Source: Volvox africanus (lineage: Eukaryota > Chlorophyta > Chlorophyceae > Chlamydomonadales > Volvocaceae). Taken from it: a stretch of 64,000 bases of DNA. Positions 1 through 64,000 of this stretch are shown here, piece after piece (the first letter of the stretch is position 1; the number at the start of each line of letters is the position of its first letter). The translations under genes were made by a program, and so were the position numbers. The stretch is from NCBI GenBank assembly GCA_030268105.1, contig BSDZ01000091.1, forward strand, positions 186,001 to 250,000, read 5' to 3'. Under the pieces are notes generated by a model. That model did not search any database and was not told where the DNA came from. It saw only the letters and a program-made list of their open reading frames with translations.

Positions 1-421
1 ACGTGGCGTTGGTGGCTTTGGTGGAGGCGTTGGTGGCGTTGGTGGCGGTAGTGGCGTTGGTGGTGGCGTTACGGTTTGTGGCGAACGTGGTGCTGATGGC
101 GCTGATGGTGCTGATGGCGGTGTCGGCGTTTGTGGCGTTGGTGAGGTTGGTGGCGGTAGTGGCGTTTGTGGCTTTGACGGCGTTGGTGGCGTTGGTGGGG
201 TTGGTGGCGTTGGTGGAGGCGTTGGTGGAGGCGTTGGTGGCGTTAGTGGCGTTGGTGGCGTTAGTGGCGGTGGTAGCGGTGGTGGTGGCGGCTGTGGCGG
301 TGGTAGCGGTGGTGGCAGCGGTGCTCGGGGCGATGTCGGTGATGGCGTTGGTGGCGTTGATGGCGTTGATGGCGGTGTTGGTGGTGGTGGCGTTGGTGGC
401 GCTGGTGGCGTTGGTGGTGGC

Positions 422-3400
422 GTGACGGTTTGTGGGGAACATGGCGCTGGTGGTGCAGATGGCGGTGTCGGCGGTTGCGGCGGTGGTGGCTTTGACTGCG
501 TTGGTGGCGTTGGTGGCGTTGGCGTTGGTGGCGTTGGCCGCGTTGGTTGCGTTGATGGCGGTGTTGGTGGTGGTGGCGGCGGCGGTGGTGGCGATGTCAG
601 TGATGGCGGACGTGTCGGACGTGGCGGTGGTGGCGATGGTGGCAGTGGTGACGTTGATGTCGGTGATGGCGGAAGTGGTTTTGCTGGCGGACGTGGCGTT
701 GGTGGCGTTGGTGGAGGCGTTGGTGGCGTTGGTGGCGTTGGTGGCGTTGGTGGCGTTAGTGGCGTTGGTGGCGGTGTTGGTGGTGGTGGCGGTGTTGGTG
801 GTGGTGGCGGCTGTGGCGGTGGTAGCTGTGGTGGCGGCGATGCTCGCGGCGATGTCGGTGATGGCGTTGGTGGCGTTGATGGCGTTGATGGCGGTGTTGG
901 TGGTGGTGGCGTTGGTGGCGCTGGTGGAGGCGTTGGTGGAGGCGTTGGTGGCGATAGTGGCGCTGGTGGCGTTAGTGGCGTTGGTCGCGGTGTTGGTGGT
1001 GGTGGCGGTGTTGGTGGTGGTGGCGTTGGTGGCGTGGATGGAGGCGTTGGTTGCGTTGGTGGCGTTGGTGGCGGTGTTGGTGGTGGTGGCGGCTGTGGCT
1101 GTGGTGGCGGTGATGGCGGCGTTGGTGGCGGCGATGTCAGTGATGGCGGACGTGGCTTTGGTGGCGGACGTGGCTTTGGTGGCGTTGGTGGCGTGGCTGG
1201 AGGCGTTGGTGGCAATGGTGGCGTTGGTGGCGTTGATGGAGGCGTTGGTGGTGTTGATGGAGGCGTTGGTGGTGTTAATGGAGGCGTTGGTGGCGTTGGT
1301 GGCGGTGTTGGTGGTGGTGGCGGTGTTGGTGGTGGTGGCTGCTGTGGCGGTGGTAGCGGTGGTGGCGGCGGTGCTCGCGGCGAGGTTGGTGATGGCGTTG
1401 GTGGCGTTGGTGGCGTTGATGGCGTTGGTGGCGTTGGTGGTGCTGGTGGCGTTGGTGGAGGCGTTGGTGGCGGTAGTGGCGTTGGTGTTGGCGTGACGGT
1501 TTGTGGCGAATGTGGCGCTGATGGTGCTGATGGCGGTGTTGGCGGTTGTGGCGGTGATGACTTTGACTGCGTTGGTGGCGTTGGCCGCCTTGGTGGCGGT
1601 GGTAGCGGTGGCGTTGGTGGCATTGGTGGCTTTGGTGTCGTTGATAGCGTTGATGGCGTTGGTGGCGTTGGTAGGGGCGTTGGTGGAGGCGTTAGTGGTG
1701 GCGTGACGGTTTGTAGGGAACGTGGCGCTGGTGGTGCTGATGGCGGTGTCGGTGGTTGCGGCGGTGGTGGCTTTGACTGCGTTGGTGGCGTTGGCGGCGT
1801 TAGTGGCTTTGGTGGCTTTGGTGTCGTTGGTGGCTTTGGTGGGGTTGGTGGCGTTGGTGGAGGCGTTGGTGGAGGCGTTGGTGGCGTTAGTGGCGTTGGT
1901 GGCTTTAGTGGCGTTGGTGGCGGTGTTGGTGGTGGTGGCGGCTGTGGCGGTGGTAGCGGTGGTGGCGGCGGTGCTCGCGGCGATGTCGGTGATGGCGTTG
2001 GTGGCGTTGATGGCGTTGATGGCGGTGTTGGTGTTGGTTGCGTTGGTGGCGCTGGTGGCGTTGGTGGAGGCGTTGGTGGCGTTGGTGGCGTTGGTGGTGG
2101 CGTTGGTGGTGGCGTGACGGTTTGTGGGGAACGTGGCGCTGGTGGTGCTAATGGCGGTGTCGGCGGTTGCGGCGGTGGTGGCTTTGACTGCGTTGGTGGC
2201 GTTGGTGGCGTTGGCGTTGGTGGCGTTGGTGGCGTTAGTGGCGTTGGTGGCGGTGTTGGTGGTGGTGGCGGTGTTGGTGGTGGTGGCGGCTGTGGCGGTG
2301 GTAGCTGTGGTGGCGGTGGTGCTCGCGGCGATGTCGGTGATGGCGTTGGTGGTGTTGATGGCGTTGATGGCGGTGTTGGTGATGGTGGCGTTGGTGGCGC
2401 TGGTGGAGGCGTTGGTGGAGGCGTTGGTCGCGATAGTGGTGCTGGTGGCGTTAGTGGCGTTGGTCGCGGTGTTGGTGGTGGTGGCGGTGTTGGTGGTGGT
2501 GGCGGCTGTGGCGGTGGTAGCGGTGGTGGCGGCGGTGCTCGCGGCGATGTCGGTGATGGCGTTAATGGTGTTGATGGCGTTGATGGCGGTGTTGGTGGTG
2601 GCGGCGTTGGTGGCGCTGGTGGCGTTGGTGTTGGCGTGACGGTTTGTGGCGAACGTGGCGCTGATGGTGCTGATGGCGGTGTTCGCGGTTGTGGTGGTGA
2701 TGACTTTGACTGCGTAAGTGGCGTTGGCCGCGTTGGTGGCGGTGGTAGCGGTGGCGTTGGTGGCATTGGTGGCTTTGGTGTCGTTGATAGCGTTGATGGC
2801 GTTGGTGGCGTTGGTAGGGGCGTTGGTGGAGGCGTTGGTGGTGGCGTGACGGTTTGTGGGGAACGTGGCGCTGGTGGCGTTGGCGTTGGTGGCGTTGGCG
2901 GCGTTGGTTGCGTTGGTGGCGGTGTTGGTGGTGGTGGCGGCGGCGGTGGTGGCGATGTCAGTGATGGCGGACGTGGCGGACGTGGCGGCGGTGGCAATGG
3001 TGGCAGTGGTGACGTTGATGTCGGTGATGGCGGAAGTGGTTTTGGTGGCGGACGTGGCGTTGGTGGCGTTGGTGGAGGCGTTGGTGGCGTTGGTGGCGGT
3101 AGTGGCGTTGGTGGTGGCGTTACGGTTTGTGGCGAACGTGGTGCTGATGGCGCTGATGGTGCTGATGGCGGTGTCGGCGTTTGTGGCGTTGGTGGGGTTG
3201 ATGGCGTTGGTGGAGGCGTTGGTGGAGGCGTTGGTGGCGTTAGAGGCGTTGGTGGCGTTAGTGGCGTTGGTGGCGGTGTTGGTGGTGGTGGCGGTGTTGG
3301 TGGTGGTGGCGGCTGTGGCGGTGGTAGCGGTGGTGGCAGCGGTGCTCGCGGCGATGTCGGTGATGGCGTTGGTGGCGTTGATGGCGTTGATGGCGGTGTT

Positions 3401-4801
3401 GGTGGTGGTGGCGTTGGTGGCGCTGGTGGCGTTGGTGGAGGCGTTGGTGGCGTTGGTGGCGTTGGTGGTGGCGTTGGTGGTGGCGTGACGGTTTGTGGGG
3501 AACGTGGCGCTGGTGGTGCTAATGGCGGTGTCGGCGGTTGCGGCGGTGGTGGCTTTGACTGCGTTGGTGGCGTTGGTGGCGTTGGCGTTGGTGGCGTTGG
3601 CGGCGTTGGTTGCGTTGGTGGCGGTGTTGGTGGTGGTGGCGGCGGGGGTGTCGGCGATGTCAGTGATGGCGGACGTGGCGGACGTGGCGGTGGTGGCGAT
3701 GGTGGCAGTGGTGACGTTGATGTCGGTGATGGCGGAAGTGGTTTTGGTGGCGGACGTGGCGTTGGTGGCGTTGGTGGAGGCGTTGGTGGCGTTGGTGGCG
3801 GTAGTGGCGTTGGTGGTGGCGTTACAGTTTGTGGCGAACGTGGTGCTGATGGCGCTGATGGTGCTGATGGCGGTGTCGGCGTTTGTGGCGTTGGTGAGGT
3901 TGGTGGCGGTAATGGCGTTTGTGGCTTTGACGGCGTTGGTGGTGTTGGTGGGGTTAGTGGCGTTGGTGGAGGCGTTGGTGGAGGCGTTGGTGGCGTTAGT
4001 GGCGTTGGTGGCGGTGTTGGTGGTGGTGGTGGTGTTGGTGGTGGTGGCGGCTGTGGCGGTGGTAGCGGTGGTGGCGGCGGTGCTCGCGGCGATGTCGGTG
4101 AAGGCGTTGGTGGCGTTGATGGCGTTGATGGCGGTGTTGGTGGTGATGGCGTTGGTGGCGCTGGTGGCGTTGGTGGAGGCGTTGGTAGCGTTGGTGGCGT
4201 TGGTGGTGGCGTTGGTGGTGGCGTGACGGTTTGTGGGGAACGTGGCGCTGGTGGTGCTAATGGCGGTGTCGGCGGTTGCGGCGGTGGTGGCTTTGACTGC
4301 GTTGGTGGCGTTGGTGGCGTTGGCGTTGGTGGCGTTGGCGGCGTTGGTTGCGTTGGTGGCGGTGTTGGTGGTGGTGGCGGCGGCGTTGGCGGCGATGTCA
4401 GTGATGGCGGACGTGGCGGACGTGGCGGCGTTGGCGATGGTGGCAGTGGTGACGTTGATGTCGGTGATGGCGGAAGTGGTTTTGGTGGCGGACGTGGCGT
4501 TGGTGGCGTTGGAGGCGTTGGTGGCGTTGGTGGCGTTGGTGGCGTTGGTGTAGGCGTTGGTGGCGTTGGTGGCGTTGGTTGCGTTGGTGGTGGCGTGACG
4601 GTTTTTGGCGATGGTGGTGCTGATGGCGGTTTCGGCGGTTGTGGCGTTGGTGAGGTTGGTGGCGGTAGTGGCGTTTGTGGCTTTGATGGCGTTGGTGGCG
4701 TTGGAGTCGTTGGTGTCGTTGGTGGCGGTGTCCTTGGTGGCGTTGGTGGCGTTGGTGGCGTTGGTGTAGGCGTTGGTGGCGTTGGTGGAGGCGTTGATTA
4801 G
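422..4801. repeat. Satellite cassette 1, ends at boundary box 4799
   Basis: This is the first cassette complete at its right side. The Gly-Gly-Val register is open from 422 to the TAG of the box at 4799-4801. Its right half (about 3,450-4,800) reappears 3,458 bp downstream (6,910-8,259) with almost no change. Its left half matches the next cassette only with indels of whole sub-blocks: the 2,856 box pairs with 5,945 at 3,089 bp spacing. That pattern is typical of unequal exchange. Confidence 0.85.
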
Positions 4802-7800
4802 TTGGCGTCCTTGGTGGCGGTGGCGTTGATGGCGTTGGTGGCGTTGGTGGCGTGGATGGAGGCGTTGGTTGCGTTGGTGGCGTTGGTGGCGGTGTTGGTG
4901 GTGGTGGCGGCTGTGGCTGTGGTGGCGGTGATGGCGGCGTTGGTGGCAGCGATGTCAGTGATGGCGGACGTGGCTTTGGTGGCGGACGTGGCTTTGGTTG
5001 CGTTGGTGGCGTGGCTGGAGGCGTTGGTGGCAATGGTGGCGTTGGTGGCGTTGATGGAGGCGTTGGTGGTGTTGATGGAGGCGTTGGTCGCGTGGATGGA
5101 GGCGTTGGTGGCGTTGGTGGCGGTGTTGGTGGTGGTGGCGGTGTTGGTGGTGGTGGCTGCTGTGGCGGTGGTAGCGGTGGTGGCGGCGGTGCTCGCGGCG
5201 ATGTCGGCGATGTCGGTGATGGCGTTGGTGGCGTTGGTGGCGTTGGTGGCGTTGATGGCGCTGGTGGCGTTGGTTGAGGCGTTGGTGGCGTTGGTGGCGT
5301 TGGTGGTGGCGTTGGTGGTGGCGTGACGGTTTGTGGGGAACATGGCGCTGGTGGTGCAGATGGCGGTGTCGGCGGTTGCGGCGGTGGTGGCTTTGACTGC
5401 GTTGGTGGCGTTGGTGGCGTTGGCGTTGGTGGCGTTGGCGGCGTTGGTTGCGTTGGTGGCGGTGTTGGTGGTGGTGGCGTTGGTGGCGCTGGTGGAGGCG
5501 TTGGTGGAGGCGTTGGTGGCGATAGTGGCGCTGGTGGCGTTAGTGGCGTTGGTCGCGGTGTTGGTGGTGGTGGCGGTGTTGGTGGTGGTGGCGGCTGTGG
5601 CGGTGGTAGCGGTGGTGGCGGCGGTGCTCGCGGCGATGTCGGTGATGGCGTTAATGGTGTTGATGGCGTTGATGGCGGTGTTGGTGGTGGCGGCGTTGGT
5701 GGCGCTGGTGGCGTTGGTGTTGGCGTGACGGTTTGTGGCGAACGTGGCGCTGATGGTGCTGATGGCGGTGTTCGCGGTTGTGGTGGTGATGACTTTGACT
5801 GCGTTGGTGGCGTTGGCCGCGTTGGTGGCGGTGGTAGCGGTGGCGTTGGTGGCATTGGTGGCTTTGGTGTCGTTGATAGCGTTGATGGCGTTGGTGGCGT
5901 TGGTAGGGGCGTTGGTGGAGGCGTTGGTGGTGGCGTGACGGTTTGTGGGGAACGTGGCGCTGGTGGCTTTGGCGTTGGTGGCGTTGGCGGCGTTGGTTGC
6001 GTTGGTGGCGGTGTTGGTGGTGGTGGCGGCGGCAGTGGTGGCGATGTCAGTGATGGCGGACGTGGCGGACGTGGCGGCGGTGGCAATGGTGGCAGTGGTG
6101 ACGTTGATGTCGGTGATGGCGGAAGTGGTTTTGGTGGCGGACGTGGCGTTGGTGGCGTTGGTGGAGGCGTTGGTGGCGTTGGTGGCGGTAGTGGCGTTGG
6201 TGGTGGCGTTACGGTTTGTGGCGAACGTGGTGCTGATGGCGCTGATGGTGCTGATGGCGGTGTCGGCGTTTGTGGCGTTGGTGGGGTTGATGGCGTTGGT
6301 GGAGGCGTTGGTGGAGGCGTTGGTGGCGTTAGTGGCGTTGGTGGCGTTAGTGGCGTTGGTGGCGGTGTTGGTGGTGGTGGCGGTGTTGGTGGTGGTGGCG
6401 GCTGTGGCGGTGGTAGCGGTGGTGGCAGCGGTGCTCGCGGCGATGTCGGTGATGGCGTTGGTGGCGTTGATGGCGTTGATGGCGGTGTTGGTGGTGGTGG
6501 CGTTGGTGGCGCTGGTGGCGTTGGTGGTGGCGTGACGGTTTGTGGGGAACATGGCGCTGGTGGTGCTGATGGTGGTGTCGGCGGTTGCGGCGGTGGTGGC
6601 TTTGACAGCGTTGGTGGCGTTGGCGGCGTTCGGGGCTTTGGTGGCTTTGGTGTCGTTGGTGGCTTTGGTGGGGTTGGTGGCGTTGGTGGAGGCGTTGGTG
6701 GAGGCGTTGGTGGCGTTAGTGGCGTTGGTGGCGGTGTTGGTGGTGGTGCCGGTGTTGGTGGTGGTGGCGGCTGTGGCGGTGGTAGCGGTGGTGGTGGCGG
6801 TGCTCGCGGCGATGTCGGTGAAGGCGTTGGTGGCGTTGATGGCGTTGATGGCGGTGTTGGTGGTGGTGGCGTTGGTGGCGCTGGTGGCGTTGGTGGAGGC
6901 GTTGGTGGCGTTGGTGGCGTTGGTGGTGGCGTTGGTGGTGGCGTGACGGTTTGTGGGGAACGTGGCGCTGGTGGTGCTAATGGCGGTGTCGGCGGTTGCG
7001 GCTGTGGTGGCTTTGACGGCGTTGGTGGCGTTGGTGGCGTTGGCGTTGGTGGCGTTGGCGGCGTTGGTTGCGTTGGTGGCGGTGTTGGTGGTGGTGGCGG
7101 CGGGGGTGTCGGCGATGTCAGTGATGGCGGACGTGGCGGACGTGGCGGTGGTGGCGATGGTGGCAGTGGTGACGTTGATGTCGGTGATGGCGGAAGTGGT
7201 TTTGGTGGCGGACGTGGCGTTGGTGGCGTTGGTGGAGGCGTTGGTGGCGTTGGTGGCGGTAGTGGCGTTGGTGGTGGCGTTACAGTTTGTGGCGAACGTG
7301 GTGCTGATGGCGCTGATGGTGCTGATGGCGGTGTCGGCGTTTGTGGCGTTGGTGAGGTTGGTGGCGGTAATGGCGTTTGTGGCTTTGACGGCGTTGGTGG
7401 TGTTGGTGGGGTTAGTGGCGTTGGTGGAGGCGTTGGTGGAGGCGTTGGTGGCGTTAGTGGCGTTGGTGGCGGTGTTGGTGGTGGTGGTGGTGTTGGTGGT
7501 GGTGGCGGCTGTGGCGGTGGTAGCGGTGGTGGCGGCGGTGCTCGCGGCGATGTCGGTGAAGGCGTTGGTGGCGTTGATGGCGTTGATGGCGGTGTTGGTG
7601 GTGATGGCGTTGGTGGCGCTGGTGGCGTTGGTGGAGGCGTTGGTAGCGTTGGTGGCGTTGGTGGTGGCGTTGGTGGTGGCGTGACGGTTTGTGGGGAACG
7701 TGGCGCTGGTGGTGCTAATGGCGGTGTCGGCGGTTGCGGCGGTGGTGGCTTTGACTGCGTTGGTGGCGTTGGTGGCGTTGGCGTTGGTGGCGTTGGCGGC

Positions 7801-8259
7801 GTTGGTTGCGTTGGTGGCGGTGTTGGTGGTGGTGGCGGCGGCGTTGGCGGCGATGTCAGTGATGGCGGACGTGGCGGACGTGGCGGCGTTGGCGATGGTG
7901 GCAGTGGTGACGTTGATGTCGGTGATGGCGGAAGTGGTTTTGGTGGCGGACGTGGCGTTGGTGGCGTTGGAGGCGTTGGTGGCGTTGGTGGCGTTGGTGG
8001 CGTTGGTGTAGGCGTTGGTGGCGTTGGTGGCGTTGGTTGCGTTGGTGGTGGCGTGACGGTTTTTGGCGATGGTGGTGCTGATGGCGGTGTCGGCGGTTGT
8101 GGCGTTGGTGAGGTTGGTGGCGGTAGTGGCGTTTGTGGCTTTGACGGCGTTGGTGGCGTTGGAGTCGTTGGTGTCGTTGGTGGCGGTGTCCTTGGTGGCG
8201 TTGGTGGCGTTGGTGGCGTTGGTGTAGGCGTTGGTGGCGTTGGTGGAGGCGTTGATTAG
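4802..8259. repeat. Satellite cassette 2 (3,458 bp)
   Basis: This cassette runs from box to box over 3,458 bp. Its first 525 bp (4,802-5,326) look identical to 8,260-8,784, the start of the next cassette, and its last third duplicates the end of cassette 1. Relative to cassette 1 it carries one additional sub-block of about 370 bp near 6,540-6,950. The box at 8257 has the same TAG variant as the box at 4799, which marks these two cassettes as sisters. Confidence 0.85.
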
Positions 8260-11200
8260 TTGGCGTCCTTGGTGGCGGTGGCGTTGATGGCGTTGGTGGC
8301 GTTGGTGGCGTGGATGGAGGCGTTGGTTGCGTTGGTGGCGTTGGTGGCGGTGTTGGTGGTGGTGGCGGCTGTGGCTGTGGTGGCGGTGATGGCGGCGTTG
8401 GTGGCAGCGATGTCAGTGATGGCGGACGTGGCTTTGGTGGCGGACGTGGCTTTGGTTGCGTTGGTGGCGTGGCTGGAGGCGTTGGTGGCAATGGTGGCGT
8501 TGGTGGCGTTGATGGAGGCGTTGGTGGTGTTGATGGAGGCGTTGGTCGCGTGGATGGAGGCGTTGGTGGCGTTGGTGGCGGTGTTGGTGGTGGTGGCGGT
8601 GTTGGTGGTGGTGGCTGCTGTGGCGGTGGTAGCGGTGGTGGCGGCGGTGCTCGCGGCGATGTCGGCGATGTCGGTGATGGCGTTGGTGGCGTTGGTGGCG
8701 TTGGTGGCGTTGATGGCGCTGGTGGCGTTGGTTGAGGCGTTGGTGGCGTTGGTGGCGTTGGTGGTGGCGTTGGTGGTGGCGTGACGGTTTGTGGGGAACA
8801 TGGCGCTGGTGGTGCAGATGGCGGTGTCGGCGGTTGCGGCGGTGGTGGCTTTGACTGCGTTGGTGGCGTTGGTGGCGTTGGCGTTGGTGGCGTTGGCGGC
8901 GTTGGTTGCGTTGGTGGCGGTGTTGGTGGTGGTGGCGGCGGCGGTGGTGGCGATGTCAGTGATGGCGGACGTGGCGGACGTGGCGGCGGTGGCGATGGTG
9001 GCAGTGGTGACGTTGATGTCGGTGATGGCGGAAGTGGTTTTGGTGGCGGACGTGGCGTTGGTGGCGTTGGTGGAGGCGTTGGTGGCGTTGGTGGCGGTAG
9101 TGGCATTGGTGGTGGCGTTACGGTTTGTGGCGAACGTGGTGCTGATGGCGCTGATGGTGCCGATGGCGGTGTCGGCGTTTGTGGCGTTGGTGAGGTTGGT
9201 GGCGGTAGTGGCGTTTGTGGCTTTGACGGCGTTGGTGGCGTTGGTGGGGTTGGTGGCGTTGGTGGAGGCGTTGGTGGAGGCGTTGGTGGCGTTAGTGGCG
9301 TTGGTGGCGTTAGTGGCGTTGGTGGCGGTGTTGGTGGTGGTGGCGGTGTTGGTGGTGGTGGCGGCTGTGGCGGTGGTAGCGGTGGTGGCAGCGGTGCTCG
9401 CGGCGATGTCGGTGATGGCGTTGGTGGCGTTGATGGCGTTGATGGCGGTGTTGGTGGTGGTGGCGTTGGTGGCGCTGGTGGCGTTGGTGGTGGCGTGACG
9501 GTTTGTGGGGAACATGGCGCTGGTGGTGCAGATGGCGGTGTCGGCGGTTGCGGCGGTGCTGGCTTTGACTGCGATGGTGGCGTTGGTGGCGTTGGCGTTG
9601 GTGGCGTTGGCGGCGTTGGTTGCGTTGGTGGCGGTGTTGGTGGTGGTGGCGGCGGCGGTGGTGGCGATGTCAGTGATGGCGGACGTGGCGGACGTGGCGG
9701 CGGTGGCAATGGTGGCAGTGGTGACGTTGATGTCGGTGATGGCGGAAGTGGTTTTGGTGGCGGACGTGGCGTTGGTGGCGTTGGTGGAGGCGTTGGTGGC
9801 GTTGGTGGCGTTAGTGGCATTGGTGGTGGCCTTACGGTTTGTGGCGAACGTGGTGCTGATGGCGCTGATGGTGCCGATGGCGGTGTCGGCGTTTGTGGCG
9901 TTGGTGAGGTTGGTGGCGGTAGTGGCGTTTGTGGCTTTGACGGCGTTGGTGGCTTTGGTGGGGTTGGTGGCGTTGGTGGAGGCGTTGGTGGAGGCGTTGG
10001 TGGCGTTAGTGGCGTTGGTGGCGTTAGTGGCGTTGGTGGCGGTGTTGGTGGTGGTGGCGGTGTTGGTGGTGGTGGCGGTGTTGGTGGTGGTGGCGGCTGT
10101 GGCGGTGGTAGCAGTGGTGGTGGCGGTGCTCGCGGCGATGTCGGTGATGGCGTTGGTGGCGTTGATGGCGTTGATGGCGGTGTTGGTGGTGGTGGCGTTG
10201 GTGGCGCTGGTGGCGTTGGTGGAGGCGTTGGTGGCGTTGGTGGCGTTGGTGGTGGCGTTGGTGGTGGCGTGACGGTTTGTGGGGAACGTGGCGCTGGTGG
10301 TGCTAATGGCGGTGTCGGCGGTTGCGGCGGTGGTGGCTTTGACTGCGTTGGTGGCGTTGGTGGCGTTGGCGTTGGTGGCGTTGGCGGCGTTGGTTGCGTT
10401 GGTGGCGGTGTTGGTGGTGGTGGCGGCGGCGGTGGCGGCGATGTCAGTGATGGCGGACGTGGCGGACGTGGCGGTGGTGGCGATGGTGGCAGTGGTGACG
10501 TTGATGTCGGTGATGGCGGAAGTGGTTTTGGTGGCGGACGTGGCGTTGGTGGCGTTGGTGGAGGCGTTGGTGGCGTTGGTGGCAATAGTGGCCTTGGTGG
10601 TGGCGTTACGGTTTGTGGCGAACGTGGTGCTGATGGAGCTGATGGTTCTGATGGCGGTGTCGGCGTTTGTGGCGTTGGTGAGGTTGGTGGCGGTAGTTGC
10701 GTTTGTGGCTTTGACGGCGTTGGTGGCGTTGGTGGGGTTGGTGGCGATGGTGGAGGCGTTGGTGGAGGCGTTGGTGGCGTTAGTGGCGTTGGTGGTGGCG
10801 TTACGGTTTGTGGCGAACGTGGTGCTGATGGCGCTGATGGTGCTGATGGCGGTGTCGGCGTTTGTGGCGTTGGTGAGGTTGTTGGCGGTAGTTGCGTTTG
10901 TGGCTTTGAGGGCGTTGGTGGCGTTGGTGGGGTTGGTGGTGTTGGTGGAGGCGTTGGTGAAGGCGTTGGTGGCCTTAGTGGCGTTGGTGGCGTTAGTGGC
11001 GTTGGTGGCGGTGTTGGTGGTGGTGGCGGTGTTGGTGGTGGTGGCGGCTGTGGCGGTGGTAGTGGTGGTGGCAGCGGTGCTCGCGGCGATGTCGGTGATG
11101 GCGTTGGTGGCGTTGATGGCGTTGATGGCGGTGTTGGTGGTGGTGGCGTTGGTGGCGCTGGTGGCGTTGGTGGTGGCGTGACGGTTTGTGGGGAACATGG

Positions 11201-12962
11201 CGCTGGTGGTGCAGATGGCGGTGTCGGCAGTTGCGGCGGTGGTGGCTTTGACTGCGTTGGTGGCGTTGGTGGCGTTGGTGGTGGCGTTGGTGGTGGCGTG
11301 ACGGTTTGTGGGGAACGTGGCGCTGGTGGTGCTAATGGCGGTGTCGGCGGTTGCGGCGGTGGTGGCTTTGACTGCGTTGGTGGCGTTGGTGGCGTTGGCG
11401 TTGGTGGCGTTGGCGGCGTTGGTTGCGTTGGTGGCGGTGTTGGTGGTGGTGGCGGCGGCGGTGGCGGCGATGTCAGTGATGGCGGACGTGGCGGACGTGG
11501 CGGTGGTGGCGATGGTGGCAGTGGTGACGTTGATGTCGGTGATGGCGGAAGTGGTTTTGGTGGCGGACGTGGCGTTGGTGGCGTTGGTGGAGGCGTTGGT
11601 GGCGTTGGTGGCAATAGTGGCGTTGGTGGTGGCGTTACGGTTTGTGGCGAACGTGGTGCTGATGGCGCTGATGGTTCTGATGGCGGTGTCGGCGTTTGTG
11701 GCGTTGGTGAGGTTGGTGGCGGTAGTTGCGTTTGTGGCTTTGACGGCGTTGGTGGCGTTGGTGGGGTTGGTGGCGATGGTGGAGGCGTTGGTGGAGGCGT
11801 TGGTGGCGTTAGTGGCGTTGGTGGTGGCGTTACGGTTTGTGGCGAACGTGGTGCTGATGGCGCTGATGGTGCTGATGGCGGTGTCGGCGTTTGTGGCGTT
11901 GGTGAGGTTGTTGGCGGTAGTTGCGTTTGTGGCTTTGACGGCGTTGGTGGCGTTGGTGGGGTTGGTGGCGTTGGTGGAGGCGTTGGTGGAGGCGTTGGTG
12001 GCGTTAGTGGCGTTGGTGGCGTTAGTGGCGTTGGTGGCGGTGTTGGTGGTGGTGGCGGTGTTGGTGGTGGTGGCGGCTGTGGCGGTGGTAGCGGTGGTGG
12101 CAGCGGTGCTCGCGGCGTTGTCGGTGATGGCGTTGGTGGCGTTGATGGCGTTGATGGCGGTGTTGGTGGTGGTGGCGTTGGTGGCGCTGGTGGCGTTGGT
12201 GGTGGCGTGACGGTTTGTGGGGAACATGGCACTGGTGGTGCAGATGGCGGTGTCGGCGGTTGCGGCGGTGGTGGCTTTGACGGCGTTGGTGGCGTTGGCG
12301 GCGTTAGTGGCTTTGGCGGCTTTGGTGGCGTTGGTGGCGCTGGTGGCGTTGGTGGAGGCGTTGGTGGCGTTGGTGGCGTTGGTGGTGGCGTTGGTGGTGG
12401 CGTGACGGTTTGTGGGGAACGTGGCGCTGGTGGTGCTAATGGCGGTGTCGGCGGTTGCGGCGGTGGTGGCTTTGACTGCGTTGGTGGCGTTGGTGGCGTT
12501 GGCGTTGGTGGCGTTGGCGGCGTTGGTTGCGTTGGTGGCGGTGTTGGTGGTGGTGGCGGCGGCGGTGGCGGCGATGTCAGTGATGGCGGACGTGGCGGAC
12601 GTGGCGGTGGTGGCGATGGTGGCAGTGGTGACGTTGATGTCGGTGATGGCGGAAGTGGTTTTGGTGGCGGACGTGGCGTTGGTGGCGTTGGTGGAGGCGT
12701 TGGTGGCGTTGGTGGCGGTAGTGGCGTTGGTGGTGGCGTTACGGTTTGTGGCGAACGTGGTGCTGATGGCGCTGATGGTTCTGATGGCGGTGTCGGCGTT
12801 TGTGGCGTTGGTGAGGTTGTTGGCGGTAGTTGCGTTTGTGGCTTTGACGGCGTTGGTGGCGTTGGAGGCGTTGGTGTCGATGATGGCGGTGTCGTTGGTG
12901 TCGTTGGTGGCGTTGGTGGCGTTGGTGTAGGCGTTGGTGGCGTTGGTGGAGGCGTTGTTGAG
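8260..12962. repeat. Satellite cassette 3 with 1,029-bp higher-order repeat
   Basis: Inside this cassette a unit of 1,029 bp is duplicated in tandem: the box at about 10,279 and the following 900 bp recur at 11,308 with a handful of substitutions. The right boundary box (12,960) carries GAG instead of TAG, so the Gly-Gly-Val register on + reads through it and continues as Ala-Leu-Val to 13,475. Confidence 0.8.
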
Positions 12963-15172
12963 TTGGCGTCGTTGGTGGCGGTGGCGTTGATGGCGTTGGT
13001 GGCGTTGGTGGCGTGGATGGAGGCGTTGGTTGCGTTGGTGGCGTTGGTGGCGGTGTTGGTGGTGGTGGCGGCTGTGGCTGTGGTTGCGGTGATGGCGGCG
13101 TTGGTGGCAGCGATGTCAGTGATGGCGGACGTGGCTTTGGTGGCGGACGTGACTTTGGTGGCGTTGGTGGCGGGGCTGGAGGCGTTGGTGGCAATGGTGG
13201 CGTTGGTGGCGTTGATGGAGGTGTTGGTGGTGTTGATGGAGGCGTTGGTGGCGTTGGTGGCGGTGTTGGTGGTGGTGGCGGTGTTGGTGGTGGTGGCGGC
13301 TGTGGCGGTGGTAGCGGTGGTGGTGGCGGTGCTCGCGGCGATGTCGGTGATGGCGTTGGTGGCGTTGATGGCGTTGATGGCGGTGTTGGTGGTGGTGGCG
13401 TTGGTGGCGCTGGTGGCGTTGGTGGAGGCGTTGGTGGCGTTGGTGGCGTTGGTGGTGGCGTTGGTGGTGGCGTGACGGTTTGTGGGGAACGTGGCGCTGG
13501 TGGTGCTAATGGCGGTGTCGGCGGTTGCGGCGGTGGTGGCTTTGACTGCGTTGGTGGCGTTGGTGGCGTTGGTGGTGGCGTTGGTGGTGGCGTGACGGTT
13601 TGTGGGGAACGTGGCGCTGGTGGTGCTAATGGCGGTGTCGGCGGTTGCGGCGGTGGTGGCTTTGACTGCGTTGGTGGCGTTGGTGGCGTTGGCGTTGGTG
13701 GCGTTGGCGGCGTTGGTTGCGTTGGTGGCGGTGTTGGTGGTGGTGGCGGCGGCGGTGGCGGCGATGTCAGTGATGGCGGACGTGGCGGACGTGGCGGTGG
13801 TGGCGATGGTGGCAGTGGTGACGTTGATGTCGGTGATGGCGGAAGTGGTTTTGGTGGCGGACGTGGCGTTGGTGGCGTTGGAGGCGTTGGTGGCGTTGGA
13901 GGCGTTGGTGGCGTTGGTGGCAATAGTGGCGTTGGTGGTGGCGTTACGGTTTGTGGCGAACGTGGTGCTGATGGCGCTGATGGTTCTGATGGCGGTGTCG
14001 GCGTTTGTGGCGTTGGTGAGGTTGGTGGCGGTAGTTGCGTTTGTGGCTTTGACGGCGTTGGTGGCGTTGGTGGGGTTGGTGGCGATGGTGGAGGCGTTGG
14101 TGGAGGCGTTGATGGCGTTAGTGGCGTTGGTGGTGGCGTTACGGTTTGTGGCGAACGTGGTGCTGATGGCGCTGATGGTGCTGATGGCGGTGTCGGCGTT
14201 TGTGGCGTTGGTGAGGTTGTTGGCGGTAGTTGCGTTTGTGGCTTTGACGGCGTTGATGGCGTTGGTGGGGTTGGTGGCGTGTGTGGAGGCGTTGGTGGAG
14301 GCGTTGGTGGCGTTAGTGGCGTTGGTGGCGTTAGTGGCGTTGGTGGCGGTGTTGGTGGTGGTGGCGGTGTTGGTGGTGGTGGCGGCTGTGGCGGTGGTAG
14401 CGGTGGTGGCAGCGGTGCTCGCGGCGTTGTCGGTGATGGCGTTGGTGGCGTTGATGGCGTTAATGGCGGTGTTGGTGGTGGTGGCGTTGGTGGCGCTGGT
14501 GGCGTTGGTGGTGGCGTGACGGTTTGTGGGGAACATGGCGCTGGTGGTGCAGATGGCGGTGTCGGCGGTTGCGGCGGTGGTGGCTTTGACGGCGTAGGTG
14601 GCGTTGGCGGCGTTAGTGGCTTTGGCGGCTTTGGTGTCGTTGGTGGCTTTGGTGGGGTTGGTGGCGTTGGTGGAGGCGTTGGTGGAGGCGTTGGTGGCGT
14701 TAGTGGCGTTGGTGGCGTTAGTGGCGTTGGTGGCGGTGTTGGTGGTGGTGGCGGTGTTGGTGGTGGTGGCGGCTGTGGCGGTGGTAGCAGTGGTGGTGGC
14801 GGTGCTCGCGGCGATGTCGGTGATGGCGTTGGTGGCGTTGATGGCGTTGATGGCGGTGTTGGTGGTGGTGGCGTTGGTGGCGCTGGTGGCGTTGGTGGAG
14901 GCGTTGGTGGCGTTGGTGGCGTTGGTGGTGGCGTTGGTGGTGGCGTGACGGTTTGTGGGGAACGTGGCGCTGATGGCGCTGATGGTGCTGATGGCGGTGT
15001 CGGCGTTTGTGGCGTTGGTGAGGTTGTTGGCGGTAGTTGCGTTTGTGGCTTTGAGGGCGTTGGGCGCGTTGGAGGCGTTGGTGTCGATGATGGCGGTGTC
15101 GTTGGTGTCGTTGGTGGCGTTGGTGGCGTTGGTGTAGGCGTTGGTGGCGTTGGTGGAGGCGTTGTTGAGTAG
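12963..15172. repeat. Satellite cassette 4 (about 2.2 kb)
   Basis: This cassette begins with the usual post-box block ending in GTGGATGGAGGCG. A 117-bp segment containing the ACGGTTTGTGGGGAACGTGG box is doubled at 13,472-13,706. The right boundary box at 15,167 is a unique variant (GAGTAGACGTCG) that puts TAG in the Gly-Gly-Val register. Confidence 0.8.
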
Positions 15173-18100
15173 ACGTCGTTGGTGGCGGTGGCGTTGATGG
15201 CGTTGGTGGCGTTGGTGGCGTGGATGGAGGCGTTGGTTGCGTTGGTGGCGTTGGTGGCGGTGTTGGTGGTGGTGGCGGCTGTGGCTGTGGTTGCAGTGAT
15301 GGCGGCGTTGGTGGCAGCGATGTCAGTGATGGCGGACGTGGCTTTGGTGGCGGACGTGACTTTGGTGGCGTTGGTGGCGGGGCTGGAGGCGTTGGTGGCA
15401 ATGGTGGCGTTGGTGGCGTTGATGGAGGTGTTGGTGGTGTTGATGGAGGCGTTGGTGGCGTTGGTGGCGGTGTTGGTGGTGGTGGCGGTGTTGGTGGTGG
15501 TGGCGGCTGTGGCGGTGGTAGCGGTGGTGGTGGCGGTGCTCGCGGCGATGTCGGTGATGGCGTTGGTGGCGTTGATGGCGTTGATGGCGGTGTTGGTGGT
15601 GGTGGCGTTGGTGGCGCTGGTGGCGTTGGTGGAGGCGTTGGTGGCGTTGGTGGCGTTGGTGGTGGCGTTGGTGGTGGCGTGACGGTTTGTGGGGAACGTG
15701 GCGCTGGTGGTGCTAATGGCGGTGTCGGCGGTTGCGGCGGTGGTGGCTTTGACTGCGTTGGTGGCGTTGGTGGCGTTGGCGTTGGTGGCGTTGGCGGCGT
15801 TGGTTGCGTTGGTGGCGGTGTTGGTGGTGGTGGCGGCGGCGGTGGCGGCGATGTCAGTGATGGCGGACGTGGCGGACGAGGCGGTGGTGGCGATGGTGGC
15901 AGTGGTGACGTTGATGTCGGTGATGGCGGAAGTGGTTTCGGTGGCGGACGTGGCGTTGGTGGCGTTGGTGGAGGCGTTGGTGGCGTTGGTGGCAATAGTG
16001 GCGTTGGTGGTGGCGTTACGGTTTGTGGCGAACGTGGTGCTGATGGCGCTGATGGTGCTGATGGCGGTGTCGGCGTTTGTGGCGTTGGTGAGGTTGTTGG
16101 CGGTAGTTGCGTTTGTGGCTTTGACGGCATTGGTGGCGTTGGTGGGGTTGGTGGCATTGGTGGAGGCGTTGGTGGAGGCGTTGGTGGCGTTAGTGGCGTT
16201 GGTGGCGTTAGTGGCGTTGGTGGCGGTGTTGGTGGTGGTGGCGGTGTTGGTGGTGGTGGCGGCTGTGGCGGTGGTAGCGGTGGTGGCAGCGGTGCTCGCG
16301 GCGTTGTCGGTGATGGCGTTGGTGGCGTTGATGGCGTTGATGGCGGTGTTGGTGGTGGTGGCGTTGGTGGCGCTGGTGGCGTTGGTGGAGGCGTTGGTGG
16401 CGTTGGTGGCGTTGGTGGTGGCGTTGGTGGCGTTAGTGGCGTTGGTGGCGGTGTTGGTGGTGGTAGCGGTGTTGGTGGTGGTGGCGGCTGTGGCGGTGGT
16501 AGCGGTGGTGGCAGCGGTGCTCGCGGCGTTGTCGGTGATGGCGTTGGTGGCGTTGATGGCGTTGATGGCGGTGTTGGTGGTGGTGGCGTTGGTGGCGCTA
16601 GTGGCGTTGGTGGTGGCGTGACGGTTTGTGGGGAACATGGCGCTGGTGGTGCAGATGGCGGTGTCGGCGGTTGCGGCGGTGGTGGCTTTGACAGCGTTGG
16701 TGGCGTTGGCGGCGTTAGTGGCTTTGGCGGCTTTGGTGTCGTTGGTGGCTTTGGTGGGGTTGGTGGCGTTGGTGGAGGCGTTGGTGGAGGCGTTGGTGGC
16801 GTTAGTGGCGTTGGTGGCGGTGTTGGTGGTGGTGGCGGTGTTGGTGGTGGTGGCGGCTGTGGCGGTGGTAGCGGTGGTGGTGGCGGTGCTCGCGACGATG
16901 TCGGTGATGGTGTTGGTGGCGTTGATGGCGTTGATGGGGGTGTTGGTGTTGGTGGCGTTTGTGGCGCTGGTGGCGTTGGTGGAGGCGTTGGTGGCGTTGG
17001 TGGCGTTGGTGGTGGCGTTGGTGGTGGCGTGACGGTTTGTGGGGAACGTGGCGCTGGTGGTGCTAATGGCGGTGTCGGCGGTTGCGGCGGTGGTGGCTTT
17101 GACTGCGTTGGTGGCGTTGGTGGCGTTGGCGTTGGTGGCGTTGGCGGCGTTGGTTGCGTTGGTGGCGGTGTTGGTGGTGGTGGCGGCGGCGGTGTCGGCG
17201 ATGTCAGTGATGGCGGACGTGGCGGACGTGGCGGTGGTGGCGATGGTGGCAGTGGTGACGTTGATGTCGGTGATGGCGGAAGTGGTTTTGGTGGCGGACG
17301 TGGCGTTGGTGGCGTTGGTGGAGGCGTTGGTGGCGTTGGTGGCGGTAGTGGCGTTGGTGGTGGCGTTACGGTTTGTGGCGAACGTGGTGCTGATGGCGCT
17401 GATGGTGCTGATGGCGGTGTCGGCGTTTGTGGCGTTGGTGAGGTTGGTGGCGGTAGTTGCGTTTGTGGCTTTGACGGCGTTGGTGGCGTTGGTGGGGTTG
17501 GTGGCGATGGTGGAGGCGTTGGTGGAGGCGTTGGTGGCGTTAGTGGCGTTGGTGGTGGCGTTACGGTTTGTGGCGAACGTGGTGCTGATGGCGCTGATGG
17601 TGCTGATGGCGGTGTCGGCGTTTGTGGCGTTGGTGAGGTTGTTGGCGGTAGTTGCGTTTGTGGCTTTGACGGCGTTGGTTGCGTTGGTGGGGTTGGTGGC
17701 GTTGGTGGAGGCGTTGGTGGAGGCGTTGGTGGCGTTAGTGGCGTTGGTGGCGTTAGTGGCGTTGGTGGCGGTGTTGGTGGTGGTGGCGGTGTTGGTGGTG
17801 GTGGCGGCTGTGGCGGTGGTAGCGGTGGTGGCAGCGGTCCTCGCGGCGTTGTCGGTGATGGCGTTGGTGGCGTTGATGGCGTTGATGGCGGTGTTGGTGG
17901 TGGTGGCGTTGGTGGCGCTGGTGGCGTTGGTGGTGGCGTGACGGTTTGTGGGGAACATGGCGCTGGTGGTGCAGATGGCGGTGTCGGCGGTTGCGGCGGT
18001 GGTGGCTTTGACGGCGTTGGTGGCGTTGGCGGCGTTAGTGGCTTTGGCGGCTTTGGTGTCGTTGGTGGCTTTGGTGGGGTTGGTGGCGTTGGTGGAGGCG

Positions 18101-21100
18101 TTGGTGGAGGCGTTGGTGGCGTTAGTGGCGTTGGTGGCGGTGTTGGTGGTGGTGGCGGTGGTGGTGGTGGTGGCGGCTGTGGCGGTGGTAGCAGTGGTGG
18201 TGGCGGTGCTCGCGGCGATGTCGGTGATGGCGTTGGTGGCGTTGATGGCGTTGATGGCGGTGTTGGTGGTGGTGGCGTTGGTGGCGCTGGTGGCGTTGGT
18301 GGAGGCGTTGGTGGCGTTGGTGGCGTTGGTGGTGGCGTTGGTGGTGGCGTGACGGTTTGTGGGGAACGTGGCGCTGGTGGTGCTAATGGCGGTGTCGGCG
18401 GTTGCGGCGGTGGTGGCTTTGACTGCGTTGGTGGCGTTGGTGGCGTTGGCGTTGGTGGCGTTGGCGGCGTTGGTTGCGTTGGTGGCGGTGTTGGTGGTGG
18501 TGGCGGCGGCGGTGGCGGCGATGTCAGTGATGGCGGACGTGGCGGACGTGGCGGTGGTGGCGATGGTGGCAGTGGTGACGTTGATGTCGGTGATGGCGGA
18601 AGTGGTTTTGGTGGCGGACGTGGCGTTGGTGGCGTTGGTGGAGGCGTTGGTGGCGTTGGTGGCGGTAGTGGCGTTGGTGGTGGCGTTACGGTTTGTGGCG
18701 AACGTGGTGCTGATGGCGCTGATGGTGCTGATGGCGGTGTCGGCGTTTGTGGCGTTGGTGAGGTTGGTGGCGGTAGTGGCGTTTGTGGCTTTGACGGCGT
18801 TGGTGGCGTTGGTGGGGTTGGTGGCGTTGGTGGAGGCGTTGGTGGAGGCGTTGGTGGCGTTAGTGGCGTTGGTGGCGTTAGTGGCGTTGGTGGCGGTGTT
18901 GGTGGTGGTGGCGGTGTTGGTGGTGGTGGCGGCTGTGGCGGTGGTAGCGGTGGTGGCAGCGGTGCTCGCGGCGATGTCGGTGATGGCGTTGGTGGCGTTG
19001 ATGGCGTTGATGGCGGTGTTGGTGGTGGTGGCGTTGGTGGCGCTGGTGGCGTTGGTGGTGGCGTGACGGTTTGTGGGGAACATGGCGCTGGTGGTGCAGA
19101 TGGCGGTGTCTGCGGTTGCGGCAGTGGTGGCTTTGACGGCGTTGGTGGCGTTGGCTGCGTTAGTGGCTTTGGCGGCTTTGGTGTCGTTGGTGGCTTTGGT
19201 GGGGTTGGTGGCGTTGGTGGAGGCGTTGGTGGAGGCGTTGGTGGCGTTAGTGGCGTTGGTGGCGTTAGTGGCGTTGGTGGCGGTGTTGGTGGTGGTGGCG
19301 GTGTTGGTGGTGGTGGCGGCTGTGGCGGTGGTAGCGGTGGTGGTGGCGGTGCTCGCGGCGATGTCGGTGATGGCGTTGGTGGCGTTGATGGCGTTGATGG
19401 CGGTGTTGGTGGTGGTGGCGTTGGTGGCGCTGGTGGCGTTGGTGGTGGCGTTGGTGGCGTTGGTGGCGTTGGTGGTGGCGTTGGTGGTGGCGTGACGGTT
19501 TGTGGGGAACGTGGCGCTGGTGGTGCTAATGGCGGTGTCGGCGGTTGCGGCGGTGGTGGCTTTGACTGCGTTGGTGGCGTTGGTGGCGTTGGCGTTGGTG
19601 GCGTTGGCGGCGTTGGTTGCGTTGGTGGCGGTGTTGGTGGTGGTGGCGGCGGCGGTGGCGGCGATGTCAGTGATGGCGGACGTGGCGGACGTGGCGGTGG
19701 TGGCGATGGTGGCAGTGGTGACGTTGATGTCGGTGATGGCGGAAGTGGTTTTGGTGGCGGACGTGGCGTTGGTGGCGTTGGTGGAGGCGTTGGTGGCGTT
19801 GGTGGCGGTAGTGGCGTTGGTGGTGGCGTTACGGTTTGTGGCGAACGTGGTGCTGATGGCGCTGATGGTGCTGATGGCGGTGTCGGCGTTTGTGGCGTTG
19901 GTGAGGTTGGTGGCGGTAGTTGCGTTTGTGGCTTTGACGGCGTTGGTGGCGTTGGTGGGGTTGGTGGCGATGGTGGAGGCGTTGGTGGAGGCGTTGGTGG
20001 CGTTAGTGGCGTTGGTGGTGGCGTTACGGTTTGTGGCGAACGTGGTGCTGATGGCGCTGATGGTGCTGATGGCGGTGTCGGCGTTTGTGGCGTTGGTGAG
20101 GTTGTTGGCGGTAGTTGCGTTTGTGGCTTTAACGGCGTTGGTGGCGTTGGTGGGGTTGGTGGCGTTGGTGGAGGCGTTGGTGGAGGCGTTGGTGGCGTTA
20201 GTGGCGTTGGTGGCGTTAGTGGCGTTGGTGGCGGTGTTGGTGGTGGTGGCGGTGTTGGTGGTGGTGGCGGCTGTGGCGGTGGTAGCGGTGGTGGCAGCGG
20301 TCCTCGCGGCGTTGTCGGTGATGGCGTTGGTGGCGTTGATGGCGTTGATGGCGGTGTTGGTGGTGGTGGCGTTGGTGGCGCTGGTGGCGTTGGTGGTGGC
20401 GTGACGGTTTGTGGGGAACATGGTGCTGATGGCGCTGATGGTGCTGATGGCGGTGTCGGCGTTTGTAGCGTTGGTGAGGTTGGTGGCGGTAGTGGCGTTT
20501 GTGGCTTTGACGGCGTTGGTGGCGTTGGTGGGGTTGGTGGCGATGGTGGAGGCGTTGGTGGAGGCGTTGGTGGCGTTAGTGGCGTTGGTGGTGGCGTTAC
20601 GGTTTGTGGCGAACGTGGTGCTGATGGTGCTGATGGTGCTGATGGCGGTGTCGGCGTTTGTGGCGTTGGTGAGGTTGTTGGCGGTAGTTGCGTTTGTGGC
20701 TTTGACGGCGTTGGTGGCGTTGGTGGGGTTGGTGGCGTTGGTGGAGGCGTTGGTGGAGGCGTTGGTGGCGTTAGTGGCGTTGGTGGCGTTAGTGGCGTTG
20801 GTGGCGGTGTTGGTGGTGGTGGCGGTGTTGGTGGTGGTGGCGGCTGTGGCGGTGGTAGCGGTGGTGGCAGCGGTGCTCGCGGCGTTGTCGGTGATGGCGT
20901 TGGTGGCGTTGATGGCGTTGATGGCGGTGTTGGTGGTGGTGGCGTTGGTGGCGCTGGTGGCGTTGGTGGTGGCGTGACGGTTTGTGGGGAACATGGCGCT
21001 GGTGGTGCAGATGGCGGTGTCGGCGGTTGCGGCGGTGGTGGCTTTGACGGCGTTGGTGGCGTTGGCGGCGTTAGTGGCTTTGGCGGCTTTGGTGTCGTTG

Positions 21101-24100
21101 GTGGCTTTGGTGGGGTTGGTGGCGTTGGTGGAGGCGTTGGTGGAGGCGTTGGTGGCGTTAGTGGCGTTGGTGGCGGTGTTGGTGGTGGTGGCGGTGTTGG
21201 TGGTGGTGGCGGCTGTGGCGGTGGTAGCGGTGGTGGTGGCAGTGCTCGCGGCGATGTCGGTGATGGCGTTGGTGGCGTTGATGGCGTTGATGGCGGTGTT
21301 GGTGGTGGTGGCGTTGGTGGCGCTGGTGGCGTTGGTGGAGGCGTTGGTGGCGTTGGTGGCGTTGGTGGTGGCGTTGGTGGTGGCGTGACGGTTTGTGGGG
21401 AACGTGGCGCTGGTGGTGCTAATGGCGGTGTCAGCGGTTGCGGCGGTGGTGGCTTTGACTGCGTTGGTGGCGTTGGTGGCGTTGGCGTTGGTGGCGTTGG
21501 CGGCTTTGGTTGTGTTGGTGGCGGTGTTGGTGGTGGTGGCGGCGGCGGTGGCGGCGATGTCAGTGATGGCGGACGTGGCGGACGTGGCGGTGGTGGCGAT
21601 GGTGGCAGTGGTGACGTTGATGTCGGTGATGGCGGAAGTGGTTTTGGTGGCGGACGTGGCGTTGGTGGTGTTGGTGGAGGCGTTGGTGGCGTTGGTGGCG
21701 GTAGTGGCGTTGGTGGTGGCGTTACGGTTTGTGGCGAACGTGGTGCTGATGGCGCTGATGGTGCTGATGGCGGTGTCGGCGTTTGTGGCGTTGGTGAGGT
21801 TGGTGGCGGTAGTTGCGTTTGTGGCTTTGACGGCGTTGGTGGCGTTGGTGGGGTTGGTGGCGATGGTGGAGGCGTTGGTGGAGGCGTTGGTGGCGTTAGT
21901 GGCGTTGGTGGTGGCGTTACGGTTTGTGGCGAACGTGGTGCTGATGGCGCTGATGGTGCTGATGGCGGTGTCGGCGTTTGTGGCGTTGGTGAGGTTGGTG
22001 GCGGTAGTTGCGTTTGTGGCTTTGACGGCGTTGGTGGCGTTGGTGGGGTTGGTGGCGTTGGTGGAGGCGTTGGTGGAGGCGTTGGTGGCGTTAGTGGCGT
22101 TGGTGGCGTTAGTGGCGTTGGTGGCGGTGTTGGTGGTGGTGGCGGTGTTGGTGGTGGTGGCGGCTGTGGCGGTGGTAGCGGTGGTGGCAGCGGTCCTCGC
22201 GGCGTTGTCGGTGATGGCGTTGGTGGCGTTGATGGCGTTGATGGCGGTGTTGGTGGTGGTGGCGTTGGTGGCGCTGGTGGCGTTGGTGGTGGCGTGACGG
22301 TTTGTGGGGAACATGGCGCTGGTGGTGCAGATGGCGGTGTCGGCGGTTGCGGCGGTGGTGGCTTTGACGGCGTTGGTGGCGTTGGCGGCGTTAGTGGCTT
22401 TGGCGGCTTTGGTGTCGTTGGTGGCTTTGGTGGGGTTGGTGGCGTTGGTGGAGGCGTTGGTGGAGGCGTTGGTGGCGTTAGTGGCGTTGGTGGCGGTGTT
22501 GGTGGTGGTGGCGGTGGTGGTGGTGGTGGCGGCTGTGGCGGTGGTAGCAGTGGTGGTGGCGGTGCTCGCGGCGATGTCGGTGATGGCGTTGGTGGCGTTG
22601 ATGGCGTTGATGGCGGTGTTGGTGGTGGTGGCGTTGGTGGCGCTGGTGGCGTTGGTGGAGGCGTTGGTGGCGTTGGTGGCGTTGGTGGTGGCGTTGGTGG
22701 TGGCGTGACGGTTTGTGGGGAACGTGGCGCTGGTGGTGCTAATGGCGGTGTCGGCGGTTGCGGCGGTGGTGGCCTTGACTGCGTTGGTGGCGTTGGTGGC
22801 GTTGGCGTTGGTGGCGTTGGCGGCGTTGGTTGCCTTGGTGGCGGTGTTGGTGGTGGTGGCGGCGGCGGTGGCGGCGATGTCAGTGATGGCGGACGTGGCG
22901 GACGTGGCGGTGGTGGCGATGGTGGCAGTGGTGACGTTGATGTCGGTGATGGCGGAAGTGGTTTTGGTGGCGGACGTGGCGTTGGTGGCGTTGGTGGAGG
23001 CGTTGGTGGCGTTGGTGGCGGTAGTGGCGTTGGTGGTGGCGTTACGGTTTGTGGCGAACGCGGTGCTGATGGCGCTCATGGTGCTGATGGCGGTGTCGGC
23101 GTTTGTAGCGTTGGTGAGGTTGGTGGCGGTAGTGGCGTTTGTGGCTTTGACGGCGTTGGTGGCGTTGGTGGGGTTGGTGGCGATGGTGGAGGCGTTGGTG
23201 GAGGCGTTGGTGGCGTTAGTGGCGTTGGTGGTGGCGTTACGGTTTGTGGCGAACGTGGTGCTGATGGCGCTGATGGTGCTGATGGCGGTGTCGGCGTTTG
23301 TGGCGTTGGTGAGGTTGTTGGCGGTAGTTGCGTTTGTGGCTTTGACGGCGTTGGTGGCGTTGGTGGGGTTGGTGGCGTTGGTGGAGGCGTTGGTGGAGGC
23401 GTTGGTGGCGTTAGTGGCGTTGGTGGCGTTAGTGGCGTTGGTGGCGGTGTTGGTGGTGGTGGCGGTGTTGGTGGTGGTGGCGGCTGTGGCGGTGGTAGCG
23501 GTGGTGGCAGCGGTGCTCGCGGCGTTGTCGGTGATGGCGTTGGTGGCGTTGATGGCGTTGATGGCGGTGTTGGTGGTGGTGGCGTTGGTGGCGCTGGTGG
23601 CGTTGGTGGTGGCGTGACGGTTTGTGGGGAACATGGCGCTGGTGGTGCAGATGGCGGTGTCGGCGGTTGCGGCGGTGGTGGCTTTGACGGCGTTGGTGGC
23701 GTTGGCGGCGTTAGTGGCTTTGGCGGCTTTGGTGTCGTTGGTGGCTTTGGTGGGGTTGGTGGCGTTGGTGGAGGCGTTGGTGGAGGCGTTGGTGGCGTTA
23801 GTGGCGTTGGTGGCGGTGTTGGTGGTGGTGGCGGTGTTGGTGGTGGTGGCGGCTGTGGCGGTGGTAGCGGTGGTGGTGGCGGTGCTCGCGGCGATGTCGG
23901 TGATGGCGTTGGTGGCGTTGATGGCGTTGATGGCGGTGTTGGTGGTGGTGGCGTTGGTGGCGCTGGTGGCGTTGGTGGAGGCGTTGATGGCGTTGGTGGC
24001 GTTGGTGGTGGCGTTGGTGGTGGCATGACGGTTTGTGGGGAACGTGGCGCTGGTGGTGCTAATGGCGGTGTCGGCGGTTGCGGCGGTGGTGGCTTTGACT

Positions 24101-25389
24101 GCGTTGGTGGCGTTGGTGGCGTTGGCGTTGGTGGCGTTGGCGGCTTTGGTTGTGTTGGTGGCGGTGTTGGTGGTGGTGGCGGCGGCGGTGGCGGCGATGT
24201 CAGTGATGGCGGACGTGGCGGACGTGGCGGTGGTGGCGATGGTGGCAGTGGTGACGTTGATGTCGGTGATGGCGGAAGTGGTTTTGGTGGCGGACGTGGC
24301 GTTGGTGGCGTTGGTGGAGGCGTTGGTGGCGTTGGTGGCGGTAGTGGCGTTGGTGGTGGCGTTACGGTTTGTGGCGAACGTGGTGCTGATGGCGCTGATG
24401 GTGCTGATGGCGGTGTCGGCGTTTGTGGCGTTGGTGAGGTTGGTGGCGGTAGTGGCGTTTGTGGCTTTGACGGCGTTGGTGGCGTTGGTGGGGTTGGTGG
24501 CGTTGGTGGAGGCGTTGGTGGAGGCGTTGGTGGCGTTAGTGGCGTTGGTGGCGTTAGTGGCGTTGGTGGCGGTGTTGGTGGTGGTGGCGGTGTTGGTGGT
24601 GGTGGCGGCTGTGGCGGTGGTAGCGGTGGTGGCGGCGGTGCTCGCGGCGATGTCAGTGATGGCGTTGGTGGCGTTGATGGCGTTGATGGCGGTGTTGGTG
24701 GTGGTGGCGTTGGTGGCGCTGGTGGCGTTGGTGGAGGCGTTGGTGGCGTTGGTGGCGTTGGTGGTGGCGTTGGTGGTGGCGTGACGGTTTGTGGGGAACG
24801 TGGCGCTGGTGGTGCTGATGGCGGTGTCGGCGGTTGCGGCGGTGGTGGCTTTGACTGCGTTGGTGGCGTTGGTGGCGTTGCCGTTGGTTGCGTTGGCGGC
24901 GTTGGTTGCGTTGGTGGCGGTGTTGGTGGTGGTGGCGGCGGCGGTGGCGGCGATGTCAGTGATGGCGGACGTGGCGGACGTGGCGGCGGTGGCGATGGTG
25001 GCAGTGGTGACGTTGATGTCGGTGATGGCGGAAGTGGTTTTGGTGGCGGACGTGGCGTTGGTGGCGTTGGAGGCGTTGGTGGCGTTGGAGGCGTTGGTGG
25101 CGTTGGTGGCGTTGGTGGCGTTGGTGTAGGCGTTGGTGGCGTTGGTGGCGTTGGTGGCGTTGGTGGTGGCGTGACGGTTTGTGGCAATGGTGGTGCTGAT
25201 GGCGGTGTCGGAGGTTGTGGCGTTGGTGAGGTTGGTGGCGGTAGTGGCGTTGGTGGCGTTGGAGGCGTTGGTGTCGTTGATGGCGGTGTCGTTGGTGGCG
25301 TTGGTGTCGTTGGTGGTGTTGGTGGAGGCGTTGGTGGCGTTGGTGGCGTTGGTGTAGGCGTTGGTGGCGTTGGTGGAGGCGTTGTTGAG
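15173..25389. repeat. Satellite cassette 5 with 1,320-bp higher-order repeat
   Basis: The longest cassette has no internal boundary box for about 10.2 kb. A 1,320-bp unit recurs: landmarks at 20,984, 22,304 and 23,624, and at 21,395, 22,715 and 24,035, keep that spacing, and an earlier pair at 16,628/17,948 and 17,039/18,359 has the same spacing. Between these sit related blocks with whole sub-blocks gained or lost (17,948 to 19,073 is 1,125 bp). Because register is kept over the whole cassette, a + frame of 3,484 codons and a - frame of 3,631 codons remain open here. Confidence 0.85.
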
Positions 25390-26279
25390 TTGGCGTCGTT
25401 GGTGGCGGTGGCGTTGATGGCGTTGGTGGCGTTGGTGGCGTGGATGGAGGCGTTGGTTGCGTTGGTGGTGGTGGTGGCGGTGTTGGTGGTGGTGGCGGCT
25501 GTGGAGGTGGTAGCGGTGGTGGCGGCGGTGCTCGCGGCGATGTCGGTGATGGCGTTGGTGGCGTTGATGGCGTTGATGGCGGTGTTGGTGGTGGTGGCGT
25601 TGGTGGCGCTGGTGGCGTTGGTGGAGGCGTTGGTGGCGTTGGTGGCGTTGGTGGTGGCGTTGGTGGTGGCGTGACGGTTTGTGGGGAACGTGGCGCTGGT
25701 GGTGCTGATGGCGGTGTCGGCGGTTGCGGCGGTGGTGGCTTTGACTGCGTTGGTGGCGTTGGTGGCGTTGCCGTTGGTTGCGTTGGCGGCGTTGGTTGCG
25801 TTGGTGGCGGTGTTGGTGGTGGTGGCGGCGGCGGTGGCGGCGATGTCAGTGATGGCGGACGTGGCGGACGTGGCGGCGGTGGCGATGGTGGCAGTGGTGA
25901 CGTTGATGTCGGTGATGGCGGAAGTGGTTTTGGTGGCGGACGTGGCGTTGGTGGCGTTGGAGGCGTTGGTGGCGTTGGAGGCGTTGGTGGCGTTGGTGGC
26001 GTTGGTGGCGTTGGTGTAGGCGTTGGTGGCGTTGGTGGCGTTGGTGGCGTTGGTGGTGGCGTGACGGTTTGTGGCAATGGTGGTGCTGATGGCGGTGTCG
26101 GAGGTTGTGGCGTTGGTGAGGTTGGTGGCGGAAGTGGCGTTGGTGGCGTTGGAGGCGTTGGTGTCGTTGATGGCGGTGTCGTTGGTGGCGTTGGTGTCGT
26201 TGGTGGTGTTGGTGGAGGCGTTGGTGGCGTTGGTGGCGTTGGTGTAGGCGTTGGTGGCGTTGGTGGAGGCGTTGTTGAG
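25390..26279. repeat. Satellite cassette 6 (890 bp, deleted form of the 1,756-bp unit)
   Basis: Box-to-box distance is 890 bp. Its start (to about 25,450) and its right part (from about 25,490) match the neighbouring 1,756-bp cassettes, and the 866 bp between them are missing. It therefore looks like an internal deletion derivative, or the ancestral short form, of the cassettes that follow. Confidence 0.8.
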
Positions 26280-28035
26280 TTGGCGTCGTTGGTGGCGGTG
26301 GCGTTGATGGCGTTGGTGGCGTTGGTGGCGTGGATGGAGGCGTTGGTTGCGTTGGTGGCGGTGTTGGTGTTGGTGGCGGTGTTGGTGGTGGTGGCGGCTG
26401 TGGCTGTGGTGGCGGTGATGGCGGCGGTGGTGGCGGCGATGTCGGTGATGGCGGACGTGGCTTTGGTGTCGGACGTGGCTTTGGTGGCGTTGGTGGCGTT
26501 GCTGGAGGCGTTGGTGGCAGTGGTGGCGTTGGTGGCGTTGATGGAGGCGTTGGTGGTGTTGATGGAGGCGTTGGTGGCGTTGATGGAGGCGTTAGTGGCG
26601 TTGGTGGCGTTGATGGAGGCGTTGGTGGCGTTGGTGGCAGTGTTGGTGGTGGTGGCGGTGTTTGTGGTGGTGGCGGCTGTGGCGGTGGTAGCGGTGGTGG
26701 CGGCGGTGCTCGCGGCGATGTCGGTGATGGCGTTGGTGGCGTTGGTGGCGTTGGTGGCGTTGATGGCATTGGTGGCGTTGGTGGCGGTAGTGGCGTTGGT
26801 GTTGGCGTGACGGTTTGTGGCGAACGTGGCGCTGATGGTGCTGATGGCGGTGTTGGCGGTTGTGGCGGTGATGACTTTGACTGCGTTGGTGGCGTTGGCC
26901 GCGTCGGTGGCGGTGGTAGCGGTGGCGTTGGTGGCATTGGTGGCTTTGGTGTCGTTGATGGCGTTGATGGCGTTGGTGGCGTTGGTAGGGGCGTTGGTGA
27001 GGCGTTGGTGGTGGCGTGACGGTTTCTGGGGAACGTGGCGCTGGTGGTGCAGATGGCGGTGTCGGCGGTTGCGGCGGTGGTGGCTTTGACGGCGTTGGTG
27101 GCGTTGGCGGCGTTGGTGGCGTTGGCGGCTTTGGTGTCGTTGGTGGCTTTGGTGGGGTTGGTGGCGTTGGTGAGGGCGTTGGTGGAGGCGTTGGTGGCGT
27201 TAGTGGCGTTGGTGGCGTTGGTGGTGGTGGTGGCGGTGTTGGTGGTGGTGGCGGCTGTGGAGGTGGTAGCGGTGGTGGCGGCGGTGCTCGCGGCGATGTC
27301 GGTGATGGCGTTGGTGGCGTTGATGGCGTTGATGGCGGTGTTGGTGGTGGTGGCGTTGGTGGCGCTGGTGGCGTTGGTGGAGGCGTTGGTGGCGTTGGTG
27401 GCGTTGGTGGTGGCGTTGGTGGTGGCGTGACGGTTTGTGGGGAACGTGGCGCTGGTGGTGCTGATGGCGGTGTCGGCGGTTGCGGCGGTGGTGGCTTTGA
27501 CTGCGTTGGTGGCGTTGGTGGCGTTGCCGTTGGTTGCGTTGGCGGCGTTGGTTGCGTTGGTGGCGGTGTTGGTGGTGGTGGCGGCGGCGGTGGCGGCGAT
27601 GTCAGTGATGGCGGACGTGGCGGACGTGGCGGCGGTGGCGATGGTGGCAGTGGTGACGTTGATGTCGGTGATGGCGGAAGTGGTTTTGGTGGCGGACGTG
27701 GCGTTGGTGGCGTTGGAGGCGTTGGTGGCGTTGGAGGCGTTGGTGGCGTTGGTGGCGTTGGTGGCGTTGGTGTAGGCGTTGGTGGCGTTGGTGGCGTTGG
27801 TGGCGTTGGTGGTGGCGTGACGGTTTGTGGCAATGGTGGTGCTGATGGCGGTGTCGGAGGTTGTGGCGTTGGTGAGGTTGGTGGCGGTAGTGGCGTTGGT
27901 GGCGTTGGAGGCGTTGGTGTCGTTGATGGCGGTGTCGTTGGTGGCGTTGGTGTCGTTGGTGGTGTTGGTGGAGGCGTTGGTGGCGTTGGTGGCGTTGGTG
28001 TAGGCGTTGGTGGCGTTGGTGGAGGCGTTGTTGAG
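26280..28035. repeat. 1,756-bp higher-order repeat, copy 1
   Basis: First of three tandem cassettes with an exact 1,756-bp period (boxes at 26,277, 28,033 and 29,789). It is slightly more diverged than the next copy; the block around 26,370-26,480 has several private substitutions. A second register shift lies inside the unit near 26,990-27,010, where GGTAGGGGCG is followed by GGTGAGGCG instead of a full 9-mer. Confidence 0.9.
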
Positions 28036-29791
28036 TTGGCGTCGTTGGTGGCGGTGGCGTTGATGGCGTTGGTGGCGTTGGTGGCGTGGATGGAGGCGTT
28101 GGTTGCGTTGGTGGCGGTGTTGGTGGTGGTGGCGGTGTTGGTGGTGGTGGCGGCTGTGGCTGTGGTGGCGGTGATGGCGGCGGTGGTGGCGGCGATGTCG
28201 GTGATGGCGGACGTGGCTTTGGTGGCGGACGTGGCTTTGGTGGCGTTGGTGGCGTTGCTGGAGGCGTTGGTGGCAATGGTGGCGTTGGTGGCGTTGATGG
28301 AGGCGTTGGTGGTGTTGATGGAGGCGTTGGTGGCGTTGATGGAGGCGTTAGTGGCGTTGGTGGCGTTGATGGAGGCGTTGGTGGCGTTGGTGGCAGTGTT
28401 GGTGGTGGTGGCGGTGTTTGTGGTGGTGGCGGCTGTGGCGGTGGTAGCGGTGGTGGCGGCGGTGCTCGCGGCGATGTCGGTGATGGCGTTGGTGGCGTTG
28501 GTGGCGTTGGTGGCGTTGATGGCATTGGTGGCGTTGGTGGCGGTAGTGGCGTTGGTGTTGGCGTGACGGTTTGTGGCGAACGTGGCGCTGATGGTGCTGA
28601 TGGCGGTGTTGGCGGTTGTGGCGGTGATGACTTTGACTGCGTTGGTGGCGTTGGCCGCGTCGGTGGCGGTGGTAGCGGTGGCGTTGGTGGCATTGGTGGC
28701 TTTGGTGTCGTTGATGGCGTTGATGGCGTTGGTGGCGTTGGTAGGGGCGTTGGTGAGGCGTTGGTGGTGGCGTGACGGTTTCTGGGGAACGTGGCGCTGG
28801 TGGTGCAGATGGCGGTGTCGGCGGTTGCGGCGGTGGTGGCTTTGACGGCGTTGGTGGCGTTGGCGGCGTTGGTGGCGTTGGCGGCTTTGGTGTCGTTGGT
28901 GGCTTTGGTGGGGTTGGTGGCGTTGGTGAGGGCGTTGGTGGAGGCGTTGGTGGCGTTAGTGGCGTTGGTGGCGTTGGTGGTGGTGGTGGCGGTGTTGGTG
29001 GTGGTGGCGGCTGTGGAGGTGGTAGCGGTGGTGGCGGCGGTGCTCGCGGCGATGTCAGTGATGGCGTTGGTGGCGTTGATGGCGTTGATGGCGGTGTTGG
29101 TGGTGGTGGCGTTGGTGGCGCTGGTGGCGTTGGTGGAGGCGTTGGTGGCGTTGGTGGCGTTGGTGGTGGCGTTGGTGGTGGCGTGACGGTTTGTGGGGAA
29201 CGTGGCGCTGGTGGTGCTGATGGCGGTGTCGGCGGTTGCGGCGGTGGTGGCTTTGACTGCGTTGGTGGCGTTGGTGGCGTTGCCGTTGGTTGCGTTGGCG
29301 GCGTTGGTTGCGTTGGTGGCGGTGTTGGTGGTGGTGGCGGCGGCGGTGGCGGCGATGTCAGTGATGGCGGACGTGGCGGACGTGGCGGCGGTGGCGATGG
29401 TGGCAGTGGTGACGTTGATGTCGGTGATGGCGGAAGTGGTTTTGGTGGCGGACGTGGCGTTGGTGGCGTTGGAGGCGTTGGTGGCGTTGGAGGCGTTGGT
29501 GGCGTTGGTGGCGTTGGTGGCGTTGGTGTAGGCGTTGGTGGCGTTGGTGGCGTTGGTGGCGTTGGTGGTGGCGTGACGGTTTGTGGCAATGGTGGTGCTG
29601 ATGGCGGTGTCGGAGGTTGTGGCGTTGGTGAGGTTGGTGGCGGTAGTGGCGTTGGTGGCGTTGGAGGCGTTGGTGTCGTTGATGGCGGTGTCGTTGGTGG
29701 CGTTGGTGTCGTTGGTGGTGTTGGTGGAGGCGTTGGTGGCGTTGGTGGCGTTGGTGTAGGCGTTGGTGGCGTTGGTGGAGGCGTTGTTGAA
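28036..29791. repeat. 1,756-bp higher-order repeat, copy 2
   Basis: Exactly 1,756 bp after copy 1. Differences from copy 1 are few and scattered. It matches copy 3 even more closely: the first 690 bp appear identical by eye to 29,842-30,531. The right-hand box is the variant GAATTG at 29,789. Confidence 0.9.
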
Positions 29792-31954
29792 TTGGCGTCG
29801 TTGGTGGCGGTGGCGTTGATGGCGTTGGTGGCGTTGGTGGCGTGGATGGAGGCGTTGGTTGCGTTGGTGGCGGTGTTGGTGGTGGTGGCGGTGTTGGTGG
29901 TGGTGGCGGCTGTGGCTGTGGTGGCGGTGATGGCGGCGGTGGTGGCGGCGATGTCGGTGATGGCGGACGTGGCTTTGGTGGCGGACGTGGCTTTGGTGGC
30001 GTTGGTGGCGTTGCTGGAGGCGTTGGTGGCAATGGTGGCGTTGGTGGCGTTGATGGAGGCGTTGGTGGTGTTGATGGAGGCGTTGGTGGCGTTGATGGAG
30101 GCGTTAGTGGCGTTGGTGGCGTTGATGGAGGCGTTGGTGGCGTTGGTGGCAGTGTTGGTGGTGGTGGCGGTGTTTGTGGTGGTGGCGGCTGTGGCGGTGG
30201 TAGCGGTGGTGGCGGCGGTGCTCGCGGCGATGTCGGTGATGGCGTTGGTGGCGTTGGTGGCGTTGGTGGCGTTGATGGCATTGGTGGCGTTGGTGGCGGT
30301 AGTGGCGTTGGTGTTGGCGTGACGGTTTGTGGCGAACGTGGCGCTGATGGTGCTGATGGCGGTGTTGGCGGTTGTGGCGGTGATGACTTTGACTGCGTTG
30401 GTGGCGTTGGCCGCGTCGGTGGCGGTGGTAGCGGTGGCGTTGGTGGCATTGGTGGCTTTGGTGTCGTTGATGGCGTTGATGGCGTTGGTGGCGTTGGTAG
30501 GGGCGTTGGTGAGGCGTTGGTGGTGGCGTGACGGTTTCTGGGGAACGTGGCGCTGGTGGTGCAGATGGCGGTGTCGGCGGTTGCGGCGGTGGTGGCTTTG
30601 ACGGCGTTGGTGGCGTTGGCGGCGTTGGTGGCGTTGGCGGCTTTGGTGTCGTTGGTGGCTTTGGTGGGGTTGGTGGCGTTGGTGAGGGCGTTGGTGGAGG
30701 CGTTGGTGGCGTTAGTGGCGTTGGTGGCGTTGGTGGTGGTGGTGGCGGTGTTGGTGGTGGTGGCGGCTGTGGAGGTGGTAGCGGTGGTGGCGGCGGTGCT
30801 CGCGGCGATGTCGGTGATGGCGTTGGTGGCGTTGATGGCGTTGATGGCGGTGTTGGTGGTGGTGGCGTTGGTGGCGCTGGTGGCGTTGGTGGAGGCGTTG
30901 GTGGCGTTGGTGGCGTTGGTGGTGGCGTTGGTGGTGGCGTGACGGTTTGTGGGGAACGTGGCGCTGGTGGTGCTAATGGCGGTGTCGGCGGTTGCGGCGG
31001 TGGTGGCTTTGACTGCGTTGGTGGCGTTGGTGGCGTTGGCGTTGGTGGCATTGGCGGCGTTGGTTGCGTTGGTGGCGGTGTTGGTGGTGGTGGCGGTGGC
31101 GGTGGCGGCGATGTCAGTGATGGCGGACGTGGAGGACGTGGCGGCAGTGGCGATGGTGGCAGTGGTGACGTTGATGTCGGTGATGGCGGAAGTGGTTTTG
31201 GTGGCGGACGTGGCGTTGGTGGCGTTGGAGGCGTTGGTGGCGTTGGTGGCGGTAGTGGCGTTGGTGGTGGCGTTACGGTTTGTGGCGAACGTGGTGCTGA
31301 TGGCGCTGATGGTGCTGATGGCGGTGTCGGCGTTTGTGGCGTTGGTGAGGTTGGTGGCGGTAGTTGCGTTTGTGGCTTTGACGGCGTTGGTGGCGTTGGT
31401 GGGGTTGGTGGCGTTGATGGAGGCGTTGGTGGTGTTGATGGAGGCGTTGGTGGCGTTGATGGAGGCGTTGGTGGCGTTGGTGGCGGTGTTGGTGGTGGTG
31501 GCGGTGTTGGTGGTGGTGGCGGCTGTGGCGGTGGTAGCGGTGGTGGCGGCGGTGCTCGCGGCGATGTCGGTGATGGCGTTGGTGGCGTTTGTAGCGTTGA
31601 TGGCGGTGTTGGTGTTGGTGGCGTTGGTGGCGTTGGTGGCGTTGGTGGAGGCGTTGGTGGCGGTAGTGGCGTTGGTGGTGGCGTGACGGTTTGTGGGGAA
31701 CGTGGCGCTGGTGGTGCTAATGGCGGTGTCGGCGTTTGTGGCGTTGGTGGCTTTGACTGCGTTGGTGGCGTTGGTGGCGTTGCCGTTGGTGGCGTTGGCG
31801 GCGTTGGTTGCGTTGGTGGCGGTGTTGGTGGTGGTGGCGGTGGCGGTGGCGGCGTTGGTGGCGTTGGTGGAGGCGTTGTTGAGTTGGCGTCGTTGGTGGC
31901 GGTGGCGTTGATAACGTTGGTGGCGTTGGTGGCGTTGGTGGAGGCGTTGTTGAG
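29792..31954. repeat. 1,756-bp repeat copy 3 (partial) and composite junction
   Basis: The first roughly 1,160 bp repeat the 1,756-bp unit. After about 30,950 the sequence switches to boxes of the type seen in cassettes 3-5 and then to new combinations. It ends in two boundary boxes only 71 bp apart (31,881 and 31,952), the second of which repeats the first with its flanks. This is the visible breakpoint between the 1,756-bp domain and the 2,933-bp domain. Confidence 0.8.
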
Positions 31955-33594
31955 TTGGCGTCGTTGGTGGCGGTGGCGTTGATGGCGTTGGTGGCGTTGG
32001 TGGCGTGGATGGAGGCGTTGGTTGCGTTGGTGGCGTTGGTGGCGGTGTTGGTGGTGGTGGTGGCTGTGGCTGTGGTGGCGGTGATGGCGGCGGTGGTGGC
32101 GGCGATGTCGGTGATGGCGGACGTGGCTTTGGTGGCGGAGGTGGCTTTGGTGGCGTTGGTGGCGTTGCTGGAGGCGTTGGTGGCAATGGTGGCATTGGTG
32201 GCGTTGATGGAGGCGTTGGTGGTGTTGATGGAGGCGTTGGTGGCGTTGATGGAGGCGTTGGTGGTGTTGATGGAGGCGTTGGTGGCGTTGATGGAGGCGT
32301 TGGTGGCAATGGTGGCGTTGGTGGCGTTGCTGGAGGCGTTGGTGGCAATAGTGGCGTTGGTGGCGTTGATGGAGGCGTTGGTGGTGTTGATGGAGGCGTT
32401 GGTGGCGTTGCTGGAGGCGTTGGTGGCGTTGGTGGCGGTGTTGGTGGTGGTGGCGGCTGTGGCGGTGGTAGCGGTGGTGGCGGCGGTGCTCGCGGCGATG
32501 TCGGTGATGGCGTTGGTGGCGTTGGTGGCGTTGATGGCGGTGTTGGTGTTGGTGGCGTTGGTGGCGTTGGTGGCGTTGGTGGAGGCGTTGGTGGCGTTGG
32601 TGGCCGTAGTTGCGTTGGTGGTGGCGTGACGGTTTGTGGCGAACGTGGCGCTGATGATGCTGATGGCGGTGTCGGCGGTTGTGGCGGTGGTGGCTTTGAC
32701 TGCGTTGGTGGCATTGGCCGCGTTGGTGGCGTTGGTGGCGGTGGCGTTGGTGGCGGTGGTGGCGTTGGTGGAGGCGTTGGTGGCGTTGGTGGCGTTGGTG
32801 GCGGTGTTGGTGGTGGTGGCGGCTGTGGCCGTGGTGGCGGTGATGGCGGCGGTGGTGGCGGCGATGTCGGTGATGGCGGACGTGGCTTTGGTGTCAGACG
32901 TGGCATTGGTGGCGTTGGTGGCGCTGGTGGCGTTGGTGGAGGCGTTGGTGGCGTTTGTGGTGGTAGTGGCGTGGGTGGTGGCGTTGGTGGTGGCGTGACG
33001 GTTTGTGGGGAACCTGGCGCTGGTTGTGCTGATGGCGGTGTCGGCGGTTGCGGCGGTGGTGGCTTTGACGGCGTTGGTGGCGTTGGCGGCGTTGGTGGCG
33101 TTGTCGTTGGTGGCGTTGGTTGCGTTGGTTGCGTTGGTGGCGGTGTTGGTGGTGGTGGCGGCGGCGGTGGCGGCGATGTCAGTGATGGCGGACGTGGCGG
33201 ACGTGGCGGCGGTGGCGATGGTGGCAGTGGTGACGTTGATGTCGGTGATGGCGGAAGTGGTTTTGGTGGCGGACGTGGCGTTGGTGGCGTTGGTGGAGGC
33301 GTTGGTGGCGTTGGTGGCGGTAGTGGCGTTGGTGGTGGCGTTATGGTTTGTGGCGGACGTGGTGCTGATGGCGCTGATGGTGCTGATGGCGGTGTCGGCG
33401 TTTGTGGCGTTGGTGAGGTTGGTGGCGGTAGTGGCGTTTGTGGCTTTGACGGCGTTGGTGGCGTTGGCGGCGTTGGTGGCGTTGGTGGCGGTGTCGTTGG
33501 TGGCGTTGGTGTCGTTGGTGGCGTTGGTGGAGGCGTTGGTGGCGTTGGTGGCGTTGGTGTAGGCGTTGGTGGCGTTGGTGGAGGCGTTGTTGAG
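31955..33594. repeat. Satellite cassette leading into the 2,933-bp domain
   Basis: The left part holds an expanded run of GATGGAGGCGTTGGTGG units (32,200-32,430). The right part (from about 32,600) is a version of the last third of the 2,933-bp cassettes, sharing their GAACCTGGCGCTGG variant box at 33,010. It is therefore a shortened member of the next family. Confidence 0.75.
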
Positions 33595-36527
33595 TTGGCG
33601 TCGTTGGTGGCGGTGGCGTTGATGGCGTTGGTGGCGTTGGTGGCGTGGATGGAGGCGTTGGTTGCGTTGGTGGCGTTGGTGGCGGTGTTGGTGGTGGTGG
33701 CGGGTGTGGCTGTGGTGGCGGTGATGGCGGCGGTGGTGGCGGCGATGTCGGTGATGGCGGACGTGGCTTTGGTGGCGGACGTGGCTTTGGTGGCGTTGGT
33801 GGCGTTGCTGGAGGCGTTGGTGGCAATGGTGGCGTTGGTGGCGTTGATGGAGGCGTTGGTGGTGTTGATGGAGGCGTTGGTGGCGTTGATGGAGGCGTTG
33901 GTGGCATTGGTGGCGGTGTTGGTGGTGGTGGCGGTGTTGGTGGTGGTGGCGGCTGTGGCGGTGGTAGCGGTGGTGGCGGCGGTGCTCGCGGCGATGTCGG
34001 TGATGGCGTTGGTGGCGTTGGTGGCATTGGTGGCGGTGTTGGTGTTGGTGGCGTTGGTGGCGTTGGTGGCGTTGGTGGAGGCGTTGGTGGCGTTGGTGGC
34101 CGTAGTGGCGTTGGTGGTGGCGTGACGGTTTGTGGCGAACGTGGCGCTGATGATGCTGATGGCGGTGTCGGCGGTTGTGGCGGTGGTGGCTTTGACTGCG
34201 TTGGTGGCGTTGGTGGCGTTGGTGGCGTTGGTGGCAGCGTTGGTTGCGTTGGTGGCGGTGTTGGTGGTGGTGGCGGCAGCGGTGGCGGCGATGTCAGTGA
34301 TGGCGGACGTGGCGGACGTGGCGGCGGTGGCGATGGTGGCAGTGGTGACGTTGATGTCCATGATGGCGGAAGTGGTTTTGGTGGCGGACGTGGCGTTGGT
34401 GGCGTTGGTGGAGGCGTTGGTGGCGTTGGTGGCGGTAGTGGCGTTGGTGGTGGCGTGACGGTTTGTGGCGAACGTGGCGCTGATGATGCTGATGGCGGTG
34501 TCGGCAGTTGTGGCGTTGGTGGCTTTGACTGCGTTGGTTGCATTGGCCGCGTTGGTGGCGTTGGTGGCGTTGGTGGCGGTGTTGGTGGTGGTGGCGGCTG
34601 TGGCTGTGGTGGCGGTGATGGCGGCGGTGGTGGCGGCGATGTCGGTGATGGCGGACGTGGCTTTGGTGGCGGACGTGGCTTTGGTGGCGTTGGTGGCGTT
34701 TCTGGAGGCGTTGGTGGCAATAGTGGCGTTGGTGGCGTTGATGGAGGCGTTGGTGGTGTTGATGGAGGCGTTGGTGGCGTTGATGGAGGCGTTGGTGGCG
34801 TTGGTGGCGGTGTTGGTGGTGGTGGCGGTGTTGGTGGTGGTGGCGGCTGTGGCGGTGGTAGCGGTGGTGGCGGCGGTGCTCGCAGCGATGTCGGTGATGG
34901 CGTTGGTGGCGTTGGTGGCGTTAATGGCGGTGTTGGTGTTGGTGGCGTTTGTGGAGGCGTTGGTGGCGTTGGTGGCGGTAGTGGCGTTGGTGGTGGCGTG
35001 ACGGTTTGTGGCGAACGTGGCGCTGGTGGTGCTAATGGCGGTGTCGGCGGTTGTGGCGTTGGTGGCTTTGACTGCGTTGGTGGCATTGGCCGCGTTGGTG
35101 GCGTTGGTGGCGTTGGTGGCGGTGTTGGTGGTGGTGGCGGCTGTGGCTGTGGTGGCGGTGATGGCGGCGGTGGTGGCGGCGATGTCGGTGATGGCGGACG
35201 TGGCTTTGGTGGCGGACGTGGCTTTGGTGGCGTTGGTGGCGTTACTGGAGGCGTTGGTGGCAATGGTGGCGTTGGTAACGTTGATGGAGGCGTTGGTGGT
35301 GTTGATGGAGGCGTTGGTGGCGTTGATGGAGGCGTTGGTGGCGTTGGTGGCGGTGTTGGTGGTGGTGGCGGCTGTGGCGGTGGTAGCGGTGGTGGCGGCG
35401 GTGCTCGCGGCGATGTCGGTGATGGCGTTGGTGGCGTTGGTGGCGTTGATGGCGGTGTTGGTGTTGGTGGCGTTGGTGGCGTTGGTGGCGTTGGTGGAGG
35501 CGTTGGTGGCGTTGGTGGCGGTAGTGGCGTTGGTGGTGGCGTGACGGTTTGTGGCGAACGTGGCGCTGATGATGCTGATGGCGGTGTCGGTTGTTGTGGC
35601 GGTGGTGGCTTTGACTGCGTTGGTGGCATTGGCCGCGTTGGTGGCGTTGGTGGCGGTGGCGTTGGTGGCGTTGGTGGCGTTGGTGGAGGCGTTGGTGGCG
35701 TTGGTGGCGTTGGTGGCGGTGTTGGTGGTGGTGGCGGCTGTGGCCGTGGTGGCGGTGATGGCGGCGGTGGTGGCGGCGATGTCGGTGATGGCGGACGTGG
35801 CTTTGGTGGCAGACGTGGCGTTGGTGGCGTTGGTGGCGCTGGTGGCGTTGGTGGAGGCGTTGGTGGCGTTTGTGGTGGTAGTGGCGTGGGTGGTGGCGTT
35901 GGTGGTGGCGTGACGGTTTGTGGGGAACCTGGCGCTGGTTGTGCTGATGGCGGTGTCGGCGGTTGCGGCTGTGGTGGCTTTGACGGCGTTGGTGGCGTTG
36001 GCGGCGTTGGTGGCGTTGGCGGCGTTGGTGGCGTTGTCGTTGGTGGCGTTGGTTGCGTTGGTTGCGTTGGTGGCGGTGTTGGTGGTGGTGGCGGCGGCGG
36101 TGGCGGCGATGTCAGTGATGGCGGACGTGGCGGACGTGGCGGCGGTGGCGATGGTGGCAGTGGTGACGTTGATGTCGGTGATGGCGGAAGTGGTTTTGGT
36201 GGCGGACGTGGCGTTGGTGGCGTTGGTGGAGGCGTTGGTGGCGTTGGTGGCGGTAGTGGCGTTGGTGGTGGCGTTACGGTTTGTGGCGGACGTGGTGCTG
36301 ATGGCGCTGATGGTGCTGATGGCGGTGTCGGCGTTTGTGGCGTTGGTGAGGTTGGTGGCGGTAGTGGCGTTTGTGGCTTTGACGGCGTTGGTGGCGTTGG
36401 CGGCGTTGGTGGCGTTGGTGGCGGTGTCGTTGGTGGCGTTGGTGTCGTTGGTGGCGTTGGTGGAGGCGTTGGTGGCGTTGGTGGCGTTGGTGTAGGCGTT
36501 GGTGGCGTTGGTGGAGGCGTTGTTGAG
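33595..36527. repeat. 2,933-bp higher-order repeat, copy 1
   Basis: Boxes at 33,592 and 36,525 are 2,933 bp apart. Internal landmarks at 34,132, 34,465, 35,008, 35,551 and 35,920 recur at +2,933 in copy 2. Divergence between the copies is a few substitutions per kilobase by eye, which suggests a recent duplication or ongoing homogenisation. Confidence 0.9.
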
Positions 36528-39460
36528 TTGGCGTCGTTGGTGGCGGTGGCGTTGATGGCGTTGGTGGCGTTGGTGGCGTGGATGGAGGCGTTGGTTGCGT
36601 TGGTGGCGTTGGTGGCGGTGTTGGTGGTGGTGGCGGGTGTGGCTGTGGTGGCGGTGATGGCGGCGGTGGTGGCGGCGATGTCGGTGATGGCGGACGTGGC
36701 TTTGGTGGCGGACGTGGCTTTGGTGGCGTTGGTGGCGTTGCTGGAGGCGTTGGTGGCAATGGTGGCGTTGGTGGCGTTGATGGAGGCGTTGGTGGTGTTG
36801 ATGGAGGCGTTGGTGGCGTTGATGGAGGCGTTGGTGGCATTGGTGGCGGTGTTGGTGGTGGTGGCGGTGTTGGTGGTGGTGGCGGCTGTGGCGGTGGTAG
36901 CGGTGGTGGCGGCGGTGCTCGCGGCGATGTCGGTGATGGCGTTGGTGGCGTTGGTGGCATTGATGGCGGTGTTGGTGTTGGTGGCGTTGGTGGCGTTGGT
37001 GGCGTTGGTGGAGGCGTTGGTGGCGTTGGTGGCCGTAGTGGCGTTGGTGGTGGCGTGACGGTTTGTGGCGAACGTGGCGCTGATGATGCTGATGGCGGTG
37101 TCGGCGTTTGTGGCGGTGGTGGCTTTGACTGCGTTGGTGGCGTTGGTGGCGTTGGTGGCGTTGGTGGCAGCGTTGGTTGCGTTGGTGGCGGTATTGGTGT
37201 TGGTGGCGGCAGCGGTGGCGGCGATGTCAGTGATGGCGGACGTGGCGGACGTGGCGGCGGTGGCGATGGTGGCAGTGGTGACGTTGATGTCCATGATGGC
37301 GGAAGTGGTTTTGGTGGCGGACGTGGCGTTGGTGGCGTTGGTGGAGGCGTTGGTGGCGTTGGTGGCGGTAGTGGCGTTGGTGGTGGCGTGACGGTTTGTG
37401 GCGAACGTGGCGCTGATGATGCTGATGGCGGTGTCGGCGTTTGTGGCGTTGGTGGCTTTGACTGCGTTGGTTGCATTGGCCGCGTTGGTGGCGTTGGTGG
37501 CGTTGGTGGCGGTGTTGGTGGTGGTGGCGGCTGTGGCTGTGGTGGCGGTGATGGCGGCGGTGGTGGCGGCGATGTCGGTGATGGCGGACGTGGCTTTGGT
37601 GGCGGACGTGGCTTTGGTGGCGTTGGTGGCGTTTCTGGAGGCGTTGGTGGCAATAGTGGCGTTGGTGGCGTTGATGGAGGCGTTGGTGGTGTTGATGGAG
37701 GCGTTGGTGGCGTTGATGGAGGCGTTGGTGGCGTTGGTGGCGGTGTTGGTGGTGGTGGCGGTGTTGGTGGTGGTGGCGGCTGTGGCGGTGGTAGCGGTGG
37801 TGGCGGCGGTGCTCGCAGCGATGTCGGTGATGGCGTTGGTGGCGTTGGTGGCGTTAATGGCGGTGTTGGTGTTGGTGGCGTTTGTGGAGGCGTTGGTGGC
37901 GTTGGTGGCGGTAGTGGCGTTGGTGGTGGCGTGACGGTTTGTGGCGAACGTGGCGCTGGTGGTGCTAATGGCGGTGTCGGCGGTTGTGGCGTTGGTGGCT
38001 TTGACTGCGTTGGTGGCATTGGCCGCGTTGGTGGCGTTGGTGGCGTTGGTGGCGGTGTTGGTGGTGGTGGCGGCTGTGGCTGTGGTGGCGGTGATGGCGG
38101 CGGTGGTGGCGGCGATGTCGGTGATGGCGGACGTGGCTTTGGTGGCGGACGTGGCTTTGGTGGCGTTGGTGGCGTTACTGGAGGCGTTGGTGGCAATGGT
38201 GGCGTTGGTAACGTTGATGGAGGCGTTGGTGGTGTTGATGGAGGCGTTGGTGGCGTTGATGGAGGCGTTGGTGGCGTTGGTGGCGGTGTTGGTGGTGGTG
38301 GCGGCTGTGGCGGTGGTAGCGGTGGTGGCGGCGGTGCTCGCGGCGATGTCGGTGATGGCGTTGGTGGCGTTGGTGGCGTTGATGGCGGTGTTGGTGTTGG
38401 TGGCGTTGGTGGCGTTGGTGGCGTTGGTGGAGGCGTTGGTGGCGTTGGTGGCGGTAGTGGCGTTGGTGGTGGCGTGACGGTTTGTGGCGAACGTGGCGCT
38501 GATGATGCTGATGGCGGTGTCGGTTGTTGTGGCGGTGGTGGCTTTGACTGCGTTGGTGGCATTGGCCGCGTTGGTGGCGTTGGTGGCGGTGGCGTTGGTG
38601 GCGGTGGTGGCGTTGGTGGAGGCGTTGGTGGCGTTGGTGGCGTTGGTGGCGGTGTTGGTGGTGGTGGCGGCTGTGGCCGTGGTGGCGGTGATGGCGGCGG
38701 TGGTGGCGGCGATGTCGGTGATGGCGGACGTGGCTTTGGTGGCAGACGTGGCGTTGGTGGCGTTGGTGGCGCTGGTGGCGTTGGTGGAGGCGTTGGTGGC
38801 GTTTGTGGTGGTAGTGGCGTGGGTGGTGGCGTTGGTGGTGGCGTGACGGTTTGTGGGGAACCTGGCGCTGGTTGTGCTGATGGCGGTGTCGGCGGTTGCG
38901 GCTGTGGTGGCTTTGACGGCGTTGGTGGCGTTGGCGGCGTTGGTGGCGTTGGCGGCGTTGGTGGCGTTGTCGTTGGTGGCGTTGGTTGCGTTGGTTGCGT
39001 TGGTGGCGGTGTTGGTGGTGGTGGCGGCGGCGGTGGCGGCGATGTCAGTGATGGCGGACGTGGCGGACGTGGCGGCGGTGGCGATGGTGGCAGTGGTGAC
39101 GTTGATGTCGGTGATGGCGGAAGTGGTTTTGGTGGCGGACGTGGCGTTGGTGGCGTTGGTGGAGGCGTTGGTGGCGTTGGTGGCGGTAGTGGCGTTGGTG
39201 GTGGCGTTACGGTTTGTGGCGGACGTGGTGCTGATGGCGCTGATGGTGCTGATGGCGGTGTCGGCGTTTGTGGCGTTGGTGAGGTTGGTGGCGGTAGTGG
39301 CGTTTGTGGCTTTGACGGCGTTGGTGGCGTTGGCGGCGTTGGTGGCGTTGGTGGCGGTGTCGTTGGTGGCGTTGGTGTCGTTGGTGGCGTTGGTGGAGGC
39401 GTTGGTGGCGTTGGTGGCGTTGGTGTAGGCGTTGGTGGCGTTGGTGGAGGCGTTGTTGAG
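36528..39460. repeat. 2,933-bp higher-order repeat, copy 2
   Basis: Second full copy, with every landmark of copy 1 shifted by exactly 2,933 bp. Private changes include GTATTGGTGTTGG near 37,190, where copy 1 has GTGTTGGTGGTGG. Confidence 0.9.
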
Positions 39461-40584
39461 TTGGCGTCGTTGGTGGCGGTGGCGTTGATGGCGTTGGTGG
39501 CGTTGGTGGCGTGGATGGAGGCGTTGGTTGCGTTGGTGGCGTTGGTGGCGGTGTTGGTGCTGGTGGCGGCTGTGGCTGTGGTGGCGGTGATGGCGGCGGT
39601 GGTGGCGGCGATGTCGGTGATGGCGGACGTGGCTTTGGTGGCGGACGTGGCTTTGGTGGCGTTGGTGGCGTTGCTGGAGGCGTTGGTGGCAATGGTGGCG
39701 TTGGTGGCGTTGATGGAGGCGTTGGTGGTGTTGATGGAGGCGTTGGTGGCGTTGATGGAGGCGTTGGTGGCGTTGGTGGCGGTGTTGGTGGTGGTGGCGG
39801 TGTTGGTGGTGGTGGCGGCTGTGGCGGTGGTAGCGGTGGTGGCGGCGGTGCTCGCGGCGATGTCGGTGATGGCGTTGGTGGCGTTGGTGGCGTTGATGGC
39901 GGTGTTGGTGTTGGTGGCGTTGGTGGCGTTGGTGGCGTTGGTGGAGGCGTTGGTGGCGTTGGTGGCCGTAGTGGCGTTGGTGGTGGCGTGACGGTTTGTG
40001 GCGAACGTGGCGCTGATGATGCTGATGGCGGTGTCGGCGTTTGTGGCGGTGGTGGCTTTGACTGCGTTGGTGGCGTTGGTGGCGTTGGTGGCGTTGGTGG
40101 CGGCGTTGGTTGCGTTGGTTGCGTTGGTGGCGGTGTTGGTGGTGGTGGCGGCGGCGGTGGCGGCGATGTCAGTGATGGCGGACGTGGCGGACGTGGCGGC
40201 GGTGGCGATGGTGGCAGTGGTGACGTTGATGTCGGTGATGGCGGAAGTGGTTTTGGTGGCGGACGTGGCGTTGGTGGCGTTGGTGGAGGCGTTGGTGGCG
40301 TTGGTGGCGGTAGTGGCGTTGGTGGTGGCGTTACGGTTTGTGGCGGACGTGGTGCTGATGGCGCTGATGGTGCTGATGGCGGTGTCGGCGTTTGTGGCGT
40401 TGGTGAGGTTGGTGGCGGTAGTGGCGTTTGTGGCTTTGACGGCGTTGGTGGCGTTGGCGGCGTTGGTGGCGTTGGTGGCGGTGTCGTTGGTGGCGTTGGT
40501 GTCGTTGGTGGCGTTGGTGGAGGCGTTGGTGGCGTTGGTGGCGTTGGTGTAGGCGTTGGTGGCGTTGGTGGAGGCGTTGTTGAG
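39461..40584. repeat. 2,933-bp unit, internally deleted copy (1,124 bp)
   Basis: The first roughly 600 bp and the last roughly 500 bp of the 2,933-bp cassette are present and fused, with the central 1.8 kb absent. The register shift at its box is the same as for full copies. Confidence 0.85.
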
Positions 40585-43198
40585 TTGGCGTCGTTGGTGG
40601 CGGTGGCGTTGATGGCGTTGGTGGCGTTGGTGGCGTGGATGGAGGCGTTGGTTGCGTTGGTGGCGTTGGTGGCGGTGTTGGTGCTGGTGGCGGCTGTGGC
40701 TGTGGTGGCGGTGATGGCGGCGGTGGTGGCGGCGATGTCGGTGATGGCGGACGTGGCTTTGGTGGCGGACGTGGCTTTGGTGGCGTTGGTGGCGTTGCTG
40801 GAGGCGTTGGTGGCAATGGTGGCGTTGGTGGCGTTGATGGAGGCGTTGGTGGTGTTGATGGAGGCGTTGGTGGCGTTGATGGAGGCGTTGGTGGCGTTGG
40901 TGGCGGTGTTGGTGGTGGTGGCGGTGTTGGTGGTGGTGGCGGCTGTGGCGGTGGTAGCGGTGGTGGCGGCGGTGCTCGCGGCGATGTCGGTGATGGCGTT
41001 GGTGGCGTTGGTGGCGTTGATGGCGGTGTTGGTGTTGGTGGCGTTGGTGGCGTTGGTGGCGTTGGTGGAGGCGTTGGTGGCGTTGGTGGCCGTAGTGGCG
41101 TTGGTGGTGGCGTGACGGTTTGTGGCGAACGTGGCGCTGATGATGCTGATGGCGGTGTCGGCGGTTGTGGCGGTGGTGGCTTTGACTGCGTTGGTGGCGT
41201 TGGTGGCGTTGGTGGCGTTGGTGGCGGCGTTGGTTGCGTTGGTGGCGGTGTTGGTGGTGGTGGCGGCGGCGGTGGCGGCGATGTCAGTGATGGCGGACGT
41301 GGCGGACGTGGCGGCGGTGGCGATGGTGGCAGTGGTGACGTTGATGTCGGTGATGGCGGAAGTGGTTTTGGTGGCGGACGTGGCGTTGGTGGCGTTGGTG
41401 GAGGCGTTGGTGGCGTTGGTGGCGGTAGTGGCGTTGGTGGTGGCGTGACGGTTTGTGGCGAACGTGGCGCTGATGATGCTGATGGCGGTGTCGGCGTTTG
41501 TGGCGTTGGTGGCTTTGACTGCGTTGGTTGCATTGGCCGCGTTGGTGGCGTTGGTGGCGTTGGTGGCGGTGTTGGTGGTGGTGGCGGCTGTGGCTGTGGT
41601 GGCGGTGATGGCGGCGGTGGTGGCGGCGATGTCGGTGATGGCGGACGTGGCTTTGGTGGCGGACGTGGCTTTGGTGGCGTTGGTGGCGTTTCTGGAGGCG
41701 TTGGTGGCAATAGTGGCGTTGGTGGCGTTGATGGAGGCGTTGGTGGTGTTGATGGAGGCGTTGGTGGCGTTGATGGAGGCGTTGGTGGCGTTGGTGGCGG
41801 TGTTGGTGGTGGTGGCGGTGTTGGTGGTGGTGGCGGCTGTGGCGGTGGTAGCGGTGGTGGCGGCGGTGCTCGCGGCGATGTCGGTGATGGCGTTGGTGGC
41901 GTTTGTGGCGTTGATGGCGGTGTTGGTGTTGGTGGCGTTTGTGGAGGCGTTGGTGGCGTTGGTGGCGGTAGTGGCGTTGGTGGTGGCGTGACGGTTTGTG
42001 GCGAACGTGGCGCTGGTGGTGCTAATGGCGGTGTCGGCGGTTGTGGCGTTGGTGGCTTTGACTGCGTTGGTGGCATTGGCCGCGTTGGTGGCGTTGGTGG
42101 CGTTGCTGGCGGTGTTGGTGGTGGTGGCGGCTGTGGCTGTGGTGGCGGTGATGGCGGCGGTGGTGGCGGCGATGTCGGTGATGGCGGACGTGGCTTTGGT
42201 GGCGGACGTGGCTTTGGTGGCGTTGGTGGCGTTGCTGGAGGCGTTGGTGGCAATGGTGGCGTTGGTGGCGTTGATGGAGGCGTTGGTGGCGTTGATGGAG
42301 GCGTTGGTGGCGTTGATGGAGGCGTTGGTGGCGTTGGTGGAGGCGTTGGTGGAGGCGTTGGTGGCGTTAGTGGCGTTGGTGGCGGTGTTGGTGGTGGTGG
42401 CGGTGTTGGTGGTGGTGGCGGCTGTGGCGGTGGTAGCGGTGGTGGCGGCGGTGCTCGCGGCGATGTCGGTGATGGCGTTGGTGGCGTTGGTGGCGTTGAT
42501 GGCGGTGTTGGTGTTGGTGGCGTTGGTGGCGTTGGTGGCGTTGGTGGAGGCGTTGGTGGCGTTGGTGGCGGTAGTGGCGTTGGTGGTGGCGTGACGGTTT
42601 GTGGCGAACGTGGCGCTGATGATGCTGATGGCGGTGTCGGTTGTTGTGGCGGTGGTGGCTTTGACTGCGTTGGTGGCATTGGCCGCGTTGGTGGCGTTGG
42701 TGGCGGTGGCGTTGGTGGCGGTGGTGGCGTTGGTGGAGGCGTTGGTGGCGTTGGTGGCGTTGGTGGCGGTGTTGGTGGTGGTGGCGGCTGTGGCCGTGGT
42801 GGCGTTGATGGCGGCGGTGGTGGCGGCGATGTCGGTGATGGCGGACGTGGCTTTGGTGGCAGACGTGGCGTTGGTGGCGTTGGTGGCGCTGGTGGCGTTG
42901 GTGGAGGCGTTGGTGGCGTTTGTGGTGGTAGTGGCGTGGGTGGTGGCGTTGGTGGTGGCGTGACGGTTTGTGGGGAACGTGGCGCTGGTGGTGCTGATGG
43001 CGGTGTCGGCGGTTGCGGCGGTGGTGGCTTTGACGGCGTTGGTGGCGTTGGCGGCGTTGGTGGCGTTGTCGTTGGTGGCGTTGGTTGCGTTGGTTGCGTT
43101 GGTGGCGGTGTTGGTGGTGGTGGCGGCGGCGGTGGCGGCGATGTCAGTGATGGCGGACGTGGCGGACGTGGCGGCGGTGGCGATGGTGGCGGTGGTGG
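40585..43198. repeat. 2,933-bp unit, last copy, interrupted on the right
   Basis: Landmarks at 41,122, 41,455 and 41,998 keep the internal spacing of the full copies. A 60-bp gain (around 42,340-42,400, carrying GTTAGTGGC units) then shifts the later landmarks to 42,601 and 42,970. The copy stops at a C-rich insertion before reaching its boundary box. Confidence 0.85.
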
Positions 43199-43282
43199 CC
43201 TCCCTACCTCCCTCACTCTGTCCTTCCCTCCCGCCCACCCAATCTCCCCCCCACCCTCCCTCCCTCCCTTTCTACCTACATT
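43199..43282. repeat. C-rich tract, G-quadruplex motif on the - strand
   Basis: About 84 bp of pyrimidine-rich sequence (runs such as CCCCCCACCCTCCCTCCCTC) break the satellite, which resumes at about 43,283 for another 200 bp. The strand bias is opposite to the array: C and T on +, so G-runs on -. At least four runs of three or more G lie within 25 nt on the - strand, which fits the classical G-quadruplex pattern. It may be an insertion or a seam between array blocks. Confidence 0.75.
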
Positions 43283-43500
43283 CGGCGGTGGCGGTGGCGA
43301 AGGTGGCGTTGGTGGCGGTAGTGGCGTTGGTGTTGGCGTGACGATTTGTGGCGAACGTGGCGCTGGTGGTGCTGATGGCGGTGTCGGCGGTTGTGGCGGT
43401 GGTGGCTTTGACGGCGTTGGTGGCGTTGGCGGTGTTGGTGGCGTTGGTGAAGGCGGTGGAGGCGCTGGTGGCTGTCGTGACGGTGGTCGCGAAGGTCTCG

Positions 43501-43819
43501 TACAGAACTGCCGTACTGAAGAGATGGTGGCGGACGCTCTGACAGAGGCACTGGCTGAGGCGAAGTTTGTGTGGTGTCGACGGAAGACGGGGATAGATGT
43601 CACATCAATCTGATGGATGTGAGATGATGTAGATTCGGGAATATTGTTGAGTGGGATACAATTAGAGTAATGAGATGCATGAAGCAGGAAGGGATGGACG
43701 TTGAAGGAAAGGTAGTTATTGAAGAGCTGTAGATACGCTGCTAGCCAAAAGACATCGGTAGCATGGGCGGTATCGAGTTGTTGCTGGAGATATGTAAATT
43801 GTACGGAAGTCGATAGCAC
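43501..43819 (-). other. Right flank of the array; open frame entering the Thr-Pro-Pro register
   Basis: On the - strand the Thr-Pro-Pro register of the last cassette stays open beyond the satellite to 43,819. This adds about 106 codons of non-repetitive sequence ending in a Pro/Ser/Arg-rich joint (RPPSRQPPAPPPPSP). There is no in-frame ATG; a preceding splice acceptor such as CTCCAG near 43,795 would be needed. On + the Gly-Gly-Val register also leaves the array and ends at 43,613 after about 40 unique residues. Openness on both strands means neither is convincing. If real, the - strand product would resemble a hydroxyproline-rich wall glycoprotein, but that is inference from composition alone. 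Confidence 0.2.
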
Positions 43820-43957
43820 GGGAGTTAGTACCGGGCAGATGTGTGTCGGTACAGGAAGTACGGGAGTTCATGTCAGACCAGCGTATGTCAGTACGGGAGT
43901 TGGTACCGCTGGTACAGGAGTCGTGTACAGGTGTTGGTGTGCGGGAGTTGGTGTGCT
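43815..43957. repeat. Degenerate minisatellite (ACGGGAGTTGGTAC-like)
   Basis: Several imperfect copies of ACGGGAGTT followed by AGTACC, GGTACC or similar occur at 43,818, 43,859, 43,893 and 43,941, with shorter GTACAGG echoes between. Read on + they give a Ser-Thr-Gly-Val-rich stretch. It is unrelated to the 9-mer satellite. Confidence 0.6.
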
Positions 43958-44010
43958 AAAGTTATGAGGGAATTCGCCTATAACTCCTAACGCTCTCATA
44001 GATATATCCA

Positions 44011-44142
44011 GGCAAGATTCCTGCAATTAATTACGTATACAGCTAGGCTACCTGCATCAGATTGCTACCAGTAGGAACCGAACCCGGGTAAATCCTTACG
44101 GAATTCCTTACCTTCTTATTCTTCTTGCCTGCTGAGACCCAA
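44011..44142. repeat. 132-bp direct repeat, copy A
   Basis: This begins GGCAAGATTCCTGCAATTAA and ends CTGCTGAGACCCAA. It is repeated 192 bp downstream with roughly a dozen substitutions. The repeat carries no open frame of interest. Confidence 0.85.
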
Positions 44143-44202
44143 TTGATTATCTCATGGACATTGCCTCACATTCAACAGCCAGGGTGAGTTACCATCGTGG
44201 AA

Positions 44203-44335
44203 GGCAAGATCCCTGCAATTAATTACGTATACGGCTAGGCTACCTGCATCGAATTGCTACCAGTAGGAACCGTACCCGAGTAAGTCCTCACGGAGCTTCC
44301 TAACCTTCTGGTTCTTCTTGCCTGCTGAGACCCAA
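44203..44335. repeat. 132-bp direct repeat, copy B
   Basis: Second copy of the 44,011 repeat in the same orientation, about 90% similar by eye. The 60 bp between the copies is unique. This could be two members of a dispersed family or a local duplication. Confidence 0.85.
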
Positions 44336-44396
44336 ATGTGGATGATCACAAATTGCTCAATCTGTCATAATTCATATTACACCAGGATACTACAGC

Positions 44397-44518
44397 GCGC
44401 GTCGGTGGCGTCGGTGGAGGCGGTGTGGCGGTCTTGGCGTCGGTAGCGGTCTTGGCGGTGTTTGCGGCGATGGTGGTGGTGGCGTATGTGGCGGTGGTGA
44501 AGATGGTGAAGGTCGTAG
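44397..44518. repeat. Detached island of array-like GT-rich repeat
   Basis: A short stretch with GTCGGTGGCGTCGGTGGAGG and GGTGGTGGTGGCG motifs resembles the satellite but is separated from it by about 0.9 kb of unique DNA. It is in the same orientation as the array. It forms the C-terminal half of a 97-codon ATG-initiated - strand frame (44,346-44,639) whose first 50 residues are unique and Lys/Phe-rich. I do not recognise that frame and do not claim it as a gene. Confidence 0.6.
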
Positions 44519-44639
44519 TTGTTTTCACCTCCTGACCAAAAAACGATGAGAACAAGTTGCGGCCAAAGCTATGGGTTAATGCTTGAAAGCATCGCTTGAG
44601 TGTTATTGGGTTTTCAGCTTTCCTTTTCAGCTGACCCAT

Positions 44640-45094
44640 ATTCGATGAGTTGCAATTATACTGAAGCTAGAGCCCTTAGGCGCAAATAACCCAAACGCCT
44701 TATTCCGCGGTGCTGCGTCTGGAATGGGAAAGATATTAAAGCTGTATGACTCGTATCAGAAAAGCATAAGTAGATATTTCATATTGAAATTAGCAATTAG
44801 GTATTCAGCATTCATAGGGTTGCGTGATGAACATAAAAGTCTCAGGCTATAGCCATAAGGGTGTACCCTTATCACTAGCTTCGCATAATTCATACGTTAG
44901 TTCTAAGCGGATTTTGATATTATTATTTTCAAGTTATGGTTTTGGCATTTTTTCCTTTTTCGCAAACGCTATTGTATATCGTACCTTCGTACCCCCAGAA
45001 AGCTGGGTCAACTGAAGTAACGAGAATCCGTCAACCGTCAAGCCACCACGCATATTCTTTAATTTGTAGAACTCCGCATTGTCCTCCTTGATAT
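44640..45094. other. Gene-free AT-rich stretch
   Basis: Base composition becomes AT-rich relative to the array. I see no convincing coding frame, RNA gene or repeat here. Confidence 0.5.
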
Positions 45095-45493
45095 ATGGCT
45101 GCGTCGCGGCTGAGCTTAGCGATAACTCCGAACGCCTCCTGCATCCACTTTGCGAATAGTTTGCCGAGGGCAGAGGAAGAACTGTTTGCTTTTTGTATTT
45201 TTATCTTTGATGCAGAACACTATTTAACATTCCCGGGTCGCCTTTGTTGCGCCAAGCTAGCGGCGGCCAGCTTGCGTTACCTCAGATGTAATATAACTCA
45301 AGGTAGCTATAATATAGCAATGGAGCTAGCAGATATTCATATTCGCCAGTATGCGCCTCGAAGCATCTGTGAGACAGCGGAGGACAAATACTGGCGACAC
45401 TTTAAAGCCCCCATAGTCTCAAAACAGATGCGTTCGGGATACCCGATGCGCAGAATCCCGCATCGGTGCCTGTGGAATTCCCCATTCCCGTAG
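45095..45493 (+). CDS. Unassigned ORF, 132 codons
   Basis: An ATG-initiated frame of 132 residues with mixed composition and several Cys, including an FCIFIFDAEHYLTFPG stretch. No family is recognised, no signal peptide is clear, and no splice sites force an extension. It could be a chance frame: the region around it has no other coding signal. It is listed because it starts at a true ATG and its composition is not repeat-driven. Confidence 0.18.
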   Translation: MAASRLSLAITPNASCIHFANSLPRAEEELFAFCIFIFDAEHYLTFPGRLCCAKLAAASLRYLRCNITQGSYNIAMELADIHIRQYAPRSICETAEDKYWRHFKAPIVSKQMRSGYPMRRIPHRCLWNSPFP

Positions 45494-45544
45494 GATTTAC
45501 ACCGACATCGCATTTACCCTGTCGCCGCAGTTTGGCGCCATCAG

Positions 45545-45835
45545 TCATATTGACTTCTGCCAGCAGTATCCGTTCAAGGTGTCAGTTACCGCATCAACAA
45601 GGTTAAGACTCTGTGGCTTGCCAATTATCAATCGGTCCTGGGAATGGGGGTTAGGACACGACCCCCAGGTAATCAGGCAACGTAATCCGGCACAAACACC
45701 CATACGTGTGAGCACTGGATACGTGGTCCCATAAAACAGCGGATAGCAGCGGATGCACCAGGTGCAGCGACTCGCTGAAGGACAGAATGGCTGACCCGCA
45801 GTAGCCGGAGAGGATGCTACCAACACCAATTCCAT
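45545..45835 (-). CDS. Unassigned ORF, 96 codons
   Basis: An ATG-initiated frame of 96 residues, Cys-rich (about eight Cys), starting MELVLVASSPATAGQPFCPS. No family is recognised. The short hydrophobic N-terminus could be read as a weak signal peptide, but this is speculative. The opposite frame is also partly open. Confidence 0.15.
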   Translation of the reverse strand: MELVLVASSPATAGQPFCPSASRCTWCIRCYPLFYGTTYPVLTRMGVCAGLRCLITWGSCPNPHSQDRLIIGKPQSLNLVDAVTDTLNGYCWQKSI

Positions 45836-45839
45836 GGTT

Positions 45840-48800
45840 GCATCTAGAGGAATGCCACAACCGGTGCCGCGAGTAGCAGGTCCGCTCTACTCCAGCCACG
45901 TAGTCTTGGACACAACTAAAATCCACGATTTCTTACACATCTCCCATCCCTCACCTCCTACATACTTGTTCTCCGACCTCTTCTGATCAAGGCTAAGACC
46001 GTCCCGCCCTACCTCCTGGACTCCTCCCAGGTGATTCTGTAAAGCGCCCGTGCAACTAATGATGTAGTCAGCTGCACTATCAGCCGCATTAAGGACGTTG
46101 CCTAATCAGGATGTTTTAGGTCGGAGGGGTGCCTGGCCGTCGAGGTTGGGCAAGATGGCATCATGCAGATGGCTTGGGGCAGGACAGGAGGGGAAGCACG
46201 TGAACGGGCATAATTCTGTAAGTATAGATCTAGATGCCCACATGCGTATGGCTGGGCTACGGCCTATGGAGGAGGCCGCGGCATGAGACACATGTTGGGT
46301 ACTCCGCGCCAGTTCTGAGTCTGGGGCTGTCCCGCGACTGCCGGCTGCTCTCGTTTGGGACTCACGGACGGCACACTTTCAGTGCGGAAACATGCACGGC
46401 CGACGGTTGCACCCGGGGCTTTATGTTCGTGCATGGACGCAAGATTGTTTTTGTTTGGCTTCGGAAGTGGTCTGCTTCGAGCGCGGATGATGATACCGAG
46501 GGTGTCAGTGGTAGCCACACATTGCAGTGTCGGCAATCTCCTCCTTGTGCCCGGGCCCCCTTACTTGTCTGGGTATTGGCGCCGGCTGACACTTATCGCT
46601 ACTTCATCCGTGATCAGTGCAGCCGAGCGGCGGCAACGGACTTCAGGGTTTTCAAGCAGCGGCAGGCACGCTACAGCCGTATGACAAGTTGTTGCAGACG
46701 TTCAGGTAAGATTCTCATGTGTGAAATTTCTCAGGGGCCTTAAGGATAGGGTTTTAAGGGGAGACGACTTTGAAGAAACAACGGCAGTCCGCACGCTCCA
46801 AGTGAGTGCTATACTTCTACCGCGTGTGGTGTTTTGTGTCGTGGTGGAATTTTACTAGGGCCTTTCTTCTCCTTTGGCTTCCGCCTTCTACTCCATCTGC
46901 CCGCATTTGGCAACTCACAAACTGAACCCGATGCTGTTAAACTCCCTAATACATGTCTCATGGCGTCTGGTGGATGCGTATATTGTTTTATCACCCTGAC
47001 GCCCCGGTTCCTCCGCAGTGAAGCTCACAATACGGCGTTCCCTTCATTGCCACCTACCTCGGCACTTGCTTCCCAAACACCCACCAGTTTGCATGTGCGT
47101 CCAACAACCATAGAGCTCGAGACATGTCCCTCGGGAGGTGTGGTGCTGGTGGTGGCGGGGAGGTAGGCACAGCTCGCGTAAAATAGGATGGCCATGGAAG
47201 CGGAATCTGTAGTGCGGCCTGTCCCCACCTCCTTGCTTTCACCCCACACCCCACCACCCTCAGATACAGCTGTCGCAGCCAGTGACTCTGCGAGCATGGT
47301 CCAAGTGAAAAGGCCATAGGGCTGGAAATCAGAAATGGACGATGGGGTGGCGTGGGATAGATCGGAGCCGTATCATAATAATGTTGATGTCAATGCTCTT
47401 GCGGCTGTTCGTGGCCAGGGGGACTACGAGGAGATTGTGGTGAGGTACTTACGGGTCCCCCTGTCATGGAGGTGTTAGGGAGAGCAGGAAGGAACTGCTT
47501 CGCTGCATGTCCTCTTGGCGAGTGTGTTGAGGCCTGTGGCGAGCACATCCCGCACATCCACACGCAGCGATCTGCCTTAGTGCACTTAGTGGCCCCTGGG
47601 GAGGTATTTTTGTCTTGGTAGCTCCGTGTGTCCTGTCTTAATAAAGAATGGGATTAACAATGTATGCGAACAAGAGCTCAAGGGCTGGAGTCGGAAGGGA
47701 GCAGAGGGTGCCTCAGAACTCTCCCGCGAATCAGCGAACCTGTATGCATAGTGAGGGCGGACGGGGCAGAAGGTGCCGCGGGAAGCAAGGGACGAGAGGG
47801 GTTTACTGTTTCCTTCATGTAGCGCCTATCACCCTACACTTGCCGCCCTCCGCCAGACCGCGGCATTGTACGACTGTTCCGGGCGTTACGAGCACAACAC
47901 CTGTACGAGAACGCGCGTGGCTCAGGGGCGGTCAGGGCACTATCTCGACTTGGACTCGGGAGACCTTGCCTGCGGTAACAGCCTAAGGGGGCTGATGCAG
48001 TTTATGACAGCGTTTGAATGGTAGCATTGGCATGGCCCACGTAGCTTCTAATGACTTCCCGCTACTGGCATGGACCGGAGGGCTGCGTGGGCTGAGCTCC
48101 TTTTGCGGGCCTCCTTGCAATTCGTGGGTACATCTGACCACCCCTTCAACACATCCGCGGAGGAATGAGAAGGCGTGCACGTTTATAGCACGGAGCTGAA
48201 CCTGTCTGCCTCGTGCAACCCCTGCATTGGTCCTTAGTGTTTTACCGAGTATCCTTCTTTGATTTGGCACTGCTCTGTCATTGAGGTTCGACTCGCACTT
48301 CCTTCCTAACTAACCCTCTTTATCCTTGCCTCACTGAGAGGGGTACTGCCGCGCAGTGGACGCAGTGCGCTGTCGAACTGCCACCGGGACTTTGCAGCAG
48401 GGCCATTTGGTGCCTTTTTGTTGGCGCGCCAGCCTCTTACTCTTGTGTCGCAATATATCTGTAACAACCATATTTCCAAAACCCTCCCAGCCTGGGAGCT
48501 ACTCACACAACCCCGTCAGCCTGCGGACTGCATACAGCTGCAGCTAAGGGCCCCTCGGCCTCAACCCCGCATCAACTTGGGACCAGGTCGAAATGACGCA
48601 ACCCGTCTCCGGGCGCTGCGGTGTCTTTTACTTGCATCAATACCAGTCAAGATCTCTGAACCTGTCAAGATCATTCTGCCGCAACTCGGTATAGTGTTGG
48701 CATCACTCATCACTCATCACTTTATACACTCTATAGCGTTCCTACTCCTATACTGCAAGATGTTGCAAGTCCGCAGCAACACCGGATGAACACAAGTCCG

Positions 48801-49064
48801 TGACGCGCCACGGAGTTCGCTTTCTGAACTGCGAAATCCAATTCATGCTTACACGCCATTGGAGATCCAGCTACAATAGTAACAAAAACCACATCTATGT
48901 GCCATGTGGCATGTAGCATGCGGAATGTGGTTGTCATCACATCTTCTCCTCATCCCTCCATGGCTGCGCCGGGGGCCCCCTCCTGGTGGATGACTTGTGC
49001 CATCAAACTCATCATGTCACTTGACCAACCGCAATCCGCCTTTTACCAGTGGGATTTCCTTTAG
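45840..49064. other. 3.2 kb without a recognisable gene
   Basis: Both strands were read. Open frames of 60-170 codons exist (for example + 46,234-46,743), but none shows family motifs, and overlapping frames on both strands are equally open. One - strand stretch near 48,840-48,890 reads TIVAGSPMACKHEL, loosely like a decayed GTPase P-loop (AGSPxxxKxxL), followed by a GTAAGC donor-like sequence. It lies downstream, in the right direction, of the NOG1-like exon at 49.3-49.5 kb. Confidence 0.4.
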
Positions 49065-49146
49065 GTGTCGGTTGCGCCAGTGGAGGCGGTGTTGTTGATG
49101 GCCATGGCAGTGGTGTTGGTAACAATGGCAGGAATGTTGGTGGCAC
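49065..49146. repeat. Second detached array-like island
   Basis: About 80 bp of GT-rich sequence (GTGGAGGCGGTGTTGTTGATG, GGCAGTGGTGTTGG) echoes the satellite variants and has the same strand orientation as the main array, 5.5 kb from its edge. It is degenerate and short, so chance similarity is possible. Confidence 0.4.
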
Positions 49147-49278
49147 TTACTCCGCTCTTCCTTAAATTCCAATTATGAGCTTATCTCCGATATTTGGTCA
49201 TCTGACCCATTCGAGCTTGCATATCGCTCAGATGCACACATCGTCCCTAAGTCCCCATATCCTTCCTGCACCGCTAAC

Positions 49279-49496
49279 CTGCACCGCTTTTCGCAGCTTA
49301 TCCACTCGTTGCAGAGCTGTCCGTTAGGCCCCCTTCCCCACCGTTAGCGCCAGAAGTGCCGCCTCGAAGGGGTGAAGCCTTTCCGGCTGGGGAAAGCCCG
49401 AAAGGTAGCGACCCAACGGCACGGACAGCTCCTTCATCAACACATCCAAGCGCCGGGCGGCGCGGCTGCGAGTCTTCTCCGCCTCATTATTGATGC
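49279..49496 (-). pseudogene. NOG1-like GTPase exon with in-frame TAA
   Basis: The exon is bounded by a pyrimidine-rich stretch ending CCAG (acceptor at 49,497-49,498) and a CAG/GTTAGC donor at 49,279/49,278. It translates to about 57 residues including LDVLMKELSVPLGRYLSGFP and ERLHPFEAALLALTVG. It then meets TAA (49,324-49,326) and continues in the same frame as RTALQRVDKLRKAVQ up to the donor. The FPxxxxLHPF core and the following helical VDxLRK segment resemble the N-terminal helical domain of NOG1/Obg-class ribosome-assembly GTPases, in particular plastid-type members (from memory of the family; no search run). The downstream G domain is not recognisable, apart from a possible decayed P-loop near 48.86 kb. 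The nonsense codon and missing G domain favour a pseudogene. Confidence 0.5.
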
Positions 49497-49679
49497 CTGG
49501 CGATTCCCGGGGCGCCCGGGAAGGGGGGTAGAACGGGGGAAGTGAGGGCACACGGGGAAGAAAAGGAGGGCGAGAGGAAGGCAAAGAAAACGTTAAGTAG
49601 GGAGGAATGGAAGTGCAAACAACGAAGTTGAGGAGGGTGTCTGCGAGCCTTAACCTTAGCGCGGCATCTCAGTACCATG

Positions 49680-50604
49680 AAATTTTACCTTAAACGTAAG
49701 GCACGAAAACCCAAAGATGCGATGGCTAAGTGGTGCAGTGTGCCCTGTATACGTCCTCCCTGCCAGACAGCGACATGCCAGTCATACCTGCGGAGGGCGT
49801 CACCCGGCTGGCTCGCTTCCTTGCGCTCTGCAAGTGCTCCTGGGAACATATCATTTTCATGGGGGACACCCTGCAGCTGGCCTGAGGACGCGGGTCACAG
49901 AAACGCCGTCGGAGGGTCAACAAACAATAGCGAGGAGGAATCGAAGTCTCTCGCACCCAAAATGTTTTCACCGCCTTTCGCCAAAAAGAGCTGTCCGTGA
50001 TTTGAGCCAAGCACGAGGTAAGAAAGCGTACGAGGATAAGGAATATCGAACACGAACGTGCGCCATTTGGAGGATGCAGGGGAAGATGGGGATTCGAGTT
50101 CTCACTCGAAAGCGCCAGAGAACCGAAGGGGTGACGGGCGTGGGCATGGGCTCAATACCCGACCGAAGTCGCCATGCCGGGCCCCTTCGTCTCCGGGCTT
50201 CCGTTGCACTCGCAATGCCCCCATGCACCGTCCGTCCGCGTCAGCGCCTTCATGGCCATTCCGCCAAGAAGCCAGGGACAGACAGCGCGACGTACCGTAT
50301 CACAGCAGGAGGTAGGGGGCCCTGGGAAGATTAGGCGCCGGACGTGTAGTCGGTAGATCCCACATCAGGTTAAATAACTGGCCTTCTCGCAACACTTTCA
50401 GTATCTAACTTGAACGTTTCTTAATCTATTCTCTTTTGCGTGGATGCCTTGGGCAATGGAAGGTGGGCCTTCGTAAAACAATAGCGAAAGCGTACGTGGC
50501 GCTAGCATGCTTACAGCAGGATGAATTCCCATCCAGAGCAACTCGCAGCCACAATAGCCCACACAGGCGCGCACCCAAACACACATGCACACGCACGCAC
50601 GCAC
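49680..50604. other. No recognisable gene; dinucleotide-rich intron-like end
   Basis: Frames of up to 205 codons on + (49,717-50,334) overlap equally open frames on -, with no motifs. The right end (50,575-50,604) is a CA/CACG microsatellite, which on the - strand lies immediately after the GTGCGT donor of the neighbouring exon. Confidence 0.4.
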
Positions 50605-50848
50605 CTACAAACCGGCGCTGCTGCTCCTCTGCGTCCTCTTCTTCCATTGCCAATGTATCACTATCAATCGCCGACCAACCGGTGCTCCTGAGTAATCCAG
50701 CAAGCTGCGAAAATCTTTTGAAACGAGGTTGCACGGCCGCGGTAATGGTGGCAGACCGAGGTGGCCGTGCGGGACTTGCATAAGCTGCAGGGCGAGCCGC
50801 CGCCAGGGCATCATGCGCGGCTGCGGCGGCGCTCTCTAGAGCCGTCAT
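50605..50848 (-). CDS. Candidate first coding exon, unknown protein
   Basis: From an ATG at 50,848 the - strand reads about 81 residues: an Ala-rich start (ALESAAAAAHDALAAARPAA), a basic middle (RFKRFSQLAGLLRSTGWSA) and an acidic run (MEEEDAEEQQRRF). It then meets GTGCGTGCGTG, a good splice-donor match, at 50,604. Upstream in frame the sequence stays open to about 50,910, where CTACAG could be an acceptor, so this may instead be an internal exon. No next exon could be identified confidently in the 50.4-49.7 kb interval. The family is not recognised; the Ala-rich N-terminus would suit an organelle transit peptide, but that is inference. Confidence 0.35.
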
Positions 50849-50929
50849 CCGGCGGTGGCCGGCACGGACGCGGAGAGCCAGCACTGAGGTTTGCGCCACA
50901 GTAGAAGCTGCTGTAGAGCTACCGGCTGT

Positions 50930-52090
50930 ATTTCATGACGTGCCACTAAACTCATTGATCGAGGTAAATGTTAGGGCGTCGCTAGAACTGCCTGAAGCGG
51001 CAGCAGCCGACCAGGTGCAACGGTCTAAATGAACTAGTGAAGGACACAGGAAGGCCCTTTCATACACGTTGCGGCTGGCGTAGAGATGGAGCCGTATACT
51101 CCCGGGATGACACAAGGGTATCAGTGTTTTAACAACATCCAGAGTGTTCATATATATTTTCGACGTAAAGTGGCTTGGCGTTTCTGGTAATGTAGTCCTT
51201 ACAGCTGTCAAGCAGCAGTGACCTGCCAGTGCTTGCAGATCAACTGGTCACCACGTTATAAAATCGTTCGGATTTGCTCGTCCACGATTTTGTGTGATAA
51301 GGAATGGTGCAGCAAAGCAAGTCCTGGCAACAACCGAACGCGAAGGCTCGTCTCACGACACCCTGTGAGACGCTTTTGAAAACAAAAGTTCAGGGTGTGA
51401 CTATCAATTGTGGTTCATGTCGAAGCGAGAGTCAAAAAAAAGCGCCTTAGCTAGGGTTCCTGTGAACCAGGGGTCACCCTGCCCCTGCTGTGAACCATGG
51501 GCCTATTCTAGTACTTTTCAGTCAGGGGCTTGGGTAGCTGTGCCGCGGCAGAAATTGCAGTAAGAATAGCGATGGGCGCGGTGCTGGAAACCAAAGTTAA
51601 GCAAACGTAGAGACATACTGGTTAGATGATTACATCTATAATAAATACCTTATAACTTGAAAGCCTGTAATGCAGTGTTGGATGGCTGGGCAGATTTTAC
51701 TGAAACGTCGTGGAGGGCGTGGAGGCATGATCATAGCGTTATAGCCGTTGGAGCTGCCGTACAATCCCATATTGGCGCGAATTACGATCGAAAAGATATG
51801 TTTCCCCACTGAATGTCCCTGGTGATGTTATCCTTTGTGTACCATAAGCCATCCTAAGCTTTGTGTTCTTACAACAATATATATTTCCTAAGTGTGATTG
51901 TACCTGACTCTTTGCGAAGCTGTCCGCATACAGTCATCCCTTGGCAACCGCTCTGCCTTGCAACTATTATTGAGGTCCTAGGTGTTAGCACGGCTTGGCG
52001 AGGAAGAAACTCGCTGATCTGACTGGCATTAGTTTTGTGAACCTCGGGACGACAAAGAGTTAAGATGTTTTGCCTAGGACAGTGACACCG
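50930..52090. other. 1.1 kb without a recognisable gene
   Basis: Read in both directions. Apart from a 92-codon - strand frame (50,933-51,211) with no motifs, frames are short. A small inverted motif around GGTTCCTGTGAACC lies at about 51,456. No RNA gene or transposon end is recognised. Confidence 0.4.
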
Positions 52091-52096
52091 ACTTAA

Positions 52097-52459
52097 TTAA
52101 ACATGTTCTACTCGCACGACCTCCTTGGCGGGAAGTCTCCTCTGGGTGCTATCTGGTAAGAAGTGCCTGACAGAGTATTTACCGTTCGCGCAAGATAGAC
52201 TGCGCCAATCGCTCACAGAGACGCCGGCGAGCTCCGCGGCTTTGCTCAAAAAGCCATAAAACTTATTTAGGCTTACATATGGAACTGGGACGCAGGCACA
52301 TGCAGGACGATGGCTCATGGCAAGAAGCTCAGCAAACTTTAAAGGCTTGGCATAAATGTCTCCGATGTTTGGTGAGTTGCCCCAGTATACATGACATATT
52401 TCTTGTTGACTTAGGATGCCTTCATAATGAAGAATGTGCGAATTGATCTGGTAAGACAT
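52097..52459 (-). CDS. Unassigned coding-like ORF, 120 codons
   Basis: The frame starts at an ATG (52,459) and ends in TAA near an A/T-rich flank. The product has a balanced, protein-like composition (ILHYEGILSQQEICHVYWGN, later LNKFYGFLSKAAELAGVSVS and RHFLPDSTQRRLPAKEVVRV) rather than the Arg/Ser/Pro bias of shadow frames. The frame is open 42 nt further upstream to 52,501 without another ATG, so the ATG could also be internal to an exon. It may be the 3' exon of a gene including the - strand segment at 52,706-52,945. No domain is recognised. Confidence 0.38.
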   Translation of the reverse strand: MSYQINSHILHYEGILSQQEICHVYWGNSPNIGDIYAKPLKFAELLAMSHRPACACVPVPYVSLNKFYGFLSKAAELAGVSVSDWRSLSCANGKYSVRHFLPDSTQRRLPAKEVVRVEHV

Positions 52460-52705
52460 GGACCATGGTACACAAGGAGCACAGACCCCGTGGGTCAGCA
52501 CAACTGGGTCTTTGGTTCTCCTATACGCAGTATAGAGCGAGTAGGCGGGACTACGCTTCGTAATGGATTAGAACTTACTACCGTTCCTTGCTGACCGTTT
52601 GCTGCCGGGTCGTTGTTTGCTGCCCGCCGCAAGCACATCATGCAACCAGATGTGCCTCATTCCCTGCGGCTCCAGGGCATGTTGATTGGTTAGACCATGC
52701 TTGGT

Positions 52706-52945
52706 TTATCGCAACGGGCAAGGTTTGCCTAAGATGTGTTGAAGCCTTTCTAAGGTTTCTTGCGGGCTTGCCATAATGCAGGAGGCGTGGTTGTCGTATT
52801 CAACCGACAACAGCTGTACTTGTTGGGTAGGTAAAGGGAAGGTCGTACATGTAGATGTGGGGAGGCTACGGGACTGGCCCATATTGGGCTCGGTAAGATG
52901 TACCTTGTCATACCGTATTACCGCCGTCCTGCCGACCTGCAACAT
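52706..52945 (-). CDS. Candidate exon upstream of the 52.1-kb ORF
   Basis: This - strand segment follows GCATGTTGCAG (acceptor-like, at about 52,940) and reads 75-80 residues with protein-like composition, including AVIRYDKVHLTEPNMGQS and VQLLSVEYDNHASCIMASPQ, ending LERLQHILGKPCPLR and a stop. A donor that joins it to the next ORF in phase is not obvious (CCC/GTTGCG at about 52,711 is the best candidate). I cannot assign a family. The link to 52,097-52,459 rests on strand, proximity and similar composition only. Confidence 0.3.
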   Translation of the reverse strand: MLQVGRTAVIRYDKVHLTEPNMGQSRSLPTSTCTTFPLPTQQVQLLSVEYDNHASCIMASPQETLERLQHILGKPCPLR

Positions 52946-52979
52946 GCGATCCGCTCAGGGGGAGCGTCTTACGTCGTGA

Positions 52980-53610
52980 CAACCTAGAACTAAATCTTCA
53001 AGGGGGACCTGTGGCGATTTGTTTGTAATGACGGACAGACGAGGCAACTGACACGTTCCATTTATTGAGGCAGGAAGAGTTGCCTGCCTGCCGTGCGTAT
53101 ATTGCCCCAGTTCTTTTCCGCTGGGAGTCTTCTTCTTCTTATTATTATTATTATGGTTACTCCGCCCTTGCGGGCTGGCGTGTATTATGGGGATCTCCGG
53201 GATTTTTTAACCGAGTGGGCACGCGTACCTCAGCGTCTTCATCTGAGGCCGCTAGAGATCACCTGTTTTTTGGTTACGCAGAGTTTCCTTGCTCTCTACG
53301 GCCCCTATCCATGTGCCAGCCCCTTCGGATCTACTGGCATTTAGGTGGGTGTCAAACCACCCCGCACCATCAGCCCAGTCACGGGCCTCAGATGCGCACT
53401 TCACGGGCTATGCAGCTGGGAGTCTTATAACTGTGATTGCCGTACCATTCGGTATCTCTTCTTAGGAGAGGATCTGCAGGATGCTTGGGCAGTGGCCGTG
53501 AGGCTGCATGTAGACGCGTAGGTACGGGGGAATCAGACAGTGGGCAGATGGAGGACGATGTGTATGCATTGTGATTTGTCGTCCTTGACACGCAGGCATT
53601 TGGCCCGCCT
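52980..53610. other. No recognisable gene; CTT/TTA microsatellite
   Basis: A CTTCTTCTTCTTATTATTAT microsatellite lies at about 53,129-53,153. It is followed by a GCCC-TTGC-GGGC hairpin at about 53,164-53,175. Overlapping + strand frames downstream carry no motif. Confidence 0.4.
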
Positions 53611-53613
53611 GGC

Positions 53614-53973
53614 ATGGCTGTATATGGCCCTTACCACAACGGCGCCGGCAACGGCAGTGTGTTCATTGGTTCCGCAGGGTGGAAGCCATTACTTTGGTGG
53701 AAGATACGGCCCAGATCTGATGATGGTGTCATTTTACGTTCTGGGTCAGATCAAAGATCTGGACGATTTGTGCTACTTGAGCCGCTGGAGCGTCAGGGAG
53801 GGCGGGCTGACCCACATGAGCATGTTGAGGAAACCGAAGGGGACGTCGCCCGCGCGGTGGGGCGGCGACACGATGGCCGCAGTAGCGGGCGCGTAAGGAA
53901 TCTGCGAGAGGATGATGAGGAGAATTTGTTGATGTTGGTGCGGTGTACGTGCGTGTGTAGCCATCACTATTAA
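53614..53973 (+). CDS. Unassigned ORF, 119 codons
   Basis: A true ATG frame. The first half is aromatic and Gly-rich (MAVYGPYHNGAGNGSVFIGS, then WKPLLWWKIRPRSDDGV). The second half is charged (LLEPLERQGGRADPHEHVEE, later LREDDEENLLM). The antisense frame over 53,729-54,007 is also open, so coding strand is uncertain. No domain is recognised and no neighbour gives context. Confidence 0.25.
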   Translation: MAVYGPYHNGAGNGSVFIGSAGWKPLLWWKIRPRSDDGVILRSGSDQRSGRFVLLEPLERQGGRADPHEHVEETEGDVARAVGRRHDGRSSGRVRNLREDDEENLLMLVRCTCVCSHHY

Positions 53974-55580
53974 GATGAAACTCTCTACTCGGACACGCGT
54001 GCCTCACTCATACGCTGAGAGGATTTGAGTCACCGCTACCGTGGACTAGGGGCAAGGAGGAAGGGCAGGGAAGCCGCGGCAAATAGCCAATGTAGAGCAA
54101 TAAGACCTAAAGCACGCATAGGCCTATGGCACACGACACCGACTGATCCACAACACTGACCGAGCCACATATCAAGAATACGGGCAAGGGAAATATTTGA
54201 GGGCGGACATGGAAGCACGGCATGACAAATCCTCTTAGGCAAGCGGCTAACATCCACGACTTAACTAAACTGCTCATCATATCAAGCTGCCCCCCTCCAC
54301 TTCAACGTTGTGATTTCCATCGTACCTGTTCGAGCGCGTGTATGCGGGGCAGGGAATATTTCTTCTGTTGGGGTAGGAAAGCAATTTACAGGCAGCGAAC
54401 GGGCTGGGGAAATGGGAACAAGTATTGGTTGAGGTTGATTGCGTTCAAGAAAGTGGGAGAGGATCTGGGTCCATCTGGACTAATCTGGGTCAAAATGGTT
54501 CTGGATTAATCTAGATCAACGTGGATCTCACTTTAACGTGGATCTTGATTGATCTGGGTTGTGAACCCCTCATTTTGGGCTATGTATGGAACGACTGAGA
54601 GATGGCTTCCATGCGGCAGGGTCGTTTGCAGGTAGAGGCAAAAGAGCGTCTCCTACTGGCCTTGCCTGGCCGCTGTCTCGACATATCGCGCTGCTGTGGT
54701 ACACACCACTGCAGGTTAGGTTGCACTTTCCACTCCATCATCGGACTTTCCCTTGGAGCCAACCGGACAAGTATATCGCAGGTGGGGAACGGAACGGCTC
54801 GCTCGTTTCTATTCCGTTTTGCATGTCGCTGCCTATGTGTTGACATGCTAAGGCCGTAAACACATATGCATATTGCACAGTTTTACGTGTGCTACGGTTT
54901 TGCGTGTTTGTGTGTTTTATGTTTACATGTGACTTGAGAGGATAACTTATCTGGCCCCCTCCTCGTCCTCCACTTTCTTCCCTCCAAATAAAAAATCAGC
55001 CGATTAACAAACCACCGGAAACAACCGAAAAATACAAACCCTCCTTCCGTTGTACCCCAAAGCCTTCCACCTTGTCCTCGTCCCCGTCTCTATCCCCGCC
55101 CCTGTCCGTGAGCGCCGCTAGGTTAGGGCACTGCTGATAGCGTTGTCCTTCCACCAGGCGCTGCAGGCTTTGAGCTTAGCCAGTGTCATCAAGTGGGGCG
55201 GATTCTCCATCTACAAGACAGCTGCTATGGTGATAACCTACAGCGTCACCTGCCCCCTTTGGTGTGGCCATAGGTAGGGCGGGGACGTTGCGGCTGAATA
55301 CGTACATGTACGCAAGGATGCTGTCTGGAGATGGCAGGTGTGACTTATAGGACTGTTGGCGAGGAGGACAGGGCATCCTGCTTAGGCTCCTGGAACTCCG
55401 TCCTCCGTTCCACCACCTTCAAATTACCTACACTATCTATTCGCTGTGAATCATGCTGATGAGGATAAGCGTTGCCGCTTCTGTATGTCATTTTCTGGTG
55501 TTTGTTGTTCATGTCGCTGCGACTGCTGATCCGGAAGTCACTGCGGTGACCGCACTACTGAAATATCGAAAAGGTGCAGC
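53974..55580. other. 1.6 kb without a recognisable gene
   Basis: Short ATG frames (54,222-54,509 +, 54,586-54,843 +) lack motifs and are overlapped by frames on the other strand. A local ATCTGGGT repeat cluster is listed separately. From 54,860 to 55,020 the sequence is rich in TTTTACGTGTG-like and A-rich runs without visible function. Confidence 0.4.
54461..54561. repeat. GATCTGGGT/TGGATCT short repeat cluster
   Basis: Within 100 bp the words GGATCTGGGT, AATCTGGGT, TGGATTAATCTAGATC, GTGGATCTC, GTGGATCTTG and GATCTGGGTT occur. This makes a degenerate array with both orientations of the GATC core. It may be the remains of a minisatellite. Confidence 0.45.
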
Positions 55581-55582
55581 AC

Positions 55583-56376
55583 CTAGTAAAAGAACCCACA
55601 ATAAGTGAAAACCCTGCCGGCTCCTATAAAGCATCGCCATCTTCTTTGTCGTGTCAGTTCACTGTCGTAATTCATACGCTCTTTGATTGTACGCACAAAC
55701 CACTGGCAGGAATCGCCATGATAGCGTCGTACGACCCGGACAGCACCCGTGGGCGTGCTGCGCAGGGTTGCCTCAACGGCGGCTCTGGCGGCATGCTGCT
55801 GTACATCTCGCTCGTACAGTTGGCATAAGAAGACATGGGGAAGTATCTGATAGGGCCACCGCCAGCTTCGGACGCAAACAGTGACATTGGCGCCGATGCT
55901 GATGCCAATGCCACAGCGAGCCATGGGTCGGGGGGACGGTGCGGTCACAACCACGGCGACGGCGGCAGTGGCCGTGGCTATTCGGGTCATCACCATTCAA
56001 AGGAACAAACCTTACGCCGCCAGCGGTAGTGGCGCGCAGTTGGGCCCCTTCCGAGCGCAACTGCTGCTGCGCATCGTTCGGTGTGAAGTCGCTCAGGAAG
56101 TGAATGAAGGTCGGTGGGCAGCTCCTCGGCGAAATGCATCTCGCTGTCTTCCATCTCGAGCATCTCGCTCAACGGATCCAGCGTGTGCGCCGCCGCGGTC
56201 CCGCCAGCGGTGTTTGCGGCGGCGGGAGCGCCAGTCTCAGGGGGGGGGCTCCGCGCCAGCAAGGAGGCTGCGCCGGCCGTGCTGCTCGACCTGGGGCGGC
56301 GACCACCGTCGGCTGTGGTGGCTGCTGCCGCGGTGGCTCCTGCCGCCGCCGCCGCCGTCGGAGCTGCAGCAGCCAT
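55583..56376 (-). CDS. Candidate - strand gene, divergent partner of the 56.5-kb gene
   Basis: From an ATG at 56,376 the frame runs 128 codons to 55,990: an Ala/Thr-rich start, then an acidic segment LDPLSEMLEMEDSEMHFAEE. Two further - strand stretches also look protein-like but sit in other frames: one at about 56,105-56,025 (FLSDFTPNDAQQQLRSEGAQ) and one at about 55,870-55,600 (ILPHVFLCQLYERDVQQHAA, then GDSCQWFVRTIKERMNYDSE). This suggests either short introns or small frame-disrupting indels, and I could not place splice sites that connect all three. If real, it is transcribed away from the + strand gene starting at 56,471, leaving about 94 bp between start codons as a shared promoter. 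Family unknown. Confidence 0.3.
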
Positions 56377-56470
56377 ATCGCCTGTAGTAGGCGTGCTTTC
56401 TTTGGGGCCACCTCGCGCCGTCCACTTAACATGGCACCTTTCCGTGAAACTGCGACAGGTGAAGAGGTGG

Positions 56471-57082
56471 ATGCGAATGCCGGATGCCACCGCCAGCGCT
56501 GCCCGGTTGTCGACCGGCCGAGACGCATCGGCCGCAGCAACGCCCACTGATATGTTCGGTCGCAAGCGGCGGCTGTATTCTGATGAAGACAACGATAGCG
56601 CCAGTGAGGCAAACAGTTCGCTGCTGGCGATAACCGATCAGCAGCGGGAGCAACTGACGGCGCCGGATGGAGCTGAGGACGCGAGCAATAACAATAACGT
56701 CGAAAACCATTACAGCGCTGCATGCGCGCAAGACGACGCTAATGTGACTGGCGAAGCTGGGCAGCGGAAGCGGCAACAGAGGGAGCCGGAGAGACCACGT
56801 CGGCGTCGTCGTGCAGGCGGTCGTGTCACCCTGGACAACCTGGGGGAGGCCCTGGTGAGCCGCACGGAAGCGCATCGAAACGGAGCTCAGCTCCGTACGC
56901 TTGTTGCTGTACCTGCGGACTTTGACTGCCTTAGGTTTTGGGTTGGGTTTTAGGATTTCGGGCAGCTTCTCGCCTCCATATCTTCGCGCAGGGATGAAGG
57001 GCAGCTTAAGTGCCGAATCACCGTGAAACAAGGACATGGCCAGAATGGATATACCCTCAACGATACGGATGTCGGAATATAA
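56471..57082 (+). CDS. Two-exon gene, small basic/acidic (probably nuclear) protein
   Basis: Exon 1 (56,471-56,854) begins at an ATG and encodes 128 residues. Residues 28-34 read MFGRKRR, then an acidic stretch (LYSDEDNDSASE), a low-complexity Asn run near 73-76, and a strongly basic block at about 99-118 (RKRQQREPERPRRRRRAGGR) that looks like a bipartite nuclear-localisation or nucleic-acid-binding patch. Exon 1 ends at CTG/GTGAGC in phase 0. The intron is 99 bp (56,855-56,953) and ends in GGGTTTTAG. Exon 2 (56,954-57,082) continues DFGQLLASISSRRDEGQLKC and 22 more residues to TAA, for 170 aa in all. A second ATG at 56,477 and an in-frame ATG at residue 28 are alternative starts. No known family is recognised. 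The clean intron and the change from disordered to ordered sequence across it argue for a real gene. Confidence 0.5.
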
Positions 57083-57193
57083 AGGGCGAACAGTAACTTT
57101 GGAGTGAAGTGAAGTGACATACTGTAGCGGAACCCGGGGGTTAGGGGCACAGCGGCAGCACCGCGCGGCGGTGGCCTCTTGGCTGGATCCAGT

Positions 57194-57301
57194 CAGGGGC
57201 CGCTGACAGCGGGAAAATCCAGCAAGGCCACTTCTGGGAGCGATGAGAACAGCCTGGGCCGGGAGACCGAAGACGAGGTCATATGGCCAACGGGACCTAT
57301 C
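57194..57301 (+). CDS. Candidate further exon
   Basis: Between an acceptor-like GGATCCAG (about 57,186-57,193) and a GTGAGG donor-like site (about 57,302), the + strand reads QGPLTAGKSSKATSGSDENS and GRETEDEVIWPTGPIG, a plausible disordered protein segment. It might belong to a longer or alternatively spliced form of the 56,471 gene, or to a separate gene. No connection in phase could be proven. Confidence 0.25.
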
Positions 57302-57363
57302 GGTGAGGTGCCTTCTTCTACGGCAAGTTACCACGTTCAGTCAACGTGGCCGTTCACAATCGA

Positions 57364-57377
57364 TGTAATTCGTGTAA
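57364..57377 (+). terminator. Putative poly(A) signals (TGTAA twice)
   Basis: TGTAA occurs at 57,364-57,368 and 57,373-57,377, immediately before an A-rich run (AATAAAAAAAGAAATAAAA). TGTAA is the usual polyadenylation signal of volvocine and related green algae (established knowledge). Here it would end the + strand transcription unit starting near 56.47 kb. Confidence 0.4.
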
Positions 57378-57439
57378 TAAAAAAAGAAATAAAATATCGT
57401 TATTTATATGTACATGATATCTTCCAAAAGATGCTCTGA

Positions 57440-57670
57440 CAGACGATGGGGACGGATATTAATGTAAGCATGTAGGAGGGGGTTGGAATGGGGTAGGGCA
57501 GCTGTGTAACTAGCTGGACGCAGCAGCTTGTCCTCTTCAGACATTGTCGGAAATGAGCCAGATAGATCTTACAAATGGCTTTTTCGGGCCTCTTCGCCGA
57601 AGCGTTCTGTATGGTAATGCTCCCGTCCGTACTATGGACACACGTATGGCTTTCCTATCTGGCAAGCTTG
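57440..57670. other. Short gene-free interval
   Basis: No frame, repeat or RNA gene stands out between the poly(A)-like site and the MITE-like element. Confidence 0.4.
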
Positions 57671-57678
57671 CACATACA

Positions 57679-57834
57679 CACTATAACAAGAGATTCGTGC
57701 GTTAGGCTCGCGTTAGGCTGCGTTAGGTTGCGTATGTGTGCGTAAGGCTGCGTTTTGTGCGTTAGAGATTGCGTTAGCCTAACGCGAGCCTAACGCAAAG
57801 AAATAGAAAACTTGACAGAACGTCTGTTATAGTG
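57679..57834. mobile_element. MITE-like element, 156 bp
   Basis: Ten-base terminal inverted repeats CACTATAACA (57,679-57,688) and TGTTATAGTG (57,825-57,834) flank an interior. Inside is a perfect 22-bp inverted repeat (57,698-57,719 and 57,776-57,797) built from TGCGTTAGGCT words. The whole can fold into a hairpin. It has no coding capacity. I see no convincing target-site duplication. The CACTA start recalls CACTA/En-Spm termini, but ten bases are too few to assign a superfamily. Confidence 0.55.
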
Positions 57835-57945
57835 CGTCGTTTTCAAGTTTGTTTAAATGAAAACAATATTTATAATGAGTATAAAAGTTCCCTGCAATTT
57901 TTATTACGTTTCGTGGTGCTCGAAAATTGGGGGCTTGCGTATGTT

Positions 57946-58068
57946 CTAACGCGAGCCTAACGCAAACCTAACGCACGCGATCACAAACCTAACGCACGCG
58001 TTAACTTTACGCAAACAGCTTGCGTATATCTTGCGTACAGTGCGTTACCATACGCACGTAACGCACTG
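57946..58068. repeat. Cluster of TAACGCA/TGCGTTA repeats with a palindrome
   Basis: About 110 bp beyond the MITE-like element, the 19-base core of its right arm returns (CTAACGCGAGCCTAACGCA, 57,946-57,964). CCTAACGCACGCG words and a palindrome follow, CAGTGCGTTA / TAACGCACTG (58,038-58,047 and 58,059-58,068) with an 11-base loop. More TGCGTA/TTACGC words fill the gaps. The cluster may be a second, degraded or nested element of the same family. Confidence 0.6.
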
Positions 58069-58089
58069 TAACGCAGTTTACGCAAAGTT

Positions 58090-58760
58090 TATGTAGATAG
58101 CGCATAATAATGTTCGGAGCACGGGTTCGCCGGATTTATTTAGTTTGCTTACTTGCTCTTATTGTGCAGTAGCATTGGAGACTTTGTGCATAAAATATCT
58201 TCAAAGTTAATTTCAATTTAGGATAGCGCTATGAATGCTAGTCGTTGTACAAGGGATTGCTCTGGTGAACGCTTGTTAACATCGCTAAATCGCTACCATT
58301 ATATGGATTTAGAACCTGTACATGTGGCTTACTTTGTAACATAAAACTCTTAAGTGCCACACATGTCTCTTCATGGCTACCTTTCTAGTTATGGAAGGCT
58401 TTCTAATTATTGAGCAGCAAGCTGCCGGAGTTAGCAAGCGTGGGTAAGGATTGCGGAAAGTTGGCAACAGCAAACCTTACACAGTAGCCAGGCAACAATG
58501 TTGCCAGATGGAGACCCAAACAAAGTCACCAAGAGCCACAGTTACACATCGAGCAGGCCCCCCAAATTATATAGCCTTTTCCGGCAAGCACCATAGCAGC
58601 TTTGCGTAGGTGTGAAAATTGACCATGAAAATTGACCATGTGTGAGACGTACTCTATGACCCCAATGCTTCCCAAATCCAGACATATTGCAAGGCAGATT
58701 AGTCCAATCGCTGCACGGGAATGAATACTTCAACGGATTCACGCCACAATTTTCAGCACG
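58090..58760. other. No recognisable gene; 13-bp tandem duplication
   Basis: AT-rich sequence lacking a convincing frame. GAAAATTGACCAT is duplicated head-to-tail at 58,614-58,626 and 58,627-58,639. No promoter motif for the following gene could be identified. Confidence 0.4.
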
Positions 58761-58769
58761 GTTATTATT

Positions 58770-59893
58770 TTGTCATCGCATAAAAAACGTAATGCACATT
58801 TTAAGGGGAAGGCTTGGAACCAGGCTCAGAAGAAACTAACTATCCATATATCCCTAAAACAGCCATCTGTTCAATTGGTATCCCCTGAAGTAAGCAGAAT
58901 CAGTATACGAAAGGATCATGATCGTGGTGAGCCATCAAAGCGGAACAGGTCATATGAGCAGGCCGCCATCAACAAAGCCGTCCGCGACAACGTGCCGTAC
59001 AACCTCGACAGCAGCCTGAAGAATCCACGGGTCCTCATTGCGAAGGATATTCAACGTGTGCCGCATCTGCAGCCCGTTTGGGATAAGTGCTTTGCTGCTG
59101 GCTTTGCACAAGTGGCTGACTTACAGCCAAGAGTTACGGTCGACTGCTTCAAGAAGAAATGGCAAAAGTGCGTACATGTTTATTTTCCTACTGTTATGCT
59201 TCTAGTGATTATCTTGTTTGTGGTCATCATACATGCCATCCATATCATTAGCTTACTTTCAGTGGGGACAGACAACAATAGAATGAAGCATGCACAGTAT
59301 AAAAAGTAAGCACTTTTATTCGGTGCATCCCATGTACTTTGTAGATACGCAACGGATTACAATGCCCAACATGCAAGGTACGAAAAGGTGAAGGCCACCC
59401 AAAAGGAGGAACTTGCCTGCAAGCCAGGTTTGTGAGCTCGTACTGCTACTTGTCATCCATATACTTTTTTACAACATATTTTGATCAGGTTGTTTGATAA
59501 AAAAAATCCTTTCTATGTATTTTGAAAAATGGAATATGGGGTAAACGCGGGCCAAAGATTTGTTTTACGACAAAGGACATGCCATGCCTCTTACGCTATG
59601 TACGGGATTACGAAAACTTTCGACAATGATGTGTATCATGGCATCTGGCGTTGATGTTCGTCTTCGCATTATTTTTATGTAGATGAGTTTGAGAAGAAGC
59701 CATGGAAGAAGCTGTGGAACAAGGAGTCTTGGGCAGCCTGGAGGAGCTTCAAGTACACTCAGCCAGATAACCCAGATGCGGGTCCCAGTGAGTGCCGCAT
59801 TGTGATGGAGGATTTGAATGTGACAGATCGGCAACAGGAGCTTATTAATGCACTTGTGCAGCGGAAGCATCCACGACTCGAGCGAAACGAAAA
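58770..59893 (+). pseudogene. Three-exon gene truncated by retrotransposon sequence
   Basis: Exon A (open from 58,770 with no in-frame ATG; true start unresolved) ends at 59,167 (CAAAA/GTGCGT). Exon B is 59,345-59,427 (TTTGTAG acceptor, CCAG/GTTTGT donor). Exon C starts at 59,683 after TTATGTAG. The phases match at both introns (177 and 255 bp). The joined product reads smoothly: VTVDCFKKKWQ, then KYATDYNAQHARYEKVKATQ, then [20 protein letters not shown] and [19 protein letters not shown]. Close to 59,893 it runs into antisense reverse-transcriptase sequence, which supplies an immediate TAA (59,907). Lys/Trp/Tyr spacing around KKKWQKYxxxY loosely recalls Myb/SANT-like or MADF DNA-binding folds, but I do not recognise the family. 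The protein is probably C-terminally truncated. Confidence 0.5.
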
Positions 59894-60596
59894 CGCCTTT
59901 GCGAGTTAAGTTAGTAAGCGGGGCCGCAATGATGGAATATTTTTCAATGAACTTCCGGAAATAATTGGTCAAGCCAAGGAACTTACGCAGCTCCGTGAGG
60001 TTCTGAGGCGCGGGCCAATCGCGAACCACGGCGACCTTCCGCGGGTTCATCTTCACACCGGTGGCCGACACAATGTGGCCCAAATATTCCACCTGAGGCT
60101 GCGCCCAAAAACATTTGGCGCGTTTAGCAAACAATTGCTCCCGCCTCATAACGTCGAGCACGAGCCGCAGATGCTCCAAGTGCTCCTCGCGCGTCTTAGA
60201 ATATACCAAGATGTCATCCAGGTAGCAAACAACGAACCTGTCGATAAACGGCCTAAACATTCGGTCCATAACCGCCTGAAACGTCGCAGGGGCATTAGTC
60301 AAACCAAACGATAGGACCGTATACTCAAAGTGACCGAAGGGCGTCCGAAAAGCGGTTTTCGGGATATCAGAGGCAGCGATGCGAATCTGATTGTAGCCCT
60401 GTTGTAAGTCAATTGAGGAAAAATAAGCCGAGCCCTTCAGCTTATCCAACAGGTCGTCGACGCGAGGCAAAGGGTAGCGATTTTTCACCGTATTCGCATT
60501 TAACCCCCGGTAATCGATGCACATGCGCAAGGTCCCATCCTTCTTACCGACAAACAAAATCGGTGCAGAATACGGGGATGTGCTGGGGCGTATCAT
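59893..60596 (-). pseudogene. pol: Reverse transcriptase part of pol (frame-shifted, truncated)
   Basis: Reads RNA into cDNA in intact Ty3/gypsy elements. From [20 protein letters not shown] the domain shows the canonical order: [11 protein letters not shown] (about 26-36), [14 protein letters not shown] with the first catalytic Asp at 63, [11 protein letters not shown] (97-107), [13 protein letters not shown] with the catalytic pair Asp127-Asp128, and [12 protein letters not shown] (170-181). The thumb/connection segment [13 protein letters not shown] (205-217) is followed by PLTNLTRKG, where homology ends. Residues after about 236 translate the antisense of a host-like exon and are not RT. 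The frame differs from the upstream protease frame because of a 4-bp duplication at 60,596-60,603. Confidence 0.88.
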
Positions 60597-61950
60597 ACCT
60601 ACCCTTCGCGAGCAAATCCGTCACCTGGCGCTTCACCTCATCCAGTTCCAATGGACTCAACCTGTACATTGGCCGGGCTGTAGGCTGCGCTCCAGGCATG
60701 AGAGGGATTGTGTGATCAACAGGACGCATAGGTGGTAGGCCAGGGATATCTTTAAAGACGTCCTCATACTGCGACAGTAGGGCCTCAACCTCAGGATCCG
60801 CAGAAATCTGCGCGGTGGTGACACAACAGCTCACCCGCGGCCTTAAAAGCAGTCCGTGGGAACCCTTCCGTAACAAACGGACGGCCTCCTTACGCCCGAC
60901 TAGCTCTGGTTCGATTCGCGCGGCCATTGCGGCCACAGCGAAATTAACCATAGGCACCGCCTCAGTTTCGCCCTCCTTTGGTGTGACATGTTCGAACGAC
61001 AGGAAAGGTACCTTAATCGACAGAGTACCCTTGCACATATGCAGGGTTGCGGTCTCCATGTCGATGCGCGCGCGGTACTGCCGTAATGTCGACGACCCCA
61101 TTATGTACGGTGCAGTCTCTGCTAAGCCCTGCAGCACGTACGGCCGGGTCACAACACGCAAAGGGCCTATCGATAGGCTAAGGGTAATCCTGCCCACGAT
61201 GGGATGCTTACCCCCGTCAGCAAGGGTAACCTGTGGACAATCAGACGACTCTGGGGACAACCCCAGCGCGTTCACCTCTGCGACAGAGATGAAGTTGTCG
61301 CTGGCACCGGTGTCAACAAGTGCCTTCAGAGTACGGCCATTCAAACCGATCTGAACCACAGGGACACGGTTATCTATGAGCGACTGCCCAGCAGACAACG
61401 TCAGTGCACTTAGGGCGGGTCCGTAACCTACGGCACCCCCGTCAGGAGCTTCGTACCAAACGTCAACCGAGTAGGACGTGCTTGGCCACGGAGCCAGCGT
61501 ACCCTCCCGATCCACACCATTAAACAAAACGGTGCCCGGCTCGAACCGGTGGACATGCCGCATACCCCTTAACGATGCCTCTGCCTTGCGCCGACAGAAA
61601 GCAGGGAGTAATACACATGCGGCAGTGCCTGGATATTGACGCCTACATCTCCTGTATATGGCCAACTGTTCCGACATCTCACGCAGAGACGAGGGGATGA
61701 ACAAAACCACGTGGTTAGACAGATCGATAGACGACAGGGGACGGCGAGGTGTAAACAAATTACACAACGGGTCGAAGCAGAGAAGTCCCGTGCGTCCGTC
61801 AAGCGTGATGCGTCGCGCAATGACTCGCTCGATGTGTCCAAGTACACAAGGCAACAATGCCTTAACGGCTGGCCGTAAGGATGACCACCGACCACGCATT
61901 AGTTCAGAAATCCCAGGTGGTGCCCCCTCCGCAGGAACCCGGGCAAGCCC
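60544..61950 (-). CDS. pol: Pol N-terminal part: spacer, aspartic protease, RT start
   Basis: This stays in the same frame as gag, directly after its UAG. From the first ATG (61,899) it has 451 codons. Residues 1-175 have no recognised domain. The retropepsin-like protease has its active site at [12 protein letters not shown] (DTGAS at 196-200) and a flap/second-half motif [11 protein letters not shown] (265-274). It would cleave the polyprotein as a dimer. From about 378 ([14 protein letters not shown]) the conserved lead-in of Ty3/gypsy RT begins and runs to DLLAKG (428-433). The frame then shifts and terminates in unrelated residues at 60,544. The extended domain of about 170 residues between gag and protease is longer than in many gypsy elements. 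Confidence 0.8.
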
Positions 61951-63183
61951 CTATTTCGGCTGAGGTACAAACGGCGGCATTAGCGGGCAATCCTTCGTGG
62001 AACGGCTCTCCGCACACCGTAGACAAACGTTGGCCAATTTTCGACGCTCGAATTCGGAACGATTGCAATTCCATTTTGGCATAAATGTGTCGTCCGTACG
62101 AGTATGCTTCGCGTTGGGGTCGGAACGCTGTGCGGCTGCCGACGACGGCGCACCACCACGCTTCCTGTTCCTAGCTGGGTCCGAGCTCGGACCTGCTCCT
62201 CCTGTACCACGGACACCCGAGCTAGCGCCCCCGCGCGCCTTGCGTTGCCCGTTGCTGCGTCGCGTCACGGCAGTAGGCGTGGGGCGGGTCGCGCCGAGGT
62301 CCTGGTCGAGAGCTACAGCTTCCCCAAGTGGATCCTGCACTTGCACGGCATTTGCACGAGGGGCAGACTTGACTTCTTCCTCGCCGGCAAGGAGTCGTAT
62401 CTCCGTGCCCTTAGCAAAAGCGACCAGCGCGTCATACGACTTGATCTGCGCTCCAACCAAGTCAGTGGCGCACCATTTAGCCAAAAGTTTCGTTAGGCCT
62501 CGCCTAAACCAAAAGACACGCTCAGATTCGGTGAGGTCAGCAATGGGAGTCACAAGTGCTTCGAAGCGTGACTGGTACGCAGGTACATTTTCATCCCGAC
62601 GCATGTGGTAGCTACCGGCTGCCAAAACGTTACGAGCTTCCACATCGCGTGCTTGAACCTCAGTAGCGAATCGTGCGAGCAAAGCGGCGACCAACTCGTC
62701 AAAAGTATAGTTGCTCCGGGCGTTGGTCCAATTGCGATACCAGTCCTTCGCTGAGCCCTCGAGGGTGTTACCATCGAAGAGACACCTGATACCGTCATTA
62801 TCGCCACCATGAGCCTGGAGATACTTTTTAGCGTCACGCACGTACGCACGAGTTGCATCGGCTATGCTATGCCCTGGTGTCTTGTCGGTCAGCGAAATAT
62901 TGAGCCTAGGAACGGGAATCGACAATCTCATCACCTCAGGGATGTCATCATGCCCTCGAGCTTGAGGTAATGGCAGAACCCTTGGTCCAGCAGTGTTGTC
63001 CATATTCGTGTTCACTGCTGAATGCGGCACAATTAAGTGAGCAGGGGTCTGAAGGAAAAGGGGCTCTTGAGTGGCTCGCGCGCCAACAGTCTCAAGACCT
63101 CTATCCGGTGCTCTAGCAGCCACAACAAAATCGGGTTGGCTAGCTAGGCTAGTGTGCGGCGTATCGTCGTGTTCCGCGGACAT
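61951..63183 (-). CDS. gag: Gag capsid/nucleocapsid protein of Ty3/gypsy element
   Basis: The 410-codon frame begins at an ATG (63,183-63,181) and ends in UAG (61,953-61,951). Residues about 80-270 form the retrotransposon capsid domain: the typical LEGSAKDWYRNW (141-152), FDELVAALLARF (161-172), AYQSRFEALV (202-211) and RRGLTKLLAKWC (227-238). A basic, Gly/Ser-rich linker follows (about 305-355). The C-terminus holds a degenerate zinc knuckle, CLRCAESRSTKDCP (387-400). It keeps three cysteines, but the spacing C-x2-C-x8-C is one residue short and the usual His is missing. The reading frame is intact. Gag assembles virus-like particles in the cytoplasm and packages the element RNA (family knowledge). 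Confidence 0.85.
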   Translation of the reverse strand: MSAEHDDTPHTSLASQPDFVVAARAPDRGLETVGARATQEPLFLQTPAHLIVPHSAVNTNMDNTAGPRVLPLPQARGHDDIPEVMRLSIPVPRLNISLTDKTPGHSIADATRAYVRDAKKYLQAHGGDNDGIRCLFDGNTLEGSAKDWYRNWTNARSNYTFDELVAALLARFATEVQARDVEARNVLAAGSYHMRRDENVPAYQSRFEALVTPIADLTESERVFWFRRGLTKLLAKWCATDLVGAQIKSYDALVAFAKGTEIRLLAGEEEVKSAPRANAVQVQDPLGEAVALDQDLGATRPTPTAVTRRSNGQRKARGGASSGVRGTGGAGPSSDPARNRKRGGAPSSAAAQRSDPNAKHTRTDDTFMPKWNCNRSEFERRKLANVCLRCAESRSTKDCPLMPPFVPQPK

Positions 63184-63582
63184 GAAGCACTAAACGATAC
63201 CCTAGATTTGCGTAATAGAAGCCGACTTCTATCGCAAAGGCAAGAGTACAAAGCGATTCGGTGAGCCTACCGACAGTACTCTTGAGAAGATTCAGCAAAC
63301 TCAGCAAGTAATTGCCCAGCTGAGTCCTGATCTCCGTAGTTTGGGCAATGAGAGTCGCCAACTGGTCCGGACGAACGCCGGTCTCAGTCGCCGCGGCAAG
63401 CAATGCCGGTGCACTGAGATTACCTGCGACTCAGAGCGTACACTTACACAACAAGTGCAGCAATCTAAGCAAAAGCAATTAAACAATTACAAACCGGAAG
63501 CGGCGGCGTCCAAAACGGCGCGGCCTAAGTCTTCGGCAAAAGTATCTAGCGGTCCTCGTGGTTCGTCGCTGGAACTCGCCAT
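63149..63582 (-). CDS. Leader frame with possible 71-bp intron, upstream of gag
   Basis: About 50 bp after the primer-binding site an ATG (63,582) opens a 31-codon frame, MASSSDEPRGPLDTFAEDLG to a TAA at 63,487. If GTTTGT (from 63,494) is spliced to GTCGCAG (ending 63,424), the frame continues in phase into a longer one: ALLAAATETGVRPDQLATLI, TTEIRTQLGNYLLSLLNLLK. That frame ends at 63,149, overlapping the gag start by 35 bp in a different frame. The leucine-rich segment looks like a helical or coiled region. It could be a small accessory protein, an N-terminal gag extension that needs a further splice or shift, or chance. The intron is inferred from GT-AG and phase only. Confidence 0.35.
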
Positions 63583-63634
63583 AGAAAGAACCTACTTCCG
63601 ATTAGACAAAGAGAGACAGTTAGGCAACGAACCT

Positions 63635-63646
63635 GTCTCGATACCA
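63635..63646 (-). promoter_or_regulatory. Primer-binding site (tRNA-Met type)
   Basis: On the - strand TGGTATCGAGAC starts four bases after the LTR end TACAACA. It matches eight consecutive bases of the plant-type initiator tRNA-Met site TGGTATCAGAGC. Spacing from a CA-terminated LTR and the order LTR-PBS-gag agree with a first-strand priming site. Confidence 0.65.
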
Positions 63647-63649
63647 AAT

Positions 63650-64000
63650 TGTTGTACCTCGCGTTCGCGTTTGCTCATCAGTATCTGCACGTCTGGAGAC
63701 TATCGACACCGATGCGCGAGCACTTGCAAGTACAGCAAGGCAAGCGAGAGCAAACAGAGACAGCGGAAGACTTCAAGACGAAGAGAGATATAACTTACAG
63801 TCTTACAGATCGGAATGATGCAATGGACGAAATCGCCGTCAGCGCCGGAAGCAAGCAATCATCACGCGGCGGTGATTAGCGAAGTTCAGGCTTAGCTCGG
63901 GCTAAGTAGAATGTCGTATAGCAATAATAGTGTAGAACACACAAGTGTTCTCCGGTATCGAATGTCTTGTCTAGCTTAGCCGTCCTCGCATCTGTTATAC
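63650..64000 (-). repeat. 3' portion of the 5' LTR
   Basis: The - strand sequence entering from the right edge down to TACAACA (63,656-63,650) precedes the primer-binding site and should be the R/U5 end of the 5' LTR. It ends in CA as expected. Its TG start is outside the window, so total length is unknown. No second LTR exists inside the window for comparison. Confidence 0.55.

What the first reader, a model, noticed from the sequence alone, without database searches (positions are those of the whole stretch)
422..43198. Each satellite boundary box rotates the repeat register by one reading frame
Take the phase (coordinate mod 3) of the Gly-Gly-Val register in each successive cassette: 422, 5323, 8781, 13013, 15220, 25440, 26330, 27016, 28086, 28772, 29842, 30528, (two boxes), 32005, 33645, 36578, 39511, 40635. 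The residues are 2,1,0,2,1,0,2,1,0,2,1,0,(2),1,0,2,1,0, an unbroken cycle. Within cassettes indels are multiples of 3 and usually of 9, yet every boundary, plus the internal shift of the 1,756-bp unit, moves the frame by the same step. On the - strand a single open frame therefore passes through Asn-Ala-Thr, then Thr-Pro-Pro, then Gln-Arg-His dialects of the same DNA. This argues against one giant repeat protein spanning the array, but leaves individual cassettes, or spliced products, possible.
Basis: seen in the sequence. Interest (0 to 1): 0.75.

Follow-up and report, generated by a model that had tools for sequence, protein, structure and literature searches.

The report
Box-marked algal minisatellite, rotating repeat register
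A long G-rich tandem-repeat array in what is almost certainly a Volvox genome shifts its three-base register by one base, always in the same direction, at each internal boundary, because the boundaries are copies of two old small changes multiplied as the array grew; the repeats show no sign of coding for protein.

Summary
The phase cycle is real. In the window the 9-mer GTTGGTGGC falls into 18 phase runs, and 17 of 17 changes have the same sign, -1. A decoder that does not rely on that word agrees: 18 of 18 over the whole 76-kb array, which starts about 32 kb before the window. But the changes are not independent. Fourteen of the 17 window boundaries are copies of one box; the other three are an identical one-base deletion carried by a 1,756-bp unit. 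Two founder changes agree in sign half the time by chance. Arrays on contig C16 behave alike: 109 of 111 changes are -1, nearly all at another box family. Founders counted by eye over the arrays read are 7 of -1 and 1 of +1: at most an ordinary deletion bias. Three frames are almost stop-free at once, and 423 distinct substitutions in this array show no synonymous excess in any of six frames. Best reading: a non-coding minisatellite grown by tandem duplication of segments, with boxes counting duplications modulo 3. Frame-breaking indels inside cassettes are rarer than in the flanks, which I cannot fully explain.

The parts
1..43490 (+). G-rich minisatellite array (9-bp unit GTTGGTGGC and variants); right part of a 76-kb array, C88 about 153500-229490
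   Evidence: period 9, about 4,675 copies in 3-43125; GC skew about 0.6 up to 42 kb
4787..4830 (+). box copy, variant GATTAG; phase 2 to 1
8245..8288 (+). box copy, variant GATTAG; phase 1 to 0
12948..12991 (+). box copy; phase 0 to 2
15155..15198 (+). box copy, variant GAGTAGACG; phase 2 to 1
25375..25418 (+). box copy; phase 1 to 0
26265..26308 (+). box copy; phase 0 to 2
26996..27003 (+). one-base deletion GGTGAGGC, copy 1 (second founder change), in the 1,756-bp unit; phase 2 to 1
28021..28064 (+). box copy; phase 1 to 0
28752..28759 (+). one-base deletion GGTGAGGC, copy 2; phase 0 to 2
29777..29820 (+). box copy, variant GAATTGG; phase 2 to 1
30508..30515 (+). one-base deletion GGTGAGGC, copy 3; phase 1 to 0
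31869..31912 (+). first of two adjacent boxes (71 bp apart); phase 0 to 2
31940..31983 (+). second of two adjacent boxes; phase 2 to 1
33580..33623 (+). box copy; phase 1 to 0
36513..36556 (+). box copy (2,933-bp unit); phase 0 to 2
39446..39489 (+). box copy (2,933-bp unit); phase 2 to 1
40570..40613 (+). box copy; phase 1 to 0
43200..43282 (+). CT-rich insert near the 3' edge; similar ones lie at the left edge of the array and in the short C113 locus
43483..44800 (+). 3' flank shared with C113 and, for its first part, with C16

Best explanation
A non-coding, G-rich minisatellite grew by repeated tandem duplication of segments (box to box 0.07 to 10 kb). Two changes that shift the 3-bp register by -1 arose in it: the box, and a one-G deletion in the 1,756-bp unit. 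Each was carried along whenever its segment was duplicated. Most other length changes are gains or losses of 3- and 9-bp sub-units, which leave the register alone. The register at any point therefore counts, modulo 3, how many box or deletion copies lie before it. Shown: the copies, their likeness, the constant step, the absence of codon constraint. Inferred: unequal exchange or gene conversion as the duplicating process, a one-base-deletion bias behind the shared sign of separate founders, a heterochromatic setting. I find no sign of a product; any role would be as bulk repeat DNA.
For: The 17 window changes are 14 copies of one box and 3 identical deletion junctions. The 60-bp box cores have pairwise identity 0.92 at least, median 0.98; random pairs of the 285 sites sharing the same 10-mer have median 0.78, 95th percentile 0.95 (those 285 include the boxes and other segment copies). 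The 26-bp box has 16 matches in the genome with up to 3 mismatches, 15 of them in this array, 1 on C16; the reversed control pattern has 1. Long segment copies (1.2-3.0 kb) are 88-99.9% identical, with offsets such as 1756, 2933, 2361 and 1320. C16 repeats the pattern with its own box: 50 of 52 and 59 of 59 exact-word changes are -1; of the two exceptions one holds two box copies and the other is a one-base insertion. No coding signal: synonymous z between -0.8 and +1.0 in six frames for 423 distinct substitutions, trinucleotide-context null; 151 distinct variants among 312 motif copies likewise in the pooled set. Stops in 25,024 codons: 2, 3 and 1 in the three open frames, 163, 374 and 1,877 in the others. 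Overlapping ORFs of 11,866, 12,510 and 11,983 codons cover the same 35.6 kb.
Against: Frame-breaking indels are rare inside the array: 4 of 96 distinct gap clusters against 423 substitutions in C88. Four C88-C113 flank alignments have 18 against 116; C88-C16 and C16-C113 flanks 3 against 48 and 8 against 68; ten LTR pairs 0 to 2 against 3 to 30, four of them 0. C16 arrays by the same context count: 61 of 382 non-zero clusters against 1,368 substitutions; 52 of the 60 rows listed there (a capped list, judged by eye) hold the box or a variant. Exchange between units may inflate the substitution counts, so the comparison is rough, but I did not model it. Separate founders lean one way (7 to 1), which descent alone does not explain. 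In one search the C88 subset alone has p = 0.027 for a synonymous excess in the Asn-Ala-Thr frame (one of six frames; not seen).
Confidence: 0.86

Rival explanations
1. The cassettes are coding: a Gly-Gly-Val protein on the + strand, or a Thr-Pro-Pro protein on the - strand like the proline-rich wall proteins of volvocine algae (likeness recalled), with boxes marking gene or exon ends.
For: Long open frames, to 3,484 codons in the window's + ORFs and 11,866 in the cassette that ends in the window; few frame-breaking indels within cassettes.
Against: No synonymous excess in any frame (423 substitutions) or in the pooled set; the C88 subset has p = 0.027 for Asn-Ala-Thr, but one search gives z = -0.3 for that frame. 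Three frames open at once. The C16 arrays shift frame every few hundred bases.
Confidence: 0.04
2. The steps are assembly or sequencing errors (long-read one-base deletions at the boxes).
For: The matching published assembly was made from PacBio reads with Canu and corrected with Pilon (PMC10291315, passages read); short reads map poorly in repeats (general knowledge).
Against: Random errors would scatter, but 35.5 kb has none. The steps sit at 14 boxes, some with linked variants (GATTAG twice, GAATTGG, GAGTAGACG), and at 3 identical deletion junctions.
Confidence: 0.05
3. The shared sign is selected, because on the + strand a -1 step leads from Gly-Gly-Val into the Leu-Val-Ala frame (fewer stops) and a +1 step into the Trp-Arg-Trp frame (many stops).
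For: Founders 7 of -1 to 1 of +1 (classes by eye); 163 against 1,877 stops per 25,024 codons in the two destination frames.
Against: The sign test on founders is weak (two-sided p = 0.07, by hand); no codon constraint; one-base deletions commonly exceed insertions (recalled).
Confidence: 0.02

Closest known systems
Minisatellites / tandem repeats with higher-order units
   Same: Short degenerate unit, long array, nested segment duplications with near-identical copies.
   Different: The 9-bp unit has a 3-bp sub-period, so the register can be followed as phase, and the box makes a visible modulo-3 counter. I saw no paper on such a counter in the listings of six searches; that does not prove absence.
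G-rich unstable minisatellites such as human CEB1 (PMC2673046, listing and start of abstract only)
   Same: G-rich repeat.
   Different: The array here is 76 kb; instability and quadruplex formation were not tested.
Satellites and centromeric repeats of Chlamydomonas relatives (PMC8226300, passages only)
   Same: Green algae with tandem repeats and clustered transposable elements.
   Different: The passages define satellite DNA as tandem repeats with monomers over 10 bp and discuss clusters of ZeppL elements as likely centromeric sequence; no link with this array was tested.

Membership tests
Minisatellite-type tandem array with higher-order repeats | head-to-tail array of a short unit (minisatellite range of very roughly 6-100 bp, recalled) | tested here: met
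   period 9, about 4,675 copies
Minisatellite-type tandem array with higher-order repeats | higher-order units with high mutual identity | tested here: met
   segment copies of 1.2-3.0 kb at 88-99.9%
Minisatellite-type tandem array with higher-order repeats | length variation between individuals | not testable with these tools
   one assembly only
Satellite DNA as defined in PMC8226300 | monomer above 10 bp | tested here: not met
   basic unit 9 bp, though its higher-order units are longer; so not filed under that definition
Protein-coding Gly-rich or Pro-rich repeat gene | purifying selection on codons | tested here: not met
   (pooled)
Protein-coding Gly-rich or Pro-rich repeat gene | transcript and peptide | not testable with these tools
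   no RNA or peptide data here
Protein-coding Gly-rich or Pro-rich repeat gene | conserved non-repeat end of the protein | tested here: not met
   the tail ORF after the array is open in C88 and C113 but has an in-frame TAA in C16; C88-C113 differences in the tail, read by eye: 1 synonymous, 3 not, in about 45 codons

The most novel reading that the evidence does not exclude
The 3-bp register of the cassettes is actively kept: the 35.6-kb cassette that ends in the window is a real 11,866-codon Gly-rich reading frame (or one of about 12,000 codons on the other strand) in which residue identity hardly matters but an open frame does. That would explain rare frame-breaking indels without a synonymous excess.
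Probability: 0.03. Interest if true: 0.75.

Novelty: new member of a known kind. Interest (0 to 1): 0.27.

Why it matters
The box-marked register gives a simple way to trace the duplication history of a long minisatellite, since each box copy is a countable step. The array is also a warning for annotation: three overlapping frames of about 12,000 codons can be open with no sign of coding constraint.

Tried and rejected
Box as intron: the + strand core offers only a 9-bp GT...AG (GTTGTTGAG), and I see no GT in the minus strand around the step (by eye). C16 junction GTTGCAG as a splice acceptor: the AG is not kept (GTTGCGGC, GTTGTGGT). Coding. A substitution test without sequence context gave departures (118 synonymous against 151.5 expected in Gly-Gly-Val; 134 against 102.2 in Asn-Ala-Thr; 145 against 102.7 in Leu-Val-Ala); they vanished with trinucleotide context. 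All-against-all gap counts showed many non-multiples of 3 (for example 371 distinct among C88 copies at 80-90% identity, 22 at 95-100%); I judged these to be mostly alignments that split unit-sized gaps and did not use them. A universal -1 rule: in L037 one of three exact-word changes is +1, though decoding shows two -1 changes there. At penalty 6 the short C113 array gives one -1 and one +1, at 9 and 14 none. A pre-stated prediction for an unread C16 stretch could not be tested because the fetch did not complete. One search compared three minus-strand loci in the wrong orientation and found nothing; one search repeated it rightly.
Full report
What and where. The window is C88:186001-250000 of a 140,993,249-bp, 126-contig assembly. 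A retrotransposon ORF from the same contig is 100% identical, over 73% of its length, to a predicted protein of Volvox africanus with locus prefix VaNZ11. The published assembly of V. africanus strain 1101-NZ-11 has 141.0 Mbp in 129 contigs (PMC10291315, passages read). I infer that strain; the contig counts differ by three. Positions 1 to about 43490 are the right part of a 76-kb G-rich array of the 9-mer GTTGGTGGC and variants.

The observation. Exact 9-mers give 18 phase runs and 17 changes in the window, all the same step. A 3-state phase decoder trained on the 35.5-kb cassette C88:155234-190772 gives 18 of 18 changes of -1 over C88:153621-229500 at penalties 9 and 14; at penalty 6, 19 of -1 and 1 of +1. 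It treated planted +1 and -1 changes alike (20 calls of each for 20 planted of each). Before the window there is one more change, with the same step, at a diverged box, and then none for 35.5 kb up to window position 4772.

Why the steps agree. The 17 window boundaries fall into two families: 14 copies of one box, and 3 identical copies of a one-base deletion (GGTGGAGGC to GGTGAGGC) in 1,756-bp repeats. The box before the window makes 15, so 15 + 3 = 18. The cycle rests on two founder changes, and agreement in sign between two founders has an even chance. Of 13 box-to-box distances, 10 are 2 mod 3, and the 3 that span a deletion are 1 mod 3. Identity alone would not prove descent, since the 95th percentile of random same-anchor pairs is 0.95; the box sequence itself is what is special: 15 of its 16 genome matches at up to 3 mismatches lie in this array (reversed control pattern, 1 match).

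Other arrays. On C16 I read two stretches of 30 kb (911-941 and 1101-1131 kb), with the G-rich strand opposite; whether they form one array is not known, as the middle was not fetched. Exact words give 50 of 52 and 59 of 59 changes of -1. Of the two exceptions, one holds two box copies and one is a one-base insertion. Decoding of 52.5 kb gives 117 of -1 and 4 of +1 at penalty 14; at penalty 9, 120 and 13, of which (by eye) 8 of the +1 lie in LTR sequence, 4 in telomere-like inserts and 1 is that insertion; a few of the -1 calls lie in LTR or telomere-like sequence too. Nearly all other -1 changes are the junction GTTGC(A/G)GC and variants, which aligns with GTTGATGGC in unshifted copies. A small array on C113 (L037) has 4 changes of -1 at two further junctions; the short C113 array has none at penalties 9 and 14, and one of each sign at 6. 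Founder classes, by eye, leaving out LTR and telomere-like inserts and what lies next to them: seven of -1 (C88 box, C88 deletion, C16 box, C16 GTGGGAAC, C16 GTTGACGCG, L037 GGTGCGGCG, L037 GGCAACG) and one of +1 (C16 GTTAAACGGC). Whether the C88 and C16 boxes share an origin is open; that would make it six to one. Seven to one gives a two-sided sign-test p of 0.07 (by hand).

Coding or not. Three of six frames are nearly free of stops: Gly-Gly-Val 2, Asn-Ala-Thr 3, Thr-Pro-Pro 1 in 25,024 codons; the others have 163, 374 and 1,877. In the 35.6-kb cassette all three run for about 12,000 codons. Substitutions between segment copies (280 alignments of at least 700 bp; 423 distinct by 13-bp context, kept only where both copies are in the same phase) show no synonymous excess under a trinucleotide-context null: z = 0.8, 0.0, 0.8, -0.3, -0.8, 1.0. 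Without context the same data gave a deficit in Gly-Gly-Val and an excess in Asn-Ala-Thr and Leu-Val-Ala, which I put down to sequence context. In a 90-bp motif, 312 copies (ungapped, at least 80% identical to a reference; others dropped) with 151 distinct variants give no excess in the pooled set; the C88 subset has p = 0.027 for Asn-Ala-Thr. The 992-aa + ORF has no Pfam match and no protein match at E <= 0.001 (a weak test for such sequence).

The left-over puzzle. Inside C88, 4 of 96 distinct gap clusters are not multiples of 3, against 423 substitutions; the junctions printed show them to be the two founder changes. In four C88-C113 flank alignments 18 gaps are not multiples of 3 against 116 substitutions; C88-C16 gives 3 against 48, C16-C113 8 against 68; ten LTR pairs give 0 to 2 against 3 to 30, four of the ten giving 0. 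C16 by the context count gives 61 non-multiples and 321 multiples against 1,368 substitutions, 52 of the 60 listed non-multiple rows holding the box or a variant. Exchange between units may inflate the substitution count and add unit-sized gaps, and runs of one base longer than four are few in the array, so some deficit is expected, but I did not model it.

Setting. The array's 3' edge is shared with C113, which has only about 0.6 kb of array, and in part with C16 (82-87% identity), so I infer that the three loci descend from one. C88 before the array carries long retrotransposon ORFs, of Ty1 type by the Pfam domains of homologues and of Ty3 type by Pfam. The Ty3-type ORF that ends 1.7 kb before the array has a chromodomain (PF00385, E = 3.2e-11). 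Members of that family lie inside the C16 array: an element with both LTRs, 3 differences in 821 bp, and an LTR piece. That fits heterochromatin, which I did not test.

Verdict. The rule-like behaviour is explained by copying of a few small changes during segmental duplication in a minisatellite that shows no coding constraint.

Noticed in passing
C88:155201-190798 (loci L015-L018 and window 1-4798): A 35.6-kb stretch in constant phase, open on + (11,866 codons) and in two - frames (12,510 and 11,983 codons) at once.
   Followed up: yes
L029 (C16:1121001-1131000) and L027 (near C16:1107 kb): A Ty3-type LTR retrotransposon with near-identical LTRs (3 differences in 821 bp) sits inside the C16 array; a separate LTR piece lies near C16:1107 kb.
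   Followed up: partly
window 59565-63183, - strand: Gag- and pol-like ORFs resembling the Ty3-type family whose C88:147784-151842 copy carries a chromodomain.
   Followed up: partly
L032, C16:936532 and C16:940196: Telomere-like TTTTAGGG repeats inside the minisatellite array, two similar copies; none found in C88:86001-250000.
   Followed up: partly
window 44400-44900: Part of the 3' flank belongs to a dispersed repeat found on many contigs, on C32 and C15 partly near a contig end, and repeated at C32:916-922 kb; possibly subtelomeric.
   Followed up: no
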